DNA from: Bradyrhizobium sp. CCGUVB4N
Lineage (GTDB): Bacteria; Pseudomonadota; Alphaproteobacteria; Rhizobiales; Xanthobacteraceae
Assembly (NCBI RefSeq): GCF_024199945.1
Contig: NZ_JANADP010000001.1
Location: 2,108,001 to 2,172,000 of the forward strand
DNA: 64,000 nt
Direction: 5' to 3'
Part shown: positions 1 through 64,000 of the stretch, one piece after another
Layout of the letters: every line of letters starts with the position of its first letter
Position numbering within the stretch: the stretch's first letter is position 1
Made by a program: the position numbers and the translations under genes
The notes under the pieces: model-generated
What the model was told of the DNA's origin: nothing
The model's database searches: none
Seen by the model: the letters and a program-made list of their open reading frames with translations, nothing else

Positions 1-255
1 GAACATCGTTCGAGGTAGTTGCTACACGACGGGGCCTGTTGGAATACGCCCTTGGATGGTGAGCATCGACGCGCGAGGAGTACGACCGCGCTCGCCGGAG
101 ATCTCAGCCGGCTGTCGTTGGTTTCATGGATGTCGCTCCGGCCTTCGATGTCGTAGGGTGATATCGCAAGTTGGTCACGTGCTTATCTCGGAATTCATTC
201 CGTTGGCATGATGGTCACTTGGTTTGCCCACGGTGTTTCAAGCAGCAGGCGTCGA

Positions 256-571
256 TCATTGCCTATCTTGATCGAGTAGGGCGAAGATGCGGTCGGCTGA
301 TACCGGTCGGCCGATGAGATATGCTTGGATTTCATCACAGCTGGTTTGGCGCAAAGAGCTGCTTGGTGATTTCGACGCCTTCTGCGACCACGCCAATGTG
401 TAGATCGTGCGCCAGTGAGATCATTGATTTTACGACAGCCGCGCTATCCGGCCGTGTCAGCATGTCGCGTATAAAGGACTGATCGATTTCAATGTGGGAA
501 TAAGGCAATTCTAGCAAATAGGTCAGCGACGAAAATTCCGTTCCGAAATCATCAAGCGCTACCGTCCCCCC
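256..571 (-). pseudogene. EAL-domain c-di-GMP phosphodiesterase, C-terminal remnant
   Basis: On the minus strand the region reads as the last third of an EAL domain. It has the conserved DDFG segment (V-A-L-D-D-F-G-T), the strand I-E-I-D-Q-S-F, the segment V-V-A-E-G-V-E, and after a one-base frame change C-D-E-I-Q-A-Y-L-I-G-R-P, the usual end of EAL domains. EAL enzymes hydrolyse cyclic-di-GMP. Here the catalytic EAL strand and everything before it are missing: similarity stops near base 571, and there is a frameshift near 335. It is a dead fragment, not a gene. The family call is secure; its origin is unknown. Confidence 0.8.
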
Positions 572-642
572 TGTCGATTGTTATGATAAGGATGCAATAG
601 GACGATTCCTCCGCCTTCGGCGCCAGCCAAAAAGCATTTGGC

Positions 643-2085
643 CTAGACCGGCCATGGAAGCGAGTAGGTCTTCAACTGCGTGAAGCTACGCATTGCTTCC
701 AGCACGCCCTCCTTGTGCCCGAGTCCGGACTGCTTGATTCCCCCGAACGGGGTCAATTCGGTGCGATATCCGGGAACTTCCCATACGTTGACGCAGCCAA
801 CGGCGAGACCGTCGATGAGCTTCGTCACATGATCGAGCCGGTTGGAGCAGACTCCGGCAGAAAGTCCGAACTTGGTTGCGTTAGCGATCGATATGATCTG
901 ATCAACATCGTTCGGACAACGGATGATCGGCAGCACAGGTCCGAATGTTTCTTCAATGACCAGTTCGCATCTTGGTGAGACATAGTCCAACAGGGTGGGC
1001 GGATAAGATGCGCCGTCAGGTGGGCTTCCGAGCAATAGAGTAGCACCAGCATCGACGGCATCGCTAACGCGCCGAGCAATCAGTTTGGCCGCCTCTTGAT
1101 TGATGACGGTGCCGAGGTCAACCGATGGATCGCTCGGATCGCCGGTCGAGAGCTTCCGCATGTGATGGAACGCCCGCTCGGCAAATTCGTCGGCAATAGA
1201 ATCAACGACGAGTGCCCGCTTGACGGATGTACATCGTTGACCCGAATTCTTGATCGCTCCTTGAACAGCTAGATGGGCCGCCCGATCGACATCGGCATCT
1301 TCGAGCACAATGATCGGATCGTTCCCACCGAGCTCCAAGATGAGCTTCCGGTAACCGGCCCGTTCCGCAATATGATGCCCAGCGCGAACGGAGCCGGTAA
1401 ATGTCACCAGCTCTGCATTGGGATCGGTGAACATCGCATCTCCCAAGCCGTGGGGGGCTCCAGTCACGATCGAAAGCATACCCTCCGGAAGGCCTTGCTC
1501 GTACAGAATCCTGCCAAGCGCTAGAGCAGTCAACGGCGCCCGCTCAGAGGGCTTCAGGACCACGCGGTTGTTCGTCGCAATGGCGGGAGCGAGTTTATGA
1601 CTGACGAGATTGAGAGGATGGTTAAACGGCGTGATAGCGGAAATCGCACCGGTGAGCGGTGTGCGCATGGAAAAAATGCGCCGATCATGGGGTGTCACGC
1701 CAATGTCAGATGGATAAATCTCGCCCTCGCTCTGGATCAAGGTGTGGGCAGCAAATGACCAAACATCGCATGCACGCCCGGTTTCATGCAAGGAGTCCTT
1801 CAGGCAGAGGCCGGTTTCTGCCGTGATAAGCCGAGCAAACCGGTCTTGATCTCTTCTAACGGCGCTTGCTGTCCCCAGGAGGATATCCGTTCGTTCGCGG
1901 CGCGTGAGCCGAAGATCAGTCCGCGCAGCTATCTCAAATGCTTGGCGTGCATGTCCCGGTCTAGCCTGCGGGACGCTGCCAACAAGCATTCCCGTGAATG
2001 GATTGCGGACCTCGATGGTCGCGTCCGAGTGGGCAGGCGCGCCCGCGATGAGCATTGGATGGTAGTCTTGATCGTTATCGTGCAT
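643..2085 (-). CDS. aldehyde dehydrogenase, phosphonoacetaldehyde dehydrogenase (PhnY)-like
   Basis: 480 residues, full length for an NAD(P)-dependent aldehyde dehydrogenase. The nucleotide fold contains F-T-G-S-V, the general base lies in L-E-L-G-G-N, the nucleophile is the Cys of G-Q-R-C-T-S, and E-E-T-F-G-P-V-L precedes the C-terminal domain. Overall it resembles phosphonoacetaldehyde dehydrogenase, which oxidises phosphonoacetaldehyde to phosphonoacetate. The specificity is inferred mainly from the neighbour just upstream, a phosphonopyruvate decarboxylase-like enzyme whose product would be that aldehyde. It is the last gene of a minus-strand operon (methyltransferase, decarboxylase, dehydrogenase), 137 bases after the decarboxylase. 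The ATG at 2085 was chosen; a second ATG lies 30 bases inside. No frame damage was seen. It could act on another small acidic aldehyde such as sulfoacetaldehyde. Confidence 0.8.
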   Translation of the reverse strand: MHDNDQDYHPMLIAGAPAHSDATIEVRNPFTGMLVGSVPQARPGHARQAFEIAARTDLRLTRRERTDILLGTASAVRRDQDRFARLITAETGLCLKDSLHETGRACDVWSFAAHTLIQSEGEIYPSDIGVTPHDRRIFSMRTPLTGAISAITPFNHPLNLVSHKLAPAIATNNRVVLKPSERAPLTALALGRILYEQGLPEGMLSIVTGAPHGLGDAMFTDPNAELVTFTGSVRAGHHIAERAGYRKLILELGGNDPIIVLEDADVDRAAHLAVQGAIKNSGQRCTSVKRALVVDSIADEFAERAFHHMRKLSTGDPSDPSVDLGTVINQEAAKLIARRVSDAVDAGATLLLGSPPDGASYPPTLLDYVSPRCELVIEETFGPVLPIIRCPNDVDQIISIANATKFGLSAGVCSNRLDHVTKLIDGLAVGCVNVWEVPGYRTELTPFGGIKQSGLGHKEGVLEAMRSFTQLKTYSLPWPV

Positions 2086-2222
2086 GCCATAACTCGATTG
2101 GTTGCGCCTATTTAAGATCCGAGACAGATCTTGCGTTGTTCCGAAGTAGCTTGCTAGCCCATAACAACCCGGTTCATCCTCGAAACAGAGCGATGAAAAT
2201 CAGCATACGCCCGACCATAGAG

Positions 2223-3383
2223 CTACGACGCCCGTCCCGTTTTCCGGGCGGTCTCGGGCTCGTTACGGCGAATGCTGGCACAACGCTGAAAGGTAGTTTT
2301 GTTCTGTAGGGGAGAATATCGACTCGTGACGCGGGGAAGCTGAGGGGGATGGAGGCGGTTGACTTTGCAAACTACGAAGTGGGGCCCCTTATGCTGAGCG
2401 CATTGCCGCATGATAGTCGCGATATGCTCGGCTCGCTCACAGCGGGTCGCCGTTCGATACCCGCAGGCGGAGGCGATAACTTCAAGAGACGTCGTTCGTG
2501 ATGTCGAGAGCTGACCGCCAGTTGAAACATAGCCTTCGTTGTCCAGCACCACATGCATGAGATTTTGGGGGCTGGCATAGCCAATAGTCGATAGAATCCC
2601 CATGTGCATGAGCGCGCCACCGTCTCCATCCAATGCCAGGACGGGGCGGCCAGGCGTGGCCAGCGCGAGCCCTGCCGCGACCGCACTGCAATGCCCAAGG
2701 GAGCCCTGCATGTAGAAATTCAGGGGACGATCTTGGACACGGAACAGCTCACGCGAGATGAACCCGGTCGTAGAGACAATGAGAGTGTCATTTTGGAGCT
2801 GCTGGCAAATCAACTGTATGGCTTGCCCGACACTAAGCCCGTAGTGGATTGCATCAGCTCGTAGTTCAGCCGCGCTGCAGTCGGATAGCTGGCCTCGCCG
2901 GAAGAGCAATGCAAACGGGGAAGCGCGATGAAATTCATCGTTGCCGCGCGCGAGCGCGTGATCCAAGCCGGACTCGGTCCCATCGAAGTCACACCACTCA
3001 ATGGAGAGCTCGTTCAGAAGAGTCTTTGTCTTGGCACCCATGATCGCGTGTTGTGGCTCGTCGACAGATTCGTCGGGGTGGCCGCGAACGGACAAGAGGA
3101 GCAAGAGCGGAATTTTGTTGACCATCAACAGAGATGTCAGCGGGTTGATGATGTTGCCGAGCCCAGAGTTTTGAAGCGCAACGACGCCTCGCTGTCCTGA
3201 GAGAACCGCGCCAGCAGCTAGTGCAATTGCGCTGCCTTCATTGGCGGCAGGCACGGTCAGGAATCCAGGAGAGTCAGCCACTTGGTCAAATAGATCGCCA
3301 AAGTTGGAACACGGTACCCCAGAAAAAATGCTGTACCCAGCGGCGCGGATCTTCGACAGCAGAACGCGGGTCGGAATGGACAT
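2223..3383 (-). CDS. phosphonopyruvate decarboxylase-like ThDP enzyme
   Basis: 386 residues from the ATG at 3383 (M-S-I-P-T-R); the reading frame is open 51 bases further upstream but lacks a better start. The protein has the two-domain layout of phosphonopyruvate decarboxylase, without the central domain of larger ThDP decarboxylases. The N-terminal Pyr domain carries S-G-V-P-C-S-N and the active-site glutamate in A-A-N-E-G. A substrate loop reads S-V-R-G-H-P-D-E-S-V-D-E-P-Q-H. The C-terminal PP domain has the Mg-ThDP motif G-D-G-G-A-L followed by L-D-N-E-G-Y. Known members convert phosphonopyruvate to phosphonoacetaldehyde, the step that makes C-P bond synthesis irreversible. No PEP mutase gene is in the window, so the substrate source is open; sulfopyruvate is an alternative. 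It is the middle gene of a minus-strand operon. The basic tail of about 40 residues looks poorly conserved. Confidence 0.8.
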   Translation of the reverse strand: MSIPTRVLLSKIRAAGYSIFSGVPCSNFGDLFDQVADSPGFLTVPAANEGSAIALAAGAVLSGQRGVVALQNSGLGNIINPLTSLLMVNKIPLLLLLSVRGHPDESVDEPQHAIMGAKTKTLLNELSIEWCDFDGTESGLDHALARGNDEFHRASPFALLFRRGQLSDCSAAELRADAIHYGLSVGQAIQLICQQLQNDTLIVSTTGFISRELFRVQDRPLNFYMQGSLGHCSAVAAGLALATPGRPVLALDGDGGALMHMGILSTIGYASPQNLMHVVLDNEGYVSTGGQLSTSRTTSLEVIASACGYRTATRCERAEHIATIMRQCAQHKGPHFVVCKVNRLHPPQLPRVTSRYSPLQNKTTFQRCASIRRNEPETARKTGRAS

Positions 3384-3453
3384 GTCGTGCTCGCGCGATT
3401 CAAGAAAGGAGCGGCGGAGTAAGTCGCTCCCCAAAGCAGTAGTGTCAAAAGCG

Positions 3454-4530
3454 TCAGGCGATCTTTTTCGCGACGATGAGGCTGCGATTGCAGATGGATT
3501 TGTGGTAGTCGATCTCTTGGAAGCCTGTGCTCTCGAGCATGGCCCGCATGTCCTCGAAGGAGTAACAGCAGCCCTCGTACCCCGTCGTAAGCAGCACGGA
3601 GTATTCTGCTTCGGCAGCTGGAGACGGGCGGCCTCCGCGGTCGTCAGGGTGGCAGCTGTAAATTGCTATGCGACCGCCGCAAGTCATGCTGTCGAAAGAC
3701 TTGCTCAGGAGCAGTTGGACCTTGTCAGGTCCCCAATTGTGAAGGACGTGCGAATAGAGGTGCAGGCTGGCATCCCGGGGCAGGGGGTCGACGAACATGT
3801 CTCCAGCTATGACATGGGCACGACCCGGGTACAAATTGCGGTTAGTGAGACAGCTCCTTGCAAGTTGATCAACGGGTGGACGCTCGAAGATCGTTGCCGA
3901 GAGTGAGGAATTGCACATCAATAAATGCGCAGAATAGACGCCTGATCCACCGCCAACATCGAGCAAGGAAGTATCGTTCGTGCAGTCAAGCAGCGTCGCG
4001 AGGTGCGGAGCAAAGATCCGTCCGCGTTCCTCCATGCCTCGCGTGTTCAGATCGGCAAACTCATCCGTCTGCATCAATGCGTCCCAAGTCTTGGTTACGC
4101 CACGCTCGACGTGCCAGGTTTCCGAGCCATCCTGTCGTAGGATCTCATAAAGTTCCCGAACAGAAGGCTTATACTTCATCGTTGCAATATACGAGGCGAT
4201 GTTGTCTGCGGAATTGCCACTCAGATATCGAACGGCGCTGGCCGTTGCGTGCAGCCGGCCGGATTGGTTGGAGATGAGGCCCCACGATTCGAGGAGTCGA
4301 ACCATGGTCCGCGTTGGCCGCTCCCGAAGAGAGAAATGGAGTCGCAGTTCCTCCTCGGTGACCGGGTGACCATCCAGGTAAGTAAAGAGGTCAAGCCATG
4401 AGACTGCGGCGATATAGAGATCCGCGGCATACGAGCTGTCGCGCCACTTGATCATTTGTGAGATATCGGGAGGGTAGACAGCGGCGGCTTCAGAGATATG
4501 ATCGCGTGACGTCAGTGAAGAGGATTGCAT
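3454..4530 (-). CDS. SAM-dependent O-methyltransferase (plant/CrtF-like family 2)
   Basis: 358 residues. The N-terminal half is a winged-helix dimerisation domain (W-L-D-L-F-T-Y-L-D onward), followed by a class I methyltransferase fold with the SAM motif L-L-D-V-G-G-G-S-G-V-Y-S near residue 190 and the motif H-V-L-H-N-W typical of PF00891 O-methyltransferases, whose His is the usual catalytic base. It is the first gene of a minus-strand operon; the decarboxylase starts 70 bases downstream. The 24-base palindrome at 4641-4664 lies about 110 bases upstream of its ATG and is the likely operator. Its place next to phosphonopyruvate decarboxylase and aldehyde dehydrogenase suggests tailoring of a small secondary metabolite. 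The acceptor is unknown. Confidence 0.8.
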   Translation of the reverse strand: MQSSSLTSRDHISEAAAVYPPDISQMIKWRDSSYAADLYIAAVSWLDLFTYLDGHPVTEEELRLHFSLRERPTRTMVRLLESWGLISNQSGRLHATASAVRYLSGNSADNIASYIATMKYKPSVRELYEILRQDGSETWHVERGVTKTWDALMQTDEFADLNTRGMEERGRIFAPHLATLLDCTNDTSLLDVGGGSGVYSAHLLMCNSSLSATIFERPPVDQLARSCLTNRNLYPGRAHVIAGDMFVDPLPRDASLHLYSHVLHNWGPDKVQLLLSKSFDSMTCGGRIAIYSCHPDDRGGRPSPAAEAEYSVLLTTGYEGCCYSFEDMRAMLESTGFQEIDYHKSICNRSLIVAKKIA

Positions 4531-4640
4531 TGCCGCAAGTCCTTCGAAGGATTTGTATCTGTGGATGAGCTATTGCTGATCTCGGCAAGCTCTAGCCCGA
4601 CATTCGGCCAGCAATCAGTGACACACGTTCGTCATTTGGA

Positions 4641-4664
4641 TCAATTGCTAGTAATGGTAGTTGA
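4641..4664 (-). promoter_or_regulatory. 24-bp dyad operator, copy 1 (methyltransferase operon)
   Basis: Read on the minus strand: TCAACTACCAT-TA-CTAGCAATTGA. Half-sites follow TCAA-N3-CCA. Copies at 19604-19627 and 21542-21565 share most positions and have the same orientation relative to the gene downstream. This copy lies 110 bases upstream of the methyltransferase start. The binding protein is unknown. Confidence 0.6.
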
Positions 4665-5158
4665 CCTTTCGCAAACTCTTGCGTCCAGCACGATGTTGTA
4701 GGAGTGACGGCCAAGCGCCGAAAATCACAAGCTGCACATGCGAGCACCGTTAACTCCTTCTCACTAACAATCGCAAGGCTCGGCAATCGATGTCTGCGGA
4801 GTACTTTTGGATATGCTTAGCGATGATACGGGTCGCGACGCTCGTTCGAGGCAGTGCAAGAGGGGGCCAACACCGAATTTGGTTGGCGCGCAACCTCTTG
4901 TGTGCGCTTATCGGTCGCATTCCGGTTCGCGGTCGAACCGCTGTCGCGGTGTAGCGAAATGTATCCGGCTCTAGAGCGCGGTCTTCTCGATACATACAAG
5001 CGGTCTTCTCGACTCATCGAAAAGGCTGCGACTCGCGTTGGCGGCGCTGTCGCACCTCTGACGTATGTCGCAACTGCTTCAAAGCACGTGAGGCATCGCA
5101 ATTGATCGCGGACGCCTACTTGTTGTCTTTACGCTTGACTAGCGCGACCTGTGGGTAC
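4665..5158. other. no gene recognised
   Basis: Intergenic DNA between the divergent methyltransferase operon and the monooxygenase operon. No convincing coding sequence. Two imperfect NifA-type upstream sites (TGT-N10-ACG) were seen near 4694 and 5049; neither matches the TGT-N10-ACA consensus fully. Confidence 0.5.
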
Positions 5159-5174
5159 TGGTACGATACTTGCT
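5159..5174 (+). promoter_or_regulatory. sigma-54 (-24/-12) promoter
   Basis: TGGTACG-ATAC-TTGCT matches the RpoN consensus TGGCACG-N4-TTGCW with one change. The essential GG (5160-5161) and GC (5172-5173) have the obligatory spacing. It lies 40 bases before the monooxygenase ATG, which has the strong site AGGAGGAG. In a rhizobium, NifA or another enhancer-binding protein would activate it; no perfect TGT-N10-ACA was found upstream. Confidence 0.65.
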
Positions 5175-5213
5175 GTTCTCCTCGCCAGCTCTCAAAAGCA
5201 CGCAGGAGGAGAA

Positions 5214-6222
5214 ATGAACCGGACCACGATCGGGGCCAGTGGTGGAAATGGCGTGCATGCGACAGCGAAATTCGACGCCGTGGTCATCGGCGCCGGCGTC
5301 GCCGAGCTTTATCAACTCTACCCCCTGCGAGAGTTCGGGCCGCACGTCAGGGCGATCGATGCGGCCTTGGGTGTCGGCGGCACGCGGTATTGGAACCGAT
5401 ATCCCGGTGCGCGCGTCGATTCAGAAGGCTACGTCTATCCGTACATTTTGTCCGAAAGTCTCTACAAAGGATGGAGCCGGAGCGAAAAGTGTCTGAGCCA
5501 ACCGGAAATCGAGCGCTGGCTGAATTACGTAGCGGACGAACTTGATCTGCGCAAAGACATTCAGTTCGGCATGACCGTCCAGAGCGCTCATTTCAATGAA
5601 GCGGCCGAACGATCGGTGGTCGCGATCAACAAATGCCCGAGCGGCTAAGGGATTCTAAGCTGTGCGACCTGCTGATCCCAGCCGAATATGGATTCGGTAC
5701 CCATCGAGTCCCTTTGGAGCAGAACTTCCTCGATGCATTCAATCGGCACAACGTGGGAATTGTTAGCGTCAAGACCAACGCAATCGAGCGCATCGCGGCC
5801 GAAGGCATCCAGATGGCCGACAGCATGACTCACCCGCTCGACGTCATCATCTTGGCGACCGGGTTCGACGCAGGAACGGGCGCTTTGACCCGCATCGACA
5901 TCCGCGGTCGCGATGGACGGCAGAGACGTTCGGACCAAGGTCGAGTGGATAATCGAATGCATCAGCCACCTCCGTGGCAAGAACTTGAACGTGATCGAGC
6001 TGACCAAAGAGGTGGAAGATCAATGGGTCGCACATCAGGATGAGACTGCCAAAGAGATGTTAATCGCCAAGACTAATTCCTGGTACTAACTCCTGGTACT
6101 TGGGATCGAACGTCGAAGGGAAGCCGCGTCGGGTTCTCTCCTACACGGACGGCGTTGGCAGCTATCGACAAGAATGCGACGAAGTCGCAGCAAGCGGCTA
6201 TCAGGGCTTTGCCATGCACTAG
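5214..6222 (+). pseudogene. Baeyer-Villiger monooxygenase (flavoprotein), decayed
   Basis: The start follows a strong ribosome-binding site. The first 130 codons encode the FAD-binding N terminus (A-V-V-I-G-A-G-V-A, then G-G-T-R-Y-W-N-R-Y-P-G-A-R-V-D-S typical of cyclohexanone-type monooxygenases). About 200 residues are then missing, and the frame changes near 5640 to a later segment (D-V-I-I-L-A-T-G-F-D, L-T-R-I-D-I-R-G). A second deletion with frame change falls near 5915, followed by the C-terminal region (N-S-W-Y ... G-K-P-R ... C-D-E-V-A-A-S-G-Y-Q-G-F). A 13-base tandem duplication at 6078-6100 creates a stop inside that region. Intact relatives insert oxygen next to ketones using FAD and NADPH. 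The gene is dead, but its order with CoA-transferase, BKACE and transporter genes points to a former ketone or ring-cleavage pathway. Confidence 0.85.
6078..6100 (+). repeat. 13-bp tandem duplication inside the monooxygenase remnant
   Basis: TCCTGGTACTAAC is followed at once by TCCTGGTACT. Removing one 13-base unit restores the reading frame N-S-W-Y-L-G-S-N, so it is a recent frameshifting duplication. Confidence 0.85.
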
Positions 6223-6951
6223 CTCCAAAATTAAGCCGAATCCGGCGCGAGCAGGCCCGAGATTCGAGAGTTCCACTTGATGGTGGTTTTTACTTGGGAA
6301 AATGGCACCGTGACGGGAGCATTATCAGATCTGCGGGTCGTCGAGATTGGCAGCGCGGCGGTTACTAGTACCGCTCCACAGAGATTATGACTCCTTGACG
6401 GGATAGGCTTTGTGGAGTTTTTCGCGAGCCTTCTCGGTAGTGAACATCCATTGGATTTGAGCGCCTTCGGCGTTGCGCCGCTGTTGCCAAGCGGCGACCT
6501 CGGCGAGGATGGTTTCCTTGTCGTCGATGCGGCGGTCGAGGCATTGGCTGCGCAGGACGCCGATTTCGATTTCCACCATATTCAGCCAGCTGGCGTGTTT
6601 CGGGGTGTGGTGGAACTGAAGCCGCTTCAGCACCCGGCGAGCCTCCGGTGCGGGGAAGGCGTCGTAAAGCGCCCCGGTTGAGTGGGTGGAGAGGTTGTCC
6701 ATCACCACCCGGATGATCGGGGCGTCGGGATAGTCGATATCGACCAACTCGCGCATGCACTCGGCGAAGTCTTGGTTGGTGCGCCGGTCGGTGACCTTGA
6801 CTCGGCGCCAGGGACGGTGGGCGTCGAGGAAGACGAACAGATTGACGGTGCCGTTGCGGCGATATTCGCAGTCGTAGCGCTCAAGCTGGCCCGGCTTGGC
6901 GGCAATGGGCTCGCGCACCTCGCCGATGAGTTGGGTCGGACTCTCGTCGAA

Positions 6952-8666
6952 GATTCCATGGGGAGTGGATAGCGACTAGGTCTGAGGCCAGACTGAGGTT
7001 GCTGAATCCCTTCAACCTGGAGAACGACGATGTTGCTCGATCATCATTCCGACGGACCGGCCGCTATCCGCACGCAGTTTGGCGCAATTTTTGTGTCGTT
7101 GGAACTGAGCCGTTCGACTTGGCTGGTTACCTCGCTATCGCCCGGCAAGAGCGAGAAAATGTCCAAACGCAGCGTGAAGGCCGGCGATATTGCGGAACTC
7201 TTGAAGCTGTTCGCAGAGCTAAAGCGCAAGGCGCAGGCGCGAACGGGTGAGAGCTATCCGATCATTACGATCCAGGAGGCGGGGCTGGATGGGTTCTGGC
7301 TTCACCGCAGTCTGCAGCAGGAGGGCATCGAGAGCCACGTGGTGGATCCGGCCTCGATCGCGACTTCGCGCCGGCGCAGGCGGGCCAAGACGGACAGGCT
7401 GGATGGCGAGACGCTGCTGCGGGCGCTTTTGGCCTACAAGCGCGGCGAACCGCGGGTCTGCGCGATGGTCGTTGCTCCCTCTCCGGAAGAAGAGGACCGC
7501 CGCCGGATTTGCCGTGAGCGGCGGACATTGATCGCTGAGCGGATCGAGCATGTGAACCGGATCAAAGGCCTTCTGTTCGCGCAAGGGATATCTGATTACG
7601 CGCCGTTGCGGCGCGACCGGCGGGCGCGCCTTGAGGCCCTGCGTACGGGGGACGGTCGCGCACTGCTGCCGCATCTCAAAGCGCAGGTCAGTCGCGAACT
7701 CGATCGGCTCGAACTGCTGCTCGACCAGATCAAGGCAGTGGAGGCCGCGCAGGATGCTCTCCTGGTCGAGGCGGGAAAGCCAGCCGGCGAGAAGAAGGGC
7801 GCAGCGGACCCGGTCACAATGCTGCTCGCCTTGAAGGGAATGGGCGCCAACTTCGCCGGGGTTCTCTGGTCGGAGGCCTTCTACCGCCACTTCGCCAACC
7901 GTCGTCAGGTTGCTGCCTATGCCGGTCTTGCGGCCACGCCATGGCGGAGTGGCGGTATCGAACGCGAGCAGGGCGTGTCGAAGGCCGGCAATCCGCGGCT
8001 GCGCACAACCATGGTCCAGCTCGCCTGGCTCTGGGTGCGCCACCAGGGACAATCGGCTCTGGCGCAGTGGTTCAAGGCGCACAGCCAGCGCGGCCGCAAG
8101 CGTGCGATCGTGGCGCTGGCGCGCAAGCTGCTCGTGGCTCTGTGGAAGTACGTGACCGCAGGCGTCGTGATTGAGGGAGCCGTGATGAAGTCCGTCGCCT
8201 AACACAAGCGCTTTCCCCCGCAAACTCAAAACCAATCTGCCGAGGTTCGATCAGCCTCGGCCGATCCGGGTGGACGAACCGATGGTCTGCATGGCTTCAA
8301 AAAGCCGCGTCGAAGAATGGTCTCGTCCTCTCGAGCCTGCCCGCCGCAAGCGGAATGTTGGTGCAGTTGCCTCGCGCGACGACCGAATGTGAGTTTGATC
8401 TGGCAAGTAAACCAGATTGCCAAAACCGGGCTCGACTTGGATCGCCATCGAAAAAAGGAGCTATCTGGCCTGCCTACGCCCGACCACATCAGCCTGATGG
8501 CGTGCTCGATCAAGTCAAGGCCAAGCCGCTGCGCGGCGGCCCTACGGGCCGGCCTTGACTTGATCTGCGCGCCCCATCTCCAAAGCTCCAAGGTCGGGAC
8601 GAAGAGCTGGCCTGCCATCGAACAAAGAGCTGACCAACCACCTTGACACACTCAATCCCCATGTGA
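6952..8666 (+). mobile_element. IS110-family (IS1111-like) element nested in the IS630 transposase
   Basis: Boundaries come from the exact join of the two IS630 transposase halves. Imperfect subterminal inverted repeats are visible (CCATGGGGAGTG on the left; reverse complement CACATGGGGATTG on the right), as in the IS1111 subgroup. No target duplication was seen, as is usual for the family. The element carries one transposase gene. About 460 bases follow the gene before the right end. Confidence 0.75.
7030..8202 (+). CDS. IS110-family transposase
   Basis: 390 residues, intact. The N-terminal DEDD-type catalytic domain is recognisable: I-Q-E-A-G-L-D-G-F-W-L-H, V-V-D-P-A-S-I, and R-A-K-T-D-R-L-D-G. 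The C-terminal Transposase_20 domain has L-L-A-L-K-G-M-G-A-N-F-A, Y-A-G-L-A-A-T-P-W, and the serine region S-K-A-G-N-P-R-L-R. The enzyme excises and inserts its element by a Holliday-junction-like mechanism. It is the likely active component of this nested pair, since the IS630 gene is broken. Confidence 0.9.
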   Translation: MLLDHHSDGPAAIRTQFGAIFVSLELSRSTWLVTSLSPGKSEKMSKRSVKAGDIAELLKLFAELKRKAQARTGESYPIITIQEAGLDGFWLHRSLQQEGIESHVVDPASIATSRRRRRAKTDRLDGETLLRALLAYKRGEPRVCAMVVAPSPEEEDRRRICRERRTLIAERIEHVNRIKGLLFAQGISDYAPLRRDRRARLEALRTGDGRALLPHLKAQVSRELDRLELLLDQIKAVEAAQDALLVEAGKPAGEKKGAADPVTMLLALKGMGANFAGVLWSEAFYRHFANRRQVAAYAGLAATPWRSGGIEREQGVSKAGNPRLRTTMVQLAWLWVRHQGQSALAQWFKAHSQRGRKRAIVALARKLLVALWKYVTAGVVIEGAVMKSVA

Positions 8667-9254
8667 GCAGACCACAGGTCGTTGGGGATCGGGCGCCTCG
8701 GCATAGAGGTCGAGCACATCCTCCATGCGAGCGACGTATTCCCCGTCAACCTTGGGGATGCACCACATGTCTTTGCGCCAGGGCTTCAGATGGTTCTCCG
8801 CCAGCCGTCGACGGACGGTCTCAGAAGACAGCTCTTCATGGTCGGTGAGCCGGACCATCTCATCGGCCAGCAGCTCAAGGGTCCAGCGGGCCCGTCCCGG
8901 TGGCGGCTTTGAGCAGGCGGTCGCCACCAGGAGCGCCTCCTCCTTGCTCGATAATTTGCGTGCTACCCCAGGGCGCGGCTCCTCGGAGAGCGCACCCTCA
9001 AGGTTCGCCTCCACGAAACGGCGCTTGGTCCGATAAATCGTCGATCCTGAGACCTTCAAGGTTGCGGCGATTGCCTCGTCGCTCAAGCCGTCGTTCGCCG
9101 CCACGAGGATCTGCGCGCGTTTTATTTTGCGCGTCGCGTGGCGTCCCCCGCTCAACAAAGCGTCAAGTTGATCACGTTCCGATTGGCTAAGGTCGACACG
9201 AAACTTTATATTCAACTGCACCTCCTTAAGCGTCGAGGCGCGGATGAATCGGAA

Positions 9255-9527
9255 ATGAGTCAAACACTTGACGAAAGCCCCGCGGCGGCCGGACCCCGCT
9301 TTACGCAGACCCAAGGCCAGTACCTAGCCTTCATCTACGCCTATAGCCGGATCTTCAAACGGCCCCCGGCCGAAGCCGACATGCGTCGCCATTTCGAGGT
9401 CACCGCTCCCACCGTCCACCAGATGGTGCTGACCTTGGAAAAAGCCGGGCTCATCACACGCGTGCCCGGAGCTGCCCGAAGCATCCAACTTCTCGTCCCT
9501 CCGGAAGCCTTGCCGATTTTGCGCTAA
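9255..9527 (+). CDS. LexA-like winged-helix DNA-binding protein carried by the IS630 element
   Basis: 90 residues from the ATG at 9255. The sequence T-Q-T-Q-G-Q-Y-L-A-F-I-Y-A-Y through P-P-A-E-A-D-M-R-R-H-F, P-T-V-H-Q-M-V-L-T-L-E-K-A-G-L-I reads as the wHTH of LexA N-terminal domains, with no protease domain. It lies inside the IS630 element, divergent from the transposase start at 9215, with 39 bases between them. A plausible role is control of the transposase promoter; this is inference. Such small HTH genes do accompany some IS630 elements. The frame is open and appears intact. Confidence 0.6.
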   Translation: MSQTLDESPAAAGPRFTQTQGQYLAFIYAYSRIFKRPPAEADMRRHFEVTAPTVHQMVLTLEKAGLITRVPGAARSIQLLVPPEALPILR

Positions 9528-11922
9528 AAAAATCCGTCATCATCTCTGTGGAACGGTACTAGCTATTGCGCGCGATTGTTCGCCGACTTCGGCGCGGATG
9601 TGCAGAAGATCGAGCCGCCGGCCGGCGATCCACTTCGCTATTTCGCGCCGCTCACTCCAATGGGCCAGAGCGCTTGGTTCGCGTTCCTGAACTTTAATAA
9701 GTCAAGCACGATCATCGATCCCGCTGCCCCGAATGCGATCGCGCGGCTGACTACAATGATCGAGAATTGCGACAGTCTAATTGACGGCAGGGACATTGAT
9801 CCGGCGGATTGCCCGTCCATTGACGTCGCTGGGATCCGCCAACGGCGGTCCAGATTGATTTCCCTCCAAGCGAGCTGGTTCGGCCGCGAGGGTCCTTATG
9901 CAGGATTTGCCGCAACCGATACGACGATCCGCGCGCTCGCCGGCCTCATCAAGCTGGTTGGACCGGTCGAGGGTCCACCATTGCACGCACCGGATTTCCA
10001 GACTGGTATCCTCGGTGGCCTGTGGGGGTTCATCGCCGCAGCTTCTTCGGCGGTTGCGCAAATCGAGGGCGAAGCTGGGCCGTCGTGGTCGGTCAGTATC
10101 TTCGAATCGAGTATCGCTGTCAGCGAATATCTCATGTTCGAGGCGTTTGCGCGCGGCGAGGTCGTGCATCGGATTGGTATTAACCGCTTCTGGCCGGTGT
10201 TCCCGGGCGGCATTTACGAAACCAAGAAAGGCTGGCTCGGCGTGACGACATTTACGCCGGCGCAGTGGCGCGCATTCTGTGACATGCTCGGCCTGTCCGG
10301 CTTGCGCGATAATCCGGCGCTGGTCCTTGGCGAAGAGCGTCTGAAGCACATCGATCGGATCGAACCACAGTTCGTGCCGAAGCTGAAGGCTCGGACAGCG
10401 CAGGAGTGGTTTGCAGAGGGACTGAAGCGGAGAATCCCGATCGTGCCGGTGCCCGACATGTCCGATCTGCTCCTCGATACCGAGAAGAGGGCGCGGCGCA
10501 ATCGTGCCTGTCGCCCTTGGTCAAGAAGAGGGCAGGACCGCTGGGTCGATGCAGCGGCTAACCTTGACGCCGCCGCGCCGCGGAGGCAAGGCTCCGGCGC
10601 CCGGCGAGCAGCAACCTTTCGCCGAAAACCGAAAGCAGCGATCTTTGGCTGTGTCGTGGACGCCCAGGAGCATCGGTGCCGGCCGGCAGCCCTTGCGTGG
10701 GGTTCGCGTCATTGACTTCACGATGGGCTGGGCTGGCCCGTTGTGTACGCGTACCCTGGCTGATCTTGGTGCGGACGTCATCAAGATCGAATCCACCCAG
10801 TACCCGGATTGGTGGCGCGGTGTTGACCGGCGGCCCGCTTACGTCGACGCGCAGATGTACGAAAGGGCGCAAGCTTTCTGCATAATGAACCGCAACAAGC
10901 GCGGCATCACGCTTGACCTCACACAGCCCCAAGGCCTTGCTCTTGCCAAGCGTCTCTTGGTGAGGGCCGATGTTGTCGTAGATAATTATTCTGTTGATGT
11001 GCTGCCGAAACTCGGGCTTGGCTACGATGTGCTCCGAACGCTCAATCCTCGACTTGTCATGTTGTCCATGTCAGCGTTTGGTGCGAAAAGCCTCTATCGC
11101 GATTGTCGTGCCTACGGCTCCACCCTGGAGCAGGGTTCTGGGTTGCCGAACGTCGTCGGAAACATGGATGGACCACCAGTGATGAGCCACGTCGCCTTTG
11201 GGGATGCCGTGGGTGGATTGAACGGTTGTGCTGCAGTTCTGGTCGCGCTGTTTCACGCCCGCAATACCGGGCTGGCACAGTTCATCGACCTTGCCCAGAT
11301 CGAATGTATGATGCCGTTTGCCGCACCGTGGATCACTGTTCACTCGATCAGCGGTATGCCTCCGCCAAGATACGGTAATCGACATCCCCAGTTCGTGCCG
11401 CATGGCTGCTTCCGCTGCGCGGGTGAGGACAGCTGGGTCATGGTAGCCGCAAGCGACGAGGACATGTGGCAAAGGCTTGCTATCCTCATTGGACGGTCAG
11501 ACTGGGCGATAGACGCCTCGCTGAGATCTGCGGAAGCTCGCCCCGGCATTGAAGACGAAATGGAGAGGGCCATCGAAGCTTGGACGATTACCCGCGATGC
11601 GGATCAGGCCATGTCAGAGTTGCAGGCGGAACGAATTGCGGCCGGCGTGGCCCGACAGCCAACTGACCTGCTCGAGGACCCACATCTCAGGTCGCGCGCA
11701 TTTTTCCAGGATATCGAACGTGCCTTCATCGGCATGCACCCACAGCCCTCAATACCGATCCGCGACGTCTCATTGCCCTTTGCGATCCGTACAGCGGCAC
11801 CAACGCTCGGAGAGCACAACAGCGAGATCCTATCGGAACTTCTCGGGCTTTCCGAGACGGAGATCGCGCAATTGGCGTTGGAAGGCATCATCGGGACGTC
11901 GATGGTCTCCGAGCGAAACTAG

Positions 11923-12549
11923 CAAAAGCAAGTGACGTCTCGTGAATATGATAGATCGGCCGCCCATTTCGTTTCCAAGGACTTATGAAACCAGCACAAG
12001 GCACAGCATGCCTGGAGCGGCGTCCTCGACGTTACCTCGACCGGAGACTGAATGTTATTTCTATGCAGTATCGTCACCTGATCGGATAGAGGCGACGCCA
12101 ACCCCTAATAAAGTTGCTTCTTAATCTCTTGCTCTGAGCCTTTCAGGCCGTTTATCGCACTGCAGGAGTTGAACCAACGCATCCGCTGCGTACTGCCCCA
12201 AAGAGCTTTTCGCGCCAATTTCGTGTTCGCAGGATTTGAAGCGGGCGACGACAGCTCGTCCTGACCGCAGGCGCGCCCGCGCGATTACCGGCGATAGATC
12301 CCAGCTATGTCCTTCAACGAAATCCAATGGTCTGGCAATTGGCCCAGCTCTTGCTCCACGGCTTACCGCCACCGTGAAGCTTCACCGCCGGAATTGTCTG
12401 CCGTAGAGCATTCCAATGCGAGATGCTTTCAGTGTGTCAAACGAATGATAGGTCGAAAGCGCGACCTCACTCATCAGTGAGGGCTGGATTCACATCGCCA
12501 TGCTGCTTTTGACGCTATCTCGCCTCAAGCACATGGGAGGGAGAATGGC
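11923..12549. other. no confident gene
   Basis: Between the CoA-transferase remnant and the YWTD gene. A short minus-strand open stretch near 12121-12372 could be the tail of a decayed gene, but no family is recognisable. The strong site GGGAGGGAGA just before 12550 belongs to the next gene. Confidence 0.4.
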
Positions 12550-13473
12550 ATGACCGACGCTGATGCGACCAACTCGGATCTCTCGCCCGAGCGGGACTTC
12601 TCAGTTCGTCGACGACTATTCTTTCTCGAGGTGAGTACCAACCGTATTCAAGCGATGAATCCGGATGGTTCCGGTAGAAAGGTTATTGTCGCCGATTGTC
12701 AGCTTCCTGACGGAATCGCCATCGATGTCGGCAATAGTCGCATCTATTGGACCAACATGGGGTCCGGCGTCGCCGTCAATGATGGTTCGATCGAGCGTGC
12801 AAATATCGATGGAAGCGCTCGCAAAGTCATCGTTCCGCCCGGCGTCACGTTCACACCGAAGCAGATCCAGATCGATCAGAAAGGCGGCAAGCTCTATTGG
12901 TGTGACCGCGAAGGGATGCAGGTTATGCGGTGCAATCTCGACGGCTCTGAGATAGAGACGCTGATCGAGGCAGGCCGCGGTGACATGGACCGGCGCGACC
13001 CGACCAGGTGGTGCATCGGCATCACGATCGACACCGAGCGCCGCAAAATCTACTGGTCGCAAAAAGGTCCTGACAATGCCGGCCGGGGCCGGATCTTCCG
13101 CGCCGACTTTGACATCCCCAAGGGCGAACACCCGGCAAACCGCTCCGACATCGAGGTGCTGTTCAATGGCTTGCCGGAACCGATTCACCTTGAATTCGAT
13201 CTGGCAAACCGCGTGCTCTATTGGACCGACCGCGGAGATCCCCCGCGCGGCAACACAGTCAATCGCGCACGAGTCGACATAACGACGGAGCCAGAGATCC
13301 TGATCACGCACCTGATGGAGGGTATCGGCATCGCACTCGACGTTGCCGGCAACCAGATGTTCATCACGGACCTCGCCGGTTCGATCTATACCGCCGATCT
13401 CGATGGAAAGAACAAGCGCAATCTCCTTTGGTCCCAGGGAAATTTCACCGGAATCGCGTATACGGAAATTTAA
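12550..13473 (+). CDS. YWTD-repeat beta-propeller protein (SMP-30/LDL-receptor-like)
   Basis: 307 residues with repeated strand motifs of six-bladed YWTD propellers: R-I-Y-W-T-N, K-L-Y-W-C-D, K-I-Y-W-S-Q, V-L-Y-W-T-D and D-G-S-G-R-K, D-G-S-A-R-K, D-L-D-G-K-N turns. No signal peptide is seen, so it is probably cytoplasmic. Bacterial proteins of this type often sit in catabolic operons and are thought to act as lactonase- or hydrolase-like enzymes; the reaction here is unknown. A Baeyer-Villiger monooxygenase upstream would produce a lactone or ester, so a lactonase-like role fits but is inference. A good ribosome-binding site precedes the ATG. The gene is intact although the two genes upstream are broken. 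Confidence 0.75.
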   Translation: MTDADATNSDLSPERDFSVRRRLFFLEVSTNRIQAMNPDGSGRKVIVADCQLPDGIAIDVGNSRIYWTNMGSGVAVNDGSIERANIDGSARKVIVPPGVTFTPKQIQIDQKGGKLYWCDREGMQVMRCNLDGSEIETLIEAGRGDMDRRDPTRWCIGITIDTERRKIYWSQKGPDNAGRGRIFRADFDIPKGEHPANRSDIEVLFNGLPEPIHLEFDLANRVLYWTDRGDPPRGNTVNRARVDITTEPEILITHLMEGIGIALDVAGNQMFITDLAGSIYTADLDGKNKRNLLWSQGNFTGIAYTEI

Positions 13474-13914
13474 CCCATCGAGGAATTGAAATGACCGTAA
13501 ACAAGCCAGTTTCGGCAAGGCGCCGTCGTCGGCATCAACCTGTTGGCACGAGCTGGACGGCGCTGTTTGCCACAAGATCACAGATCCTCGCAAACCACAT
13601 GGCACAGAAGGCAGAAGGCACGCTGAGGCAGTTCGCGGCGCCCGACACTCAAGCGGTTGGGCCGCGCGCCCGAAGCGCCGCTCTCGACGCGCAAAGTTCG
13701 CGACCTCCCCCCCTTAAGGTGCCGGCGGCGTTGTTCTCGTCTGGAGCAACGAGCTAGAACGGCTCAAACGACCGGGATGAACGCCAGGCGTTGGAGGCTT
13801 CAACTTGCCGCAGAGGCTACTTCCGGCCCGGGCGTCTAGCGTCAAAGCGTTCTTGAGCGAAGTGGTCAGATCCGCCCATAAGTGACTTCAGCAATCGATG
13901 TCAGGAGATGCAGT
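13474..13914 (+). other. degenerate coding remnant or spacer
   Basis: An ATG at 13491, with AGGAATTG upstream, opens an 88-codon frame rich in Arg and Ser that resembles nothing recognisable. A different frame nearby reads V-V-G-I-N-L-L-A-R-A-G. It is probably the remains of a gene between the propeller and BKACE genes. The last 20 bases carry the ribosome-binding site CAGGAGATG of the next gene. Confidence 0.3.
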
Positions 13915-14808
13915 ATGAACGTTAAGCGCAAGATTATTGTCACGATTGCGCCAACGGGAGGCGTGGTGAAAAAATCAAAAAACCCGCACCTTCCGACCCA
14001 GCCCAGCGAGATCGCCGAGGATGTGTATAGGTGCTACGATGCGGGCGCATCTATTGTGGCGTTGCATGCGCGCAGGCAGGACGATGGCGCGACCTGTAGT
14101 TCGGAGATCTACCAGGACATCAACTCACGGATCCGGACAAAGTGCTGTATCGTGATCAATAACAGCACGGGCGGGGGTATCGATGGAGATATGGTGCGAT
14201 CCATAGGGCCCGGGCTCGATGAGGTTATATTCGAACAGCGTCTACAAGGCTTCGAAGCCGGCGCTGACATGGCGACATTTGGCGCTCATACCGTTCTGGC
14301 CAGCTTTGGTGGCCGCGAGATTTTCGTTAACACCTCGCCCACCCGCTGCGACATCATGGCAAAACGATTCCAAAAAACGGGCATCAAGCCTGAATGGGAA
14401 TGTTTCTCACTTTCTCATCTTCTCCAAGATCCGATACGCCTCATCAACAAAGGGTTCGACAAACCGCCCTATTGGATCAATTTCGTTCTTGGCGCCGATC
14501 GCGGAATCCAGGGGGGATTACCGTACACTCCGCAGATTCTCGATATGCTCATCGGGAATCTTCCAAAAGGAGCGATGTTTTGCGTTAGCGGGGTCGGTCG
14601 AGCTCAGTTGCCGGCCACAACTCATGCGGTGCTCGCCGGCGGCCACGTTCGCGTCGGACTCGAAGACAATCTGTATCTCGAACCGGGTATACTTGCCACT
14701 AACGTGCGGCTCGTCGAGAGAACGGTAAGAATTATCCGAGAACTCGGGTACGAGCCAGCCACCGCGGTGGAAGCGCGGACAATGCTCGGGCTTGCGCCAC
14801 GCAAATAG
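13915..14808 (+). CDS. beta-keto acid cleavage enzyme (BKACE, DUF849)
   Basis: 297 residues, start at 13915 behind AGGAGA. The TIM-barrel BKACE signature is present: I-I-V-T-I-A-P-T-G-G at the N terminus, Y-D-A-G-A-S-I-V-A-L-H-A-R with the Zn-ligand His, I-N-N-S-T-G-G, and R-V-G-L-E-D-N with the catalytic-region Glu. The usual H-x-H zinc pair appears as H-A-R, so one ligand may be altered. The family condenses a beta-keto acid with acetyl-CoA to give acetoacetate and a new acyl-CoA, using Zn. In this cluster it would act after ring or ketone cleavage and CoA transfer. The substrate is unknown. Confidence 0.85.
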   Translation: MNVKRKIIVTIAPTGGVVKKSKNPHLPTQPSEIAEDVYRCYDAGASIVALHARRQDDGATCSSEIYQDINSRIRTKCCIVINNSTGGGIDGDMVRSIGPGLDEVIFEQRLQGFEAGADMATFGAHTVLASFGGREIFVNTSPTRCDIMAKRFQKTGIKPEWECFSLSHLLQDPIRLINKGFDKPPYWINFVLGADRGIQGGLPYTPQILDMLIGNLPKGAMFCVSGVGRAQLPATTHAVLAGGHVRVGLEDNLYLEPGILATNVRLVERTVRIIRELGYEPATAVEARTMLGLAPRK

Positions 14809-15025
14809 TCCGGTGTCGATAGTTCCCAATCGAAATTACGCGTTGGTCCGATGGCCGGCTCTCGACAGCTCCTGAGCATGAGCGTCAATCGTGGAAAATG
14901 TTGTCGATCATTGAAATGGACGATCGCCACCTGTGGCAAAGGTTCTCGAGTCAACCTGGTATCGTCGCGCGGCTTCGGTCCTCGAAGGAGGCGTGTCGTC
15001 GGCACAATTTGTAGGAGCAGAACGA

Positions 15026-16348
15026 GTGATAGTCTCCGTTGCTGCCCAATGTCATACCAACGATGAGGCGAGCTCTAACCTGGTCGCGAGCGCCGTTGCC
15101 AAAAACACGCTGCGGCTGGTGCCACTTTTGGGTCTTGCCTATCTCTTCAACAACCTTGACCGGACCAGCGTCGGTATCGCTGCGTTGCAGATGAACGAAG
15201 CCATTGGCTTGAGCGCCTCACAATTCGGCTGGGGGGCGGGGATCCTCTTCTTTGGTTACTGCGTGCTGGAAGTCCCCAGCAACATGATGATGTATCGTTT
15301 CGGCGCGCGCCGCTGGCTCGCCCGCATTATGATAACCTGGGGCCTAGCAGCCGCGGCGACGGCGTTCGCCGTTGGACCATACAGTTTCTACGTGATCCGC
15401 TTCCTTCTGGGCGTGTTTGAAGCAGGCTTCTTCCCCGGCGTCATTTGGTACATCTCAATTTGGTTTCCGGCGCGAAACCGAACGGGCGTTCTTGCCTGGT
15501 TCATGGCTGCAACACCCCTGTCCGCGTTGATCGGCAATCCAGTCTCGGCTTTGCTATTAGAAATGGACGGTGTGTGGAGGCTGGCCGGCTGGCAGTGGAT
15601 GTTTTTGATCGAGGGCCTTCCGGCCTGCCTGCTCGGGGTTCTATGCCTCGTCCTGCTTGCCGACACGCCGGACAAGGCCTCGTGGCTGACGCCCACCGAG
15701 CGTGATGTGTTGCTGAACGAGCTCGCAAGGGAGAAGGACAAGAAGGTCAAGAAGGATCTCTGGGCCGCGATAAAGGACGTCCGCGTGCTCATGTTGACGG
15801 GCATCACTTTCGCATTCACGATCGGTTCTTATGGAATCGGCGTCTGGCTCCCCCTGATGTTGAAGAGCCACGGCTTGAGTAACACGCAGGTCGGTTGGCT
15901 CTCGGCGGTGCCCTATCTCTTTGTCACGATAGGCATGTTGTTCTGGGCGCGCCATGTCGATCGTAAAGGGTACAGGATCTACAACCTGATCGCTGCATTG
16001 ATGCTTGGCGCGACCGGACTTGTCGTTTCGGTGATGTTCACCTCTCTCGTGTCGGCGCTCACATGCATGACGCTTGTTCTGATCGGCACGATCTCCGCGC
16101 GGACGATCCTCTACACGATGCCGCAGAGCTTCCTTACCGGCGCTGCTGCTGCCGGAGGCATCGCATTCATCAATTCCATTGGTGCCTTTGGCGCCTTCGT
16201 CGGCCCGTACATGGTTGGCGTTCTTAAGGATGCGACGGGATCCTTTGATATCGGTATGATCGCAATGGCATTCATTCTGGTTGTTGCCACTGGCATTGCC
16301 CGCAGCCTTAGGCTGGTGATTACGTATGGTGATAACGTTCCTTTCTGA
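15026..16348 (+). CDS. MFS transporter, anion:cation symporter (ACS)-like
   Basis: About 440 residues with 12 hydrophobic segments. The N-terminal part N-N-L-D-R-T-S-V-G-I-A-A-L is the ACS-family R-x-x-x-G-x-A signature; E-V-P-S-N and the segment R-F-L-L-G-V-F-E-A-G-F-F-P-G are also typical. ACS transporters import organic anions such as aromatic acids, tartrate or phthalate. The GTG at 15026 was chosen because AGGAG precedes it and the upstream residues are not transporter-like; the frame is open to 14933. It closes the catabolic cluster and is the likely uptake system for its substrate. Confidence 0.8.
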   Translation: MIVSVAAQCHTNDEASSNLVASAVAKNTLRLVPLLGLAYLFNNLDRTSVGIAALQMNEAIGLSASQFGWGAGILFFGYCVLEVPSNMMMYRFGARRWLARIMITWGLAAAATAFAVGPYSFYVIRFLLGVFEAGFFPGVIWYISIWFPARNRTGVLAWFMAATPLSALIGNPVSALLLEMDGVWRLAGWQWMFLIEGLPACLLGVLCLVLLADTPDKASWLTPTERDVLLNELAREKDKKVKKDLWAAIKDVRVLMLTGITFAFTIGSYGIGVWLPLMLKSHGLSNTQVGWLSAVPYLFVTIGMLFWARHVDRKGYRIYNLIAALMLGATGLVVSVMFTSLVSALTCMTLVLIGTISARTILYTMPQSFLTGAAAAGGIAFINSIGAFGAFVGPYMVGVLKDATGSFDIGMIAMAFILVVATGIARSLRLVITYGDNVPF

Positions 16349-16643
16349 GCGGACCGCCCGAGTAGAGGCCCCTCCAACCAATCGTTTAGCCGCAGCCGTA
16401 GCTTCTGCTGAACGATCGATTGGAGATCGCTGCTGCTTCTCCCATCGTCTGCAACGGTCCTCTCCGGGCTCCTGGCAGATGCAATCGGCCGGGCCCGCGC
16501 ATCTCGCTGCCGGGCGACCCCAGAGAGGCTGCAATGGGCGCGACCGCTCGCTCGGCGGAAATGTGATTTGCGCGGAGGTCCGGCATTTGATCCAGAAACG
16601 AATCGGCACTCCGCAACTCCTAACTACCGAGCTCGCACTTGCA

Positions 16644-18974
16644 TCAAGGCCCCCTGCGAAGTTCGCGCGCCGCCGCGACCATGTTGATGAGCGCAGGGCG
16701 GACTTCCTCCCATTTGCGGGTCTTCAGGCCGCAATCAGGATTGATCCAGAGCTGCGAGTCCGACAGGCGTTGGCGGGCCAAGGCGATGAGATCTCCGATC
16801 TCAGTGGCTTCGGGAACGCGCGGCGAGTGGATGTCATAGACGCCGGGACCGATGTCGTTGGGGTATTTGAAGGCCGTGAACGCGTCGAGTAGCTCCATCT
16901 TCGAACGCGACGTCTCGATCGAGATGACATCTGCGTCCATCGCGGCAATTGCATCGATGATGGCGTTGAACTCCGAATAGCACATGTGGGTGTGGATTTG
17001 CGTCGCATCTGCAACGCCGGAGGAGCAGATGTGGAAGCTTTCCACTGCCCAGTCGAGATAGGCCTTCCAGTCGGATCGGCGCAGCGGCAGGCCTTCGCGT
17101 AGCGCGGCCTCGTCGATCTGGATCATGGTCGCGCCAGCCTTTTCGAGGTCGCCGACCTCGTCGCGGATCGCAAGCGCGATCTGGCGGCAGGTGTCGCTGC
17201 GCGGTAGGTCATCGCGGACGAATGACCAGTTCAGGATCGTCACCGGTCCGGTAATCATTGCTTTCATCGGTTTTTTGGTCAGCGATTGCGCGTAGCGCCA
17301 CCATTCGACAGTCATGGGCTTCGGTCGCGAGACATCGCCGAACAGAACCGGCGGGCGAACGTAGCGCGAGCCGTAGGACTGCACCCAGCCGTATTGGGTG
17401 AACACGAAGCCGGAGAGCTGCTCGCCGAAATACTGCACCATGTCGTTGCGCTCGAATTCGCCATGCACGAGCACGTCGAGGCCGATGTCTTCCTGCCACT
17501 GCACCGTACGGGCCGTCTCCGCTTTGAGGAATTGCTCGTATCGCGCGTCCGTCAGTTTGCCCTTGGCATGAGCGGCGCGAGCGTTGCGAACGTCGGCGGT
17601 TTGCGGGAACGAGCCGATCGTCGTCGTCGGAAAGGCCGGCAGACCAAAGCGCTTGCGCTGGACCTCTGCGCGGTTGGCAAAGGCGCTGGTTCGGCGACGC
17701 ATGGCGTCGTCGATCGTCGCCATTCTCTGTGCAACGATCGCGTCGTGGATCTTCGGGGAAGTCTCGCGCGCCGTCGCCGCAAGATCGGATGCGGTCAGCG
17801 CGGCTGCGACACTCGCCTCGCCTGCGAGCGCCCTCGCGAGAATCGTGAGCTCGCCGATCTTCTGCACCGAGAAGGCAAGCCAGCTCTTCACGTCCGGATC
17901 GAGATCGGTCTCGAGCTCAAGATCGATTGGGACATGCAGGAGCGAGCAGGAGGGCGCGAGCTGCACGCGATCCCTGCCGAACTTTGCAATGACGGGTTTG
18001 AACCGCTCGATCAGTGCCGATAGGTCAGAACGCCACACGTTGCGGCCATCGATGACGCCGAGCGAAACCACGAGGTCGGCGCGGGCGCCGCATTCAATCT
18101 GGCTCAATTGTTGGGGAGCTCGGATAAGATCGACATGCAGCCCAGCCACAGGCAGGCCCAGACCGGTCGCGAGGTTGTCGCCGATCGCCCCGAAATAGGT
18201 GGCCAGCATGACCTTGATGTCAGGTACCTCCTTGGCGAGACAGCCATAAGCGCGCTGAAGCGCATTCCGCGTGGTCTCGTCGAGATCAAGCACCAGGCAC
18301 GGCTCGTCAAGCTGGACCCATTCGGCTCCGCGTTCTGCCAGTTCCTTGAGAACCTCGACATAGACTGGCAGGAGACTATCGAGCAGCGAGATCGGATCAA
18401 ACGCCAGATCAGCGCTCTTGCCGAGCTTCAGGAAGGTGACCGGTCCTACCAGAACCGGACGCGTTTGATAGCCAAGGGCTTTGGCCTCCTCATATTCCTC
18501 GATCGGCTTTCGCGAGGAGAGCCTGAAGGTCTGACCTTTATGGAATTCGGGCACCATGTAATGGTAGTTGGTATCGAACCACTTGGTCATCTCCTGCGCG
18601 GCGACCCCGCCGGCGTCATGGGGGTGACTGCTACTTGCTTCATGCTCCCCGCCTTGAGAGCCGCGCGCCATGGCGAAATAGGTCTTCAGCGGGACCGGAC
18701 CTACCTTCCAGCCATACGCCTCGGGAATGGCGCCCACCATGACGCTCGTATCGAGAACCTGATCATAGAGTGAAAAGTCATTTGAGGGGATGACGGTGAC
18801 GCCAAGCGAGTGCTGACGCGCCCAGTTGGCGACACGAAGACCGGCCGCCGCTTCAAGAAGTTGCCGGCAGCTGATCTTGCCGGCCCAGTAGCCTTCGAGT
18901 GCCGACTTGAGTTCGCGGCGCGGCCCGATACGTGGCATGCCGAGAGTTGCGGCAGGAAGTGAGAGAAGAGACAT
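16644..18974 (-). CDS. metE: cobalamin-independent methionine synthase
   Basis: 776 residues from the ATG at 18974. It transfers the methyl group of 5-methyltetrahydropteroyl-triglutamate to homocysteine. Both halves of the duplicated (beta/alpha)8 protein are visible: the N-terminal domain begins G-M-P-R-I-G-P-R-R-E-L-K and the catalytic domain begins L-P-A-F-P-T-T-T-I-G-S-F-P-Q-T. Zinc ligands are in H-M-C-Y-S-E-F and in N-P-D-C-G-L-K-T-R. The frame is intact. A full cobalamin riboswitch lies about 120 bases upstream on the same strand and should shut the gene off when B12 is present, so the cell must also have a B12-dependent MetH or a B12 source. It is unrelated to the catabolic cluster that converges on it. 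Confidence 0.95.
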   Translation of the reverse strand: MSLLSLPAATLGMPRIGPRRELKSALEGYWAGKISCRQLLEAAAGLRVANWARQHSLGVTVIPSNDFSLYDQVLDTSVMVGAIPEAYGWKVGPVPLKTYFAMARGSQGGEHEASSSHPHDAGGVAAQEMTKWFDTNYHYMVPEFHKGQTFRLSSRKPIEEYEEAKALGYQTRPVLVGPVTFLKLGKSADLAFDPISLLDSLLPVYVEVLKELAERGAEWVQLDEPCLVLDLDETTRNALQRAYGCLAKEVPDIKVMLATYFGAIGDNLATGLGLPVAGLHVDLIRAPQQLSQIECGARADLVVSLGVIDGRNVWRSDLSALIERFKPVIAKFGRDRVQLAPSCSLLHVPIDLELETDLDPDVKSWLAFSVQKIGELTILARALAGEASVAAALTASDLAATARETSPKIHDAIVAQRMATIDDAMRRRTSAFANRAEVQRKRFGLPAFPTTTIGSFPQTADVRNARAAHAKGKLTDARYEQFLKAETARTVQWQEDIGLDVLVHGEFERNDMVQYFGEQLSGFVFTQYGWVQSYGSRYVRPPVLFGDVSRPKPMTVEWWRYAQSLTKKPMKAMITGPVTILNWSFVRDDLPRSDTCRQIALAIRDEVGDLEKAGATMIQIDEAALREGLPLRRSDWKAYLDWAVESFHICSSGVADATQIHTHMCYSEFNAIIDAIAAMDADVISIETSRSKMELLDAFTAFKYPNDIGPGVYDIHSPRVPEATEIGDLIALARQRLSDSQLWINPDCGLKTRKWEEVRPALINMVAAARELRRGP

Positions 18975-19094
18975 AGCTTTAACCCCATTATGGTGATGGT
19001 GGGGGCAAAGGCCATGGCGGACGCGGGCAGGAGGGCCGCGAAAGCGCCTGCTGCTTGGCGTACCACCGGACACCCCGCCCGTGGACGTTTATGT

Positions 19095-19292
19095 TGTCGG
19101 GGCAGGTCTCCTGGCTCGCGGGTCATCGTCTGCATCCGGCCTTCCCGAAGCATCTGCTTCAGTGACACGTATGGATGCGGACTCGCTGCTTACAGTTGCG
19201 GGGGCAGCGCCGGCATTACTTCAATCCTGAATGGATCGTGAGTGCACCGGCTTCCCTCTTAGCTCCAGATCGAGCGAGACCTGGAGAACCTC
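19095..19292 (-). ncRNA. cobalamin (B12) riboswitch of metE
   Basis: Minus-strand landmarks in order: GGTTCTCCAGG at the 5' end, GAGGGAAGCCGGTG, the core CTGCCCCCGCAACTGTAAGC, GTCACTG with CGGGAAGGCCGG, and the B12 box GAGCCAGGAGACCTGCC at 19101-19117. All main conserved blocks are present and correctly ordered, about 200 nt in total. It precedes metE, a classic target. Confidence 0.93.
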
Positions 19293-19603
19293 GACGTCAT
19301 CGATTTATCCGCAACCGAGGCGGTGCGTCAACCTCGGAGGAGGACCGCCTCTTCTGCGGCATGCTTCCGAGAATACGGCCTCAACAATGGAGGTCACTCC
19401 AAACGAACAGCTTGACGATAGGGTGCAAAGCCAAAGTTGACCAGCGCCCCTGACGGCCATTGTTGTCGATAGGCTTGGCTGCCCTGTCCTTCCGATCTCA
19501 AGCGTTCTCATGTCCTTCTCCAACGTCATGAGTTTCTTGCTCGCTCGGCACGGGCGGCAATTTCTGCATCGATCGTCAAGCGAAGTAAACCCTTGTGCCC
19601 CGG
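19293..19603. other. no gene recognised
   Basis: Region between the divergent metE leader and the dioxygenase promoter. Open frames on both strands are short and unlike known proteins. The metE promoter should lie near its left edge. Confidence 0.4.
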
Positions 19604-19627
19604 TCAACTACCAATGTTAGCAATTGA
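19604..19627 (+). promoter_or_regulatory. 24-bp dyad operator, copy 2 (TauD/TfdA gene)
   Basis: TCAACTACCAA-TG-TTAGCAATTGA. Near-perfect dyad TCAA-N3-CCAA-N2-TTxG-N3-TTGA. It is about 220 bases upstream of the dioxygenase ATG and in the same orientation as copies 1 and 3. The flanks also match copy 3 (CCGGTCA before; AAC-GGC after). Confidence 0.6.
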
Positions 19628-19845
19628 TCGAACCGGCAGATCGGTCAATCATGGATGAAAGACCGTCACGTAGGCCACACCTCACCTGTCGCAGACCCCG
19701 TAAAGAGTGCACGAGGGGGCTCGTCGCCGTCACCGTGGAGTTTGGCGGATCCCGCTATGCGGTCCAGCAATCTGGCGTTCGACAGCTCCTATCGCAGCTG
19801 AATAGCTGGCCTGGCGAACAAGGCGCGAATTTGGAGAGTGCCGCT

Positions 19846-20754
19846 ATGAGTGCAACGGACTTGTCGGACAATGTCATTCCTCGCGCCGACATCGTCAAAC
19901 GGGGAGCGCGCATCGGAGCGGAAATCCGAAACATCAAGCTGTCGGGCGATCTGCCGGACCAGACGATCGCCGCAATCAACGAGCTGCTGCTCGAGAATAA
20001 GGTGGTCTTTTTTCGCGACCAGGGTCATCTCGATGACGCCGAGCAGGAACGTTTTGCTCTTCGTTTCGGAAGTCCGGCATGTCATCCGACGCTCGGTGCC
20101 ATTAAGGGGACGGCGTCGATTGTCGAGCTTGACTCGGTCCGCGCCGGTAGCCGGGCCGACCTATGGCACACCGATGGAACCTTCGTCGACCGCTACCCTA
20201 AGATCGCGGTGCTGCGAGGCGTCGTGATGCCACCGTTCGGTGGCGATACGGTTTGGTCAAACACCGTTACAGCCTACCTCGACCTGGTACCGCCGCTGCA
20301 ACGGCTTGCGGACAAGCTCTGGGCCGTGCACAGCAACGCCTTCGACTACGCGATAATGCCCCGCGCCAGCGAGCTCGACAAGAAGCACTTGGACGAAGTC
20401 TTCACAAAAACGATCTATCAGACTGAGCATCCAGTTGTGCGCGTCCACCCCGAGACCGGCGAACGCACGCTACTCCTCGGCGCCCTGGTGCAACGTTTTA
20501 TTGGCGTCCCGAAATACGACGGCCAGAAGCTGTTTGATCTGTTTCAGTCTCATATCACTGCGCTCGAAAACACCGTGCGCTGGAGTTGGAAGGAAGGCGA
20601 TGTGGCGATGTGGGACAATCGCGCCACACAACACTACGCGGTGAACGATTATGGCGATCAGCATCGGGTCGTTCGACGCGCCACCGTCGTGGGCGAGGTA
20701 CCCGTCAGCATCGATGGTCAGAGCAGCGTAACGCGCATCAAGACAGCAAAATAG
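19846..20754 (+). CDS. TauD/TfdA-family Fe(II)/2-oxoglutarate dioxygenase
   Basis: 302 residues from the ATG at 19846, preceded by GGAGAG. The double-stranded beta-helix fold is recognisable: V-V-F-F-R-D-Q near residue 55, the iron site H-T-D-G-T-F, then G-G-D-T-V-W-S-N-T, and the distal D-N-R-A-T-Q-H-Y-A with the third iron ligand and R-R-A-T-V near the end that binds 2-oxoglutarate. The family hydroxylates taurine, alkyl sulfates, 2,4-D and many secondary-metabolite precursors, releasing sulfite or aldehydes. The substrate is unknown. A TauE/SafE exporter lies 7 kb away, which would suit a sulfonate role, but the link is weak. The same dyad operator precedes the methyltransferase operon and the porin. 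Confidence 0.85.
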   Translation: MSATDLSDNVIPRADIVKRGARIGAEIRNIKLSGDLPDQTIAAINELLLENKVVFFRDQGHLDDAEQERFALRFGSPACHPTLGAIKGTASIVELDSVRAGSRADLWHTDGTFVDRYPKIAVLRGVVMPPFGGDTVWSNTVTAYLDLVPPLQRLADKLWAVHSNAFDYAIMPRASELDKKHLDEVFTKTIYQTEHPVVRVHPETGERTLLLGALVQRFIGVPKYDGQKLFDLFQSHITALENTVRWSWKEGDVAMWDNRATQHYAVNDYGDQHRVVRRATVVGEVPVSIDGQSSVTRIKTAK

Positions 20755-21138
20755 CCGACCGTGAAGGTTGCCTAGTCTAGCCGGTCAACTGGATTGACGT
20801 CGGTCCGGCGATGCAGCCTCTACCATTGCCATCCATCCCTGTATGCAGCATTCGGCAGCTCGGTCCGCCATCGCATTCAATGGTGTCATTGAAAGCCATC
20901 GTGCCAGCTCTTAACCCAAGAGCGGCTTGGATTCCCGGAGAGGCTGCATCGGGTTGTTTGAGCTGAGTAGAGCTGCAAATGAGTGAACCGCAAGAGGCGG
21001 AACGTGGCTTTGTCGCTTCGCCACAGGGGCGCTTTCGAAGGAATGCCCTCCCCTTAGGTTTCCTGCGCGTCTCGAGATCGGCTTTCTCCTGCGTATTGGC
21101 CTCGAGACCTGCCGAGCCCCGTCCCTTCTGAACCAGAG
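20755..21138. other. no gene recognised
   Basis: Downstream of the dioxygenase. A short GGTCAACTGGATTGACG palindrome near 20787 resembles the half-sites of the dyad operator but lacks its CCAA/TTGG core. No coding sequence supported. Confidence 0.4.
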
Positions 21139-21440
21139 TCAGCTCGCGCCGTTCGTCTTGGGCGAGTCAAAAATGCCGTCCAATCCATAGCTATTCAGCA
21201 GACTGAGGGTGTCGTCTATCCCCGCGAACTTACTGCGCGGTCAACAACACCGCGTTGCCGCTCTGCAAGCGTTTCCGCGGTGGTCGATCCCGTGTCTTTG
21301 CGAAGCGCGCTATGAGCGGGAAAGCCAACCTCTTCCAGCAGACGATCCGACGACTTCGTGGCGACGACGCCAAGAGCGTGCTTTTCGCGTCTCAGTGTCT
21401 GTAAACGAGCCAACGTCCTGAAATGGCTGTTACATCCACC
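21139..21440 (-). pseudogene. unidentified decayed coding sequence, C-terminal part
   Basis: Two minus-strand frames join across about base 21215 into a protein-like tail: one with L-L-E-E-V-G-F-P-A-H, L-R-K-D-T-G-S-T-T-A-E-T-L-A-E-R-Q, the other with A-G-I-D-D-T-L-S-L-L-N-S-Y-G-L-D-G-I-F-D-S-P ending at a TGA at 21139. The amphipathic pattern and low-complexity-free composition look like a real protein with one frameshift. I do not recognise the family. Confidence 0.4.
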
Positions 21441-21541
21441 TCTCGGCGCGCGGAACGCCGTGGAAAGAGCGAGTATCCAATCGATCGCGCAGGCCGTTGG
21501 AAATTGAGCACGCGCATTGATAGGAAGCGCCTTGCTCCCGG

Positions 21542-21565
21542 TCACCTACCAACCTTGGCAATTGA
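21542..21565 (+). promoter_or_regulatory. 24-bp dyad operator, copy 3 (porin gene)
   Basis: TCACCTACCAA-CC-TTGGCAATTGA. The core CCAA-CC-TTGG is a perfect dyad; outer arms TCA...TTGA. It ends 68 bases before the ATG at 21634 and shares flanks with copy 2. Confidence 0.6.
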
Positions 21566-21633
21566 TGTAACTGGCGGGCACATGGCAATCGTGCGTCAAT
21601 AAAAGTGGTGCCGCTCACGTTAAGGAAGTCGGG

Positions 21634-23382
21634 ATGCGATATGGGTCTGGCCGCAAGCGGCCTGATGAATCTGCTGTCTCGTCATCTGCAGCTATGGGGT
21701 CGACTTCTAAGGCAATCTCTCTCGCTTCATGGAAGCCGAGGGTAAACTGTCTTGCGCGCTCGTCGTGCACTCTCGTGTTAAAGGTCTCGTGGCTTCGGGC
21801 TCGTCAGTTGATTTGTCGCGCGGTTCACGCGCTGAAGAAGAAGCTTCATGAAGCGAGCGCGCAGAGATGGGTTGCTGTTGCACTGTCTCTCGCCGCGAGT
21901 GCGGTCGGGGCGGGAGCACAAACTGCCAATGAGTCTAACTCCAAAAACGACACTGCGAGTGAGATTGCGCCGAAAAGAATTCAAGAGAAGACGCTGGCGG
22001 CTATCAAATCCCGAAGCGGCCGGTCGCAACGAGCCGGGCGCCTCATCACTAGCGCAGCGCCCGCACAGAGTACGATTTTACTTGCGCCAACATCCGACGG
22101 CGCGGCTCTGCCTGCGAAGAATGGAACTCAGGAGAAGACCGGCCCCCTTGCAAAGTTCGTGCACCTCCAGGAAAAAGGTATGTGGCTCAATATTCCCGGG
22201 CCGGCCGATACGATAGATCAGGATTGCGGCGGCGTTAGATCTGCACTGGGAGGGGTCGGGATCGGCTATGTCGGCGGGACAGTAAATACCTTCGTAGTCA
22301 ATCAATTGCCGAATGCAGCGAGAAGCCCCATCCGCGATCAGCTATATGTCGGCCAGAACCCGACGTTTAATACCTTAAACTTCGTGATCGCGACGTACGA
22401 TCTCAGCCGCTTTGGGATTCCCGATGGTCAGATCATTGTGGGAGCCGAGCAGCAATATTGGACATGGAAGCCTGGCGGGCCAGATAGAGTAGGGATCAAT
22501 ACGATTGCTTACTATCAGACCGCTTTCGACGGGAAGCTCGAATTCAAATTCGGTTACCTCAGGAACATAAATGAGTTCGTAGGCACAGTGGTCGGAGGGA
22601 ACGCAGCAGTCAACGTGTTTGGAGCATCATCGAATATCTTGTACCAAGCAGGCATAAGCAACAACGCGGCCCCGACGCCAGCTCTCAATTTGAAGTACAA
22701 TTTTGATGATCGCTTCTACAATAAAGCCTCAATACAGCGTTCACTCAGTCCAGACGGCCAATCTGCGCAGATCGCTGAAAATCCGACCGGCTTGAACTGG
22801 AGCACGACCAACGCGGGCGTTCTCTTTCTCGACGAAACCGGCTACAAGAACAAGGCTGGTCCAGGCTTGCCCGAGACTTGGTTGCGGGCTGGTGCCGGAG
22901 TCAACAATAGCAGCTCCTCGGACTTGCAGCATCCGACTCAACCGAGAACCAGCGGCAATAGCATCTATTACATCGCCGCGGACAGGCAGCTATGGCAGGC
23001 TGATGCCCAAGGCTTGGCAGCTCGTGGCATCTATGCGGGAATTTCCGTCATGTACGCGCCGCCTGACTTAAATCGGGTCAGTCAGTACTATGAGCTTCGT
23101 CTTTATGCGAAGGGGCTGTTTGATAGCCGGCCGCACGATCAGATTGCTATTGTTGCCACCAACACTGCGTGGAGCTACATCGCAGTGGATGCTGCCTTGG
23201 CCAAGGGCCATTTGGCGCATCGCGACAGTACGGCGATTTCTGGAACATACACGGCGCATCTGGCACCCGGGATATACTCAAGCTTGGGACTGACATACAT
23301 CAATAATCCGGCAAGCATCACATACACCCCCCGTACGGGACATGCGTTGAACTTGTTGGTGTCCACGTCGATGTTCTTCTAA
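21634..23382 (+). CDS. outer-membrane porin, carbohydrate-selective OprB-like
   Basis: 582 residues from ATG 21634 (AAGGAA upstream). A signal-peptide-like stretch (K-K-K-L-H ... [17 protein letters not shown]) starts only about 70 residues in, so the true start may be further down (for example TTG 21808) or the N terminus may be extended. After a 100-residue Ser/Lys-rich linker the C-terminal 400 residues are beta-barrel-like, with alternating strands, [18 protein letters not shown], and a terminal L-L-V-S-T-S-M-F-F ending in Phe, the usual outer-membrane assembly signal. OprB proteins let sugars and small solutes diffuse inward. The dyad operator shared with the dioxygenase and methyltransferase loci suggests it serves the same metabolite. 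Confidence 0.7.
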
Positions 23383-23471
23383 GATTCGAGAACTTTGATG
23401 GTTTCTGTGTCCGCTATGCTCGCCACGTGAAGGGCGACATGGCCGCTAGTGCGCCACTACATAGAAAGAGC

Positions 23472-23760
23472 AGTGAACCGCCCGGGGTTTGCCGGAGGCT
23501 CCAATTCCTGCGAGGATGGAGCCATGACGAGCAAGACGACGAACAAGTTTTCACCCGAGGTCCGGGCCCGAGCGGTCCGGATGGTTCTGGATCATGTCAG
23601 CGAGCACCCGTCTCGCTGGACGGCAGTGACATCGATTGCAGCGAAGATCGGCTGCACGCCGCAGACGCTGCATGACGGGGTAAAGAAGGCCGAGATTGAC
23701 AGTGGGCAGCGGGCCCGCGTTCCGACCGACATGGCCGAGAACTGAAGGCCCGGGAAATAG
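23472..23760 (+). pseudogene. IS3-family remnant: left end and orfA
   Basis: TGAACCGCCCGGGGTTTGCC at 23472 is the left end of a common rhizobial IS3 type. orfA starts at 23524 ([21 protein letters not shown]) with the helix-turn-helix [12 protein letters not shown]. The frame breaks at M-A-E-N stop, where relatives continue into L-K-A-L-E-R-E. orfB is absent. Confidence 0.8.
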
Positions 23761-24136
23761 GCCCGGATGCGGATCATGGTCGGTTGAGGTGCCGACGCCG
23801 ATGGCCGGGCTAGCTGATGGCCGCCGCACGATTTCGGTTACCCCTTGTGCTAACCGCCCCGAAAACTGGTTTCCAGAAATCGGCTTGGGTTCGTCAGGTA
23901 ACGCCCTATTGCCGCGCCAAATCAGGCGTTCACAACCCGTTGTCGAAGCGGATTCATCTTGCAACGGTCCTGGACCGCTGCACGATCGTTGCCGCTCTCA
24001 AGAGGTATCCTGCCCCTGTTGTCGGGTCGTCGCTTCCAAGACGCTGTGATGTTCGGACAACGAGCGGTGCAAGCGCTCGCGGTTAAGTCATTGAAAAAAT
24101 GGAGAACGAACTTTCTCTGGGCTCTTCCAGCAAGGT
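23761..24136. other. no gene recognised
   Basis: Spacer between the IS3 remnant and the radical SAM gene. Short open frames on both strands resemble no family. A TGT-N9-ACA sequence near 24046 is one base short of a NifA upstream site. Confidence 0.4.
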
Positions 24137-24152
24137 TGGCACAACTCTTGAA
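24137..24152 (+). promoter_or_regulatory. possible -24/-12 promoter (imperfect)
   Basis: TGGCAC-AACTC-TTGAA has a perfect -24 element and correct spacing, but the -12 GC is GA, a change at an essential position. It lies about 100 bases upstream of the radical SAM start. Low confidence. Confidence 0.25.
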
Positions 24153-24254
24153 TTTCTCTCGCTGCGCGCCGGCAGGAGCGATCGCGCGATCCTAGTGGTT
24201 GGGCTAGGCGTCCATAACGCTCAGGTCATGCACGGCGACTGAGGGATTTATGTC

Positions 24255-25607
24255 ATGGATCGTCTGGAATTTCTTCGGACGAAGATAGAGAAAAAGGAGC
24301 TTCCAACCTATGTCTATGGCTATCCTTCGAAGCGATCGTATCGGGTTCTCCCGCAGCCACTCCGCATAACTGATGTTGTTGAGCAGGCCAGTCGCTCAAA
24401 GCAAATCAACATCTATATTCATATTCCGTTTTGTCGCTACCGCTGCACCTATTGCACGCTCTTTCTTACAACGCGCAATAGACAGGCCACCCAGGGGGCT
24501 TACGTTGCTCGATTGGTGGAGCACATCGCTCGATATGGAGAGTACTTCGGAGATCGAGAAGTCGTCAGTATCTATTTTGGCGGCGGCACCCCAACGCTGC
24601 TAACACAGCATCAGTTCGGCGAGCTCTTCGCCGCCCTCGACGTTGCATTTCCAAAACGAAGCCGGCGATGTGAGATTACGGTGGAGGCCGCGCCGGACTC
24701 CTTCAATAACAACCTTCTGGATCGCTTGAAGGAGCTTGGCGTCAATAGAATGAGCATGGGCATCCAAAGCATGGAGTCGGACGAACTTGCGAACTGCGGA
24801 AGACCATATTCGGTCAGGTTTGCAGAAGCTGCAATCGAAGCCGTCATCAAGCGCTTTCCTCACGTCAACCTTGATCTGATTTACGGCCTGCGTGGCCAAA
24901 GCCGCGACTCCTGGATCTTCTCGCTTGGCCGCGTGCTCGACTATGAGCCGCAGACAGTTTCTCTTTATCCCGTTGTTGTTCGTCCGATGACGAACATCAT
25001 TGCGTCGAAAACGAACAATCCTGAATTGTTTTTCTCTGAAGCGGAAAAGTATGAAGTCTACGATCAGAACGCTGCTTTGATGGAAGCTAGAAGCTACCGC
25101 CAGGAATCCTTTACACGTTTCACCAGGATCACAGGCGACCATGCCTATCGGCAGGAGGTGTCGGACTTCGAGGGAACGCCCCTGCTAGGATTGGGAGCTG
25201 GCGCCAGAAGCCATTTCGGCCAATATCACTATAGTACGGACTATGCCGTAGACCGGAGTGCGACTTCGCGAATTATCAAGGCCTTTTCGGATCGCCCGTT
25301 CGATCCCGAGGCAATAGCATCGCACGGAATTAAGCTGCCTCCGGACGAGCTTGTGCGTCGTTACGTCTTGCTTGGCCTCACATTGTCGGCCTTAAGCAGA
25401 AAAGATTACGCTGAATTATTCGGGCGGGAACTGGCAGTGGACTTTGGCGAAGAACTGAAGGCGCTCGAGTCTTTGCACCTCGTCAATTCGGCAGATGGAG
25501 ATGTTTATCGACTTACTCATAAAGGGTTCAAGTATTCGAGCATTATGGTCCGAACGTTCTATTCCAACAGGATGATTGCCCTTGAGGAGCAATATCAGGC
25601 AGTATGA
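24255..25607 (+). CDS. HemN-like radical SAM enzyme
   Basis: 450 residues. The N-terminal radical SAM core has I-Y-I-H-I-P-F-C-R-Y-R-C-T-Y-C, the C-x3-C-x2-C motif for the 4Fe-4S cluster, followed by Y-F-G-G-G-T-P-T-L, E-A-A-P-D-S, R-M-S-M-G-I-Q-S-M, and N-L-D-L-I-Y-G-L. These are hallmarks of the coproporphyrinogen oxidase-like (HemN/HemW) group, and a HemN C-terminal domain follows. Residues before the motif differ from housekeeping HemN, and the gene is directly followed by a methyltransferase gene (7-base gap). HemN-like enzymes paired with a methyltransferase perform radical methylation or cyclopropanation in natural-product pathways. The role here is inferred from that layout; a porphyrin or haem role cannot be excluded. 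Confidence 0.85.
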   Translation: MDRLEFLRTKIEKKELPTYVYGYPSKRSYRVLPQPLRITDVVEQASRSKQINIYIHIPFCRYRCTYCTLFLTTRNRQATQGAYVARLVEHIARYGEYFGDREVVSIYFGGGTPTLLTQHQFGELFAALDVAFPKRSRRCEITVEAAPDSFNNNLLDRLKELGVNRMSMGIQSMESDELANCGRPYSVRFAEAAIEAVIKRFPHVNLDLIYGLRGQSRDSWIFSLGRVLDYEPQTVSLYPVVVRPMTNIIASKTNNPELFFSEAEKYEVYDQNAALMEARSYRQESFTRFTRITGDHAYRQEVSDFEGTPLLGLGAGARSHFGQYHYSTDYAVDRSATSRIIKAFSDRPFDPEAIASHGIKLPPDELVRRYVLLGLTLSALSRKDYAELFGRELAVDFGEELKALESLHLVNSADGDVYRLTHKGFKYSSIMVRTFYSNRMIALEEQYQAV

Positions 25608-25614
25608 GGGCAGT

Positions 25615-26568
25615 ATGGAAGACGAGGCGAGACATTCACCGTTTTGGTGGGATGCAGGCTACGCCGACCACAACGTTTCATGTATGGGTGGTCCTAGCCC
25701 GGAAATCTTCGAGATCGCGCCAGCACTCCGTGCGGAAAGTGTGGTTGTCGAGCTTGGCTGCGGCGAGGGGCGCAACGCTCTCTATTTGGCTCAGTTCGGT
25801 CATCAGGTTATCGCGACCGATATATCTGAAGCCGCTATCTCCAAGCTGAATCGGCTCGCAAACCATCTTGCCGTGAAGGTTACAAGCGGTGTGGCTGCTG
25901 TTGAATATTTCCAGCCCCCTCCTTACCTCGACGTCTTCATTGCGCATTCGGTCTTGCATTTCACGGAACGGACCGTCTGGAAACCACTCGTCGCAGCCCT
26001 GGTCGATCGAACGCGGCCTGGAGGATTTCATTGCTTCACCAACACGCTCGATCAACCAGATCATCCTATCCCTAAGGAGGGATTGGCAACTGGCCACAAA
26101 AAGTCGTTCGCACGTGGAGAGCTGGAGGCCATCTATACAGAAGCCGGTTGGGAGATCTTACGGTCCGATCACTACATTAAGTGGGATTCGCATCCTGGCA
26201 TACCAATTCATTCGCACTGCATCGAGAAAGTTGTGGTTCGTAGGCCCATCGGATCTGAAGATCTCCCGCGAATGAGAGCTGAGCCCATCAAGGCAACCGG
26301 GATGATTCCTGCCAAACAGTTTGATAGGTTGAAACTGGGCACACCGCGCGATGCCATACTTGAAATGTTCGGCTCGCCATCGGCCAGCTATGGGGTGTCG
26401 ACTAACCGCAAGACAGTCGGAGGCAACAATCAGGGGGCCATAGCCGACGGCTACGCGCGCGAGGATGTGTTCTATGGCGATCACGGTCTTCAGTTCGTTA
26501 ACAGAACGCTCACGGGCAAATATCGATATTTCACGCCCCCGAAGCGCTTGAGCATTCGAGAAGCGTAA
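25615..26568 (+). CDS. class I SAM methyltransferase with extra C-terminal domain
   Basis: 317 residues from the ATG at 25615; GAGGG overlaps the stop of the radical SAM gene, so translation is probably coupled. Residues 1-205 are a class I methyltransferase with the SAM motif V-V-E-L-G-C-G-E-G-R-N-A-L-Y, the acidic residue in I-A-T-D-I-S, and F-I-A-H-S-V-L-H-F. It resembles TehB/UbiE-type enzymes. About 100 more residues (F-D-R-L-K-L-G-T-P-R-D-A-I-L-E-M-F-G-S-P onward) look like a small BamE/SmpA-type fold, unusual for a cytoplasmic methyltransferase. The partner gene suggests that both act on one substrate. The substrate is unknown. Confidence 0.8.
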   Translation: MEDEARHSPFWWDAGYADHNVSCMGGPSPEIFEIAPALRAESVVVELGCGEGRNALYLAQFGHQVIATDISEAAISKLNRLANHLAVKVTSGVAAVEYFQPPPYLDVFIAHSVLHFTERTVWKPLVAALVDRTRPGGFHCFTNTLDQPDHPIPKEGLATGHKKSFARGELEAIYTEAGWEILRSDHYIKWDSHPGIPIHSHCIEKVVVRRPIGSEDLPRMRAEPIKATGMIPAKQFDRLKLGTPRDAILEMFGSPSASYGVSTNRKTVGGNNQGAIADGYAREDVFYGDHGLQFVNRTLTGKYRYFTPPKRLSIREA

Positions 26569-26686
26569 GCTTCAACAAAAATTCTCATTGGGATCTTGGC
26601 CGCAGAGCAACGTCGTGGCTCTGCTCTTACGCTTTCCTGGCGGGAGTTTCCGACGTGCCATCGCGGGTCGAGCCCACGCATAAGTA

Positions 26687-26702
26687 TGTCCAGGTCGCGA
26701 CT
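26687..26702 (+). promoter_or_regulatory. possible NifA upstream activator site (one mismatch)
   Basis: TGT-CCAGGTCGCG-ACT fits TGT-N10-ACA except for the last base. It is about 95 bases upstream of the -24/-12 element at 26787, the usual distance. Suggestive only. Confidence 0.3.
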
Positions 26703-26786
26703 GAAATATCGTCCATGGCTTTCGCGGCGAAGTGTTGGGGTAGGGCAGACCTCGCAGAACCGCTTGCAGTAGCGCCAGTCCGGCTT

Positions 26787-26802
26787 AGGCACACTGCTTG
26801 CT
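26787..26802 (+). promoter_or_regulatory. sigma-54 (-24/-12) promoter of the small repeat protein
   Basis: AGGCAC-ACTGC-TTGCT. The GG at 26788-26789 and the GC at 26800-26801 have the required spacing, and TTGCT matches fully; the first base is A instead of T. It lies about 110 bases before the ATG at 26911, which has AGAGGAGG in front. Confidence 0.6.
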
Positions 26803-26910
26803 TCGTTCAAGGAAGCATTGCCGAACTCGCCGGCGATGTAGGGGCGGGCCGGCGCATCACATCGAGGCGTCGGGCCGCTCCGCTTCTAAAATCCATCAAG
26901 AGGAGGACAT

Positions 26911-27264
26911 ATGAAGGCGCACGTTCGGGCCGCTGCGGCTGCGGTTGCGTTGGCCCACACGTTTGGGCGCGCAATTGTGCGCGTGCACGACTACGAAGTC
27001 TCCGCATCTTCCAGGATCAGTGTGTCGGTACAAGAAGGAATAGTCAGTGGTTATGACTACGGCAGGCATTGCTACGTAACCGGTACTTTGCCGAACCTGT
27101 ACCACCATGGTGAACGTTCGCATTTGATGCTCAAGCCGAAGAGCTCCGGTGTCTACGGCGGCTTCGACCACGATACGTCATCCTACTTTTCTGTGAATGT
27201 CGCAGGCGATGAAGCCCACGTATACGACTACAATGAAGACCTGTACTTCGCATACAGCGTCTGA
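26911..27264 (+). CDS. small aromatic-rich repeat protein, unknown function
   Basis: 117 residues behind a very strong ribosome-binding site (AGAGGAGG). I do not recognise the family. The sequence is built from short units with an aromatic-Asp-aromatic or aromatic-Asp-His core followed by a beta-strand-like stretch: V-H-D-Y-E-V, G-Y-D-Y-G-R-H-C-Y-V-T, G-F-D-H-D-T-S-S-Y-F-S-V and V-Y-D-Y-N-E-D-L-Y-F-A. The N terminus is Ala-rich and weakly hydrophobic but not a clear signal peptide. One Cys. The fold is probably an all-beta repeat. A -24/-12 promoter lies 110 bases upstream, so it may be nitrogen- or symbiosis-regulated on its own. Confidence 0.65.
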   Translation: MKAHVRAAAAAVALAHTFGRAIVRVHDYEVSASSRISVSVQEGIVSGYDYGRHCYVTGTLPNLYHHGERSHLMLKPKSSGVYGGFDHDTSSYFSVNVAGDEAHVYDYNEDLYFAYSV

Positions 27265-27663
27265 CCATGCATCCCGCGCGGGCGTTCGCCTCGCTCGATG
27301 CTGCGATTGCGGTGAGGTCCCGGCGATTTGACAGAAACCCAACTTACATTGTCGCATCCGCAACAATGGCCCGGAATGCTGTTGGGCCGGTATCGATGAG
27401 CGAGGGCGAGCCGTTGGATGCAGCTTCGTCGCGGCGATCGAGAAACTCATCTCGCCCCGACTGAGTGATTGTCCACATCTTCGCCGACATTTAAAGAGAA
27501 AGATGCCGCTGGTGGGCTCTTTGGTCTGAACTGCTCGGTGTAGACCCCGGACACCGCCATGCAGCGGTGCGTTAATCAACCAATCGTTCCTCGCATTCGT
27601 AAATCCATCTGGATAGGGAAGCTTCTTATCACCGCTGCTCAGAACGCTGAATTGCCGATTGCA
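27265..27663. other. no gene recognised
   Basis: Spacer between the small repeat protein and the TauE/SafE gene. The frame of the exporter is open upstream of its chosen start but those residues are not membrane-like. No regulatory element recognised. Confidence 0.4.
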
Positions 27664-28389
27664 ATGCTGACAATTCTCTTCGCTATCATCTCCCTTCTTT
27701 ACGCGACTGTTGGGCAGGCGGGTGGTACCGCGTTTCTTGCCCTCATGGCCCTTGCATCGTTTCCATCAACTCAGATGCGACCGACGGCGTTGTTGCTCAA
27801 CATCGTTGCCGCCACGTATTCGACATGGCTGTTCAATCGCGGTGGGTTTATTGATTGGAAGAGGTTGAAGCTCTTTCTAATCGCTTCGGTGCCAACTGCG
27901 CTGATTGGAGGAAACACAATCCTGTCTCCCCATCTCTATGATGCTATCACCGGTGTCGCCCTTCTCGTCGCGGCTGCGATCTTGTTGATTGGGCGATCTA
28001 GGAGAGCGATCCCTGATGGTGAGACGCCGTTGTGGGGCGCAATTACGACAGGAGCCGGTATCGGCCTCGTCTCGGGACTCACTGGCGTCGGGGGCGGCGT
28101 TTTTCTCGCGCCTGTCCTTATCGCAATGCGTTGGGCTTCACCCAAAGAGACAGCAGCTTTGTCTGCCCCTTTTATATGGGTGAACTCCGCAGTTGGCTTG
28201 GTGGGCGCGATTTACGCTGGACAGTTGCCTTCACCGCAGACATGGCTATACGCACTGGGAGCCGTCACAGGGGCGATGATAGGGACCACGATCGGTCTTC
28301 GTTGGCTGTCGGAAACCACAACGCGCTACGTAATCGCTGTTGTACTTGCGGCCGCGGGGATCCTGCTTATGGTCCTTGCTACGACATAA
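27664..28389 (+). CDS. TauE/SafE-family membrane permease
   Basis: 241 residues from the ATG at 27664, with about seven to eight hydrophobic helices. The duplicated TauE/SafE motif is present: Y-A-T-V-G-Q-A-G-G-T-A-F-L-A in the first half and G-L-V-S-G-L-T-G-V-G-G-G-V-F-L-A-P in the second. The family exports sulfite, sulfoacetate or related small anions across the inner membrane. An earlier ATG in the same frame at 27559 was rejected because the extra 35 residues are polar. It stands alone on the plus strand. It could support the dioxygenase at 19.8 kb, if that releases sulfite; this is inference. Confidence 0.85.
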   Translation: MLTILFAIISLLYATVGQAGGTAFLALMALASFPSTQMRPTALLLNIVAATYSTWLFNRGGFIDWKRLKLFLIASVPTALIGGNTILSPHLYDAITGVALLVAAAILLIGRSRRAIPDGETPLWGAITTGAGIGLVSGLTGVGGGVFLAPVLIAMRWASPKETAALSAPFIWVNSAVGLVGAIYAGQLPSPQTWLYALGAVTGAMIGTTIGLRWLSETTTRYVIAVVLAAAGILLMVLATT

Positions 28390-28753
28390 CACCATGAGCT
28401 CGAATCTTGGATCTAACTCGGAGGCTGCTCGCCACATGCCGGGATTCTGCTTGACGCTGACGAGGCCCAGGCAACGGGCTATTGACAGCTAGTCGGGCTG
28501 ATTTCCAAGCATGGTATCCTGATGGTCGCGTTCGCCAATCAGCTTCCAGCTCAAGGAGAGAGACTCGATCGCCGCTCGGTTATCGAGATAGTGGCGCACG
28601 TCCGGTTCCGTCCAATCTTAATGACCACGGCAGCGATGGTCGCGGCCTCTTACCGTTAGCGAACTGGCAGATCGGGCAACGAAGTAGCATACTTTTTTTC
28701 TACTCCGAACTCTTGCTCCTAAGGAAAACCGTCCTATTTCAAGCTCGCCCATG
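28390..28753. other. leader region of groESL, no gene
   Basis: No coding sequence supported. A -24/-12 promoter was looked for here and none with correct GG-N10-GC spacing was found. Confidence 0.45.
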
Positions 28754-28780
28754 CTGGCACTCGCGGGCCTCGATTGCTGG
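28754..28780 (+). promoter_or_regulatory. CIRCE-like HrcA operator
   Basis: CTGGCACTC-N9-GATTGCTGG. The CIRCE consensus is TTAGCACTC-N9-GAGTGCTAA; the left arm keeps GCACTC and the right arm has GATTGCT, with exactly nine bases between. It lies 44 bases upstream of groES. It is degenerate in the right arm, so repression may be weak. Confidence 0.6.
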
Positions 28781-28824
28781 CAACTGGGAAACCGTCAACT
28801 CACGCAAATACCTAGGAGAGCTGC

Positions 28825-29139
28825 ATGAATTTCCGTCCGCTTCACGACCGCGTCGTGGTCAAGCGCATTGATGCAGAAGAGAAGACTGCTGGTGGCATCA
28901 TCATTCCCGACACTGCCAAGGAAAAGCCCTCGCAGGGCGAAATCATCGCCGTTGGCCCCGGTGGCCGCGACGAAAGCGGCAAGCTGATCCCGATCGACCT
29001 CAAGGTTGGCGACCGCGTGCTGTTTGGCAAATGGTCGGGCACCGAGGTCAAGATCGACGGCCAGGAGCTGTTGATCATGAAGGAAAGCGACATCTTGGGC
29101 GTTCTCACTCACGTGTTTTCCAACACTAAGGCCGCCTAA
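28825..29139 (+). CDS. groES: co-chaperonin GroES
   Basis: 104 residues, full length. It starts [14 protein letters not shown] and contains the mobile loop [13 protein letters not shown] and the roof segment. It caps the GroEL ring during ATP-driven protein folding in the cytoplasm. It is followed after 90 bases by groEL; the two share the CIRCE-like operator at 28754. Rhizobia carry several groESL copies, and this one sits in island-like DNA among symbiosis-type genes. No damage seen. Confidence 0.97.
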
Positions 29140-29166
29140 TCCACCGCTCGCACCGCTCACCCCTGA

Positions 29167-30870
<1,704 letters not shown>

Positions 30871-30902
30871 TCCAGCCGCCTCACGCCGAATCACGAAATG
30901 CG

Positions 30903-30931
30903 AAAACCCCGGCAGCAGTTGCCGGGGTTTT
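30903..30931 (+). terminator. rho-independent terminator of groESL
   Basis: Perfect stem AAAACCCCGGC / GCCGGGGTTTT with a seven-base loop (30914-30920), ending in TTTTCTAG. The symmetric A and T flanks mean it could also work from the other strand. Confidence 0.9.
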
Positions 30932-30935
30932 CTAG

Positions 30936-31535
30936 TTGGGGCGCACTCACATGCGTCGCTTTGGCCTGATATATCTGCGGCCGGATGGCAAGGTGGGGCA
31001 TGATGCGCTCGCCGTCATCCGCGAGACGATCGGGGAGATGCACAGGCGTGTGGTGTTGACCAATCGCGAGCACATCATTGCGCTCAAACCGCTCGACAAA
31101 GGTCTGGTCGGCAACCTGCTGCGTTATCCCTAAGAAGTGCGTTCCCAGCAGGAGTATTTTGACGAGATCCAGGACGTCAAAGTGACAAAAGACATGCTGG
31201 ACCTTGCGAAGCCCATCGTGAACCAGAAAGCAGGTCGTTTCGAGCCGAACAAGTCCGAGGATCACTATGAGGCGGCCCTCATCGACCTCATCAACAGCAA
31301 GCGTGCGGGCAAACCCATCACACCGAAGGAGCTGCCGCTCGGCGAGAGCGTCGTCGATCTGATGGAAGCGCTGCGCCGCAGTGTTGGGCAGGAAACGGTT
31401 CCGGCGAAATCAGCGAAGAAGCCGCGCAAGGCAGCGAGCGACCAGAAGGAAATGCTGATGCCGATTGAAAGCAAGAAGCCGAAGAAGGCGGCGGTGTCCA
31501 AAAAGCCGTCGGCAAGCCAGCGCAAATCTGCCTAG
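30936..31535 (+). pseudogene. Ku-type DNA end-binding protein, truncated and with a nonsense codon
   Basis: The frame gives the second half of a bacterial Ku protein: P-D-G-K-V-G-H-D-A-L-A-V-I-R-E-T-I, V-V-L-T-N-R-E-H-I-I-A-L, L-D-K-G-L-V-G-N-L-L-R-Y-P, then a TAA at 31131-31133 where relatives have Tyr, then E-V-R-S-Q-Q-E-Y-F-D-E-I-Q-D-V-K-V and a Lys-rich tail. The N-terminal half (more than 100 residues) is absent. A few residues before R-V-V-L are also missing. Intact Ku recruits LigD for non-homologous end joining. No ligD is nearby. Confidence 0.85.
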
Positions 31536-31659
31536 GCCGTCGGAAGTCTGGTTGCGTTCGAATTCTTAACCAGCGAGCGTCAGCTTTCCCATGACTGAGA
31601 TAGTGTCGGGTTTCATGCGCGTCTCGATGCGCCGTTCGTCGTCAGTCGCGAATAGCCGG

Positions 31660-31854
31660 TCACGCCTTACCACGTGGCTGCGTAGGCGCAAGCGGAATGG
31701 GGCGCGCTATGGAGCGTGAAGCTCGTGACGGGTTACCTGCCTTGACTTCATATTGATCGGCAAGCTTCAAGAGACGTTGCCTGGTAAACGGATCAGCTTG
31801 CTCAGCAATGTCGCGGACCAAGGAAGCCCGAGCCCGATAGAAATCCTCGTTCAT
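31660..31854 (-). CDS. small conserved rhizobial protein, unknown function
   Basis: 64 residues. It starts M-N-E-D-F-Y-R-A-R-A-S-L-V-R-D-I-A-E-Q-A-D-P-F-T and continues R-L-L-K-L-A-D-Q-Y-E. This helical pattern is common in small uncharacterised proteins of Bradyrhizobium. No membrane segment or known motif. Role unknown. Confidence 0.55.
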   Translation of the reverse strand: MNEDFYRARASLVRDIAEQADPFTRQRLLKLADQYEVKAGNPSRASRSIARPIPLAPTQPRGKA

Positions 31855-32866
31855 AAAACACCAAACACATGCTGGTTTGTTGGTTATGCATACCGCTTGA
31901 TTCGCTAGCGGTCTGCTTCTTTCTGCGATAATTAAGCGTATTCTGATTTCATTCAGCTAGCGTGAACAATAACGCCGCCGCGGCTCGCGCATGGGTGAGC
32001 ATGCGCCTCACCTATGCTCGTGAAGTGCTTCGCTAAATTTGCCGCGCGCATCGAACAAACATCATTGCAGCGTACGCGGACCTGCTTCCATCGTCCTTGT
32101 CAGTGGCCGGTCTTAGCTCGCGGATCTTATCCAACAGCTCATAAGCCTCGGCGGCACGCGGGCGTGGTGATTGACGACGCCACCCGTCAGAAATGCGTTG
32201 CCAAGGTTGCGTCGGAAGGATCTTCATCCATGCGCACTGTCGCCAGCTTCTCGGCCAGCAGCTTTTCGTGGTCCAGAGGATCGCCTGGCGCTCGCGACGG
32301 CACGGGCCATACCGATTCTGCCGTTCGAAGCTATCCTTGCATCAGGTAATTTGTAGCATCGACCTCCAAATTGAAGTCAGTCAATTTAGACGAGAGCCGA
32401 GGCCGACATCAAGTGTGACGAAAGCCAAAGGCTTTTCATTCCGATCCTCCCGCCGCTCCGATAGAGAGGGGCGCCCTCCTTATTTGAGCACGTAGGCGTG
32501 ACCGATCAGACAAGTCGTGGGATCGAGCCTTGTGGACCGACGGTTCGAGCACCGAAACCAATTCGGCATTGCTGGCCGTCCTATCCATATCCACTGAGCT
32601 TCGCCGGTCCGCAACGCGAAGGCTTCGCATGACGCTGCAAAAATGCAATTTGATCGCCGAAGCAGCAGGAATAGTGCGCGCTCTTTATCGAAAAAGCAGA
32701 TACCGTAGCCCAGCGAACGCAAATGAGAGCTTTCGTGTGCGATTGTGACCTCTTCTCGGACAGTGTCCTGGCAGTGAGCGCGGTCGGCTATTTGCCTTTG
32801 ACTAAGATCAAACTATGCCGTGCGGATCCGCTATCCTCGGCAAGACTCAACGGAGGCTAGACTCTC
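31855..32866. other. about 1 kb without a supported gene
   Basis: Short open frames on both strands are not recognisable. One minus-strand frame (32033-32227) contains L-L-D-K-I-R-E-L-R-P-A-T-D-K-D-D and might be the end of a decayed small protein, but the support is weak. Confidence 0.4.
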
Positions 32867-33130
32867 ATGCGTTATCTTTGCATTCTTGCGCTAGCGCTTT
32901 CCTTCATCGTCTGTCCTGGACCGCGTTCCACCGCCGCTCCGCGGGAGGGGAGCCGCATGCCCTCCGCTCCGCAGGACCTCTATTGCCTTCAGGGACGTAT
33001 TTGGGGCTATCCGGGCAATTGCCAATTCTCGACCTACGGCCAGTGTATGACCAGCGCATCCGGCACAAACGCCTATTGCGGCATCAATCCGATCTACGCG
33101 TTCGAGCGACATGGACGTCTGCAGCGCTGA
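32867..33130 (+). CDS. DUF3551-like small secreted protein
   Basis: 87 residues. An N-terminal signal peptide (M-R-Y-L-C-I-L-A-L-A-L-S-F-I-V) is followed by a short Cys-containing domain: D-L-Y-C-L-Q-G-R-I-W-G-Y-P-G-N-C, Y-G-Q-C-M-T-S-A-S-G, A-Y-C-G-I-N-P. The pattern C...G-x-C...Q-C-M...Y-C-x-x-N-P is that of DUF3551 proteins, abundant in Bradyrhizobium. Probably periplasmic with disulfides. Function unknown. It stands alone. Confidence 0.75.
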   Translation: MRYLCILALALSFIVCPGPRSTAAPREGSRMPSAPQDLYCLQGRIWGYPGNCQFSTYGQCMTSASGTNAYCGINPIYAFERHGRLQR

Positions 33131-33531
33131 GTGAAATCGCCGCCGAGGCGAGGTGAGCGTGCTTGGCGTAAGTCCCGCAAAATCAGACATGTATTCGAAC
33201 TCAGCAACGAACTATAGTTGGGCGCATGTCGCGCCAACGCCCGGCGCGGCCATCGCCGCGGTGGCCGTAGCCGGGAAAGCTCAGCCATTTCTCACGGGCC
33301 TCGGCCGCGATCGCTGTCGAATCAAACCAGCGCAGGAGTGATCGCCAGCGTCTAACCGACGAAGTCTCTTTGTGAACAATCCTGAGCGGTCTTAGCGCCA
33401 GCGTCCTCGCCCAAATCCCACAATCCATCGCCGGTCTTAAGCGTCGCTTACTATGAAAAAAGCAACAATACAAGTTGATGGATCATAGGGTTCTGGCCTC
33501 GTTGCCATCCGCTGTTGGGCCGGAGCCGAAT
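33131..33531. other. no gene recognised
   Basis: Spacer between the DUF3551-like gene and a convergent secreted-protein gene. No coding or regulatory feature supported. Confidence 0.4.
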
Positions 33532-34113
33532 TTACACGAAGCGAGCAAGCCCATTCAACAAGGGACATAACCTGATCGAAAGCGAGGACAGATCCGCCGC
33601 TCTTTTTGATCGTAACAATGAACCTGCGGTATTGAGGACGGTGGCTGGCGAGTAATCGCTCTTGCGGTAGGCCTCCTCGGGTGCTCGGATAAGGTAGTCA
33701 ACGAAAGTATAATCCGATCGGCCGGAGCCGTCGGCGAAGTGAACTTTCGTTCTTACTTGCAATCGATCACCTCTTAACAGCGCCAAGTCTGCGCGTATCA
33801 CTGAGGGCCTAGAGTGCCATTCAACTTCTAGGATTCCATAGTAGGCCTCGGAACTCAGCGTCCACGCAATACCCAAATCGCAGTCGGTAGGACGACATCT
33901 GCTCCACCCATGAACAAGGGCTTTGTCGAATTGCTGGTCGATCAATATGCGTGTAATGATGCCGGCGCTCCGATCCTCACTAGACCAATTTCCAGCAAAC
34001 TCCGTCATTGTCCTGCCACCGAGGTTGCGGGGCATAAGAGTGTTGGATTGCTCGCCAAACGCTGGTCGGAGAAGCAGGAGCGCGAGCAGCATGACCGCGG
34101 ATAATCGCAACAT
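33532..34113 (-). CDS. secreted protein of unknown function
   Basis: 193 residues with a clear signal peptide (M-L-R-L-S-A-V-M-L-L-A-L-L-L-L-R-P-A-F-G-E). The mature part has F-A-G-N-W-S-S-E-D, V-H-G-W-S-R-C-R-P-T-D-C-D-L-G and several beta-strand-like stretches. The W..C.P.D.C.W/G pattern occurs in secreted proteins of unknown role in proteobacteria. Two Cys in that motif may form a disulfide. The C-terminal 40 residues look unlike the rest and may follow a frame change. No operon partner. Confidence 0.6.
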   Translation of the reverse strand: MLRLSAVMLLALLLLRPAFGEQSNTLMPRNLGGRTMTEFAGNWSSEDRSAGIITRILIDQQFDKALVHGWSRCRPTDCDLGIAWTLSSEAYYGILEVEWHSRPSVIRADLALLRGDRLQVRTKVHFADGSGRSDYTFVDYLIRAPEEAYRKSDYSPATVLNTAGSLLRSKRAADLSSLSIRLCPLLNGLARFV

Positions 34114-34678
34114 TGTTTTGTCCTATTTGGTTGACATTCATCGGTTGGCAACAACCGTGCCAGCTAGCTGGACTCGTTAAATGGAAGGTTTGGAGTGGAT
34201 CTCGTCTCTGCAGCTCAGAGATGCCTCGTCGTAAATCCGACGATCCGCCGCGCCAACAGACGGCTGCGTGGCAGACTTCTTACTTCCTTGTTCGATTTCG
34301 GCGCGACTTGATAGCTGCCTAACAGCTCACTACGGCATGAGTGTACCGTGTGAGAGGCCGACTGCGCCTGCGCGCTACGCAGCGGATAAGGCTTCTGATT
34401 GCCGAGTTATTGCCTGGTGTAGCGGTGTAGCTCCTTCGAGCGGAAAACAGAGCGTGCGCGGCGCGGCCATTCGCGTTTCGTCCGGGCACGAGGCTACAAC
34501 ACGAACTTGGGTGTTCCCAATCATCGGGACAGGGTGACTGAAAGCGCGGTTAGGTACCCAAGGTCTCTGCAATCCTTCGAAGGATGGACAACCGCAGCTT
34601 GTCCCGATAACATGAACGGAAAGGGAACGATATCGGTGCGTCCCGGTAGTTCGGGGCGATTGCCGGGAGGGGGCCGTT
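34114..34678. other. no gene; upstream region of the jet operon
   Basis: No coding sequence supported. The right end carries GGGAGGGGG at about 34664-34672, the ribosome-binding site of jetA. No dyad or sigma-54 element was recognised. Confidence 0.4.
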
Positions 34679-36196
34679 TTGCTGTTCCGACACCTCAATG
34701 ACGATCTATTTCTAGCATTTTCGCGAGATCATAAGCATCTTTACTCTCTCGTCTTGTTGGACTTACACGACCGCTTTTTCACCGGAGCCCCGGCCTTTCC
34801 CACTCCCCAAGAGGTCACGCACGCAATTTACGACGTGATGCGGGCCAATCCGGCGCTTTGGAACGAGAGTGACGACTTCGGCGAGCCACTGCCCGAGGTC
34901 GTGTCCGCAGGGCGCAGACGGATCAAGCGCGCCGCGGCGAGCAAGACCGAGACGGCGGACCGGGCTCTGATCATCGCTCGCCAACTCTATCAGCGGCTGG
35001 TCGCTTGGGGCTGGCTCGAAGAGGAGGAGTACGGCCTACGCGTTACCGTCGACATGTCGATGGGACCACTTCTAGTGATCCAACGTCTGGCCAGCCTGAA
35101 CAAGGACGTCTCTCAGAGGTTCGGCGGCCTCATCGTTACCGTCCGTGTGAATCTCGAGGCCGTGGAGAAGCTCAATCCAACGGTCGTCGACAGGAAGCAA
35201 CGGCAGGTCGCGCTGGCGCTGCGGGAGGCACGCAACCAGGTCGACCAATTCACCAAGAGCCTACGCGCCATCCTGTCGGACCTGAAACGCATCCGCCGTA
35301 CCGTCATGGAATCCAAGACGGTCGGCGATCGGCTCGAGGCCTTCTTCGAGGAATTCGTAGAGCAGCTTCTGCTGAGGGATTTTGAGTCGATATTGACGTT
35401 CAATCATCCTTACCGGTTCAGGGACACCATCATCGATCTCGCGAGGCGGATTGCTTATACGCCCGCGACCATGAAGGTGCTTTCCGAGGAGTACGTCACC
35501 GCGGGCCTTTCGCCATCGATGTCGGAGGCCAACCTAGATGTCGAGAGCGATCTACTCGCGATCGAAAGCACCTTCGGTCATATCGGCGAAATGTTCGAAC
35601 GGATCGAGGCCTTCCGGCGCCAACTCGAGGCACGCGTCCGCAACACAATCAAATACGCCGAGCGCGGCACCCGCGGCCTGGTAGGACGGGCAGGGGATCT
35701 GGTGCGCCGGCTCGATGGGCTCATCGCGCGAGGGCGGCACGCGAACGCCACCGTCGAATGGAGTCTCGAGCCGCTTCGTTCGCCGTGGTCGGAATTCCAC
35801 CATGCACCGAGCCGCGAGCCGCGCAAATCTATCGAACTGAAGCCCTTGGGCGATTGGCCCGACGATCCCCTCCACGAACTCCGGAAGAAATTGCGCAGGC
35901 GATATATCGAGAGAATTGCGCCCGGCCCCAAGGAGGTTCAACGCTTCCTCGAAACCCAGGTGCCCGTCGCGGGGACGAGAGAAGCACGATTTATGGTACT
36001 CGAGACGGTCGACGATTTCCTTGCCTTCGATGCCGCTCGTAGGTTTGTTTTGACCAACGAAATTCCGCCGGAGGTTGGCCTTCATTTCGAATTGGAGTTT
36101 GCGCCGGACTCGCCCCCTCATGATAGCGAATGGCTCCGGTGCTCCAATTTCATTGTCCGGCGCCATGCCCCTGCGAGGCGCCGCCATGCTCAGTGA
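34679..36196 (+). CDS. jetA: Wadjet anti-plasmid system protein JetA (MksF/kleisin-like)
   Basis: 505 residues, TTG start (34679) with a strong GGGAGG site six bases before. The position as first of four overlapping genes and the helical sequence with an N-terminal winged-helix-like part (M-L-F-R-H-L-N-D-D-L-F-L-A-F-S) fit JetA, the kleisin-like bridge of the condensin-type Wadjet complex. Long helical segments with heptads follow (residues 160-240). Wadjet complexes extrude and cut small circular DNA, so they exclude plasmids. The stop overlaps the jetB start by 11 bases. The subtype cannot be fixed by eye; the JetA part is unlike the classic DUF3375 form, so type II or III is possible. Confidence 0.8.
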   Translation: MLFRHLNDDLFLAFSRDHKHLYSLVLLDLHDRFFTGAPAFPTPQEVTHAIYDVMRANPALWNESDDFGEPLPEVVSAGRRRIKRAAASKTETADRALIIARQLYQRLVAWGWLEEEEYGLRVTVDMSMGPLLVIQRLASLNKDVSQRFGGLIVTVRVNLEAVEKLNPTVVDRKQRQVALALREARNQVDQFTKSLRAILSDLKRIRRTVMESKTVGDRLEAFFEEFVEQLLLRDFESILTFNHPYRFRDTIIDLARRIAYTPATMKVLSEEYVTAGLSPSMSEANLDVESDLLAIESTFGHIGEMFERIEAFRRQLEARVRNTIKYAERGTRGLVGRAGDLVRRLDGLIARGRHANATVEWSLEPLRSPWSEFHHAPSREPRKSIELKPLGDWPDDPLHELRKKLRRRYIERIAPGPKEVQRFLETQVPVAGTREARFMVLETVDDFLAFDAARRFVLTNEIPPEVGLHFELEFAPDSPPHDSEWLRCSNFIVRRHAPARRRHAQ

Positions 36197-36827
36197 ATTC
36201 GAGGCGATCGAGCGCAGCTTGGGTGCGGAAAAAGCTGCCGACCTCAGGAAGGCAATGCATTTCCTGTTGAGGCGGCAGTTTCTCTTCGCCGGCGATCCGC
36301 GAACCGGTACGATCTACAATGTGATCATGGACGGCCGCTTTCGGTCGGTCATCGATGAATTCTTCGACAGTTGCGGTTACCGGGTGCATCGGGACACCGC
36401 GGCCCAGTGGGCCGGGATCGTCGCTGTCGGTGAAGACGTGCCACTGCCACGCATGAAACTCGACGAGACCATCGTTGTCCTGGTGCTGGCCGCGCACTGG
36501 CAGGACGAAGTCAACGTCGGCGCTGTCGAAGACCGCGCCATAGTCGTCACGACGGTGAACGACCTGTTCGACCGCTACAAAGACATGGTCCAACCGAACG
36601 GATCGGGCGCGATCTCGCTCGGTCGTTTTCGGGAGATATTGAAGGAAGCGTCTCAAAGGAGCCTCGTCGATGTCGGAGATTTCGACAGCGAGGCGCAGGA
36701 CTTCGAAGTCGCGATCCGTCCGATGATCAAGCTGATCAGCGGTTCGGACGCCCTGCAGCGGATCGAACGCTACGTCCGATCTCAGGAGGTGGGCGTGCCC
36801 CAGATGGTCGATGGAGACGAATCGTGA
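36186..36827 (+). CDS. jetB: Wadjet system protein JetB (MksE/KITE-like, DUF4194-type)
   Basis: 213 residues from the ATG at 36186 (M-L-S-E-F-E-A-I-E-R). It reads as a two-winged-helix KITE-type subunit: L-R-K-A-M-H-F-L-L-R-R-Q-F-L-F-A, then a segment with L-D-E-T-I-V-V-L-V-L-A. JetB binds JetA at the hinge of the SMC-like heads. It overlaps jetA by 11 bases and jetC by 4, a tightly coupled operon. The frame upstream of 36186 is open but lies inside jetA and was not used. Confidence 0.8.
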   Translation: MLSEFEAIERSLGAEKAADLRKAMHFLLRRQFLFAGDPRTGTIYNVIMDGRFRSVIDEFFDSCGYRVHRDTAAQWAGIVAVGEDVPLPRMKLDETIVVLVLAAHWQDEVNVGAVEDRAIVVTTVNDLFDRYKDMVQPNGSGAISLGRFREILKEASQRSLVDVGDFDSEAQDFEVAIRPMIKLISGSDALQRIERYVRSQEVGVPQMVDGDES

Positions 36828-39800
36828 TGGAGTTGCGTCATGTATCCATGGTCAATTGGCACCTCTTCGACGTCGAAGATTTCGATCTGACCGGCCATGT
36901 GGGCGTTTTCGGCGAGAACAGGTCGGGCAAGTCGACCATACTCGACATGGCCCAGGTCGTGTTGACCGGCGGTAACAAGAACGTTCAGCGGCTCAATGCG
37001 GTCGCCGGCGACAAGGGAAAAAGCCGTAGCGCATCCAAGCGAACCATCGTGGACTATTGCCTTGGCGCCTTGGGGGAGGATGAGCGCAAGAGAGAGCAGG
37101 CTCGCACCTACATTTGTCTCGGATTCGTAGACACCGAAGGCAAGCGGCCTCCGGTCACGATCGGAATGGCGATAGAGGCCCGCCGGTCGGAGACCAACGA
37201 AACCGTCCTCGGCCGCTTCGTCGTCACCGGCAAGATATTGAAGGCGGCGGACTTCATCGAGGTGAGGGAAGGCAAGCGATTTGCGGCAGAATGGGACGAC
37301 GTTCGCAACAGGATCGTCTCAGCCGTCGGACAAGACAATCTCGTCAATCACCGGGACAAGGCGATCGACTACGTCCGAGAGTATATGCGCAAGCTGGTTC
37401 CGCATGCTTCCGTCGTCGGAGAGCAGAACGCAAACTCGCTTCAAAAGGCCGTCGTGAACGCAATGACGCTGGATCACGATCAGACCGCCACCGAATTCGT
37501 GCGCAATTACATTCTCGAAAAGAACAATATGAAGGTGGGAGAGCTCCGGGAGTCGATCCGAACCTACCGGAATATCAACGATACGATCCGGACGATGCGA
37601 GAGAAGCTGGAGGCACTGGTGGCGCTGAAAGCCATTCTTGCGGAACTTGCCGACTCCCACGAGCGCAAGGCTCTGGAACAGTGGATATCGAAACGTGCCA
37701 ATTGGTTCGGCGCACGTACGGCCTACCTCGCGGAAGTCGCGAAGTTCACGGAGGAGGCGGCCAAGCGCGATGCGGCCAAGGCCGAGATGGATTTCATCGA
37801 TGACGACTTGAGAGCGATCGAGGCCGAAATCAGAAGGTTGGACATTGCGATCTCCGAGCACGACGCAAAGAGCGGACGCAGCGCGCTCTCTCAGTCGCTG
37901 ACTTCCGCCTTGCAGGCGGGGCACCGTGCAAGCATCGAATTCGAGCGAAGGTTGGATTCCGTCCGTTCTCTGCAGGCCCTGGTCGCCATGAGGGATTTTG
38001 GCTTCGACGAGTTTATCCCGCTGATCTCCGGGCTGACGCGGGCCGCGGTCGGCGCGTCGATCGAGCGGCCGACCGGTGGCTTGCTGGATGCGGAAATTCG
38101 ACTGATTGCCTCCGACCGAGTGTTGGTAATGAAGGTCGACCAAGCACGCCGCGATCTGATCCGGAAGGCCGAGGACGAAAAGGGCCGGGCACTGTTGCTC
38201 GAGGAGCGGCTTCGACAGCATGCGAGCGGCGGAAGTTCGATTTATCTGCACGAAGACACGGAGCGCTTATGTCTCAAGTTGCGGCAAGCCGGGATGTCGC
38301 CCCGCGTGCTGTGTAACCTCATCGAGCTATCGGACGTCGCCTGGACGGCAGCGGCAGAGGGCCTCTTGGGCCGAGACCGGGAGGCCGTCTTCGTCGATCG
38401 GTCCGATATCGCTCGCGCCACGGCCATCTTCAAAGACGGACGCCGTGAATTCCGGCGTGCTTCGTTGGTGAGCTTGAACAAGCTCGATCCGAACGGTCCC
38501 GGTCCGCGTGCTGGAACATTTCCAGCGCTTTTCAAGTCCGACGATCGGGATGCCATTGCGTTCATCATCCGAAGGCACGGGACGGTGCGGCTGGCGGATA
38601 CGATCGCCCAATTCAACGAACCCGGGCGGGCGATCATGAAGGACGGTCTTTACGACGATGGTTTGGTGCGAACGCACCGCGCGGCCGAGCCTTCTGACTT
38701 CAAGATCGGCAAGGCGGCGCAGACCCAAGCGTTTCGCGATTTGAAGGAGCAGGCCGAACAGCTTTCCGATGCGCACGCAAGGTCGGATGGTGCGGCCAAG
38801 TTCGCCGATGCGGCGTACGTCCAGCTTGGAAGAATCTTCGACGACAAGCTGCCGTCGTTCAAAACCATCGTCGCGGACTACGAAAAGTCGGAACTGGAGC
38901 GGAAAGAATTCGAGCAACGTATCGCTGCGTTGGACGGCGCCGGTGACGGCGGCCTGAAGCAAAAACGACAAGCCCAGTTGGAACTGAAGCGGCATCGTGC
39001 AGGACAGAGGACTCCGCAAGAGGACGCGCATCGTAAGCACACAAGGGCGGCCGACATCGCGATGCACACCATCGAGTCGGGAGAGGGGACTTCGGGCTCG
39101 AAGCTGGGGGCAAGGGTAGCCTGGGCTTCGTACGGGCAGTATCGAAAGCTATACGATCGGCAGTCCGGGCGCGCGGCTTATCGGTCTCGTTTCGAAAAAC
39201 TATCGACACGAGCCGTTCTGGATAGGCACAGGACGATCGCGTTCGAAGCGTCGAAAGCGGCGACCGGGGCGGATGATGATCGGATCAAGATCGAGCGTCG
39301 CATGCGACAGGCGCTCGGAGATTATTTCGACCAATTCGGCGTCGTGTCGCAGGTGGGGACCGAGAGTGAGCCTCTGCAGGAAGTGCGACCGTGGATGGAG
39401 ACGCTGATTCAGGAAATGGAGGAGAACGAACTACGGCGGTACGAGAGACAGGCGGCGGAGGCGGCCGATAAGGCGAAGACGCTGTTGCGAGGCGAGTTCA
39501 TCAACGCTCTCACGTCGCGTATCAGCAAGATGGAGCGCGAGCTCTCGGCCATGAATATCGGCCTGGCCGATCATCCGTTCCACAACGAACGGTATTCATT
39601 TCACCATACGCGCCTGGTCGAATTTCAGCCGATATTGAAGGTCGTCGAGATCGGTAAGACCTCGCCAGAGGCGCTCGACATGCTGTTCAAAGGGGACGAG
39701 GTTCCGGACGACTTTCCTCATCGCGACACGCTGCGGGAGATCGAGGCGTTGCTCGAGGATCCGGAGAAGGATTTCGGTCTGTTCGAGGATTACCGCAACT

Positions 39801-40264
39801 TCTTCACTTTCGAGATCCACATGACGGACATCGTTACTGGTCGACCGACGCGATGGGAGACGCGCCGGGGAACCGGGTCGGGCGCCGAGCAACAAGTCCC
39901 GATCTATGTGGCCATCGGAGCGTCGCTCGCGTCGGTCTACCGTAGCGGGAAGTCCGGAGCGGGACGTCCATCGGGCATGTCGGTGGCGATTTTCGACGAG
40001 GCGTTCTCGAAGATGGATGGAAAGAATCAACGGCAGATGATGAGCTTTTACAAGAAGCTCGGTCTCCAGATCATCATTGCCGCGCCAAACGAAAAGAGGA
40101 TCGCCGTTCTAGAACATATCGATACTGTGATCGAAGTCGATCGAATTGGTGAAAACGCTCGGGTTACGGTGGCCGAGCTCAAGGAGCGAGCTCGTAGAGA
40201 ACTCCAGGCGATGGACCCCGATCGCATGTCCGATGACGAGCTCAAAACGATGGCCGCAGAATAG
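36824..40264 (+). CDS. jetC: Wadjet system SMC-like ATPase JetC (MksB/MukB-like)
   Basis: 1146 residues. The Walker A motif G-E-N-R-S-G-K-S-T is at residues 30-38 (R in place of the usual G), a long coiled-coil region spans about 230-930 with a non-coiled hinge near 380-560, the ABC signature is near residue 1020 (S-G-A-E-Q-Q-V-P), and Walker B is V-A-I-F-D-E-A-F-S-K-M-D. This is the layout of SMC-like motor subunits. Start: GTG at 36824 overlaps the jetB stop by four bases; an ATG follows at once. ATP-driven loop extrusion by JetABC brings plasmid DNA to JetD. No frame damage in 3.4 kb. Confidence 0.9.
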   Translation: MMELRHVSMVNWHLFDVEDFDLTGHVGVFGENRSGKSTILDMAQVVLTGGNKNVQRLNAVAGDKGKSRSASKRTIVDYCLGALGEDERKREQARTYICLGFVDTEGKRPPVTIGMAIEARRSETNETVLGRFVVTGKILKAADFIEVREGKRFAAEWDDVRNRIVSAVGQDNLVNHRDKAIDYVREYMRKLVPHASVVGEQNANSLQKAVVNAMTLDHDQTATEFVRNYILEKNNMKVGELRESIRTYRNINDTIRTMREKLEALVALKAILAELADSHERKALEQWISKRANWFGARTAYLAEVAKFTEEAAKRDAAKAEMDFIDDDLRAIEAEIRRLDIAISEHDAKSGRSALSQSLTSALQAGHRASIEFERRLDSVRSLQALVAMRDFGFDEFIPLISGLTRAAVGASIERPTGGLLDAEIRLIASDRVLVMKVDQARRDLIRKAEDEKGRALLLEERLRQHASGGSSIYLHEDTERLCLKLRQAGMSPRVLCNLIELSDVAWTAAAEGLLGRDREAVFVDRSDIARATAIFKDGRREFRRASLVSLNKLDPNGPGPRAGTFPALFKSDDRDAIAFIIRRHGTVRLADTIAQFNEPGRAIMKDGLYDDGLVRTHRAAEPSDFKIGKAAQTQAFRDLKEQAEQLSDAHARSDGAAKFADAAYVQLGRIFDDKLPSFKTIVADYEKSELERKEFEQRIAALDGAGDGGLKQKRQAQLELKRHRAGQRTPQEDAHRKHTRAADIAMHTIESGEGTSGSKLGARVAWASYGQYRKLYDRQSGRAAYRSRFEKLSTRAVLDRHRTIAFEASKAATGADDDRIKIERRMRQALGDYFDQFGVVSQVGTESEPLQEVRPWMETLIQEMEENELRRYERQAAEAADKAKTLLRGEFINALTSRISKMERELSAMNIGLADHPFHNERYSFHHTRLVEFQPILKVVEIGKTSPEALDMLFKGDEVPDDFPHRDTLREIEALLEDPEKDFGLFEDYRNFFTFEIHMTDIVTGRPTRWETRRGTGSGAEQQVPIYVAIGASLASVYRSGKSGAGRPSGMSVAIFDEAFSKMDGKNQRQMMSFYKKLGLQIIIAAPNEKRIAVLEHIDTVIEVDRIGENARVTVAELKERARRELQAMDPDRMSDDELKTMAAE

Positions 40265-40265
40265 G

Positions 40266-41432
40266 ATGCCGAGGCAGTTCACCGACGCGCGCCTGCTAAT
40301 GTCGGATCTTCTAGACCGTTTTGAAGGCGGCGCCGAAAGCCCGATCGCTTATCCGGACTATGACGGGTTTCTCAATGTTGCCCAGATGGACAAGTTCATC
40401 AAGGAGCTCCGCGATGCGGAAGGACGCGGAGGGATCCGGATCGCCAGGGGGCGTGGACTCAAAAGTGAGCAGATCAAGCACGTCAGGCTGGAGAACGCCC
40501 CGCCGGTCTACGAACTTCTCGAACGGAGACCGGTCGGAGAGCTGATGGAGGTGGCCGCTAACCGCCTGTTCGACGGACTGGAACTGCCTGTTGAATTTCA
40601 GGGCGCGGTGGATGGGCTTCGGTTGGCTTGGTCACGCGGGCGCGAATGGCAGGGCTTCTCGCTGGACGACGTGGATCGCCTAAGGCCTGCCTTCGTGATG
40701 GCGAAGGCTATATTGGAGGGCAAGCACGCAGGCCTAGACTATCGGACGTTTTCCCGTCGCTTCGGCGGGGAAAGTAAGCGGCTCGAAAGGCTGGAAGGAC
40801 CCGTGGTCAGGCTGTTGAGCGGAGCATTGGAGCTTCCGCCGGGCGCTCGCCCAAGAGATGCGCTTCGGACACTAGGACTTGAGAAGTTCGCCCCCCCAAT
40901 GCTGATCTCCGGCCGGCTCGATTTTGACGTGGCCGAGTTATCGGCCGCAGGGCCGAAGTATTTCGGCATTTCACCGGACGAGGTCCGACGTCTCAGGGTT
41001 CGAGAAAAGCCCCAGTATGTTTTGACGATCGAGAACTTCGCCAGCTTCAATCGTCATGTCAGGGAGGCCGACCCGGAGCGCGCCGGCGTCACCATCTACG
41101 TCGGCGGATACCCTTCAATGGCGACGCAGGACGCCCTAAGAACCCTAGCGACGACCCTGCCTACCGACGTTCCATTTTACCATTGGTCGGATATCGACCC
41201 GGATGGCACTTGGATCTTCTGCACCATCGAGACCTCAATCAGTAGGGCGCTCAAGCCCCATCTCATGTCTGCGGATCTGGCCGATAGGCTAGGGAAGGCG
41301 CCGACAGAAAGACTGAGATTGCCCGCCGGACCTGTCACGTCAGCTATTTCGGATCTCATCGACTATCTTCGACGTGATGACGCCAAGTGGTTGGAGCAAG
41401 AGGAGCTCGATCCCGTACTGCCCCAATCGTGA
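40266..41432 (+). CDS. jetD: Wadjet system nuclease JetD (MksG, Toprim-like, DUF2220-type)
   Basis: 388 residues from the ATG at 40266, one base after the jetC stop. An N-terminal helical region (DUF3322-like) is followed by a Toprim-type C-terminal domain: the acidic residue in V-L-T-I-E-N-F-A-S-F-N and the D-x-D in W-S-D-I-D-P-D-G-T-W-I-F, the expected metal-binding residues of the topo VI-like nuclease. JetD cuts the DNA that JetABC has reeled in. With the three genes upstream it completes an apparently intact Wadjet locus. Confidence 0.88.
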   Translation: MPRQFTDARLLMSDLLDRFEGGAESPIAYPDYDGFLNVAQMDKFIKELRDAEGRGGIRIARGRGLKSEQIKHVRLENAPPVYELLERRPVGELMEVAANRLFDGLELPVEFQGAVDGLRLAWSRGREWQGFSLDDVDRLRPAFVMAKAILEGKHAGLDYRTFSRRFGGESKRLERLEGPVVRLLSGALELPPGARPRDALRTLGLEKFAPPMLISGRLDFDVAELSAAGPKYFGISPDEVRRLRVREKPQYVLTIENFASFNRHVREADPERAGVTIYVGGYPSMATQDALRTLATTLPTDVPFYHWSDIDPDGTWIFCTIETSISRALKPHLMSADLADRLGKAPTERLRLPAGPVTSAISDLIDYLRRDDAKWLEQEELDPVLPQS

Positions 41433-41837
41433 TCTTCTTGACGAGGTCGCGGCGGCGGTTTGCCTCTCTCGACATCTGGCGTCTTTGCGGAAAGACTTCG
41501 GAGGCGCGAGCGCCCGGGGGGCAGTCGAGGACGACGCAGAATTTGGCGGCCGTATCGAGCGCGGTCGCAAGCGCGGCCCCAACAGATACTTGCGCATCGA
41601 CTCCCACCAGCCGCACGAGAAGCCAATTCCACCATCACGCGACGCTGTGCATCGCGGACAAGGGGCGATCAGCGTGGCCAAGCGGCGGCACGGCTCGATC
41701 GAGGCCGCTACAAAGGCAGCAGCGGAATGACGCGGTGGGTCGGGCTCGACGTCATTGTTGACAACCTCATGAGCTTCGGTCGCGCTCTGGACGAGCAGTC
41801 ACTAAAAAAGGTAGCCACTTCCAGAGTAACCTTGGCT
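41433..41837 (+). other. downstream region of the jet operon, uncertain small frames
   Basis: A frame overlapping the end of jetD and ending at 41730 (tail S-V-A-K-R-R-H-G-S-I-E-A-A-T-K-A-A-A-E) and a 38-codon frame starting at 41727 with ATGA overlap and ending at 41843 may be coding, but no family is recognised and codon use is not convincing. Confidence 0.25.
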
Positions 41838-41872
41838 CGATAAGCCCCGACGGTCCCCGGCGGGGCTTATCG
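41838..41872 (+). terminator. strong hairpin downstream of the jet operon
   Basis: Perfect 12-bp stem CGATAAGCCCCG / CGGGGCTTATCG around an 11-base loop. There is no T-run after it, so it may be a bidirectional terminator of weak type or a protective 3' hairpin. Confidence 0.6.
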
Positions 41873-42216
41873 CTTGCCTGCATGGTTGACGCGCCCTTCA
41901 GAGCCGCGATTCTTGCGCCCGAGAGTAGCTAGTGAACGCACTTCCACCGGGTTCGCGCCACTCGTTCGGCTCAACCTCGGCTCGTGCCGAATCCATCTTG
42001 ATTATGTTGACTGAAGTCCGTCAAAGGGACGCGCTGTCGTCTTTGATCCGCCACCTTGCGACGTTCTCTTTTCGATAAGCACCTCGCCTTCATGCATGAT
42101 CTGGCTAAGGTGCAAGTCAGCGGATGCGGCTGAGCAAGGGACGAGCTAGGAAGGCGCCGACTTGGAGAATTTCCCAACACCCCTTCCGATCAAACTGAAC
42201 GTGGGAATTGAGTTCA
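41873..42216. other. no gene recognised
   Basis: Spacer between the hairpin and the small membrane protein gene. No coding feature supported. Confidence 0.4.
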
Positions 42217-42561
42217 ATGTTGAAAATTGTAGCAGTAGCGGCAATTTTTGTAGGAGAAGCCCTTTCAATAATCGCCGAATTGATTGCCTCAAAGAAATTT
42301 GGAACGGTGAGTGCGCCTCTAACAACGCTTCTGCCGATGTTCCTGCTGATAACGTTGGGCGGCATCCTGCTCGTCTTTGGATACGCCATCGGCTACATGC
42401 ATCTCAAGAACATTTGGATAATTGTCGCGATATCGGTGGGATCGATTTTAGTGGTGGAGCCCATTCTCACATTTCTGCTGTTCCGCGACGTGCCTACAAC
42501 CGGCTCACTGATCGGGCTGGTTTGCGGCGCGGTGGGCACGCTCGCAGCGATTTTCTTATAA
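42217..42561 (+). CDS. small four-helix membrane protein (SMR/EamA-like)
   Basis: 114 residues from ATG 42217 (an in-frame TTG lies nine bases upstream). Four hydrophobic helices: I-V-A-V-A-A-I-F-V-G-E-A-L, L-L-P-M-F-L-L-I-T-L-G-G, W-I-I-V-A-I-S-V-G-S-I-L-V-V, and L-I-G-L-V-C-G-A-V-G-T-L-A-A-I-F-L. A Glu in helix 1 (G-E-A-L) and one in helix 3-4 (V-E-P-I) resemble small multidrug resistance or EamA half-transporters. The substrate is unknown. No operon partner. Confidence 0.6.
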   Translation: MLKIVAVAAIFVGEALSIIAELIASKKFGTVSAPLTTLLPMFLLITLGGILLVFGYAIGYMHLKNIWIIVAISVGSILVVEPILTFLLFRDVPTTGSLIGLVCGAVGTLAAIFL

Positions 42562-43041
42562 ACGCTCGTTTGGTCGGAGCTCAATTGGCAGGCTTGGGCG
42601 AGATAGGTGATGGAACTGAAGAGGTCGGCGCGGCAGGCTCGGCACTCGCTGGAGAGGCTGGCGTTGGTCGGGAAGGTGGCGGCTTTGGACCGAATGGTGT
42701 CCGCCGTTACCCGCTTTGGATCGCGCGTCTTCGGCGCGCCTGTCTCGTGCGCCAACCACCCTGGTCTGACAACGCAGTTACCCGTTCGTCGGGTTTATCT
42801 GACCTCCGGTCCTTCTCGCGAACTCCGGCTCGGCAAGCATGTTGCTCTTTTTGAGGCATGCGCTCGACGCGTGCGCCCGATCGGGACTACAGCCCCCAGG
42901 CCGCCAAGCCATGTCGTAAAAAGGCGGAAACGGTTGCCGCGCGTAGCCGCGCTGCGGCTCTGGTCCGCACCAATCCCGGCCCATCTCCGGCCTGTGTCGG
43001 CCTACCCCAGGCCCTTTGTCCTAGAGCGAGGAAATGGTGGA
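42562..43041. other. no gene recognised
   Basis: Several overlapping short frames on both strands; none recognisable. A Met-Glu-Leu-Lys frame at 42607 has some helical character but no known relative by eye. Confidence 0.35.
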
Positions 43042-43575
43042 TCATCCCCGAACTAAGCTACGCACGATCGCCTTGATTCTGACCGCGATCGACTGCACTA
43101 TCGTGGCAAAGTGCACCGCCGTTTGGACCACCGCCGAGCTGATGCCGGGCTCCCGCAGCGTTTTCTCACGAGCGTCCATGCAGTCGCCGCACCATTTACC
43201 ACGAAGACTGCCTACGACCACAACTTGAAATTTGACCCTGTTCACAACGGGGGCGCGACAACATTCGCGCGTAACCGCACCAGCATCGCCTTGTATTCCG
43301 GATTGGATGCGAGGTGAACGAAGCGCTATTAAACCTTGTTCATCGCCATCACGGCAGCCGCACATTTCGCTGCTGCGATCGCCGCTGGTGTGATCACGAC
43401 GGCCGCCGCGGATACCATCGCCTCTATGACAGTGAGTTGCGAGTCGCAATCGCGCTCGCCAGCAACAGACCGTATTTGCTTTGCGGTAAAAGCGTCTCAT
43501 CGGTCATCGTTGGCGCCGGAGTCAGACGTCCTTGGCGCAATCCGGAATTTGATCCCTCAACTGCTCGATTGACAT
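43042..43575 (-). pseudogene. ahpD: alkylhydroperoxidase AhpD, decayed
   Basis: Starts seven bases after ahpC with M-S-I-E-Q-L-R-D-Q-I-P-D-C-A-K-D-V, then a TGA. Later pieces in shifted frames read T-M-T-D-E-T-L-L-P-Q-S-K-Y-G-L-L-L-A-S-A-I-A-T-R-N, V-I-E-A-M-V-S-A-A-A-V-V-I-T-P, N-P-E-Y-K-A-M-L-V-R-L-R, and W-C-G-D-C-M-D-A-R-E-K-T-L-R-E with the C-x-x-C active site kept. At least three frame changes and stops. Intact AhpD reduces AhpC through lipoamide. The decay leaves ahpC without its usual partner here. Confidence 0.88.
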
Positions 43576-43581
43576 GTTGCC

Positions 43582-44136
43582 TCAGGCGAGCTGCAGCGTC
43601 TCGCCGCCGATTTCGCGATTGCAGGGGCAGAGCTCATCGGTTTGCAGCGCGTCCAGGACCCGCAGCGTGTCTTTCGGGCTGCGGCCGACATTCAGGTTGG
43701 TCGCATAGACATGCTGGATCGTATTCTCCCGATCGACGATGAACGTGTAGCGATGGGCGACGCCCTCAGGCGAGCGCACGCCAAGGCCATCGACAAGGGC
43801 GCCTTTGGAGTCAGAAAATTGCCAGATCGGAAGGCGATGCAGGTCTTTGTGCTCGCGGCGCCAAGCGAGCTTGCAGAATTCGTTGTCGGTTGAGCCGCCA
43901 AGCACGATCGCATCGCGATCGGCAAAGTCCCTGGATAGCCGGGCAAACTCGGCGATTTCGGTCGGGCAGACGAACGTGAAATCCTTGGGGTAGAAGAAGA
44001 TGATTTTCCATTTTTCGGGAAAGCTCTCTTGAGTCAACGTCTCGAACGCGCTCTGCCCCTTCTCTTCCTGCAGGTGAAAGCCGGGCTTCACGCCCGTGAC
44101 TTCGAACGGCGGCAACTTACTTCCAATTCCAAGCAT
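43582..44136 (-). CDS. ahpC: peroxiredoxin AhpC (AhpD-partner type)
   Basis: 184 residues from the ATG at 44136 (M-L-G-I-G-S-K-L-P-P-F-E-V). The peroxidatic Cys is in F-T-F-V-C-P-T-E-I-A-E-F, and the C-terminal Cys pair is in D-E-L-C-P-C-N, the AhpC form that works with AhpD. It reduces hydrogen peroxide and organic peroxides. It is intact, whereas ahpD downstream is broken, so electrons must come from another reductant. An OxyR site was not recognised. The frame is open 63 bases upstream but those residues are not family-like. Confidence 0.93.
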   Translation of the reverse strand: MLGIGSKLPPFEVTGVKPGFHLQEEKGQSAFETLTQESFPEKWKIIFFYPKDFTFVCPTEIAEFARLSRDFADRDAIVLGGSTDNEFCKLAWRREHKDLHRLPIWQFSDSKGALVDGLGVRSPEGVAHRYTFIVDRENTIQHVYATNLNVGRSPKDTLRVLDALQTDELCPCNREIGGETLQLA

Positions 44137-44646
44137 GTGCGTCCTCTCAGGGTTGCTTCGCGTGGAGCGATGGTTCGGCTTCATCGAAGCAATTGACATG
44201 CCACTCGATCTTGCGGCTTAGACCGGCGGAAATGCACCACAGGTACTGATTGGTTTGAGGATTCCGGAGAATCGATCGGGGAGGCACCAGCACTTCGATG
44301 CTGTGGGGCGAGCCGGGCTGGCGACCTGACGAAAAACGTGCACATTCGAACGTCAACATCATCTGGTTAATGGAAGGCAGAGGACACCGCGAAGCGCCGT
44401 TGCATTCCCATTCGGGCGCTTGATGGGTGCACGGATTTGGCGGTCACGGCCTGTGGCATGTGTTTTCTCCTTAACCTACTTCGCTCTGGCAAAATCACTT
44501 GCTGCGATCTTGGTGTGTTTGGACTTAGTCGAAACGACTTGCTCGGGTGGGGGCGCCGAGCGATCCGCGAGAAGAAACGTTCTGCGAGGCTGTCCTCGGT
44601 ATCGATGATCGAGGCGCGGCAGATTGGTGACGCTCGCGAGGGGGCT
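44137..44646. other. no gene recognised
   Basis: Upstream of ahpC on one side and of the di-iron gene on the other. Short frames only; no recognised promoter motif. Confidence 0.4.
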
Positions 44647-44708
44647 TCAAGTGCAGCTGCAGGAGTGTAGCACGGAGTTGTATCCTACCAAAACAAGGAG
44701 GCGACAAC

Positions 44709-44801
44709 ATGCTACTTTGTGTAGCAAGATGCTATGCGCGCGTTCGGAACGAAAAATCGGAACGAAAAAACAGTGTCCCACAAGCGCGTGATTCGGAGTA
44801 G
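44709..44801 (+). CDS. possible 30-residue leader peptide of the di-iron gene
   Basis: ATG at 44709 follows a perfect AAGGAGG seven bases before. The frame M-L-L-C-V-A-R-C-Y-A-R-V-R-N-E-K ends with TAG at 44799-44801, four bases before the ATG of the di-iron gene. It is Cys- and Arg-rich. The strong initiation site, and the lack of an equally strong one in frame with the di-iron gene upstream, suggest translational coupling or leader control. It could instead be a chance frame. Confidence 0.4.
   Translation: MLLCVARCYARVRNEKSERKNSVPQARDSE
44710..44726. repeat. short inverted repeat at the start of the leader
   Basis: TGCTAC-TTTGT-GTAGCA, a perfect six-base dyad overlapping the leader start codon. 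It could be an operator or an RNA hairpin that hides the start. Confidence 0.5.
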
Positions 44802-44805
44802 TCGG

Positions 44806-45546
44806 ATGATCACGCCGGTTCGACGGAACTGGAGTCCCAAGGTATTGTTCAATGGTTTGACGCCCGCGATGTTCGCTGCCGAGCCATCTATTGTACGCGC
44901 GCGTTGGGACAAGTTGTGGCCGGATTTGTATACGGAATATGACGCGAGGCATTTGAAAAAAGAACTGTCCATTCGTAGCTTGATCGTTACCGACGAAGCT
45001 GAGGCATTCTTTGACGCCTGGGCTGCGGATGAAGAGCGTCACACCGATGGCTTCGTCCAAATCATAGAACTCGTCGCTGGCGGATCCGAAGAGAATCTTC
45101 GGGAGAGATTGAACGATCGATCCCATAATTTTAGTTCGATCAGTGAATACTTGAAAGACGAATTCTCTCTAATGGTTATGATCGCATTTGATGAAATGTG
45201 TACTTGCCACGCCTATGCTACAGAAAGGGAGTTTTATGTCAGACTTCGGAACGACAGATTCCTTGGCTGGCTGAGAGAAGTGATCGCCGACGAGGCGGTT
45301 CACTCGATGAATGCGGTTAACGTTATCCGCGCCCGCTACGACGACCGCATCCGCGAAGTCGGCCCAATCCTTGATAGTCTGATCAGTGACTTCGCTGATG
45401 ATCCTCCTTACGCCGGCACCTTCGTTCTGGACTACTTCGGCGGGTCATATACGAAAGAGCTTTTTGTCAAGTGCCGCGCCGCGATCCTGAGAAATCTTGC
45501 CAAGCCACTCACGACCGCAGAGCGAAACAGACCGAAGCCAATTTGA
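44806..45546 (+). CDS. ferritin-like di-iron carboxylate protein (oxygenase/desaturase-like)
   Basis: 246 residues from the ATG at 44806 (GGAG seven bases before); an in-frame ATG at 44734 would add 24 basic residues. The helical core has two E-x-x-H type pairs, D-E-E-R-H-T-D-G-F and A-D-E-A-V-H-S-M-N, with an additional helix F-D-E-M-C-T-C-H-A-Y-A-T-E between them. This arrangement is that of di-iron carboxylate enzymes such as acyl-ACP desaturases and AurF-like N-oxygenases. The reaction is unknown. It may be coupled to a short leader peptide. No partner genes nearby. Confidence 0.65.
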   Translation: MITPVRRNWSPKVLFNGLTPAMFAAEPSIVRARWDKLWPDLYTEYDARHLKKELSIRSLIVTDEAEAFFDAWAADEERHTDGFVQIIELVAGGSEENLRERLNDRSHNFSSISEYLKDEFSLMVMIAFDEMCTCHAYATEREFYVRLRNDRFLGWLREVIADEAVHSMNAVNVIRARYDDRIREVGPILDSLISDFADDPPYAGTFVLDYFGGSYTKELFVKCRAAILRNLAKPLTTAERNRPKPI

Positions 45547-45779
45547 CCTCAACGCCGTCGCGCCCCGCTTTCGGAGGCTTCCAGCACCGAGGCCCAGCTC
45601 ACTCCTTCGGCTTAAGATGACCGGCTGCTGCACAACAAATAGCGAATGTCGAATGGCGCCGTTGCCTTTAGGATCGACGGAGGCTGTCTCAGTCTTATCG
45701 CTGAGTTCGCTAGACCCAAATTGTTCGCCAGACGTTGGATCTGCGACAAGCCTGCCCTTGGCGTTGCAGACGCCGGGGT

Positions 45780-45878
45780 TTACCCAGCTGCCGATACCTT
45801 TTTTTCGGTAATGACCGTGTAGCCGTGCACCTTGGCCAAGGCGATGACGAAGGGATCGGCTTTCTCTTTGCCTGTTCA
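45780..45878 (-). pseudogene. DUF4411/PIN-like toxin fragment
   Basis: The minus-strand frame reads K-A-D-P-F-V-I-A-L-A-K-V-H-G-Y-T-V-I-T-E-K-K and stops. A-D-P-x-x-I-A-x-A followed by V-x-T-x-E is the C-terminal hallmark of PIN-like DUF4411 proteins, usually toxin-type ribonucleases. Only about 30 residues remain. Confidence 0.6.
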
Positions 45879-45978
45879 AACTGGAACTGCTGCCGGTCGC
45901 GCTGGAGACATAACCTGGGCTAGCCGAGAATCTACTCAGCCTAGGGAGCGAACCGACTGATAAATTATTGGAGCAACC

Positions 45979-46864
45979 TTATTTCTGTGGCCAAGAAATG
46001 CGTCGCGCCCGTCCATGACCGGCCTTCGTGACGCCACTGCGCTTGACCTTGTACCGGTCGAGCTTTCTGAGGGCACGCGACCCAGATAGCCCATCAGCTC
46101 GCGCGGGGTTTGAAAGAAGATCGCCGATCTCGGCCAACACGCCCACAGCCGCTATGAGATGGATCCCACGTACCGCCTGGAGGGCCGCGACAACCTGTGA
46201 GAGCGACCATTCGGGCACCACTTCGCGGATAGCATTTTCCAAACGCTCCAAACATTCGCCTTCCTGGCGTATTCCCTCGAATAGCTCTTCGAATGCGATG
46301 CGCTGCTCGCGGTACTCGATCTTCTGCGCCGACGGCCATCTCATGTGGCCTGGTCCCCACGTTGTCTTGCCCGGATAGATGCGTCCCAGCCGCAGCATCA
46401 ATGACCAAATCTGTTGACGCTTGCCCTGGAGGTCCTTCTTCACTAAATGACGGGCGCGCGCGAGAGCGCGCATAGCCTCATGGTGTTCGTCCGACACCCA
46501 TACCGCGGTAAGCTCACTCAGCGCGCAACAGCTTGGCGGGGCTTACCGCATCGCGCCGGTTCGTCTTCACTCGATCGCCGGCGTTCTTCGGAACGAGAGA
46601 GGGGGCGACCACCAGGCAGTCATGGCCGAGGCTCTTGAGCAATCTGTAGAGGCCATATCCCGTCGGCCCTGCTCCGTAGCAAAACGTCAAATGACAGCAT
46701 TTTGCTGCAAGCTTTGCCACCAGCTTTCGGATCGCCGCCTCCGTAGCAGGAAACTCCCCCAGATACCGGACCTTGCCGCCACGGCCGCTATCAGCAATTG
46801 CTACCGCATTACGCAATTTTGACGTAGCGATTCCGACAGAGGCCTCGGTATGATGAGCCACGGC
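45979..46864 (-). pseudogene. IS110-family transposase, frameshifted
   Basis: The N-terminal half (46864 down to about 46520) has the DEDD-type features V-G-I-A-T-S-K-L-R-N-A-V-A and C-Y-G-A-G-P-T-G-Y-G-L-Y-R, then R-V-K-T-N-R-R-D-A. After a frame change near 46515 the rest reads L-T-A-V-W-V-S-D-E-H-H-E-A-M with the C-terminal Q-A-V-R-G-I-H-L-I-A-A-V-G. It differs from the IS110-type enzyme at 7 kb. The end of the C-terminal domain is missing. Confidence 0.85.
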
Positions 46865-46961
46865 TCGCCCTCCTTGTTTGAGGCTCTGCCTGGTCCATCC
46901 GGGTAACCCTTGTCGCAACATCGAGGGTGAGCGCCTCATTTTGTGGATAGTGACGCCAGCG

Positions 46962-47065
46962 GGAAAGCGGAAAGCTGTCGTGCATCTCATGAAGGCTCAC
47001 GGGATGATGAGCGAACGGCGGGCGTGCAAGGCCATCGGCTGTTGCCGCATGACCATCAGATTTCG
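46962..47065 (+). pseudogene. IS3-family orfB N-terminal fragment
   Basis: G-K-R-K-A-V-V-H-L-M-K-A-H-G-M-M-S-E-R-R-A-C-K-A-I-G-C is the start of a rhizobial IS3 orfB. It ends abruptly where an amidase fragment begins. Confidence 0.7.
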
Positions 47066-47270
47066 CAGGAGGTCGCCGACATTCTGGCAACTCTTGCGCG
47101 CGAGAAACGCACTATTTCTCCGCCGCCTGCAAGATTATCTCGAGAATGCCTCGCATCGGACATCCTTCTGCTGCACAATCCAGCGCGTCGGGCGAATTTC
47201 GAGGTGCTGCGATCCAGTGAAACGCCGAGCGTTCTCGTCGAAATGGGTTCATTTCAAATAAAGACGACGA
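47066..47270 (+). pseudogene. N-acetylmuramoyl-L-alanine amidase, C-terminal fragment
   Basis: V-A-D-I-L-A-T-L-A-R-E-K-R-T, L-H-N-P-A-R-R-A-N-F-E-V-L-R and S-E-T-P-S-V-L-V-E-M-G match the last part of AmiC-type amidases (amidase_3), including the second catalytic Glu. No Zn-ligand half is present. A chromosomal gene fragment caught between IS remnants. Confidence 0.75.
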
Positions 47271-47484
47271 ATTGCTGCTGCGATCATCATCGAGCCAACG
47301 TCGTTGCGGCGCCTAAGACCGGTCTTGAGGTTTTGCATACGACAGACCACGACGCTCTAAGTGCCGCAATTGCCGCGGCTCCGCCTCGCTGGATGAGGGG
47401 ACGACTGTCCGCGAAGCGCCCAGGGCATTGGGGATAAACCGCAATCAGTAGTGTGACGCGCTTGAAAGCTAAGCCGGTTGGCGC

Positions 47485-47525
47485 TACCGAGATGTAATGT
47501 TATAACATAACGCTGCATCTCGGTA
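47485..47525. repeat. nested palindrome upstream of gcrA-like gene
   Basis: Outer arms TACCGAGATG (47485-47494) and CATCTCGGTA (47516-47525) are perfect inverted repeats and enclose the Zur-type palindrome at 47494-47511. Confidence 0.8.
47494..47511. promoter_or_regulatory. Zur-type operator
   Basis: GTAATGTTATAACATAAC fits the alphaproteobacterial Zur box (core ATGTTATAACAT is a perfect palindrome). Zur represses zinc-uptake genes when zinc is ample. The next gene downstream (gcrA-like, 47579) is not a known Zur target; the element may be left over from another promoter. Confidence 0.6.
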
Positions 47526-47578
47526 ACGCCATGGATCGTCATACCGCTCCGGTTGCTAGATGCGCAGGTGAGAACGGG

Positions 47579-48118
47579 ATGTCAGTAGACGGTGCAGGAT
47601 GGACAGACGAGCGTACTGAACGGCTGAAGTCTCTTTGGGCGGGAGGACTAAGCGCCAGTCAGATCGCTGCCGAGCTTGGCGGCGTCACGCGAAACGCCGT
47701 GATCGGGAAGGTTTACCGTCTCGGTCTTTCTGGCAGTGTGACAACCGAGACGAAACCGCGGGCCCCACTTTCACCCCGTCTCCAGCAATCATCACGGTTT
47801 GGTCCCATGGCCAGCGTTCGGCATCGCGGCAATCTGGCCTTGGTCTCGCCCGAGATCGACTATGTCGACGAGCAGGTAGAGGTCACATCAGAGATCGTGC
47901 CACTGGCCCGATATCTCACTCTGGCAGAGCTTGAGCCGAGTTCATGCCGCTGGCCCATCGGGGATCCGGCCTCGCCGGAGTTTCGGTTTTGCGGTGCGCC
48001 GGCGCTTCCGGGTGAAAGCTATTGCAGGGCGTGTGCGCGCAAGGCCTATCAAACAACGACCCCACGCTCATCCATCTCTGGACAGCGCTTCAACACGGGG
48101 CGTGGGTTCAGGCCATAA
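47579..48118 (+). CDS. GcrA-family cell-cycle regulator
   Basis: 179 residues from the ATG at 47579. The N-terminal GcrA DNA-binding domain is clear: W-T-D-E-R-T-E-R-L-K-S-L-W-A-G-G-L-S-A-S-Q-I-A, then V-T-R-N-A-V-I-G-K-V-Y-R-L-G-L. The C-terminal part has the Cys-containing C-R-W-P-I-G-D-P and F-C-G-A-P-A-L-P-G-E-S-Y-C-R-A-C that contacts the sigma-70 region of RNA polymerase. GcrA activates promoters carrying CcrM-methylated GANTC. A housekeeping gcrA is expected elsewhere, so this is probably an extra accessory copy. The Zur-type operator and outer palindrome lie 55-95 bases before the start. The upstream frame opens at 47531 but the residues there are not family-like. Confidence 0.88.
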   Translation: MSVDGAGWTDERTERLKSLWAGGLSASQIAAELGGVTRNAVIGKVYRLGLSGSVTTETKPRAPLSPRLQQSSRFGPMASVRHRGNLALVSPEIDYVDEQVEVTSEIVPLARYLTLAELEPSSCRWPIGDPASPEFRFCGAPALPGESYCRACARKAYQTTTPRSSISGQRFNTGRGFRP

Positions 48119-48294
48119 GTGGACGTTAGCCCGAGTTCGCGGATTCGCGTTGGAAAATCGCGATTCTGAGATTTTTTCGTGAGCTAAGCGATTGATCTGC
48201 AAGGAGTTGGATCGTCGTTTTCGACCGAAAACGGTTGTAGTGAAGACCTACCCGATTCCCAAGGGCGTGGCGTTGCGCGTAGATTCGCTGCGCC

Positions 48295-48595
48295 ATATTC
48301 CTGCGACGCACCGAGCGAAAGAAGAACGGCAAGGCGCACCACTATTGGAACGTGGTGGAGAACAAGCGGCTCGATGACGGCCGTGTGGTGCAGCGGCATG
48401 TGCTGTATCTCGGCGAGATCAATTCCTCTCAGGCAGCGGCATGGCGCAAGGCGATCGAAGTGTTCGACGAGGACGCCGGCCGCGCACGGACACTGGCGTT
48501 GTTCCCGGAGGATCGCTGTGAAGCGGTGACCGGTGATGCTTCCGTCATTCAGCTTCGCCTGTCGGAGATACAGCTTCGTCGTCCGCGACAATGGG
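48295..48595 (+). pseudogene. IS1634-family transposase, N-terminal fragment
   Basis: F-L-R-R-T-E-R-K-K-N-G-K-A-H-H-Y-W-N-V-V-E-N-K-R through G-R-V-V-Q-R-H-V-L-Y-L-G-E-I-N and L-F-P-E-D is the usual N terminus of IS1634-type transposases. It is cut at R-P-R-Q-W-G by the end of the IS66 element. No second part is seen on the other side. Confidence 0.75.
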
Positions 48596-48626
48596 GTGAG
48601 CGCGGGGATGGGATGAGGTGTCCACC

Positions 48627-49055
48627 ATGAGCGAGGTGGACACCATCGATGATCACTCCAGAAGAACCTTTGAGACTTGAGACGGTCGGCGTGTTGTGCT
48701 GTTGTGCAATGGCCGGCGTCGCTATGATCCGGCCAGCAAACAGCGACCGGTCGAGGCCTGTCTGCAGCCTGGCGTGTCGCTGGCGGGGCTGGCGTTGCAA
48801 CACGGCGTGAACGCGAACCTGCTGCGCAAGTGGGTGGCCAAGCGACAACTTCAGAACGGGGATGACCAGCCGGAGGCGCGGGCGCCGATTGCGCCAGCTT
48901 TTATTCCGGTTTGCGCGACGGAGCGATCCTGTGCAGGGCGGCTGACGGCATCGATGCCCAACGGCGTGACGCTTTCGCTGGAAGGCGGCGACGCGCAGTT
49001 GCTGTCGGCGGTGATTGAAGCGCTGGGGCGTTGCGATGTTCCGACTGGCGTCTGA
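48627..49055 (+). pseudogene. tnpA: IS66 TnpA with an in-frame stop
   Basis: Starts M-S-E-V-D-T-I-D-D-H-S-R-R-T-F-E-T, then TGA at 48678-48680, then continues in frame D-G-R-R-V-V-L-L-C-N-G-R-R-R-Y-D-P-A-S-K-Q-R with the helix-turn-helix H-G-V-N-A-N-L-L-R-K-W. Reinitiation inside is possible, but the full protein is not made. Confidence 0.75.
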
Positions 49056-49389
49056 TCTTCGGGTCTACCTTCACCGCGAACCGATTGACTTCCGGGCGGG
49101 CATCAACAGCCTGGCGATCGTGGTGGAGCAGTCGATGGGGCTGGATCCGTTCCAACGCGCGGTGTTCGCGTTCTGCAATCGTCGCCGCGACCGGATCAAG
49201 CTGCTGATTTATGATCGGTCAGGATTTTGGATGCTGCTGAAGCGGCTGGAGGCCGACAGATTCCACTGGCCCCGAAGTCAGGAGGCGGTGCTGTTGCTGA
49301 CGATGGAGGAGCTGCACTGGCTGCTTGACGGCATCAACATCGCGGCGATGCGTCGTCATCCGGTGCGGCAATATCAGAGCGTGGGCTAA
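49036..49389 (+). CDS. tnpB: IS66 accessory protein TnpB
   Basis: 117 residues from the ATG at 49036, overlapping the end of tnpA. It has the Orf2 family features M-F-R-L-A-S-D-L-R-V-Y-L-H-R-E-P-I-D-F-R-A-G-I, F-C-N-R-R-R-D-R-I-K-L-L-I-Y-D and L-L-D-G-I-N-I. Needed for IS66 transposition; its biochemical role is not settled. Confidence 0.92.
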   Translation: MFRLASDLRVYLHREPIDFRAGINSLAIVVEQSMGLDPFQRAVFAFCNRRRDRIKLLIYDRSGFWMLLKRLEADRFHWPRSQEAVLLLTMEELHWLLDGINIAAMRRHPVRQYQSVG

Positions 49390-49513
49390 GCGAGTTCGAT
49401 GCGGGCGGCGTCATCGGGCTTCGGCATGGCCGTTCTCAGATGACCCGCCGAAGACATGACGAAGACGTTGGAGCCCGGTTGACGCGGCGGCATGACTTCG
49501 ATTCAAGACTACG

Positions 49514-51085
49514 ATGAGTCGCAAGCCCACGACGCACGAGCTGGAAGCCTTGATCGCGGCGCACGCGGCCGAGATCGCGGCGCTGAAGGCCGAAAACGAG
49601 AAGCTTGCACAACGCGTGCTGCATTTTGAGGAGCAGTTGCGCCTGGAGCGCCTGCGCCGGTATGCGCCGAAGAGCGAAAAGCTCAAGGAGCGCATCTTCA
49701 ACGAAGCCGAGCAGGCCGCCGCTGAAAGCCGGGAGGACGACGATGTCGAGGCGGTCGCCGTGCCGGACACGGGATTGCCGGAGGCTCCAAAGCCGGCGCC
49801 GAAGACACGCGGCCGCAAGCCGCTGCCTGACGATCTGCCGCGCCAACGCGTCGAACATGATCTGGGTGAGGATCAAAAGGACTGTCCGTGCTGCCATAAT
49901 CGGATGCATCGGATGGGCGAGACCGTCACCGAGCAGTTGCACGTCGAGGTGAAGGCGTCGGTGCTACAACATGTGCGGTTCAAATATGCCTGCCGCCACT
50001 GCGAGCGCACCGCGCTGAACACCCCGATTGTGACCGCGCCGATGCCGGGTAGCGTCGCCACGCCATCGACGCTGGCGCTGGTGCTCGCCAACAAATACGT
50101 CGACGGCACGCCGCTGTACCGTGTGGCGGACGCGCTGGGGCGCGCCGACGTCAGCATCAGCCGCGGGACGCTGGGCAACTGGGTGATCCGGGCGAGCGAG
50201 TTGCATCTGCATCGGATCTATGACGCGCTACAGCAAAAGCTCAGGTCGCAGCCCCTGGTCCACGGCGACGAAACCTGGGTTCAGGTTCTTAAAGAGGACG
50301 GCCGTGATGCGCAGGCCAAATCCTTCATGTGGGCCTATCGCAGCGGCCAGGACTGCGCGCAGCCGGTCGTGCTGTTCGATTACCAGCCCGGTCGCGGCCA
50401 GGAACATCCTCAGGCCTTCCTGGCCGGCTATCGCGGCTTGTTGATGAGCGACGGCTATGACGCCTGGCGCACGCTGACAGGCGCGACCCATCTCGGCTGT
50501 ATGGCGCATGCGCGCAGGAAATTTACCGATGCGCTCAAGGCCAGGACAAAGCCTGGCGGTCCGCCATTGCAGGCGCTCAGGTTCTTCGAGGCGTTGTATG
50601 AGGTCGAGAGGGTGGCGCGCCAGACGCCGCCCGACGGCGAAACGCGCGCCGCATACACCTTGCGGCTGCGCCAGCAGCATAGCCTGCCGGTATTGGCCGC
50701 CTTCCGGACCTGGCTCGACGACCAGGCGCCGAAGGTCCTACCCGAAAGCTTCACCGGCAAGGCGATCGCCTATGCGCGCAACCAATGGGATTATCTGACC
50801 CGTTACACCAGTGACGGTCTCGCCCCGATCGATAACAATGTTCTGGAGCGCGACATCAGGCCGTTTTGCACCGGACGAAAAAGTTGGCTGTTCAGCGACA
50901 CCGTTGCCGGCGCCAAGGCAAGCGCCGTGACCTACAGTTTGGTGCTGACATGCCGGGCATGCGGCGTCGATCCCTATGCATGGCTACGTCACGCGCTCAC
51001 CGAATTGCCCCAGCGCGCGCCAGACGCTGATATCGAAGACCTGTTGCCGTTCAACTGCATCGCTCAAAAAAACCTGGCCAGCTGA
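49514..51085 (+). CDS. tnpC: IS66 transposase TnpC
   Basis: 523 residues, intact. An N-terminal leucine-zipper-like coiled coil (residues 8-60), a zinc-finger region (C-P-C-C ... C-R-H-C), and a DDE domain with H-G-D-E-T-W-V-Q-V, M-S-D-G-Y-D-A-W, H-A-R-R-K-F and D-N-N-V-L-E-R. The C-terminal IS66 tail is complete. It is the catalytic protein of the element. Confidence 0.95.
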   Translation: MSRKPTTHELEALIAAHAAEIAALKAENEKLAQRVLHFEEQLRLERLRRYAPKSEKLKERIFNEAEQAAAESREDDDVEAVAVPDTGLPEAPKPAPKTRGRKPLPDDLPRQRVEHDLGEDQKDCPCCHNRMHRMGETVTEQLHVEVKASVLQHVRFKYACRHCERTALNTPIVTAPMPGSVATPSTLALVLANKYVDGTPLYRVADALGRADVSISRGTLGNWVIRASELHLHRIYDALQQKLRSQPLVHGDETWVQVLKEDGRDAQAKSFMWAYRSGQDCAQPVVLFDYQPGRGQEHPQAFLAGYRGLLMSDGYDAWRTLTGATHLGCMAHARRKFTDALKARTKPGGPPLQALRFFEALYEVERVARQTPPDGETRAAYTLRLRQQHSLPVLAAFRTWLDDQAPKVLPESFTGKAIAYARNQWDYLTRYTSDGLAPIDNNVLERDIRPFCTGRKSWLFSDTVAGAKASAVTYSLVLTCRACGVDPYAWLRHALTELPQRAPDADIEDLLPFNCIAQKNLAS

Positions 51086-51122
51086 CAACGACAGCGGCTG
51101 ACGGTCGAACGCTCAGGATCAA

Positions 51123-51749
51123 TCAAGCCGTTCCGATGATCCCGCTGGGGCCCGGCGTCACGCAACACCGCGGCCAGCCGCGCGCGCAGCCTGTGCAGCA
51201 AAATGCGCGCTTACAGCCATCGAGCTCCGTCTTGCTGTGGGCGAAAACGTTGTCGATCAGCTCACAGAAGATTAACCAAACTGCATTTCCCAGTTCCTGG
51301 ACATCGGGTCGATTCCGGCAAGAACGCGTCAGGGCTTCTGTAAATCGGTCCGGAAGATCTTCATCGCGAGCGTCTTTATTTATCCGCGCGATCTCTACCA
51401 GTGCAGCATTGCTGCCTCGGCGCAAGTCTGCCATTGATTAGGAAGGCCGGTGCGGACGCACCTCGACATCTTGAGCGAGGTGATCGAAAAACCCCATGCG
51501 ATTGAGATAGCCCATTGTGCCCGCTTCACCTTCCTCGAAATCGAGGCAGACACTTTTCGTCGCCGAGACGAGTTGGTTTGCGAGCGACAGCAGACGAACT
51601 GCCGAGTCGACCATAATCTTGCAGCGTTCGGGGAATTCAAAAGTGACGTGGTTGTTATTCGTGTTGTGAGGCCCGCACGATCGGCCTAACGCCGTCTCAA
51701 ATTGTGATGCGTTGATCCAGTAACTTGGAAAGCGCACCACGCAATTCAC
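51123..51749 (-). pseudogene. HATPase-fold ATP-binding protein, interrupted and truncated
   Basis: The minus-strand frame has an N-terminal part with F-P-E-R-C-K-I-M-V-D-S-A-V-R-L-L-S-L-A-N-Q-L, Y-L-N-R-M-G-F-F-D-H-L, then a TAA at 51438-51440, then M-A-D-L-R-R-G-S-N-A-A-L-V-E-I-A-R-I-N in the same frame. The histidine-kinase-like N-box follows: F-C-E-L-I-D-N-V-F-A-H-S. After that the frame fails and the IS66 element cuts it. Such ATP-binding proteins often work with STAS-like DUF4325 partners; none is seen here. Confidence 0.65.
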
Positions 51750-51973
51750 GCGAAATCCTCACTGAGCGATTCGGGCGATCATTATATGTCTTGGTTGCGG
51801 ATAGGGGTGGCTACAACGTTCGGCCGGTCCCAAGTTTGGGATCCGCCTGACCTAAAATGGCTCGCTCATGCACCCAATAAATAGTGAGTATCTTCAATAA
51901 GATGGACGCATCATTGATATATATCCTTGCGCATTATCTTGACAATCGCAAGGTTTTGTATCATATATGTTCC

Positions 51974-52621
51974 ATGAGGAAGGAACCGCAACGCCAAGAG
52001 GATCGGGCGATCTCGCTTCTCCAAAAGCGGGGCATGATGCGGCTTTCCGAATTCCTCGAGGAAGGGATCACGGCCGCAACCATCTCCAGGATGGAGCAGA
52101 AGGACGCGGTCAACCAACTCAGTCGTGGTCTTTACCAGCTCCCTGACGCACCGCTGGATGGCAACCATTCACTCGCCGTCGCTGCTAAACTCATTCCAAA
52201 TGGTGTCATCTGCTACGACTCCGCGCTCGCCTTCCATGAACTGACCGACCGTATTCCTCCCTACGTATGGATGGCGATCGGTCCCCGCGACTGGCGACCC
52301 AAGATTACGAGTCCTCGTATTCAGATCGCGCGTTTCGGCCTGAAAGAATTCGATAAGGGCGTCGAGCGTCACATGATCGAAGGCGTCTCGGTGCCGATCT
52401 ACACGCCGGCGAAGACGATTGTTGATCTCTTCAAGAGCGGCCAACGTCAAAAGACTTTCTACAACGCGCCCACAGGCCTTGCGCATGCCACGCAAGCAAT
52501 GAAAGACGCGCTCAAGCTACGCAAGGCGACACCGTCCGAAATTGCAAAGTATGCGGTCGAGGCCGGTATTTGGGAGAAAATCGTTCAGCCGCGCCTTGAG
52601 ACGCTGACCATAAATGCGTAA
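51974..52621 (+). CDS. AbiEi-family antitoxin
   Basis: 215 residues from the ATG at 51974. The N terminus (A-I-S-L-L-Q-K-R-G-M-M-R-L-S-E-F) is the AbiEi_4-type wHTH, followed by G-L-Y-Q-L-P-D-A and a C-terminal antitoxin domain. AbiEi represses its own promoter and neutralises the nucleotidyltransferase toxin AbiEii without touching it (type IV system). Its stop overlaps the toxin start by eight bases. It is intact although the toxin is broken. Confidence 0.85.
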   Translation: MRKEPQRQEDRAISLLQKRGMMRLSEFLEEGITAATISRMEQKDAVNQLSRGLYQLPDAPLDGNHSLAVAAKLIPNGVICYDSALAFHELTDRIPPYVWMAIGPRDWRPKITSPRIQIARFGLKEFDKGVERHMIEGVSVPIYTPAKTIVDLFKSGQRQKTFYNAPTGLAHATQAMKDALKLRKATPSEIAKYAVEAGIWEKIVQPRLETLTINA

Positions 52622-53482
52622 GCCGTTGAAGAATGTCGGCGCTTCCGTCCGGGCCCGCCTGCTCACTCTCTCGAAAGAGCGCAACGAGCCGTTTGACCTC
52701 CTGCTCACGCAATATGCGCTTGAACGGCTGCTCTACCGGTTGAGCATCAGCAAGTACAAGGACAAGTTTGTCCTTAAAGGTGCGATGCTCCTACGCCATT
52801 GGCTCGATGATCCGCATCGGCCGACACGCGATCTCGACCTGCTCGGCTTCGGCGAAAGCGATCCGCAACTTACCCTCGGCTATTTTCGGGAAATTGTTCG
52901 GTTCAAGCCGACGACGGCGTCACTTTCGAAATCGACACGCTTGAGGTCGACGCGGTCCGCGATGACTCCGGCTACAGCGGACTACGCCTCAAATGCTATG
53001 CGACGATCGATTGTGCTCGGATACGGATCGTCATCGATATCGGCTATGGCGACGCGACCGAGCCTGGACTCAATGAAATCGAACTTCTGCCGTTGCTCGA
53101 TCAACCGGCCCCCAAGCTTCGCGCCTATCCACCGGAGACGGTCATCGCCGAGAAATTCCAGGCGATGGTCCATCTTGGCCTCGCCAACACGCGTTTGAAG
53201 GACTTCTACGATATCTGGGTACTCTCCCGCACATACGAATTTAAAGATGACCGGCTCGCGCGTGCACTACGCGCGACTTTCGAGCGCAGAAAGACAGAGA
53301 TTCCAACTGTGCGGCCAGATGCGCTCAGCGAGGCGTTCGCGAACGATCCGACCAAGATCCAGCAATGGACTGCCTCCATCCAGGACGTCGCAATCGATCC
53401 CGGCCCTCTAAATGGCGTCGTCGAGACGCTTGCCACTTTCCTGATCCCCCACGCGGAAAAGGCGCGAGACCTGAAAGCCTAG
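52614..53482 (+). pseudogene. AbiEii/AbiGii nucleotidyltransferase toxin, frameshifted
   Basis: The first 94 codons read as the toxin N terminus with the catalytic motif: F-V-L-K-G-A-M-L-L and R-P-T-R-D-L-D-L-L-G-F-G. A one-base deletion near 52895-52905 breaks the frame; continuing one frame over gives V-Q-A-D-D-G-V-T-F-E-I-D, G-L-R-L-K-C-Y-A, I-V-I-D-I-G-Y-G-D and E-K-F-Q-A-M-V-H-L-G, the rest of the toxin to 53482. The toxin would add nucleotides to tRNA or similar RNAs. It cannot be active now. Confidence 0.88.
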
Positions 53483-53974
53483 GAGCTGCTATGGTCAGCC
53501 GGACCAAAGCCGCCGGTATGGATGGTAAGCCCCTTACGACCGCTCTTCATCGATGGTGGCCCTGAGGTCTTGCCGGCTAGCGCGATGGTCATCGGCGAAG
53601 CGGATGGCCTCAGACATCCCACTTTTTCGGTGGGGGGATCCACCGAACCAGCGGCGGATTAGCGGTGACGCAACTCGTCGAATCGAAGGGCACCGTCGTG
53701 ATGAACGACGGATACCTTCCGGCATCGCGACATCCGGACGAGCGCTCGTCTAATCCGTCTCCGGCAGCCTGACCGCACTATCGGGAAATACGCTCAATTT
53801 CAGAAGCAAATCGACCGGCCCAAACAGGTTTGACCTGGAGTTCACGGAGTGAGTGCAGTGGCGCATCGATCCACAAGCATCATGGGAGCGAGACGATGAA
53901 GGCTCTGATGAATCTGCCCTGCAAGTTCACTTGCAAGATCCGTCTAAGCCGCCAGGTCGACCACAGCCGTATCC
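53483..53974. other. no gene recognised
   Basis: Between the toxin remnant and the cyclase gene. Several short frames with no known features. Confidence 0.4.
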
Positions 53975-55222
53975 TCAGAGGCGGAGCTCGCTTCGAGCAT
54001 TTTCGTGCTGATTCCTGATTGCGTCGTCCACCGGCGCTCTCGCTGTGGTATGAGATGCCTTTTGTAGATACTCAATCGTTTCTCCAATGAGAGACATCGA
54101 GAGGCAATTGGTGTCCTTTACAAAAGTGTGCCGGCCAATCCCGGTGGGTACCACTAAGTTGAGTGCGCCATCTCTGTGTTTCTTCGTGGCGTCAAACGCG
54201 CCCTCGACCAGTGATTCGTCCAGTTTTGCATGATAGATTGGCAGCCCCGCGTTGGTGAGCAGGTGAACAATGCGCAGCGCCTCCCGCTCTGTCATCAACG
54301 ACAATCGCGATGCCAGAATTGCGCTGAACGCAATGTCAATTGCGACGGCGAAACCGTGATGCAGTTGGTAACCTGTCGCTGCTTCCAATGGATGGCTCAA
54401 GGTGTGACCAAAGTCGACCGCGCGCTCCAATGTCGCCGTCTCGAAAGGGTTCGCGCTGAGCTGAGTAAGCATTCCCGAAATCGACCGCCTCAGAACGCTC
54501 TTTGCGACGGCCTCTGGCTCTTGAAATCGCGTTCGCGTCAGATCCGTGACCGTCGCCTCAACATCCTCGAACAACGCACTATCACAAACGCACGCAAGCT
54601 TCACGATCTCGGCGATGCCCTGGAGGATGCCATCTTCGCTGAGGGTTCTAAGGAACGTCGGAATGACAGCGACCGCTTTCGGCGGGTAAAAGCAACCGAT
54701 GTAGCTCTTGAGGACGCCAAAGTTGACACCGCCCTTGAGTCCGATGCCCGCGTCCACCTGCCCGATTAGGGTGGTCGGAATCCGCACATGGGATATACCC
54801 CGACGCAGAAGAGACGCGGCGAGACCAACGATGTCGGAGCACACGCCGCCGCCGATCGAAACAAGAACACCGCGGCGATCGATATCCGCTTCTTGGGCCT
54901 GACGACAGACAGCCATGACGGCATCAATAGATTTTGTTGTTTCTGTGCATGCCAGCACGAACACGCGCGGCTCGACGTCTAGCACCGACCAACAAGCGCT
55001 GAGCTGTTGCGAATAAAGGCGATAAACGGTTGGCGTCATAACGACGAGGATACGATGGTCGTTCAGATGAGTCTTTATCCATCGCGTGAAGGAGGCTGAA
55101 GTGACATCCTCAAACAGGTCGACTCCAAAGCGGCAACAGCGGCTCGCTTCAAGCGATAGTTCAAGCGCCGGCGCAGCGACGTCGGGATGTTCAATCGGCG
55201 AAACGGCCGGCGAAGGTTTCAT
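53975..55222 (-). CDS. sugar-phosphate cyclase of the dehydroquinate synthase superfamily
   Basis: 415 residues. The NAD-binding G-G-G-V-C-S-D-I-V-G-L-A-A, then R-I-P-T-T-L-I-G-Q-V-D-A-G-I-G-L-K-G-G-V-N-F, the zinc-ligand E in I-A-E-I-V-K-L, and the His ligands in F-G-H-T-L-S-H-P-L-E and H-G-F-A-V-A-I-D. AroB has D-S-S-V-G-G-K-T-G-I-N at the central position; the D-A-G-I-G-x-K-x-x-V-N-F form and the extra N-terminal 40 residues fit the sedoheptulose-7-phosphate cyclases (EEVS/DDGS-type) of C7-cyclitol and mycosporine pathways. The substrate is inferred from that motif only. No other cyclitol gene is adjacent, except a shikimate kinase fragment 8 kb away. Confidence 0.8.
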   Translation of the reverse strand: MKPSPAVSPIEHPDVAAPALELSLEASRCCRFGVDLFEDVTSASFTRWIKTHLNDHRILVVMTPTVYRLYSQQLSACWSVLDVEPRVFVLACTETTKSIDAVMAVCRQAQEADIDRRGVLVSIGGGVCSDIVGLAASLLRRGISHVRIPTTLIGQVDAGIGLKGGVNFGVLKSYIGCFYPPKAVAVIPTFLRTLSEDGILQGIAEIVKLACVCDSALFEDVEATVTDLTRTRFQEPEAVAKSVLRRSISGMLTQLSANPFETATLERAVDFGHTLSHPLEAATGYQLHHGFAVAIDIAFSAILASRLSLMTEREALRIVHLLTNAGLPIYHAKLDESLVEGAFDATKKHRDGALNLVVPTGIGRHTFVKDTNCLSMSLIGETIEYLQKASHTTARAPVDDAIRNQHENARSELRL

Positions 55223-56137
55223 GTCGATCTCCTAGTAGTCCTCTAACTTGACGATTCTTTCGGTCAGTCGCCCGAGAAATGAGCATTGTCACCAAGGGTT
55301 CTCCGATGGAGGTGCGCTCCGACAGCTGTGAGCGAAGGTGCCTTGGACGCTCCTTGAGGTGGATGTGCCGCGTGATCCGGTGGGTGCCGTCGTTTGGACA
55401 ATCGGCTGTGAATCTGACAAGTTCTCGCGTGCAACCGGAACGTTTCAGTGACCCCAGGGATTGAGTTCGCGCGGATTCCTTGCATGGCTTCGAATGCCGC
55501 CGCGAGCAGGTTGACACGATGTGAGTGTTTTCCAGCCTTGATGAAGGGCCTGGCACCAGCGCCAAGCACACTTCCTGGCGATTGTTTGTCGACACGCAGC
55601 ATGGAGAGATGGAATGGAGAGAAGGTATCAGCTATCACTGTCGGACCTATTGTCGGACAGCAGCCGGACGCCGCCCGACGGCCCCACAGCGTGCATGGTA
55701 CAACAACAGGAGATCGCAGATGTTGGAGATCATTGATGCCGATCTCCAAGTCGCGTAAAATAAAGTCCGTCCAATCAGGCCGCTCCTCAACGACACGCAG
55801 GCGCAACCGAACCTTTTGGATCGGCGGCTGGAGCTACGCTCTGCGACAGAACGACCAAGCGCTACGTCGTGCATAAATCCTGCTTCAGTTAATCAGCTCT
55901 CGAGAGCTTCAGCACCTGCCAGTTTTGGTAGGCGGAGCCCCCAAAGCGGCAAGCGAACCCGATCGTGATGGCCGGGCGCCATGGAAAGTTACCCCCCGTG
56001 GAGGCACCGACCGATGGAACGCCGGCGAGTTGCTCGCCGACGCGCTCAACGGCAGGGTCGCGCAGATCTTCGACACTATCAAGGATGAGCGAGCGGCGCG
56101 TGCTCAAAGAGCTGGCTCCGCAAATTCGGACAGTAGC
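55223..56137. other. no supported gene over about 0.9 kb
   Basis: Upstream of the cyclase. A minus-strand stretch (about 55690-55806) reads W-T-D-F-I-L-R-D-L-E-I-G-I-N-D-L-Q-H-L and may be the remains of a gene that preceded the cyclase, but the following codons lose protein character. No promoter recognised. Confidence 0.35.
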
Positions 56138-56195
56138 TTGAGTGGATTTTCTGCCTGACAGCGGCGAGGATTCTCGCCGCGAATCAGGAGCGAAG

Positions 56196-56501
56196 ATGAC
56201 GAAGAGGAGTCGCCGGACGCATTCTCCGGCATTCAAGGCGAAGGTGGCTTTGGCGGCCGTGAAGGGGGAGAAGACGTTGGCCGAACTGGCGCAACTGTTT
56301 GATGTCCATCCGAACCAGATCACGACCTGGAAGAACCAGCTCCTGGAAGGCGCCGCCGGCGTGTTTGGGCAGGACAAGGGACCGGCCGAGGCGCCGGTCG
56401 ATTTGAAGGCGTTGCATGCCAAAATCGGCGAGTTGGCGTTGGAGAACGATTTTTTGTCCGGCGCGCTCACCAAGGCGGGCCTGCTGAGCGCAAAGCGATG
56501 A
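56196..56501 (+). CDS. IS3-family orfA (HTH protein)
   Basis: 101 residues from the ATG at 56196. H-S-P-A-F-K-A-K-V-A-L-A-A-V, then the helix-turn-helix L-A-E-L-A-Q-L-F-D-V-H-P-N-Q-I-T-T-W-K and a leucine-zipper-like C terminus. The end overlaps orfB by four bases, where programmed frameshifting joins the two in IS3 elements. Confidence 0.93.
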   Translation: MTKRSRRTHSPAFKAKVALAAVKGEKTLAELAQLFDVHPNQITTWKNQLLEGAAGVFGQDKGPAEAPVDLKALHAKIGELALENDFLSGALTKAGLLSAKR

Positions 56502-57688
56502 TCGACCGCGACCATGATCTGCCTGTCGTGCGCCAGGCAAAGGTCCTGAACCTTGCCCGCAGCACGGTCTACTATGAGCCTCGGCCGGTTTCGGCCGAGG
56601 ACCTTGCCTTGATGCGCCGGCTCGATGAGTTGCACCTCGATTATCCCTTCGCAGGGGCGCGCATGCTGCGATCGCTGTTGCGGCGTGAGGGCGTGCAGAT
56701 TGGCCGCCGCCACGTCGCGACGCTGATGAAGCGCATGGGGATCGAGGCGATCTATCGCCGTCCGAACACCAGCAAGCCGGCACCGGGCCACAAGATCTAC
56801 CCGTACCTGTTGCGCGGATTGAAGATCGAACGGGCCGACCAGGCGTGGTCGATGGACATCACCTACATTCCGATGCGGCGTGGCTTCGTCTACCTCGCGG
56901 CGGTCGTTGATGTGTTCAGCCGACGGGTCCTGGCCCATCGCGTATCGATCACGATGGAGGCAGCCTTCTGCGTCGAAGCGCTCCAGGAGGCGTTGACGAA
57001 GCACGGCAGGCCCGAGATCTTCAACACGGATCAGGGCAGCCAGTTCACGAGCGTCGACTTCACCAGCGTGCTGATGGACGCCAAGATCGCTATCAGCATG
57101 GATGGCAAGGGCGCCTGGCGTGACAACGTGTTCGTCGAGCGGCTCTGGCGCACGATCAAATACGAGGAAGTCGTGTGCTGTGAACGTCACTGTTCGAAAT
57201 ATGAACGGTGGCGATGCTTTATCGGAGATGAGGGTAGGCCCCTCGAAGTCGGCTTGCAGGAGCAGGCTTCAAACCGCCACGAGCTGCATTGGTCAAGAGC
57301 CATTGTGGTGAACGTCGATGGAAAAGGCGGAGCAAGACTCCGTCAGGTGAGGTTCAAGGAGACGAACGGAAGTAAACCGCTGATGACGTGTCGAAACGTA
57401 TCAAACGACGTCGAAACCGGGACCCAGACTTCTGTCCCGCGAATAAAGATTGAGGGGAGCCTGTCTACTGCTCAATCGGCGTCCGGCATGGAGGCGGCGT
57501 GACCTTGATCCAGGCTTTGGTAAGGAACTCAGGAACCTGTCGTCCCGATGCCAAGGGAGAAGCTCAAGCGGATGGACTCCGCGAGGGCGAGAGTACCGAT
57601 GCGGGACACAGGGGCGGAGTCGCTCGTAGTAGGGATGAAGGCTCTGTAACGGAGCTGGACCGAAGGGGTGACGTCGCCCGGCTTTATT

Positions 57689-58978
57689 ATGTTGGCAACC
57701 CGCAAGGGGAGGACCAGCGTGGATAAAGCAAGACCGTTTAATATTTCCAAGCGCGAAGTATGGTTGGCTTATAAGCGAGTGAGGGAAAACCGCGGGGCGG
57801 TTGGCGTCGACGATCAAACGATCGCGGAGTTCGAGAAGGATTTGAGTAACAACCTTTATCGGCTCTGGAATCGAATGTCGTCGGGCAGCTACATGCCGCC
57901 ACCGGTTCGTCGAGTTGACATACCGAAAGGGGACGGACGGGGAACGAGATCGTTAGGTATCCCGACCGTTTCTGACAGAATCGCCCAAATGGTAGTCAAG
58001 CGATATCTTGAGCCCGTCCTGGAACCAGTGTTCCACGATGACTCCTTTGGATATCGTCCCGGTCGGTCGGCGCATGATGCGTTGGCTGCGGCACGGCAGA
58101 GATGCTGGCGCTTTGACTGGGTGCTCGATCTCGACATCAAAGGCTTCTTCGACAACATCGATTGGGAGTTATTGATGCGAGCGGTGCGTCGTCATACCGA
58201 CTGCGCATGGGTGCTGCTCTACATCGAAAGATGGCTGAAGGCACCCGTGAGCATGCCGGATGGCGCGCTGGTCAGCCGAGAGAAAGGGACCCCGCAAGGG
58301 GCAGTCGTCAGCCCAATCTTGGCAAACCTTTTCCTGCACTATGCGTTCGATCGTTGGATGAAGGAAAATAATCCAGACATTCCGTTCGAGCGCTACGCGG
58401 ATGATGCCATCTGTCACTGTCGCAGTGAGGCGCAAGCGCTTTCATTGCGGCAAGCGCTGGAAGCGCGGCTTGCGGCGTGTAAGTTGGAATTGCATCCGCA
58501 AAAGACGAAGATTGTGTACTGCAAAGACTCGAACCGACCGAACGGTTATCCGGAGCAACGCTTCGATTTTCTGGGCTTTACGTTTCGACCCCGACAATCG
58601 ATGAATCGCGCTGGAAAGCTGTTCGTCAGTTTCTCTCCTGCGGTCAGCGACAAAGCGGCCAAGGCGATGCGCGAAGACGTGCGTCGCTGGAAGCTGCATC
58701 ATCGCAACGATCTCGACTTGGAGAAAATCGCCCAATGGGCACGGCCAATTCTTGTTGGCTGGGTCAACTATTACGGGCGTTTTCATCGTTCGGCGCTTCG
58801 CAGGGCACTGCGCACGGTAGATCCATTTATCGTGCGGTGGGCACAGCGGAAATACAAAAGACTTCGAGGACACGCAAAGCGAGCGTGGGGCTGGTTGCGC
58901 GGGGTTAAATCCCGCCAGCCAAACCTGTTCGCCCATTGGTTCAACGGGTCTCCGGTTGGGGCGATAGGAGCCGGATGA
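57689..58978 (+). CDS. ltrA: group II intron reverse transcriptase/maturase
   Basis: 429 residues from the ATG at 57689 (upstream GTG 57668 is possible). The RT domain has V-D-D-Q-T-I, G-I-P-T-V-S-D-R-I, L-D-L-D-I-K-G-F-F-D-N-I-D, the signature Y-A-D-D, and F-D-F-L-G-F-T-F. The GIIM maturase domain follows (W-A-R-P-I-L-V-G-W-V-N-Y-Y-G-R-F). No HNH endonuclease domain is present, so insertion should rely on nicked or single-stranded targets. The stop lies in domain V, as in bacterial ORF-in-DIV introns of this class. Confidence 0.93.
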   Translation: MLATRKGRTSVDKARPFNISKREVWLAYKRVRENRGAVGVDDQTIAEFEKDLSNNLYRLWNRMSSGSYMPPPVRRVDIPKGDGRGTRSLGIPTVSDRIAQMVVKRYLEPVLEPVFHDDSFGYRPGRSAHDALAAARQRCWRFDWVLDLDIKGFFDNIDWELLMRAVRRHTDCAWVLLYIERWLKAPVSMPDGALVSREKGTPQGAVVSPILANLFLHYAFDRWMKENNPDIPFERYADDAICHCRSEAQALSLRQALEARLAACKLELHPQKTKIVYCKDSNRPNGYPEQRFDFLGFTFRPRQSMNRAGKLFVSFSPAVSDKAAKAMREDVRRWKLHHRNDLDLEKIAQWARPILVGWVNYYGRFHRSALRRALRTVDPFIVRWAQRKYKRLRGHAKRAWGWLRGVKSRQPNLFAHWFNGSPVGAIGAG

Positions 58979-59001
58979 GTCGAGAGGCTCACGTCCGGTT
59001 C
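58968..59001 (+). ncRNA. group II intron domain V
   Basis: 34-base catalytic hairpin, GAGCCGGATGAG paired with CACGTCCGGTTC around the loop region TCGAGAGGCT. The catalytic triad is in a slightly variant form (CGG). Confidence 0.85.
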
Positions 59002-59319
59002 TCGGAGGGCGTGGGGGTGGGATTCCCCCGCGCTACTCAACTATCTGCGCGCCTACGACAGCGTGTCCGAGGCGCGAGCGTCGATTTCCAAATATCTGGC
59101 GTTCTACAATCAGGGACGCCCGCACTCGAGCCTTGACGAACGCACGCCCGACGAGGCTTACTTCGGCGTGCAAGCGATGGTGATGGCCGCATGATCGTCG
59201 CCCGCGATTTTGTCGTCGCTCTGGTCGGGCTACGCCCTCCCGACGCAACGACAAAATCGCAAAGCCCCGCAGTCAGTGTAAACCGGCAGGAATCCACTTA
59301 ATTTCCGCGGGGCGCTGTC

Positions 59320-59637
59320 CAAACAACCGGGGCCAGCTCTCAATGTCGTTGACACCGAGGCCGCGAAAGCAAAGCTGCAAAAAGATCAAGGACGCCTTCC
59401 AGCGCTGGATCTGGTCCGATCCGGATCGCACCGATCGCCTGGCCAGGGTCTATAACGATCGCTTCAACAACATCGCGCCAAGAGCCTTCGACGGCTCCCA
59501 CCTGAAGTTTCCGGGGGGCCTCTGGTGCCTTTGTTCTTTATGGGGACCAGAAGCGCGTCATCTGGCGCATTGTCTCGGCCGGATCGACATATCTCGCCCG
59601 TGTGGTCGGAGCCGGCAAGACCATGACGATGAAATAA
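59320..59637 (+). pseudogene. helicase/adenine methylase (N12-class) fragment
   Basis: Pieces in two or three frames read L-N-V-V-D-T-E-A-A-K, I-K-D-A-F-Q-R-W-I-W-S-D-P-D-R-T-D-R-L-A-R, A-F-D-G-S-H-L-K-F-P-G, then Q-K-R-V-I-W-R-I-V-S-A-G-S-T-Y-L-A-R and Walker A V-G-A-G-K-T-M-T-M. This is the centre of the very large SNF2-type helicases with DNA methylase domains carried on rhizobial plasmids and conjugative elements. A plasmid or ICE leftover, starting right at the IS3 end. Confidence 0.75.
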
Positions 59638-59767
59638 TCCCGAACTCGATGACCGTAACACGCCTCCGAGGGTTGCGGTCACTTCAAAACCAAATTGCCG
59701 TCACGGCGACGATTTTGCCCTCGGCTTGACATCCCGGTACATAGCTACTCAATACAAAGACAAAGCG

Positions 59768-60175
59768 ATGCGGTTTGAGAAGGTCGTCATGCCTGCCCCT
59801 GATCGTTTCCCAAAGACATTTGATCGCTGCAATTTGTTCGAACTGCCTCTCGAGCGAGAATGCGCCCACTGCGGGGAAGGGGATGTGTTTGCCCGTCGCA
59901 TTGCTGCACCGTGTAATTTTGCAGGCTCGTGCAATTTTATTGATTACGCAGAAGTCCCTCCCGGCTCGTCCATTGGACGGCATCGGCATGGGCCGGATGA
60001 GGAGGAGTTCTATCTCGTTCTTGACGGGCAAGGTGAAATGTGGAGAGACGGCGATGTCTTTCCTGTCTGCGCTGGCGATCTGATCCGCAATAGCCCAGGC
60101 GGAGCGCACGGTCTGAGGAACGTTGGTTCAAAAACCATCCGTCTGTTTGTGTTCGAGCTGTCGGTAGCGCCATGA
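59768..60175 (+). CDS. cupin-domain protein
   Basis: 135 residues from the ATG at 59768. A single beta-barrel cupin: motif 1 is R-H-R-H-G-P-D-E-E-E-F-Y-L-V-L-D-G-Q-G (metal ligands H, H, E), motif 2 is P-G-G-A-H-G-L-R-N. It binds a metal and may be an isomerase or dioxygenase-like enzyme; the reaction is unknown. Four Cys near the N terminus (C-A-H-C and two others) are unusual. No operon partner is seen and the gene appears intact. Confidence 0.8.
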   Translation: MRFEKVVMPAPDRFPKTFDRCNLFELPLERECAHCGEGDVFARRIAAPCNFAGSCNFIDYAEVPPGSSIGRHRHGPDEEEFYLVLDGQGEMWRDGDVFPVCAGDLIRNSPGGAHGLRNVGSKTIRLFVFELSVAP

Positions 60176-60521
60176 TCTCGCAAGAAGATCGAACGGCGCT
60201 TGTGGCCGACGCGCAGGAGTGGATTTATGCCTTTTGGCGCTCGCGCGGACATAAAGGCTGAAGTACGCCATGACAAGCTTGGCTTCCAGGTGAAATGGGC
60301 ATCAACAATACGTTGACGAATCGTCAAGTGGAATGGATTGTTGGCGAGCCAGTGATCCCAACATGCATCTCATGTGGATCGTCAGCACAGATCTCGACTA
60401 TGCCGTCATCGGCTATGCCACGGAATGCATGACCGAGCTTGAGCGGACTGAGATGATACAAGGGACCCGCGAGCGACTGCTGACCATCGATCATGATTGA
60501 TATGAGACCGAGATCGACCTC
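60176..60521. other. no gene recognised
   Basis: Short frames after the cupin gene. M-I-S-Q-E-D-R-T-A-L-V-A-D-A-Q-E-W-I-Y-A-F-W is protein-like but stops after about 28 codons; it might be a decayed enzyme tail. Confidence 0.35.
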
Positions 60522-60701
60522 ATGAGTGCCTGGTACCGCCAAATCTCGAAACTGCAGCCGTATGCCGCCCTGGCCGCTTCCAGCGCGGTGAAAGCGAATG
60601 GAGAGCCATTATGGCCGTTCGATCCGGAGCGCGCAATGTACGCCGTCATCAAATACCGCATCGATTTCGTCCGGGGACTTTCGACGCATTTTCTGGCCTG
60701 A
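60522..60701 (+). CDS. possible 59-residue protein
   Basis: M-S-A-W-Y-R-Q-I-S-K-L-Q-P-Y-A-A-L-A-A-S-S-A-V-K-A-N-G onward to F-V-R-G-L-S-T-H-F-L-A. Balanced composition with good third-position G/C, so it may be the tail of a decayed gene or a short gene. The frame is open from 60501. Not recognised. Confidence 0.3.
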   Translation: MSAWYRQISKLQPYAALAASSAVKANGEPLWPFDPERAMYAVIKYRIDFVRGLSTHFLA

Positions 60702-60752
60702 AATCGCCATTGCGGAGGGGCCGCGGCCTTGGACTTTTTAAGCCGACGCGTC

Positions 60753-62012
60753 TTACGTCGAAAATCCAGGATACACGAACGCACCCTTGATGGCCTCGGC
60801 GTCCTTTTCCGTGACGCCTTGACCACGTACGACGTCATACCAAGATGCCCGCACTTGGTCTGTCATGGTGGAGACAAGGCCCTTGGCTTCATCCGCGTCT
60901 AACAGAAAGCGCGCATGCTGCGACAGGACGTTCTTCGCATTGGCAAACCGGCCCTGATCGCCGACCCCGAGCGCAAGATCGCGGCGTTCCTGGGCGATGA
61001 CCGGGGAGGGGGTCAGGTCATAACCGGGCGACAGTTGCCAAGGATTGTCCTTCGCCACCAGCGCATGATTGCGCGGATGATCGTCGAGGTTCGAGATCAG
61101 CGCATTAAAAGTCATGCGGCGGAAAAGCTCTTTGGCGTCTTTCTGCGGTTCTTGCACCACCCGGCGCAACTCTTCGGCCATCAAAACATAGGACCAGCGA
61201 TCTCGCATCTCGGGCGCTTCGTCGGCCTGCAGCAAAGTCAGCCCGCTGATCATGCGTGAACGTTGGTAGCCTGCTTCCGTCTTCGTGCGGTCAAAGCGCT
61301 TGACGAGCAAGACATCCTTGCCGCCCACCGTGACGACGGCGCTTTCGGCAACGCGAATGCCGCACAGCCGGGCAAGCTCGAGCATCGCGCGCTCGACGCG
61401 CGTGTTGTTCCAGCGATCATCCGGTCGGTTGAATTTGGCGACCCAAAGCCCCCGATCATCCTCAACAACCGACTTGGGACGAGCGCCGCCCATCGACGTC
61501 CCGAGCAGCATCAAGTCTTGGACCTGCGCCGCTTCCTCCGTCTCCACATTCTCTTCGAGCATCAGCGTCTCGGCCGCGGCCTGCAGTTTGGCCAGCTCAA
61601 GCGTCTGATTGAACTTGCGCCGCGGGGCCGGGGGCTGCTGACCAAGACCAAAGCCCAGCGCGCCAGCACGGTCGTCCGCAGAATTCAGCAGGTAGTCGAG
61701 TTCGCCAAGCTGGGGAACGCCGGCATGCTTTTCGATCACGAGCCGGCCCCAATAATCCGGCCCGGCATCGCGCAACGCACCGAATACGCCGTTAAGGCGA
61801 CCGGTCTCGTAGGTGCTGCCCGAGAGCTTCAGTTCGACCGGATCAATGCCTACGGCGTTGTCGCGCGCGAGATAGGACTTACCGTAGACAAAGCGTCCCA
61901 CGGCGTTTCCACGACGATCAAGCGTCAGTTGAAAGCGTCCCGCCGTCACCGCCTCGGTCTCGCCAGGCAACGTAATATAGACAAAGCACTCGGTGTTGCC
62001 CTTAGAAGTCAT
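60753..62012 (-). CDS. hipA: HipA-family serine/threonine kinase toxin
   Basis: 419 residues from the ATG at 62012, overlapping hipB by 11 bases. The N-terminal couple_hipA part and HipA_N region (V-G-R-F-V-Y-G-K-S-Y-L) are followed by L-L-G-T-S-M-G-G-A-R-P-K with the ATP-binding loop, W-V-A-K-F-N-R-P (catalytic Lys), and F-N-A-L-I-S-N-L-D-D-H-P-R-N-H-A-L, which matches the HipA catalytic motif N-x-x-x-x-N-x-D-D-H-x-x-N-H. HipA phosphorylates aminoacyl-tRNA synthetases and halts growth. Intact. Confidence 0.92.
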   Translation of the reverse strand: MTSKGNTECFVYITLPGETEAVTAGRFQLTLDRRGNAVGRFVYGKSYLARDNAVGIDPVELKLSGSTYETGRLNGVFGALRDAGPDYWGRLVIEKHAGVPQLGELDYLLNSADDRAGALGFGLGQQPPAPRRKFNQTLELAKLQAAAETLMLEENVETEEAAQVQDLMLLGTSMGGARPKSVVEDDRGLWVAKFNRPDDRWNNTRVERAMLELARLCGIRVAESAVVTVGGKDVLLVKRFDRTKTEAGYQRSRMISGLTLLQADEAPEMRDRWSYVLMAEELRRVVQEPQKDAKELFRRMTFNALISNLDDHPRNHALVAKDNPWQLSPGYDLTPSPVIAQERRDLALGVGDQGRFANAKNVLSQHARFLLDADEAKGLVSTMTDQVRASWYDVVRGQGVTEKDAEAIKGAFVYPGFST

Positions 62013-62343
62013 TGTCGAGGCCTCCGCCCTTACGCGCGCGCTTGCGTTCGCGCGTCGCCTGCAAGGCAAGGCCTTCCTTGTCCTTGGATGGATCCGCCAA
62101 TTCTTCAAGCGGCCGGATCATATCGTAAAGCCAAAGCAGGCCCGCATAGACCACGATACCCGTCGACGCTTTGCCTTTTTCGGCATCCATCACCGCACGC
62201 AAGCCTGTCCCGATCCGGCTTGCGGCATCCTCCATCGTCATGTTGCGGCGAATACGTGCCGTTCGAAGATCAGCCCCCAATTGGACAAGCGCTTTAGCGA
62301 CCACGTGCGGCGGAGCCTTCGTGAGTTTGTTCAACGCTACCAT
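62002..62343 (-). CDS. hipB: HipB-like antitoxin, HTH domain
   Basis: 113 residues. A helix-turn-helix of XRE type: L-G-A-D-L-R-T-A-R-I-R-R-N-M-T-M-E-D-A-A-S-R-I-G. It should bind HipA and repress the operon through the inverted repeats just upstream (62349-62456). The C-terminal basic tail (R-K-R-A-R-K-G-G) may contact HipA. Overlaps hipA by 11 bases. Confidence 0.88.
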   Translation of the reverse strand: MVALNKLTKAPPHVVAKALVQLGADLRTARIRRNMTMEDAASRIGTGLRAVMDAEKGKASTGIVVYAGLLWLYDMIRPLEELADPSKDKEGLALQATRERKRARKGGGLDNDF

Positions 62344-62348
62344 GCTAT

Positions 62349-62379
62349 CAAGAGCCGGTTAATTGTGATAAGTAGCTCT
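62349..62379. promoter_or_regulatory. putative HipB operator 1
   Basis: AAGAGC-N19-GCTCT, an inverted repeat ending six bases before the hipB start. The same half-site recurs in operator 2. Confidence 0.5.
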
Positions 62380-62423
62380 CAACAGCATATCACAAAGAAG
62401 ACTCGATTGCAATGAAATGCTTT

Positions 62424-62456
62424 CAAGAGCGCTTTCCGGGATATTTAAGTGCTCTT
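62424..62456. promoter_or_regulatory. putative HipB operator 2
   Basis: CAAGAGC-N20-GCTCTT, perfect six-base inverted repeat 80 bases upstream of hipB. Two spaced sites are typical of hip operons. Confidence 0.5.
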
Positions 62457-62632
62457 AAGAGATATTTTTCCTTTTTGCGTAACCTTAGCCCGTCTTATTC
62501 ATGATTGCCGGGGGGGCTACTGGAAGATTTCCGGTCGGAGTTGAAGGCGCGCGCGAACGCTACGGCTTTTTCGCCGCTTTTCGACCGGACTTCGTGAACG
62601 CGTTGGAGGACGGCGGCGGGGTGACCGGGGGC

Positions 62633-62817
62633 TCATGCCCCGCGCGTCAGGGTGCTTGCGGGGACCAGAGCGTTTGCCAGGCCGCGGAACAGGTCGGCGT
62701 CGGGGCACGCCGCAGCGAAGGCAAGACGGACGCGGGTGGCGGTCTCGATGACGCGGGCTGCGATCTTGAGAAGCCTGAGCCTGATCGTGTTGAACTCGGC
62801 CGTTGCCAGATCACGCG
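62633..62817 (-). pseudogene. IS1380-family transposase, C-terminal fragment
   Basis: T-A-E-F-N-T-I-R-L-R-L-L-K-I-A-A-R-V-I-E through R-V-R-L-A-F-A-A-A-C-P is the usual end of IS1380 transposases. Only about 55 residues remain; it begins where the shikimate kinase fragment starts on the other strand. Confidence 0.7.
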
Positions 62818-63253
62818 GCTTCGGGATCGCGCAGTGCGTCGAGAAAGGGAACGTGGTCCTGGCAACCGGCGGCGGGCGTTCGAGCGCGAGGAAACGCGGC
62901 GCCTCATTCAGGACAAGGCGGTGTCGATCTGGCTCGACACCAACCGAGACGAGATATGGAAGCGCCTTGCAGAGGACACCAGCCGTCCGTTGCCGCGGAT
63001 CGACAAGGCGGAGGGTAGCGACCTCGCCGAGAGCTCCAACACGTCGGCCATCAAGAAGCTGCGCTTCGAGGAACTCGTCGCGCAGCGCACGCCCCACTAT
63101 CGCCAAGCCGATCTCACCGTCGGTCCGTGCGAAAAGCGGGACAACAAGAACGCAGATGCATGCGTGCAGGCGCTGCACACCTACCTTTGCGAGCAGGGCG
63201 CTCCGGACCAGAAACGCCCTGAAGATCAACGAGAGGCAATCCGCAGGGGATAG
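62818..63253 (+). pseudogene. aroK: shikimate kinase, 3' fragment
   Basis: K-G-N-V-V-L-A-T-G-G-G, a one-base frame change, then A-F-E-R-E-E-T-R-R-L-I-Q-D-K-A-V-S-I-W-L-D-T, I-W-K-R, L-R-F-E-E-L-V-A-Q-R-T-P-H-Y-R-Q-A-D. The GGGA motif and R-x-P-x-Y region are those of AroK/AroL. The P-loop N terminus is missing. Intact enzyme phosphorylates shikimate. Confidence 0.85.
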
Positions 63254-63589
63254 CGGCCCGCCGGCTACTAATCACAACGCATTAGCATTCTCCCTCTCTC
63301 ACACGTATCGGTATCCAGATTCAAGCCCGACTGCATGACGCGGCTCGTTTGCCGAACTGATCAACCTCACATTCGGTCGCCACCTATCGCGGCTGCACCA
63401 ATATCCCGCTTGCGGCGGGCGGGGCTCAAGACGACGAGACCATTCTCTCTGAAACGGCATTTAGTTAGGGCCCGTTGATCATTTACCGAATCGGATTTTT
63501 CCGTTCGGGGGATTCCCAAGGTGACTCGCAGCTCATATAGAATTGCAGGGTGATTGACGATGCGGCGATCAGATTGCGCTATGCAGCGA
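63254..63589. other. no gene recognised
   Basis: Spacer between the kinase fragment and a transposase fragment. Confidence 0.4.
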
Positions 63590-63946
63590 CGCGCGGCGAT
63601 CCGACGGAGCCACCTCAGTGATCGCATCTACGGTGCGGTCGTCACACGCCGACTGCGTGCCATGGGCATCCGGGATAAACCTACCGCGCCAGCTTCACCC
63701 TGGCAGAACGGCTTTGCCGAACGACTGATCGGATCGATCCGGCGTGAGTGTTTGGACCACATCATTGTCTTGGGCGAGGCACATCTACGCCGGATTCTGA
63801 AATCTTACGCTCGCTACTATAATGAGACGCGCACGCACTTGGTCTTGGACAAGGATGCGCCTGTCTCTCGCCCAGCTCAGCGAACCGGTATGGTCAGGTC
63901 ACTTGCCGTCCTGGGCGGGCTTCATCACCACTACCTCAAGGCGTAG
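63590..63946 (+). pseudogene. integrase-core transposase (IS3/IS481-like), C-terminal fragment
   Basis: D-R-I-Y-G-A-V-V-T-R-R-L-R-A-M-G-I-R-D, then the last catalytic region S-P-W-Q-N-G-F-A-E-R-L-I-G-S-I-R-R-E-C-L-D-H and Y-Y-N-E-T-R-T-H. The first two Asp residues and the DNA-binding part are absent. Confidence 0.8.
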
Positions 63947-64000
63947 GTTTTCGGTACACGCACCCGTCCGGTTCTTTCCTGATCGACTCGAATCGGTTCT

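Follow-up and report, generated by a model that had tools for sequence, protein, structure and literature searches.

Does the palindrome that precedes three separate loci in the 64-kb window (the whole stretch of DNA analysed here) define a common regulon, and which protein might read it? The copies at 4641-4664 (minus strand), 19604-19627 and 21542-21565 (both plus strand) agree without mismatch with TCAMCTACCANNNNTRGCAATTGA, a pattern built from these three copies themselves; the window has no further match with up to three mismatches, and 100 dinucleotide shuffles yielded no match at all. The pattern of the initial annotation, TCAANNNCCAANNTTGGNNNTTGA, leads to these three copies again, copy 1 having 3 mismatches and copies 2 and 3 having 1 each, and because of these mismatches we call the palindrome imperfect, copy 1 being the least perfect; shuffles held a mean of 0.15 matches to this pattern, and none held three. 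Each dyad has the same orientation relative to its gene and lies 110 nt (ATG 4530 on the minus strand), 218 nt (ATG 19846) or 68 nt (ATG 21634) from the start codon, so that placement, strand, orientation and a distance of 68-220 bases are as the initial annotation had described them. The three boxes, all of which are training sequences of the profile that scores them, and the genes behind them are:

4620..4667, minus strand: box 1, dyad 4641-4664 plus promoter-side extension, upstream of the O-methyltransferase/phosphonopyruvate decarboxylase/phosphonoacetaldehyde dehydrogenase operon (profile E 2.2e-10)
3454..4530, minus strand: O-methyltransferase (Methyltransf_2), first gene after box 1 (PF00891, 4.5e-20)
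2223..3434, minus strand: phosphonopyruvate decarboxylase, Ppd (TIGR03297, 339.3 bits, cut-off 312.5)
643..2085, minus strand: phosphonoacetaldehyde dehydrogenase (TIGR03250, 655.5 bits, cut-off 635.65)
19600..19644, plus strand: box 2, dyad 19604-19627 plus extension, upstream of TauD (profile E 5.2e-10)
19846..20754, plus strand: TauD/TfdA-family dioxygenase (PF02668, 5.4e-57, scored on the longer frame 19624-20751; the start is an in-frame ATG picked by eye that fits homologues)
21538..21586, plus strand: box 3, dyad 21542-21565 plus extension, upstream of OprB (profile E 2.0e-10)
21634..23382, plus strand: OprB-family porin, start codon uncertain (PF04966, 9e-23)

The palindrome is the core of a promoter element of about 45-60 bp. 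The dyad consensus, TCAAYTACCA-N4-TGGTNATTGA, forms an inverted repeat of about 20 bp, the most symmetrical examples of which include the copy at 1,847,639 of the same genome and copies in the loci of a 70-residue HTH-only protein. Counted from the dyad start, conservation extends from about -2 to +42 over nine copies of this genome, which bears out the earlier remark that the match runs into the flanks, and, weakly, from -11 to +47 over the 80 Bradyrhizobium copies left after dereplication of 100 usable sites out of 101. The dyad overlaps a -35-like TTGATC, and a weak -10 region lies about 20 bp past it; from the dyad centre to a conserved purine downstream the distance is about 44 bp, a spacing noticed after the fact. 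The element exists in two promoter-side versions, the dyad being their sole common part. Comparison by eye with the consensus sequences of the nod box, tts box, FixK box and NifA UAS gave no match, and a NodW/NwsB site, our first idea for the box, was abandoned after a literature search.

How far does the element extend beyond the window? Nine places in the same genome match with up to three mismatches, all of them at 1.397-2.130 Mb (within 0.73 Mb), and a profile search returned the nine training sites to E 2e-9, a tenth, IS-truncated site before an LLM gene at 5e-5, and the next match at 0.4. Shuffles, genome-wide placement and this gap in E values speak against chance occurrence, and the differing flanks of the copies against a mobile repeat; we rejected both, and the motif is neither random nor a dispersed repeat. 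The initial suggestion of a small undescribed regulon of three loci can be upheld in part: the operator is shared, and the listings, abstract openings and passages covered by our literature search held no description of its regulon, nor did passages of PMC5872303, PMC10134790, PMC5977203, PMC8125078 and PMC6478669 describe the box, but the regulon is neither small nor restricted to the window, since it comprises nine strong sites and one truncated site, and up to 14 motif matches in one relative. Within Bradyrhizobium the element occurs in 123 of 139 nodA-positive genomes versus 1 of 112 nodA-negative ones, nodA being called at E<1e-50 (160 genomes reach E<=0.001 and 158 the curated cut-off; 21 weak ones were dropped) and some motif calls with E >1e-8 possibly being the HTH-only version of the box. 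A scan of an 84,980-species collection, which may miss records very near this genome, yielded 111 exact matches, 98 of them in Bradyrhizobium; the other 13, set beside about 7.5 chance matches expected by an arithmetic estimate, were left out of the downstream-gene counts.

What might the sites control? A set of gene families recurs after the box: PEP mutase, O-methyltransferase (OMT), TauD, OprB, LLM monooxygenase and S9 peptidase, the only families quoted here. They lie within 1.5 kb in sense at 72 of 101 sites and on the mirror side at 4 of 101, in a count whose reference proteins were in several cases drawn from these very loci, those for PEP mutase and S9 included. The PEP mutase of this genome (TIGR02320, 323.3 bits, cut-off 319.55), Ppd and phosphonoacetaldehyde dehydrogenase each exceed their equivalog cut-offs, and PEP mutase and the window operon constitute a phosphonate route whose parts lie up to 0.7 Mb from each other, which suggests a phosphonate as the product of the boxed genes. 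Phosphonate biosynthesis is the best-defined theme of the regulon, in place of the uptake, oxidation and processing of one metabolite that had been supposed; TauD, OprB, LLM monooxygenase and the enzymes of phosphonate synthesis may or may not have a metabolite in common.

What might read the box? The initial annotation named no regulator; our data point to a LuxR-type solo, probably under NifA/sigma54. The gene for this protein lies at 1,640,791-1,641,552, in the same symbiosis region as the boxes, and is probably the counterpart of blr1880 in USDA110. Both proteins carry an autoinducer-binding domain (PF03472, 2.4e-26 here and 2e-35 in USDA110) and a GerE HTH domain (PF00196, 4.4e-21 and 1.3e-16), and the closest solved relatives of the candidate are CviR, RhlR, QscR and LasR. 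In an alignment to CviR, judged by eye, it has the residues W, Y, D, P, W and G of the TraR ligand-pocket set, and its ligand may be an acyl-homoserine lactone or a plant signal. No luxI was found near 1640791; the luxI genes of this genome (1718499, 1598738 and 8964732) each stand beside another luxR. Two of these luxI genes have dyads nearby that are unlike the box, none was found near the third, and the LuxR proteins paired with luxI were rejected as readers on these grounds.

The solo LuxR follows the motif across genomes. With an orthologue defined by 55% identity or more (eight genomes with only a 41-42% homologue being counted as LuxR-negative), 107 of 251 genomes have both, 17 the motif only, 11 the LuxR only and 116 neither. 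The association holds within the 139 nodA-positive genomes (107/16/6/10 in the same order; p=3.9e-5, Fisher values that overstate independence because the genomes are related). A paired island LuxR that was tried as reader across the same genomes (homologues at E<=1e-50, 45-100% identity) was not associated with the motif (54/69/9/7, p=0.43) and was rejected. Partial matches of at least 50% identity in 12 of the 17 motif-only genomes are LuxR fragments or the HTH-only protein, and at motif E<=1e-8 the LuxR or the HTH-only form, the latter from a hand-picked set of 39 genomes, is present in 72 of 76 genomes. A luxR-family gene is linked in 8 of 98 site loci; among the best 150 or so sites and 45 chosen, mostly top-ranked LuxR genes, the nearest site is divergent and 1.2-2.3 kb upstream of luxR in 20 of 45 cases, eight of the 45 having no such site on their contig. 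On these grounds we hold that the solo LuxR probably reads the box.

The HTH-only protein has about 70 residues, a single LuxR-family HTH domain (PF00196) and no sensor. In 25 of 30 of its loci, the best-scoring of 78 genomes in which many of the remaining matches belong to the HTH of a full-length LuxR, a dyad with 0-2 mismatches lies divergently about 460-500 bp from the conserved HTH (1 of 600 shuffles), and PEP mutase follows beyond the dyad in the two loci that were inspected (L280 and L281). Solo and HTH-only forms have in common the recognition helix S[ED]NTVNFHxKNA, which is absent from the paired LuxRs of this genome, and in a tree of few columns the HTH-only forms are one clade (100/99) nested among the solo proteins. 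Of the five HTH-only loci that have no dyad close by, four (G017, G019, G024 and G204) belong to motif-only genomes; there the protein would need to act in trans, which counts against it as a reader.

The solo gene itself may be driven by NifA. A -24/-12-like pattern, TGGYACG-N4-TTGCT with at most one mismatch, which was tuned after a first look at these sequences, is present in 22 of 39 luxR upstreams (30 of 3900 shuffles) and was not found in the other 17, all of which had only 1.5 kb; the copy in this genome has one mismatch, and a promoter is predicted there. In nifA nodules blr1880 and bll2125 both show a log2 change of -5.0 and bll2003 one of -4.3 (PMC4926349). The latter two are named taurine dioxygenase and OprB, and genes alike follow USDA110 sites A and D. 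The pairing was made by name, strand and place, and site D has a poor score (E 0.006), with its OprB frame about 0.7 kb away. By a hand count the NifA-activated list takes in about 17% of the locus numbers 1634-2145, so that the agreement can do no more than lend support. No match to that list was made for the gene that follows site B (OMP, 2.8 kb), and an S9 peptidase gene sought at 2.10-2.14 Mb of USDA110 was not found. Against the box as the site of blr1880, a different, GC-rich motif has been proposed for this regulator in work that used expression data of a blr1880 deletion and linked the deletion to FixK2/NifA modules (PMC10454721).

How might these pieces fit together? We consider it likely that the palindrome is the binding site of a NifA/RpoN-driven LuxR solo, and in many strains of its 70-residue HTH relative too, which activates the box genes; binding, activation and promoter geometry we infer. 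We envision a scenario whereby NifA/RpoN would drive luxR in the nodule via its -24/-12-like promoter, the LuxR solo (in many strains also the HTH-only relative) would bind the dyad, and bound LuxR would activate transcription, most likely in the manner of a class II lux box, because the box overlaps the -35-like TTGATC with the -10 region about 20 bp past the dyad. PEP mutase, the OMT/phosphonopyruvate decarboxylase/phosphonoacetaldehyde dehydrogenase operon, TauD, OprB and others would thereby be turned on. A broader proposal, which we regard as evenly poised, is that nodule-forming bradyrhizobia possess an undescribed second-tier circuit, in which NifA/RpoN would induce a LuxR solo responsive to a nodule signal, which would act on a dedicated element of about 50 bp to elicit phosphonate synthesis together with oxygenases, porins and exporters in bacteroids, and in which, in many strains, a sensor-less descendant of 70 residues would read the same operator and uncouple the phosphonate genes from any signal.

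Alternatively, another regulator, unlinked to the sites, might read the box, with luxR being near through the shared symbiosis region. The element is nearly confined to nodA-positive genomes, and any island regulator would therefore correlate with it. Moreover, an intact LuxR orthologue is absent from 17 motif-positive genomes, nine of which also lack the HTH-only form; three (G037, G079 and G132) have only distant LuxRs (28-36%), and G079, which lacks nodA and both regulators, nevertheless has several sites and a box before each of two PEP mutase genes. Eleven genomes have the LuxR and no called motif, and the LuxR-box reading offers no explanation for the conserved 20-bp 3' extension beside the dyad. 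Against such a regulator, the LuxR association persists inside the nodA-positive set where the paired island LuxR has none, divergent linkage of luxR and site recurs, and the HTH-only protein occurs at a separate locus that carries this dyad too; we give such a regulator a minor but real chance. A LuxR that represses the box genes until a ligand releases it and induces them would suit a dyad over the -35-like TTGATC too, the direction being unreadable from sequence, but the weak -10 region and the distance from dyad centre to conserved purine suit class II activation, as does the joint fall of blr1880 and the matched genes in nifA nodules (PMC4926349), and repression seems to us quite improbable.

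Should the box be an accessory to direct NifA/sigma54 control, the strong NifA dependence of the matched USDA110 genes (PMC4926349) would follow. However, strict -24/-12-like promoters within 300 bp downstream of the dyad number 0 of 80 dereplicated sites (0.15% in shuffles), versus the 22 of 39 luxR upstreams obtained with a looser pattern and longer stretches; we rejected direct sigma54 promoters at the box genes and hold this account to be very unlikely. Several sites of this genome precede PEP mutase or its remnants (two of the latter recognised by eye), and duplication therefore did spread some copies. That the box is nothing else than a dispersed repeat or a duplicated PEP mutase promoter, devoid of regulatory meaning at other genes, is nevertheless scarcely credible, given that flanks differ outside about -11 to +47, that in many species genes of unrelated families stand behind this box, nearly always in sense, and that the two promoter-side versions are alike in the dyad only.

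The preferred reading, activation by the LuxR solo, places the box close to the lux and las-rhl boxes of LuxR, LasR and RhlR, with which it has in common a dyad of about 20 bp, often luxR-linked and apparently situated over the -35. The las-rhl core, CT-N12-AG in an excerpt of PMC2018727, is half matched, the left arm beginning CT and the right arm having AA or CA, which counts against the LuxR reading; unlike those boxes, the present one forms the core of a longer promoter element that is conserved as a whole, and has a nodulation-linked gene set. As in LuxR solos, the candidate combines autoinducer-binding and GerE domains without an adjacent luxI. PMC4070871 presents blr1880 as an isolated LuxR of the symbiosis island with a possible role for investigation. 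Here it is assigned a putative operator with a regulon, a sigma54-like promoter and a relative that lacks the sensor, none of which appeared in the parts of the literature searched. If true, blr1880, whose role that paper left open, would acquire an operator with targets and a position within the NifA cascade, and quorum-type or plant-signal sensing would be tied to late symbiosis. Many luxR genes resemble the NifA-RpoN symbiotic regulon in their -24/-12 pattern, and blr1880 does so in being NifA-dependent in nodules (PMC4926349), whereas the box genes, with no strict -24/-12 just past the dyad, would be second-tier targets.

Among regulators built on one LuxR-family HTH, GerE itself is a stand-alone HTH protein. 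The HTH-only relative is alike in domain and size (about 70 residues) but nests among solo LuxRs and is divergent from the same dyad, and might thus represent a natural regulator that lost its input and kept its DNA target. Known PEP mutase/phosphonopyruvate decarboxylase pathways likewise have their counterparts here in PEP mutase, Ppd and phosphonoacetaldehyde dehydrogenase, yet their genes lie scattered across 0.7 Mb of the symbiosis region under a common operator; the box would, if the reading is true, tie this dispersed pathway to nitrogen-fixing nodules, and bacteroids would be predicted to make phosphonates.

The initial annotation had placed one palindrome upstream of three window loci, and all three copies lie at the positions and in the orientation claimed (4641-4664 minus, 19604-19627 plus, 21542-21565 plus), with the start codons chosen for the three genes lying 110, 218 and 68 nt away. 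A pattern built from them has no further match in the window at up to three mismatches (shuffles 0/100); throughout the genome, a single contig of 9.21 Mb in which the window occupies 2,108,001-2,172,000, the same tolerance yields nine sites, every one within 1.397-2.130 Mb (backward control, 1 match). Aligned, the nine copies are conserved from -2 to +42 relative to the dyad start. A 50-column profile trained on them, whose own E of 2e-9 or better is by construction, finds a tenth, 5'-truncated copy at 1,619,989 (E 5e-5), the next match following only at 0.4.

Genes downstream of the nine own-genome sites
1.397 Mb: PEP mutase, intact
1.567 Mb: MsbA-like ABC transporter
1.639 Mb: PEP mutase, truncated
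1.680 Mb: short PEP mutase-like start (by eye), then class IV aminotransferase
1.691 Mb: NtaA/DmoA-type LLM monooxygenase
1.847 Mb: apparent PEP mutase remnant (by eye), EamA transporter ~1.2 kb further
Remaining three sites: the three window loci

At 1,619,989-1,624,820 the truncated box, cut by an IS-like element, lies 5' of an LLM monooxygenase gene itself interrupted by inserted transposase sequence. Close to CoA-transferase and BKACE genes, window positions 12550-13473 code for a protein that carries beta-propeller repeats of the Ldl_recept_b type (PF00058, 4.2e-14).

An exact-core scan over a collection of 84,980 species returned 111 stretches, 98 from Bradyrhizobium and 13 from scattered others, the latter lacking the extension by eye. 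Within 1.5 kb in the sense direction, one of six families (PEP mutase 33, TauD 9, OprB 9, S9 peptidase 9, OMT 6, LLM 6) lies at 72 of 101 Bradyrhizobium sites, against 4/101 on the mirror side. Among 251 Bradyrhizobium genomes, each at least 90% complete, 124 have profile matches at E<=1e-3; with nodA scored at a chosen cut of E<1e-50, the element occurs in 123 of the 139 nodA-positive genomes versus 1 of the 112 others. No description of this box was found in the titles, abstract starts and passages retrieved from open-access literature, a coverage outside which most subscription journals lie; the promoter search reported in a passage of PMC4842269 yielded RpoD- and RpoN-like motifs only.

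Which protein might read the box? One LuxR-type protein is encoded at 8 of the 98 Bradyrhizobium box loci, and the own-genome copy (1,640,791-1,641,552), intact and 84% identical to it, is divergent from the 1.639-Mb site. The candidate has autoinducer-binding and GerE domains, its closest solved relatives being CviR, RhlR, QscR and LasR, and is a solo, because each of the three own-genome luxI genes adjoins another luxR. Its USDA110 counterpart is probably blr1880, since position, strand and standing as the isolated LuxR of the symbiosis island (so described in a passage of PMC4070871) agree. For 20 of the 45 LuxR rows that entered the comparison, the site listed as nearest lies 1.2-2.3 kb upstream of luxR in divergent orientation; in the rest it is farther away, or none is listed on the contig. 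Motif and LuxR (at least 55% identity) occur together in 107 of the 251 genomes, with 17 motif only, 11 LuxR only and 116 neither. Within nodA-positive genomes the counts are 107/16/6/10 (p=3.9e-5), and homologues of a paired island LuxR, as control, show no association with the motif (54/69/9/7, p=0.43), both p-values being optimistic because the genomes are related. Several points count against a LuxR box: that reading leaves the 3' extension unexplained; the CT-N12-AG core of las-rhl boxes, as given in a passage of PMC2018727, is only half present; genome G079 has sites and neither the solo nor its sensor-less form; and a passage of PMC10454721 proposes a GC-rich motif for blr1880, plus ties to FixK2 and NifA modules. 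Two luxR/luxI pairs lie inside the symbiosis region (1,717,744-1,719,023 and 1,598,738-1,599,986). The dyads upstream of luxI at 1718 kb (CCCTGTGCATCTGCACAGGA) and at 8.965 Mb (TACTGGGAAATTTCCCAATA) both differ from the box, and none was found near the third own-genome luxI.

A second search of the 17 motif-only genomes gave partial matches at >=50% identity in 12, matches at 47-48% in G094 and G241, and distant LuxRs only in G037, G079 and G132. Several partial matches are free-standing HTH proteins, ~70 residues long, whose start is conserved and whose recognition helix reads SENTVNFHLKNAMRKL; the helices of the three own-genome paired LuxRs differ from it. A genus-wide search gave such HTH-only proteins at 30 loci in 30 genomes, the best-scoring of 78 (L248-L277; example L280 6124-6306). 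In a tree of few columns and many unresolved forks they constitute a single clade (100/99) nested within the solo LuxRs. At 25 of the 30, in a search allowing up to 4 mismatches, the dyad TCAAYTACCANNNNTGGTNATTGA (0-2 mismatches) lies divergent at a distance of ~460-500 bp, counted to the conserved HTH motif (shuffles 1/600); no nearby dyad was found in the other five, G017, G019, G024 and G204 (all motif-only genomes) and G113. This type-2 dyad reads TCAACTACCAACGCTGGTCATTGA and variants, with a TATGA-like -10 after it, and in the two loci checked (L280, L281) a PEP mutase gene stands on its far side. Both element types have a -10-like region ~20 bp beyond the dyad; they share the dyad alone, not the 3' extension. 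At a strict motif cut of E<=1e-8, LuxR or the HTH-only form, the latter's genome set hand-picked from the genus search, is present in 72 of 76 genomes, the exceptions being G037, G053, G079 and G132. In G053 (L238 2058-2315) an open 86-codon LuxR remnant retaining the HTH lies ~1.7 kb from a strong site, and may represent a recent step towards the sensor-less form.

Sites in USDA110 at E<0.01
A, E 1.8e-7: before TauD
B, E 2.7e-6: before an outer-membrane beta-barrel gene, 2.8 kb away
C, E 1.5e-5: before TauE/SafE
D, E 0.006 (weak): OprB ~0.7 kb off

In nifA nodules (PMC4926349, Table 3) log2 changes are -5.0 for blr1880, -5.0 for bll2125, -4.3 for bll2003 and -5.6 for bll2009. By name, strand and approximate place we match bll2125 (taurine dioxygenase in a passage of PMC6321122) and bll2003 (OprB in one of PMC8632152) to the genes after sites A and D; from gene order we infer that the TauE gene at site C is bll2009. 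A passage of PMC6515984 names bll2007 HemN. For the gene after site B, no match to a NifA-list gene was established. This agreement with NifA dependence is supportive, not proof, because the NifA-activated list contains ~17% of locus numbers 1634-2145 anyway (hand count). Window positions 27559-28389 hold a TauE/SafE-family gene without a box at up to three mismatches; in USDA110 a TauE/SafE gene has one.

Upstream of luxR, the sigma54-like TGGYACG-N4-TTGCT (at most one mismatch), a pattern tuned after earlier inspection, occurs in 22 of 39 loci (shuffles 30/3900); 29 of the 39 were covered by only 1.5 kb. The 1-2 kb from PEP mutase site to luxR looks decayed in the own genome (1,639,524-1,641,552) and at locus L057 (4343-6449); in L057 it holds electron-transfer-flavoprotein remnants (ETF_alpha 4e-19), as if luxR had inherited its sigma54-like promoter from a fix-type gene. 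Such remnants were not found in single frames of the own genome and USDA110, nor in two of locus L128.

What might the box control? Because equivalog models name, above their cut-offs, a PEP mutase at 1.397 Mb (TIGR02320) and the window's phosphonopyruvate decarboxylase (TIGR03297) and phosphonoacetaldehyde dehydrogenase (TIGR03250), the predicted route is PEP to phosphonopyruvate, phosphonoacetaldehyde and phosphonoacetate, with genes at two places 0.7 Mb apart under one common operator. In other species, for example at locus L107, genes for NTP transferase, CDP-alcohol phosphatidyltransferase and aminotransferase come after a PEP mutase gene that carries the box. The nodA-negative genome G079 (locus L282), which lacks both the LuxR solo and the HTH-only protein, has a phosphonate cluster as well as two genes for PEP mutase, each accompanied by a box-like site.
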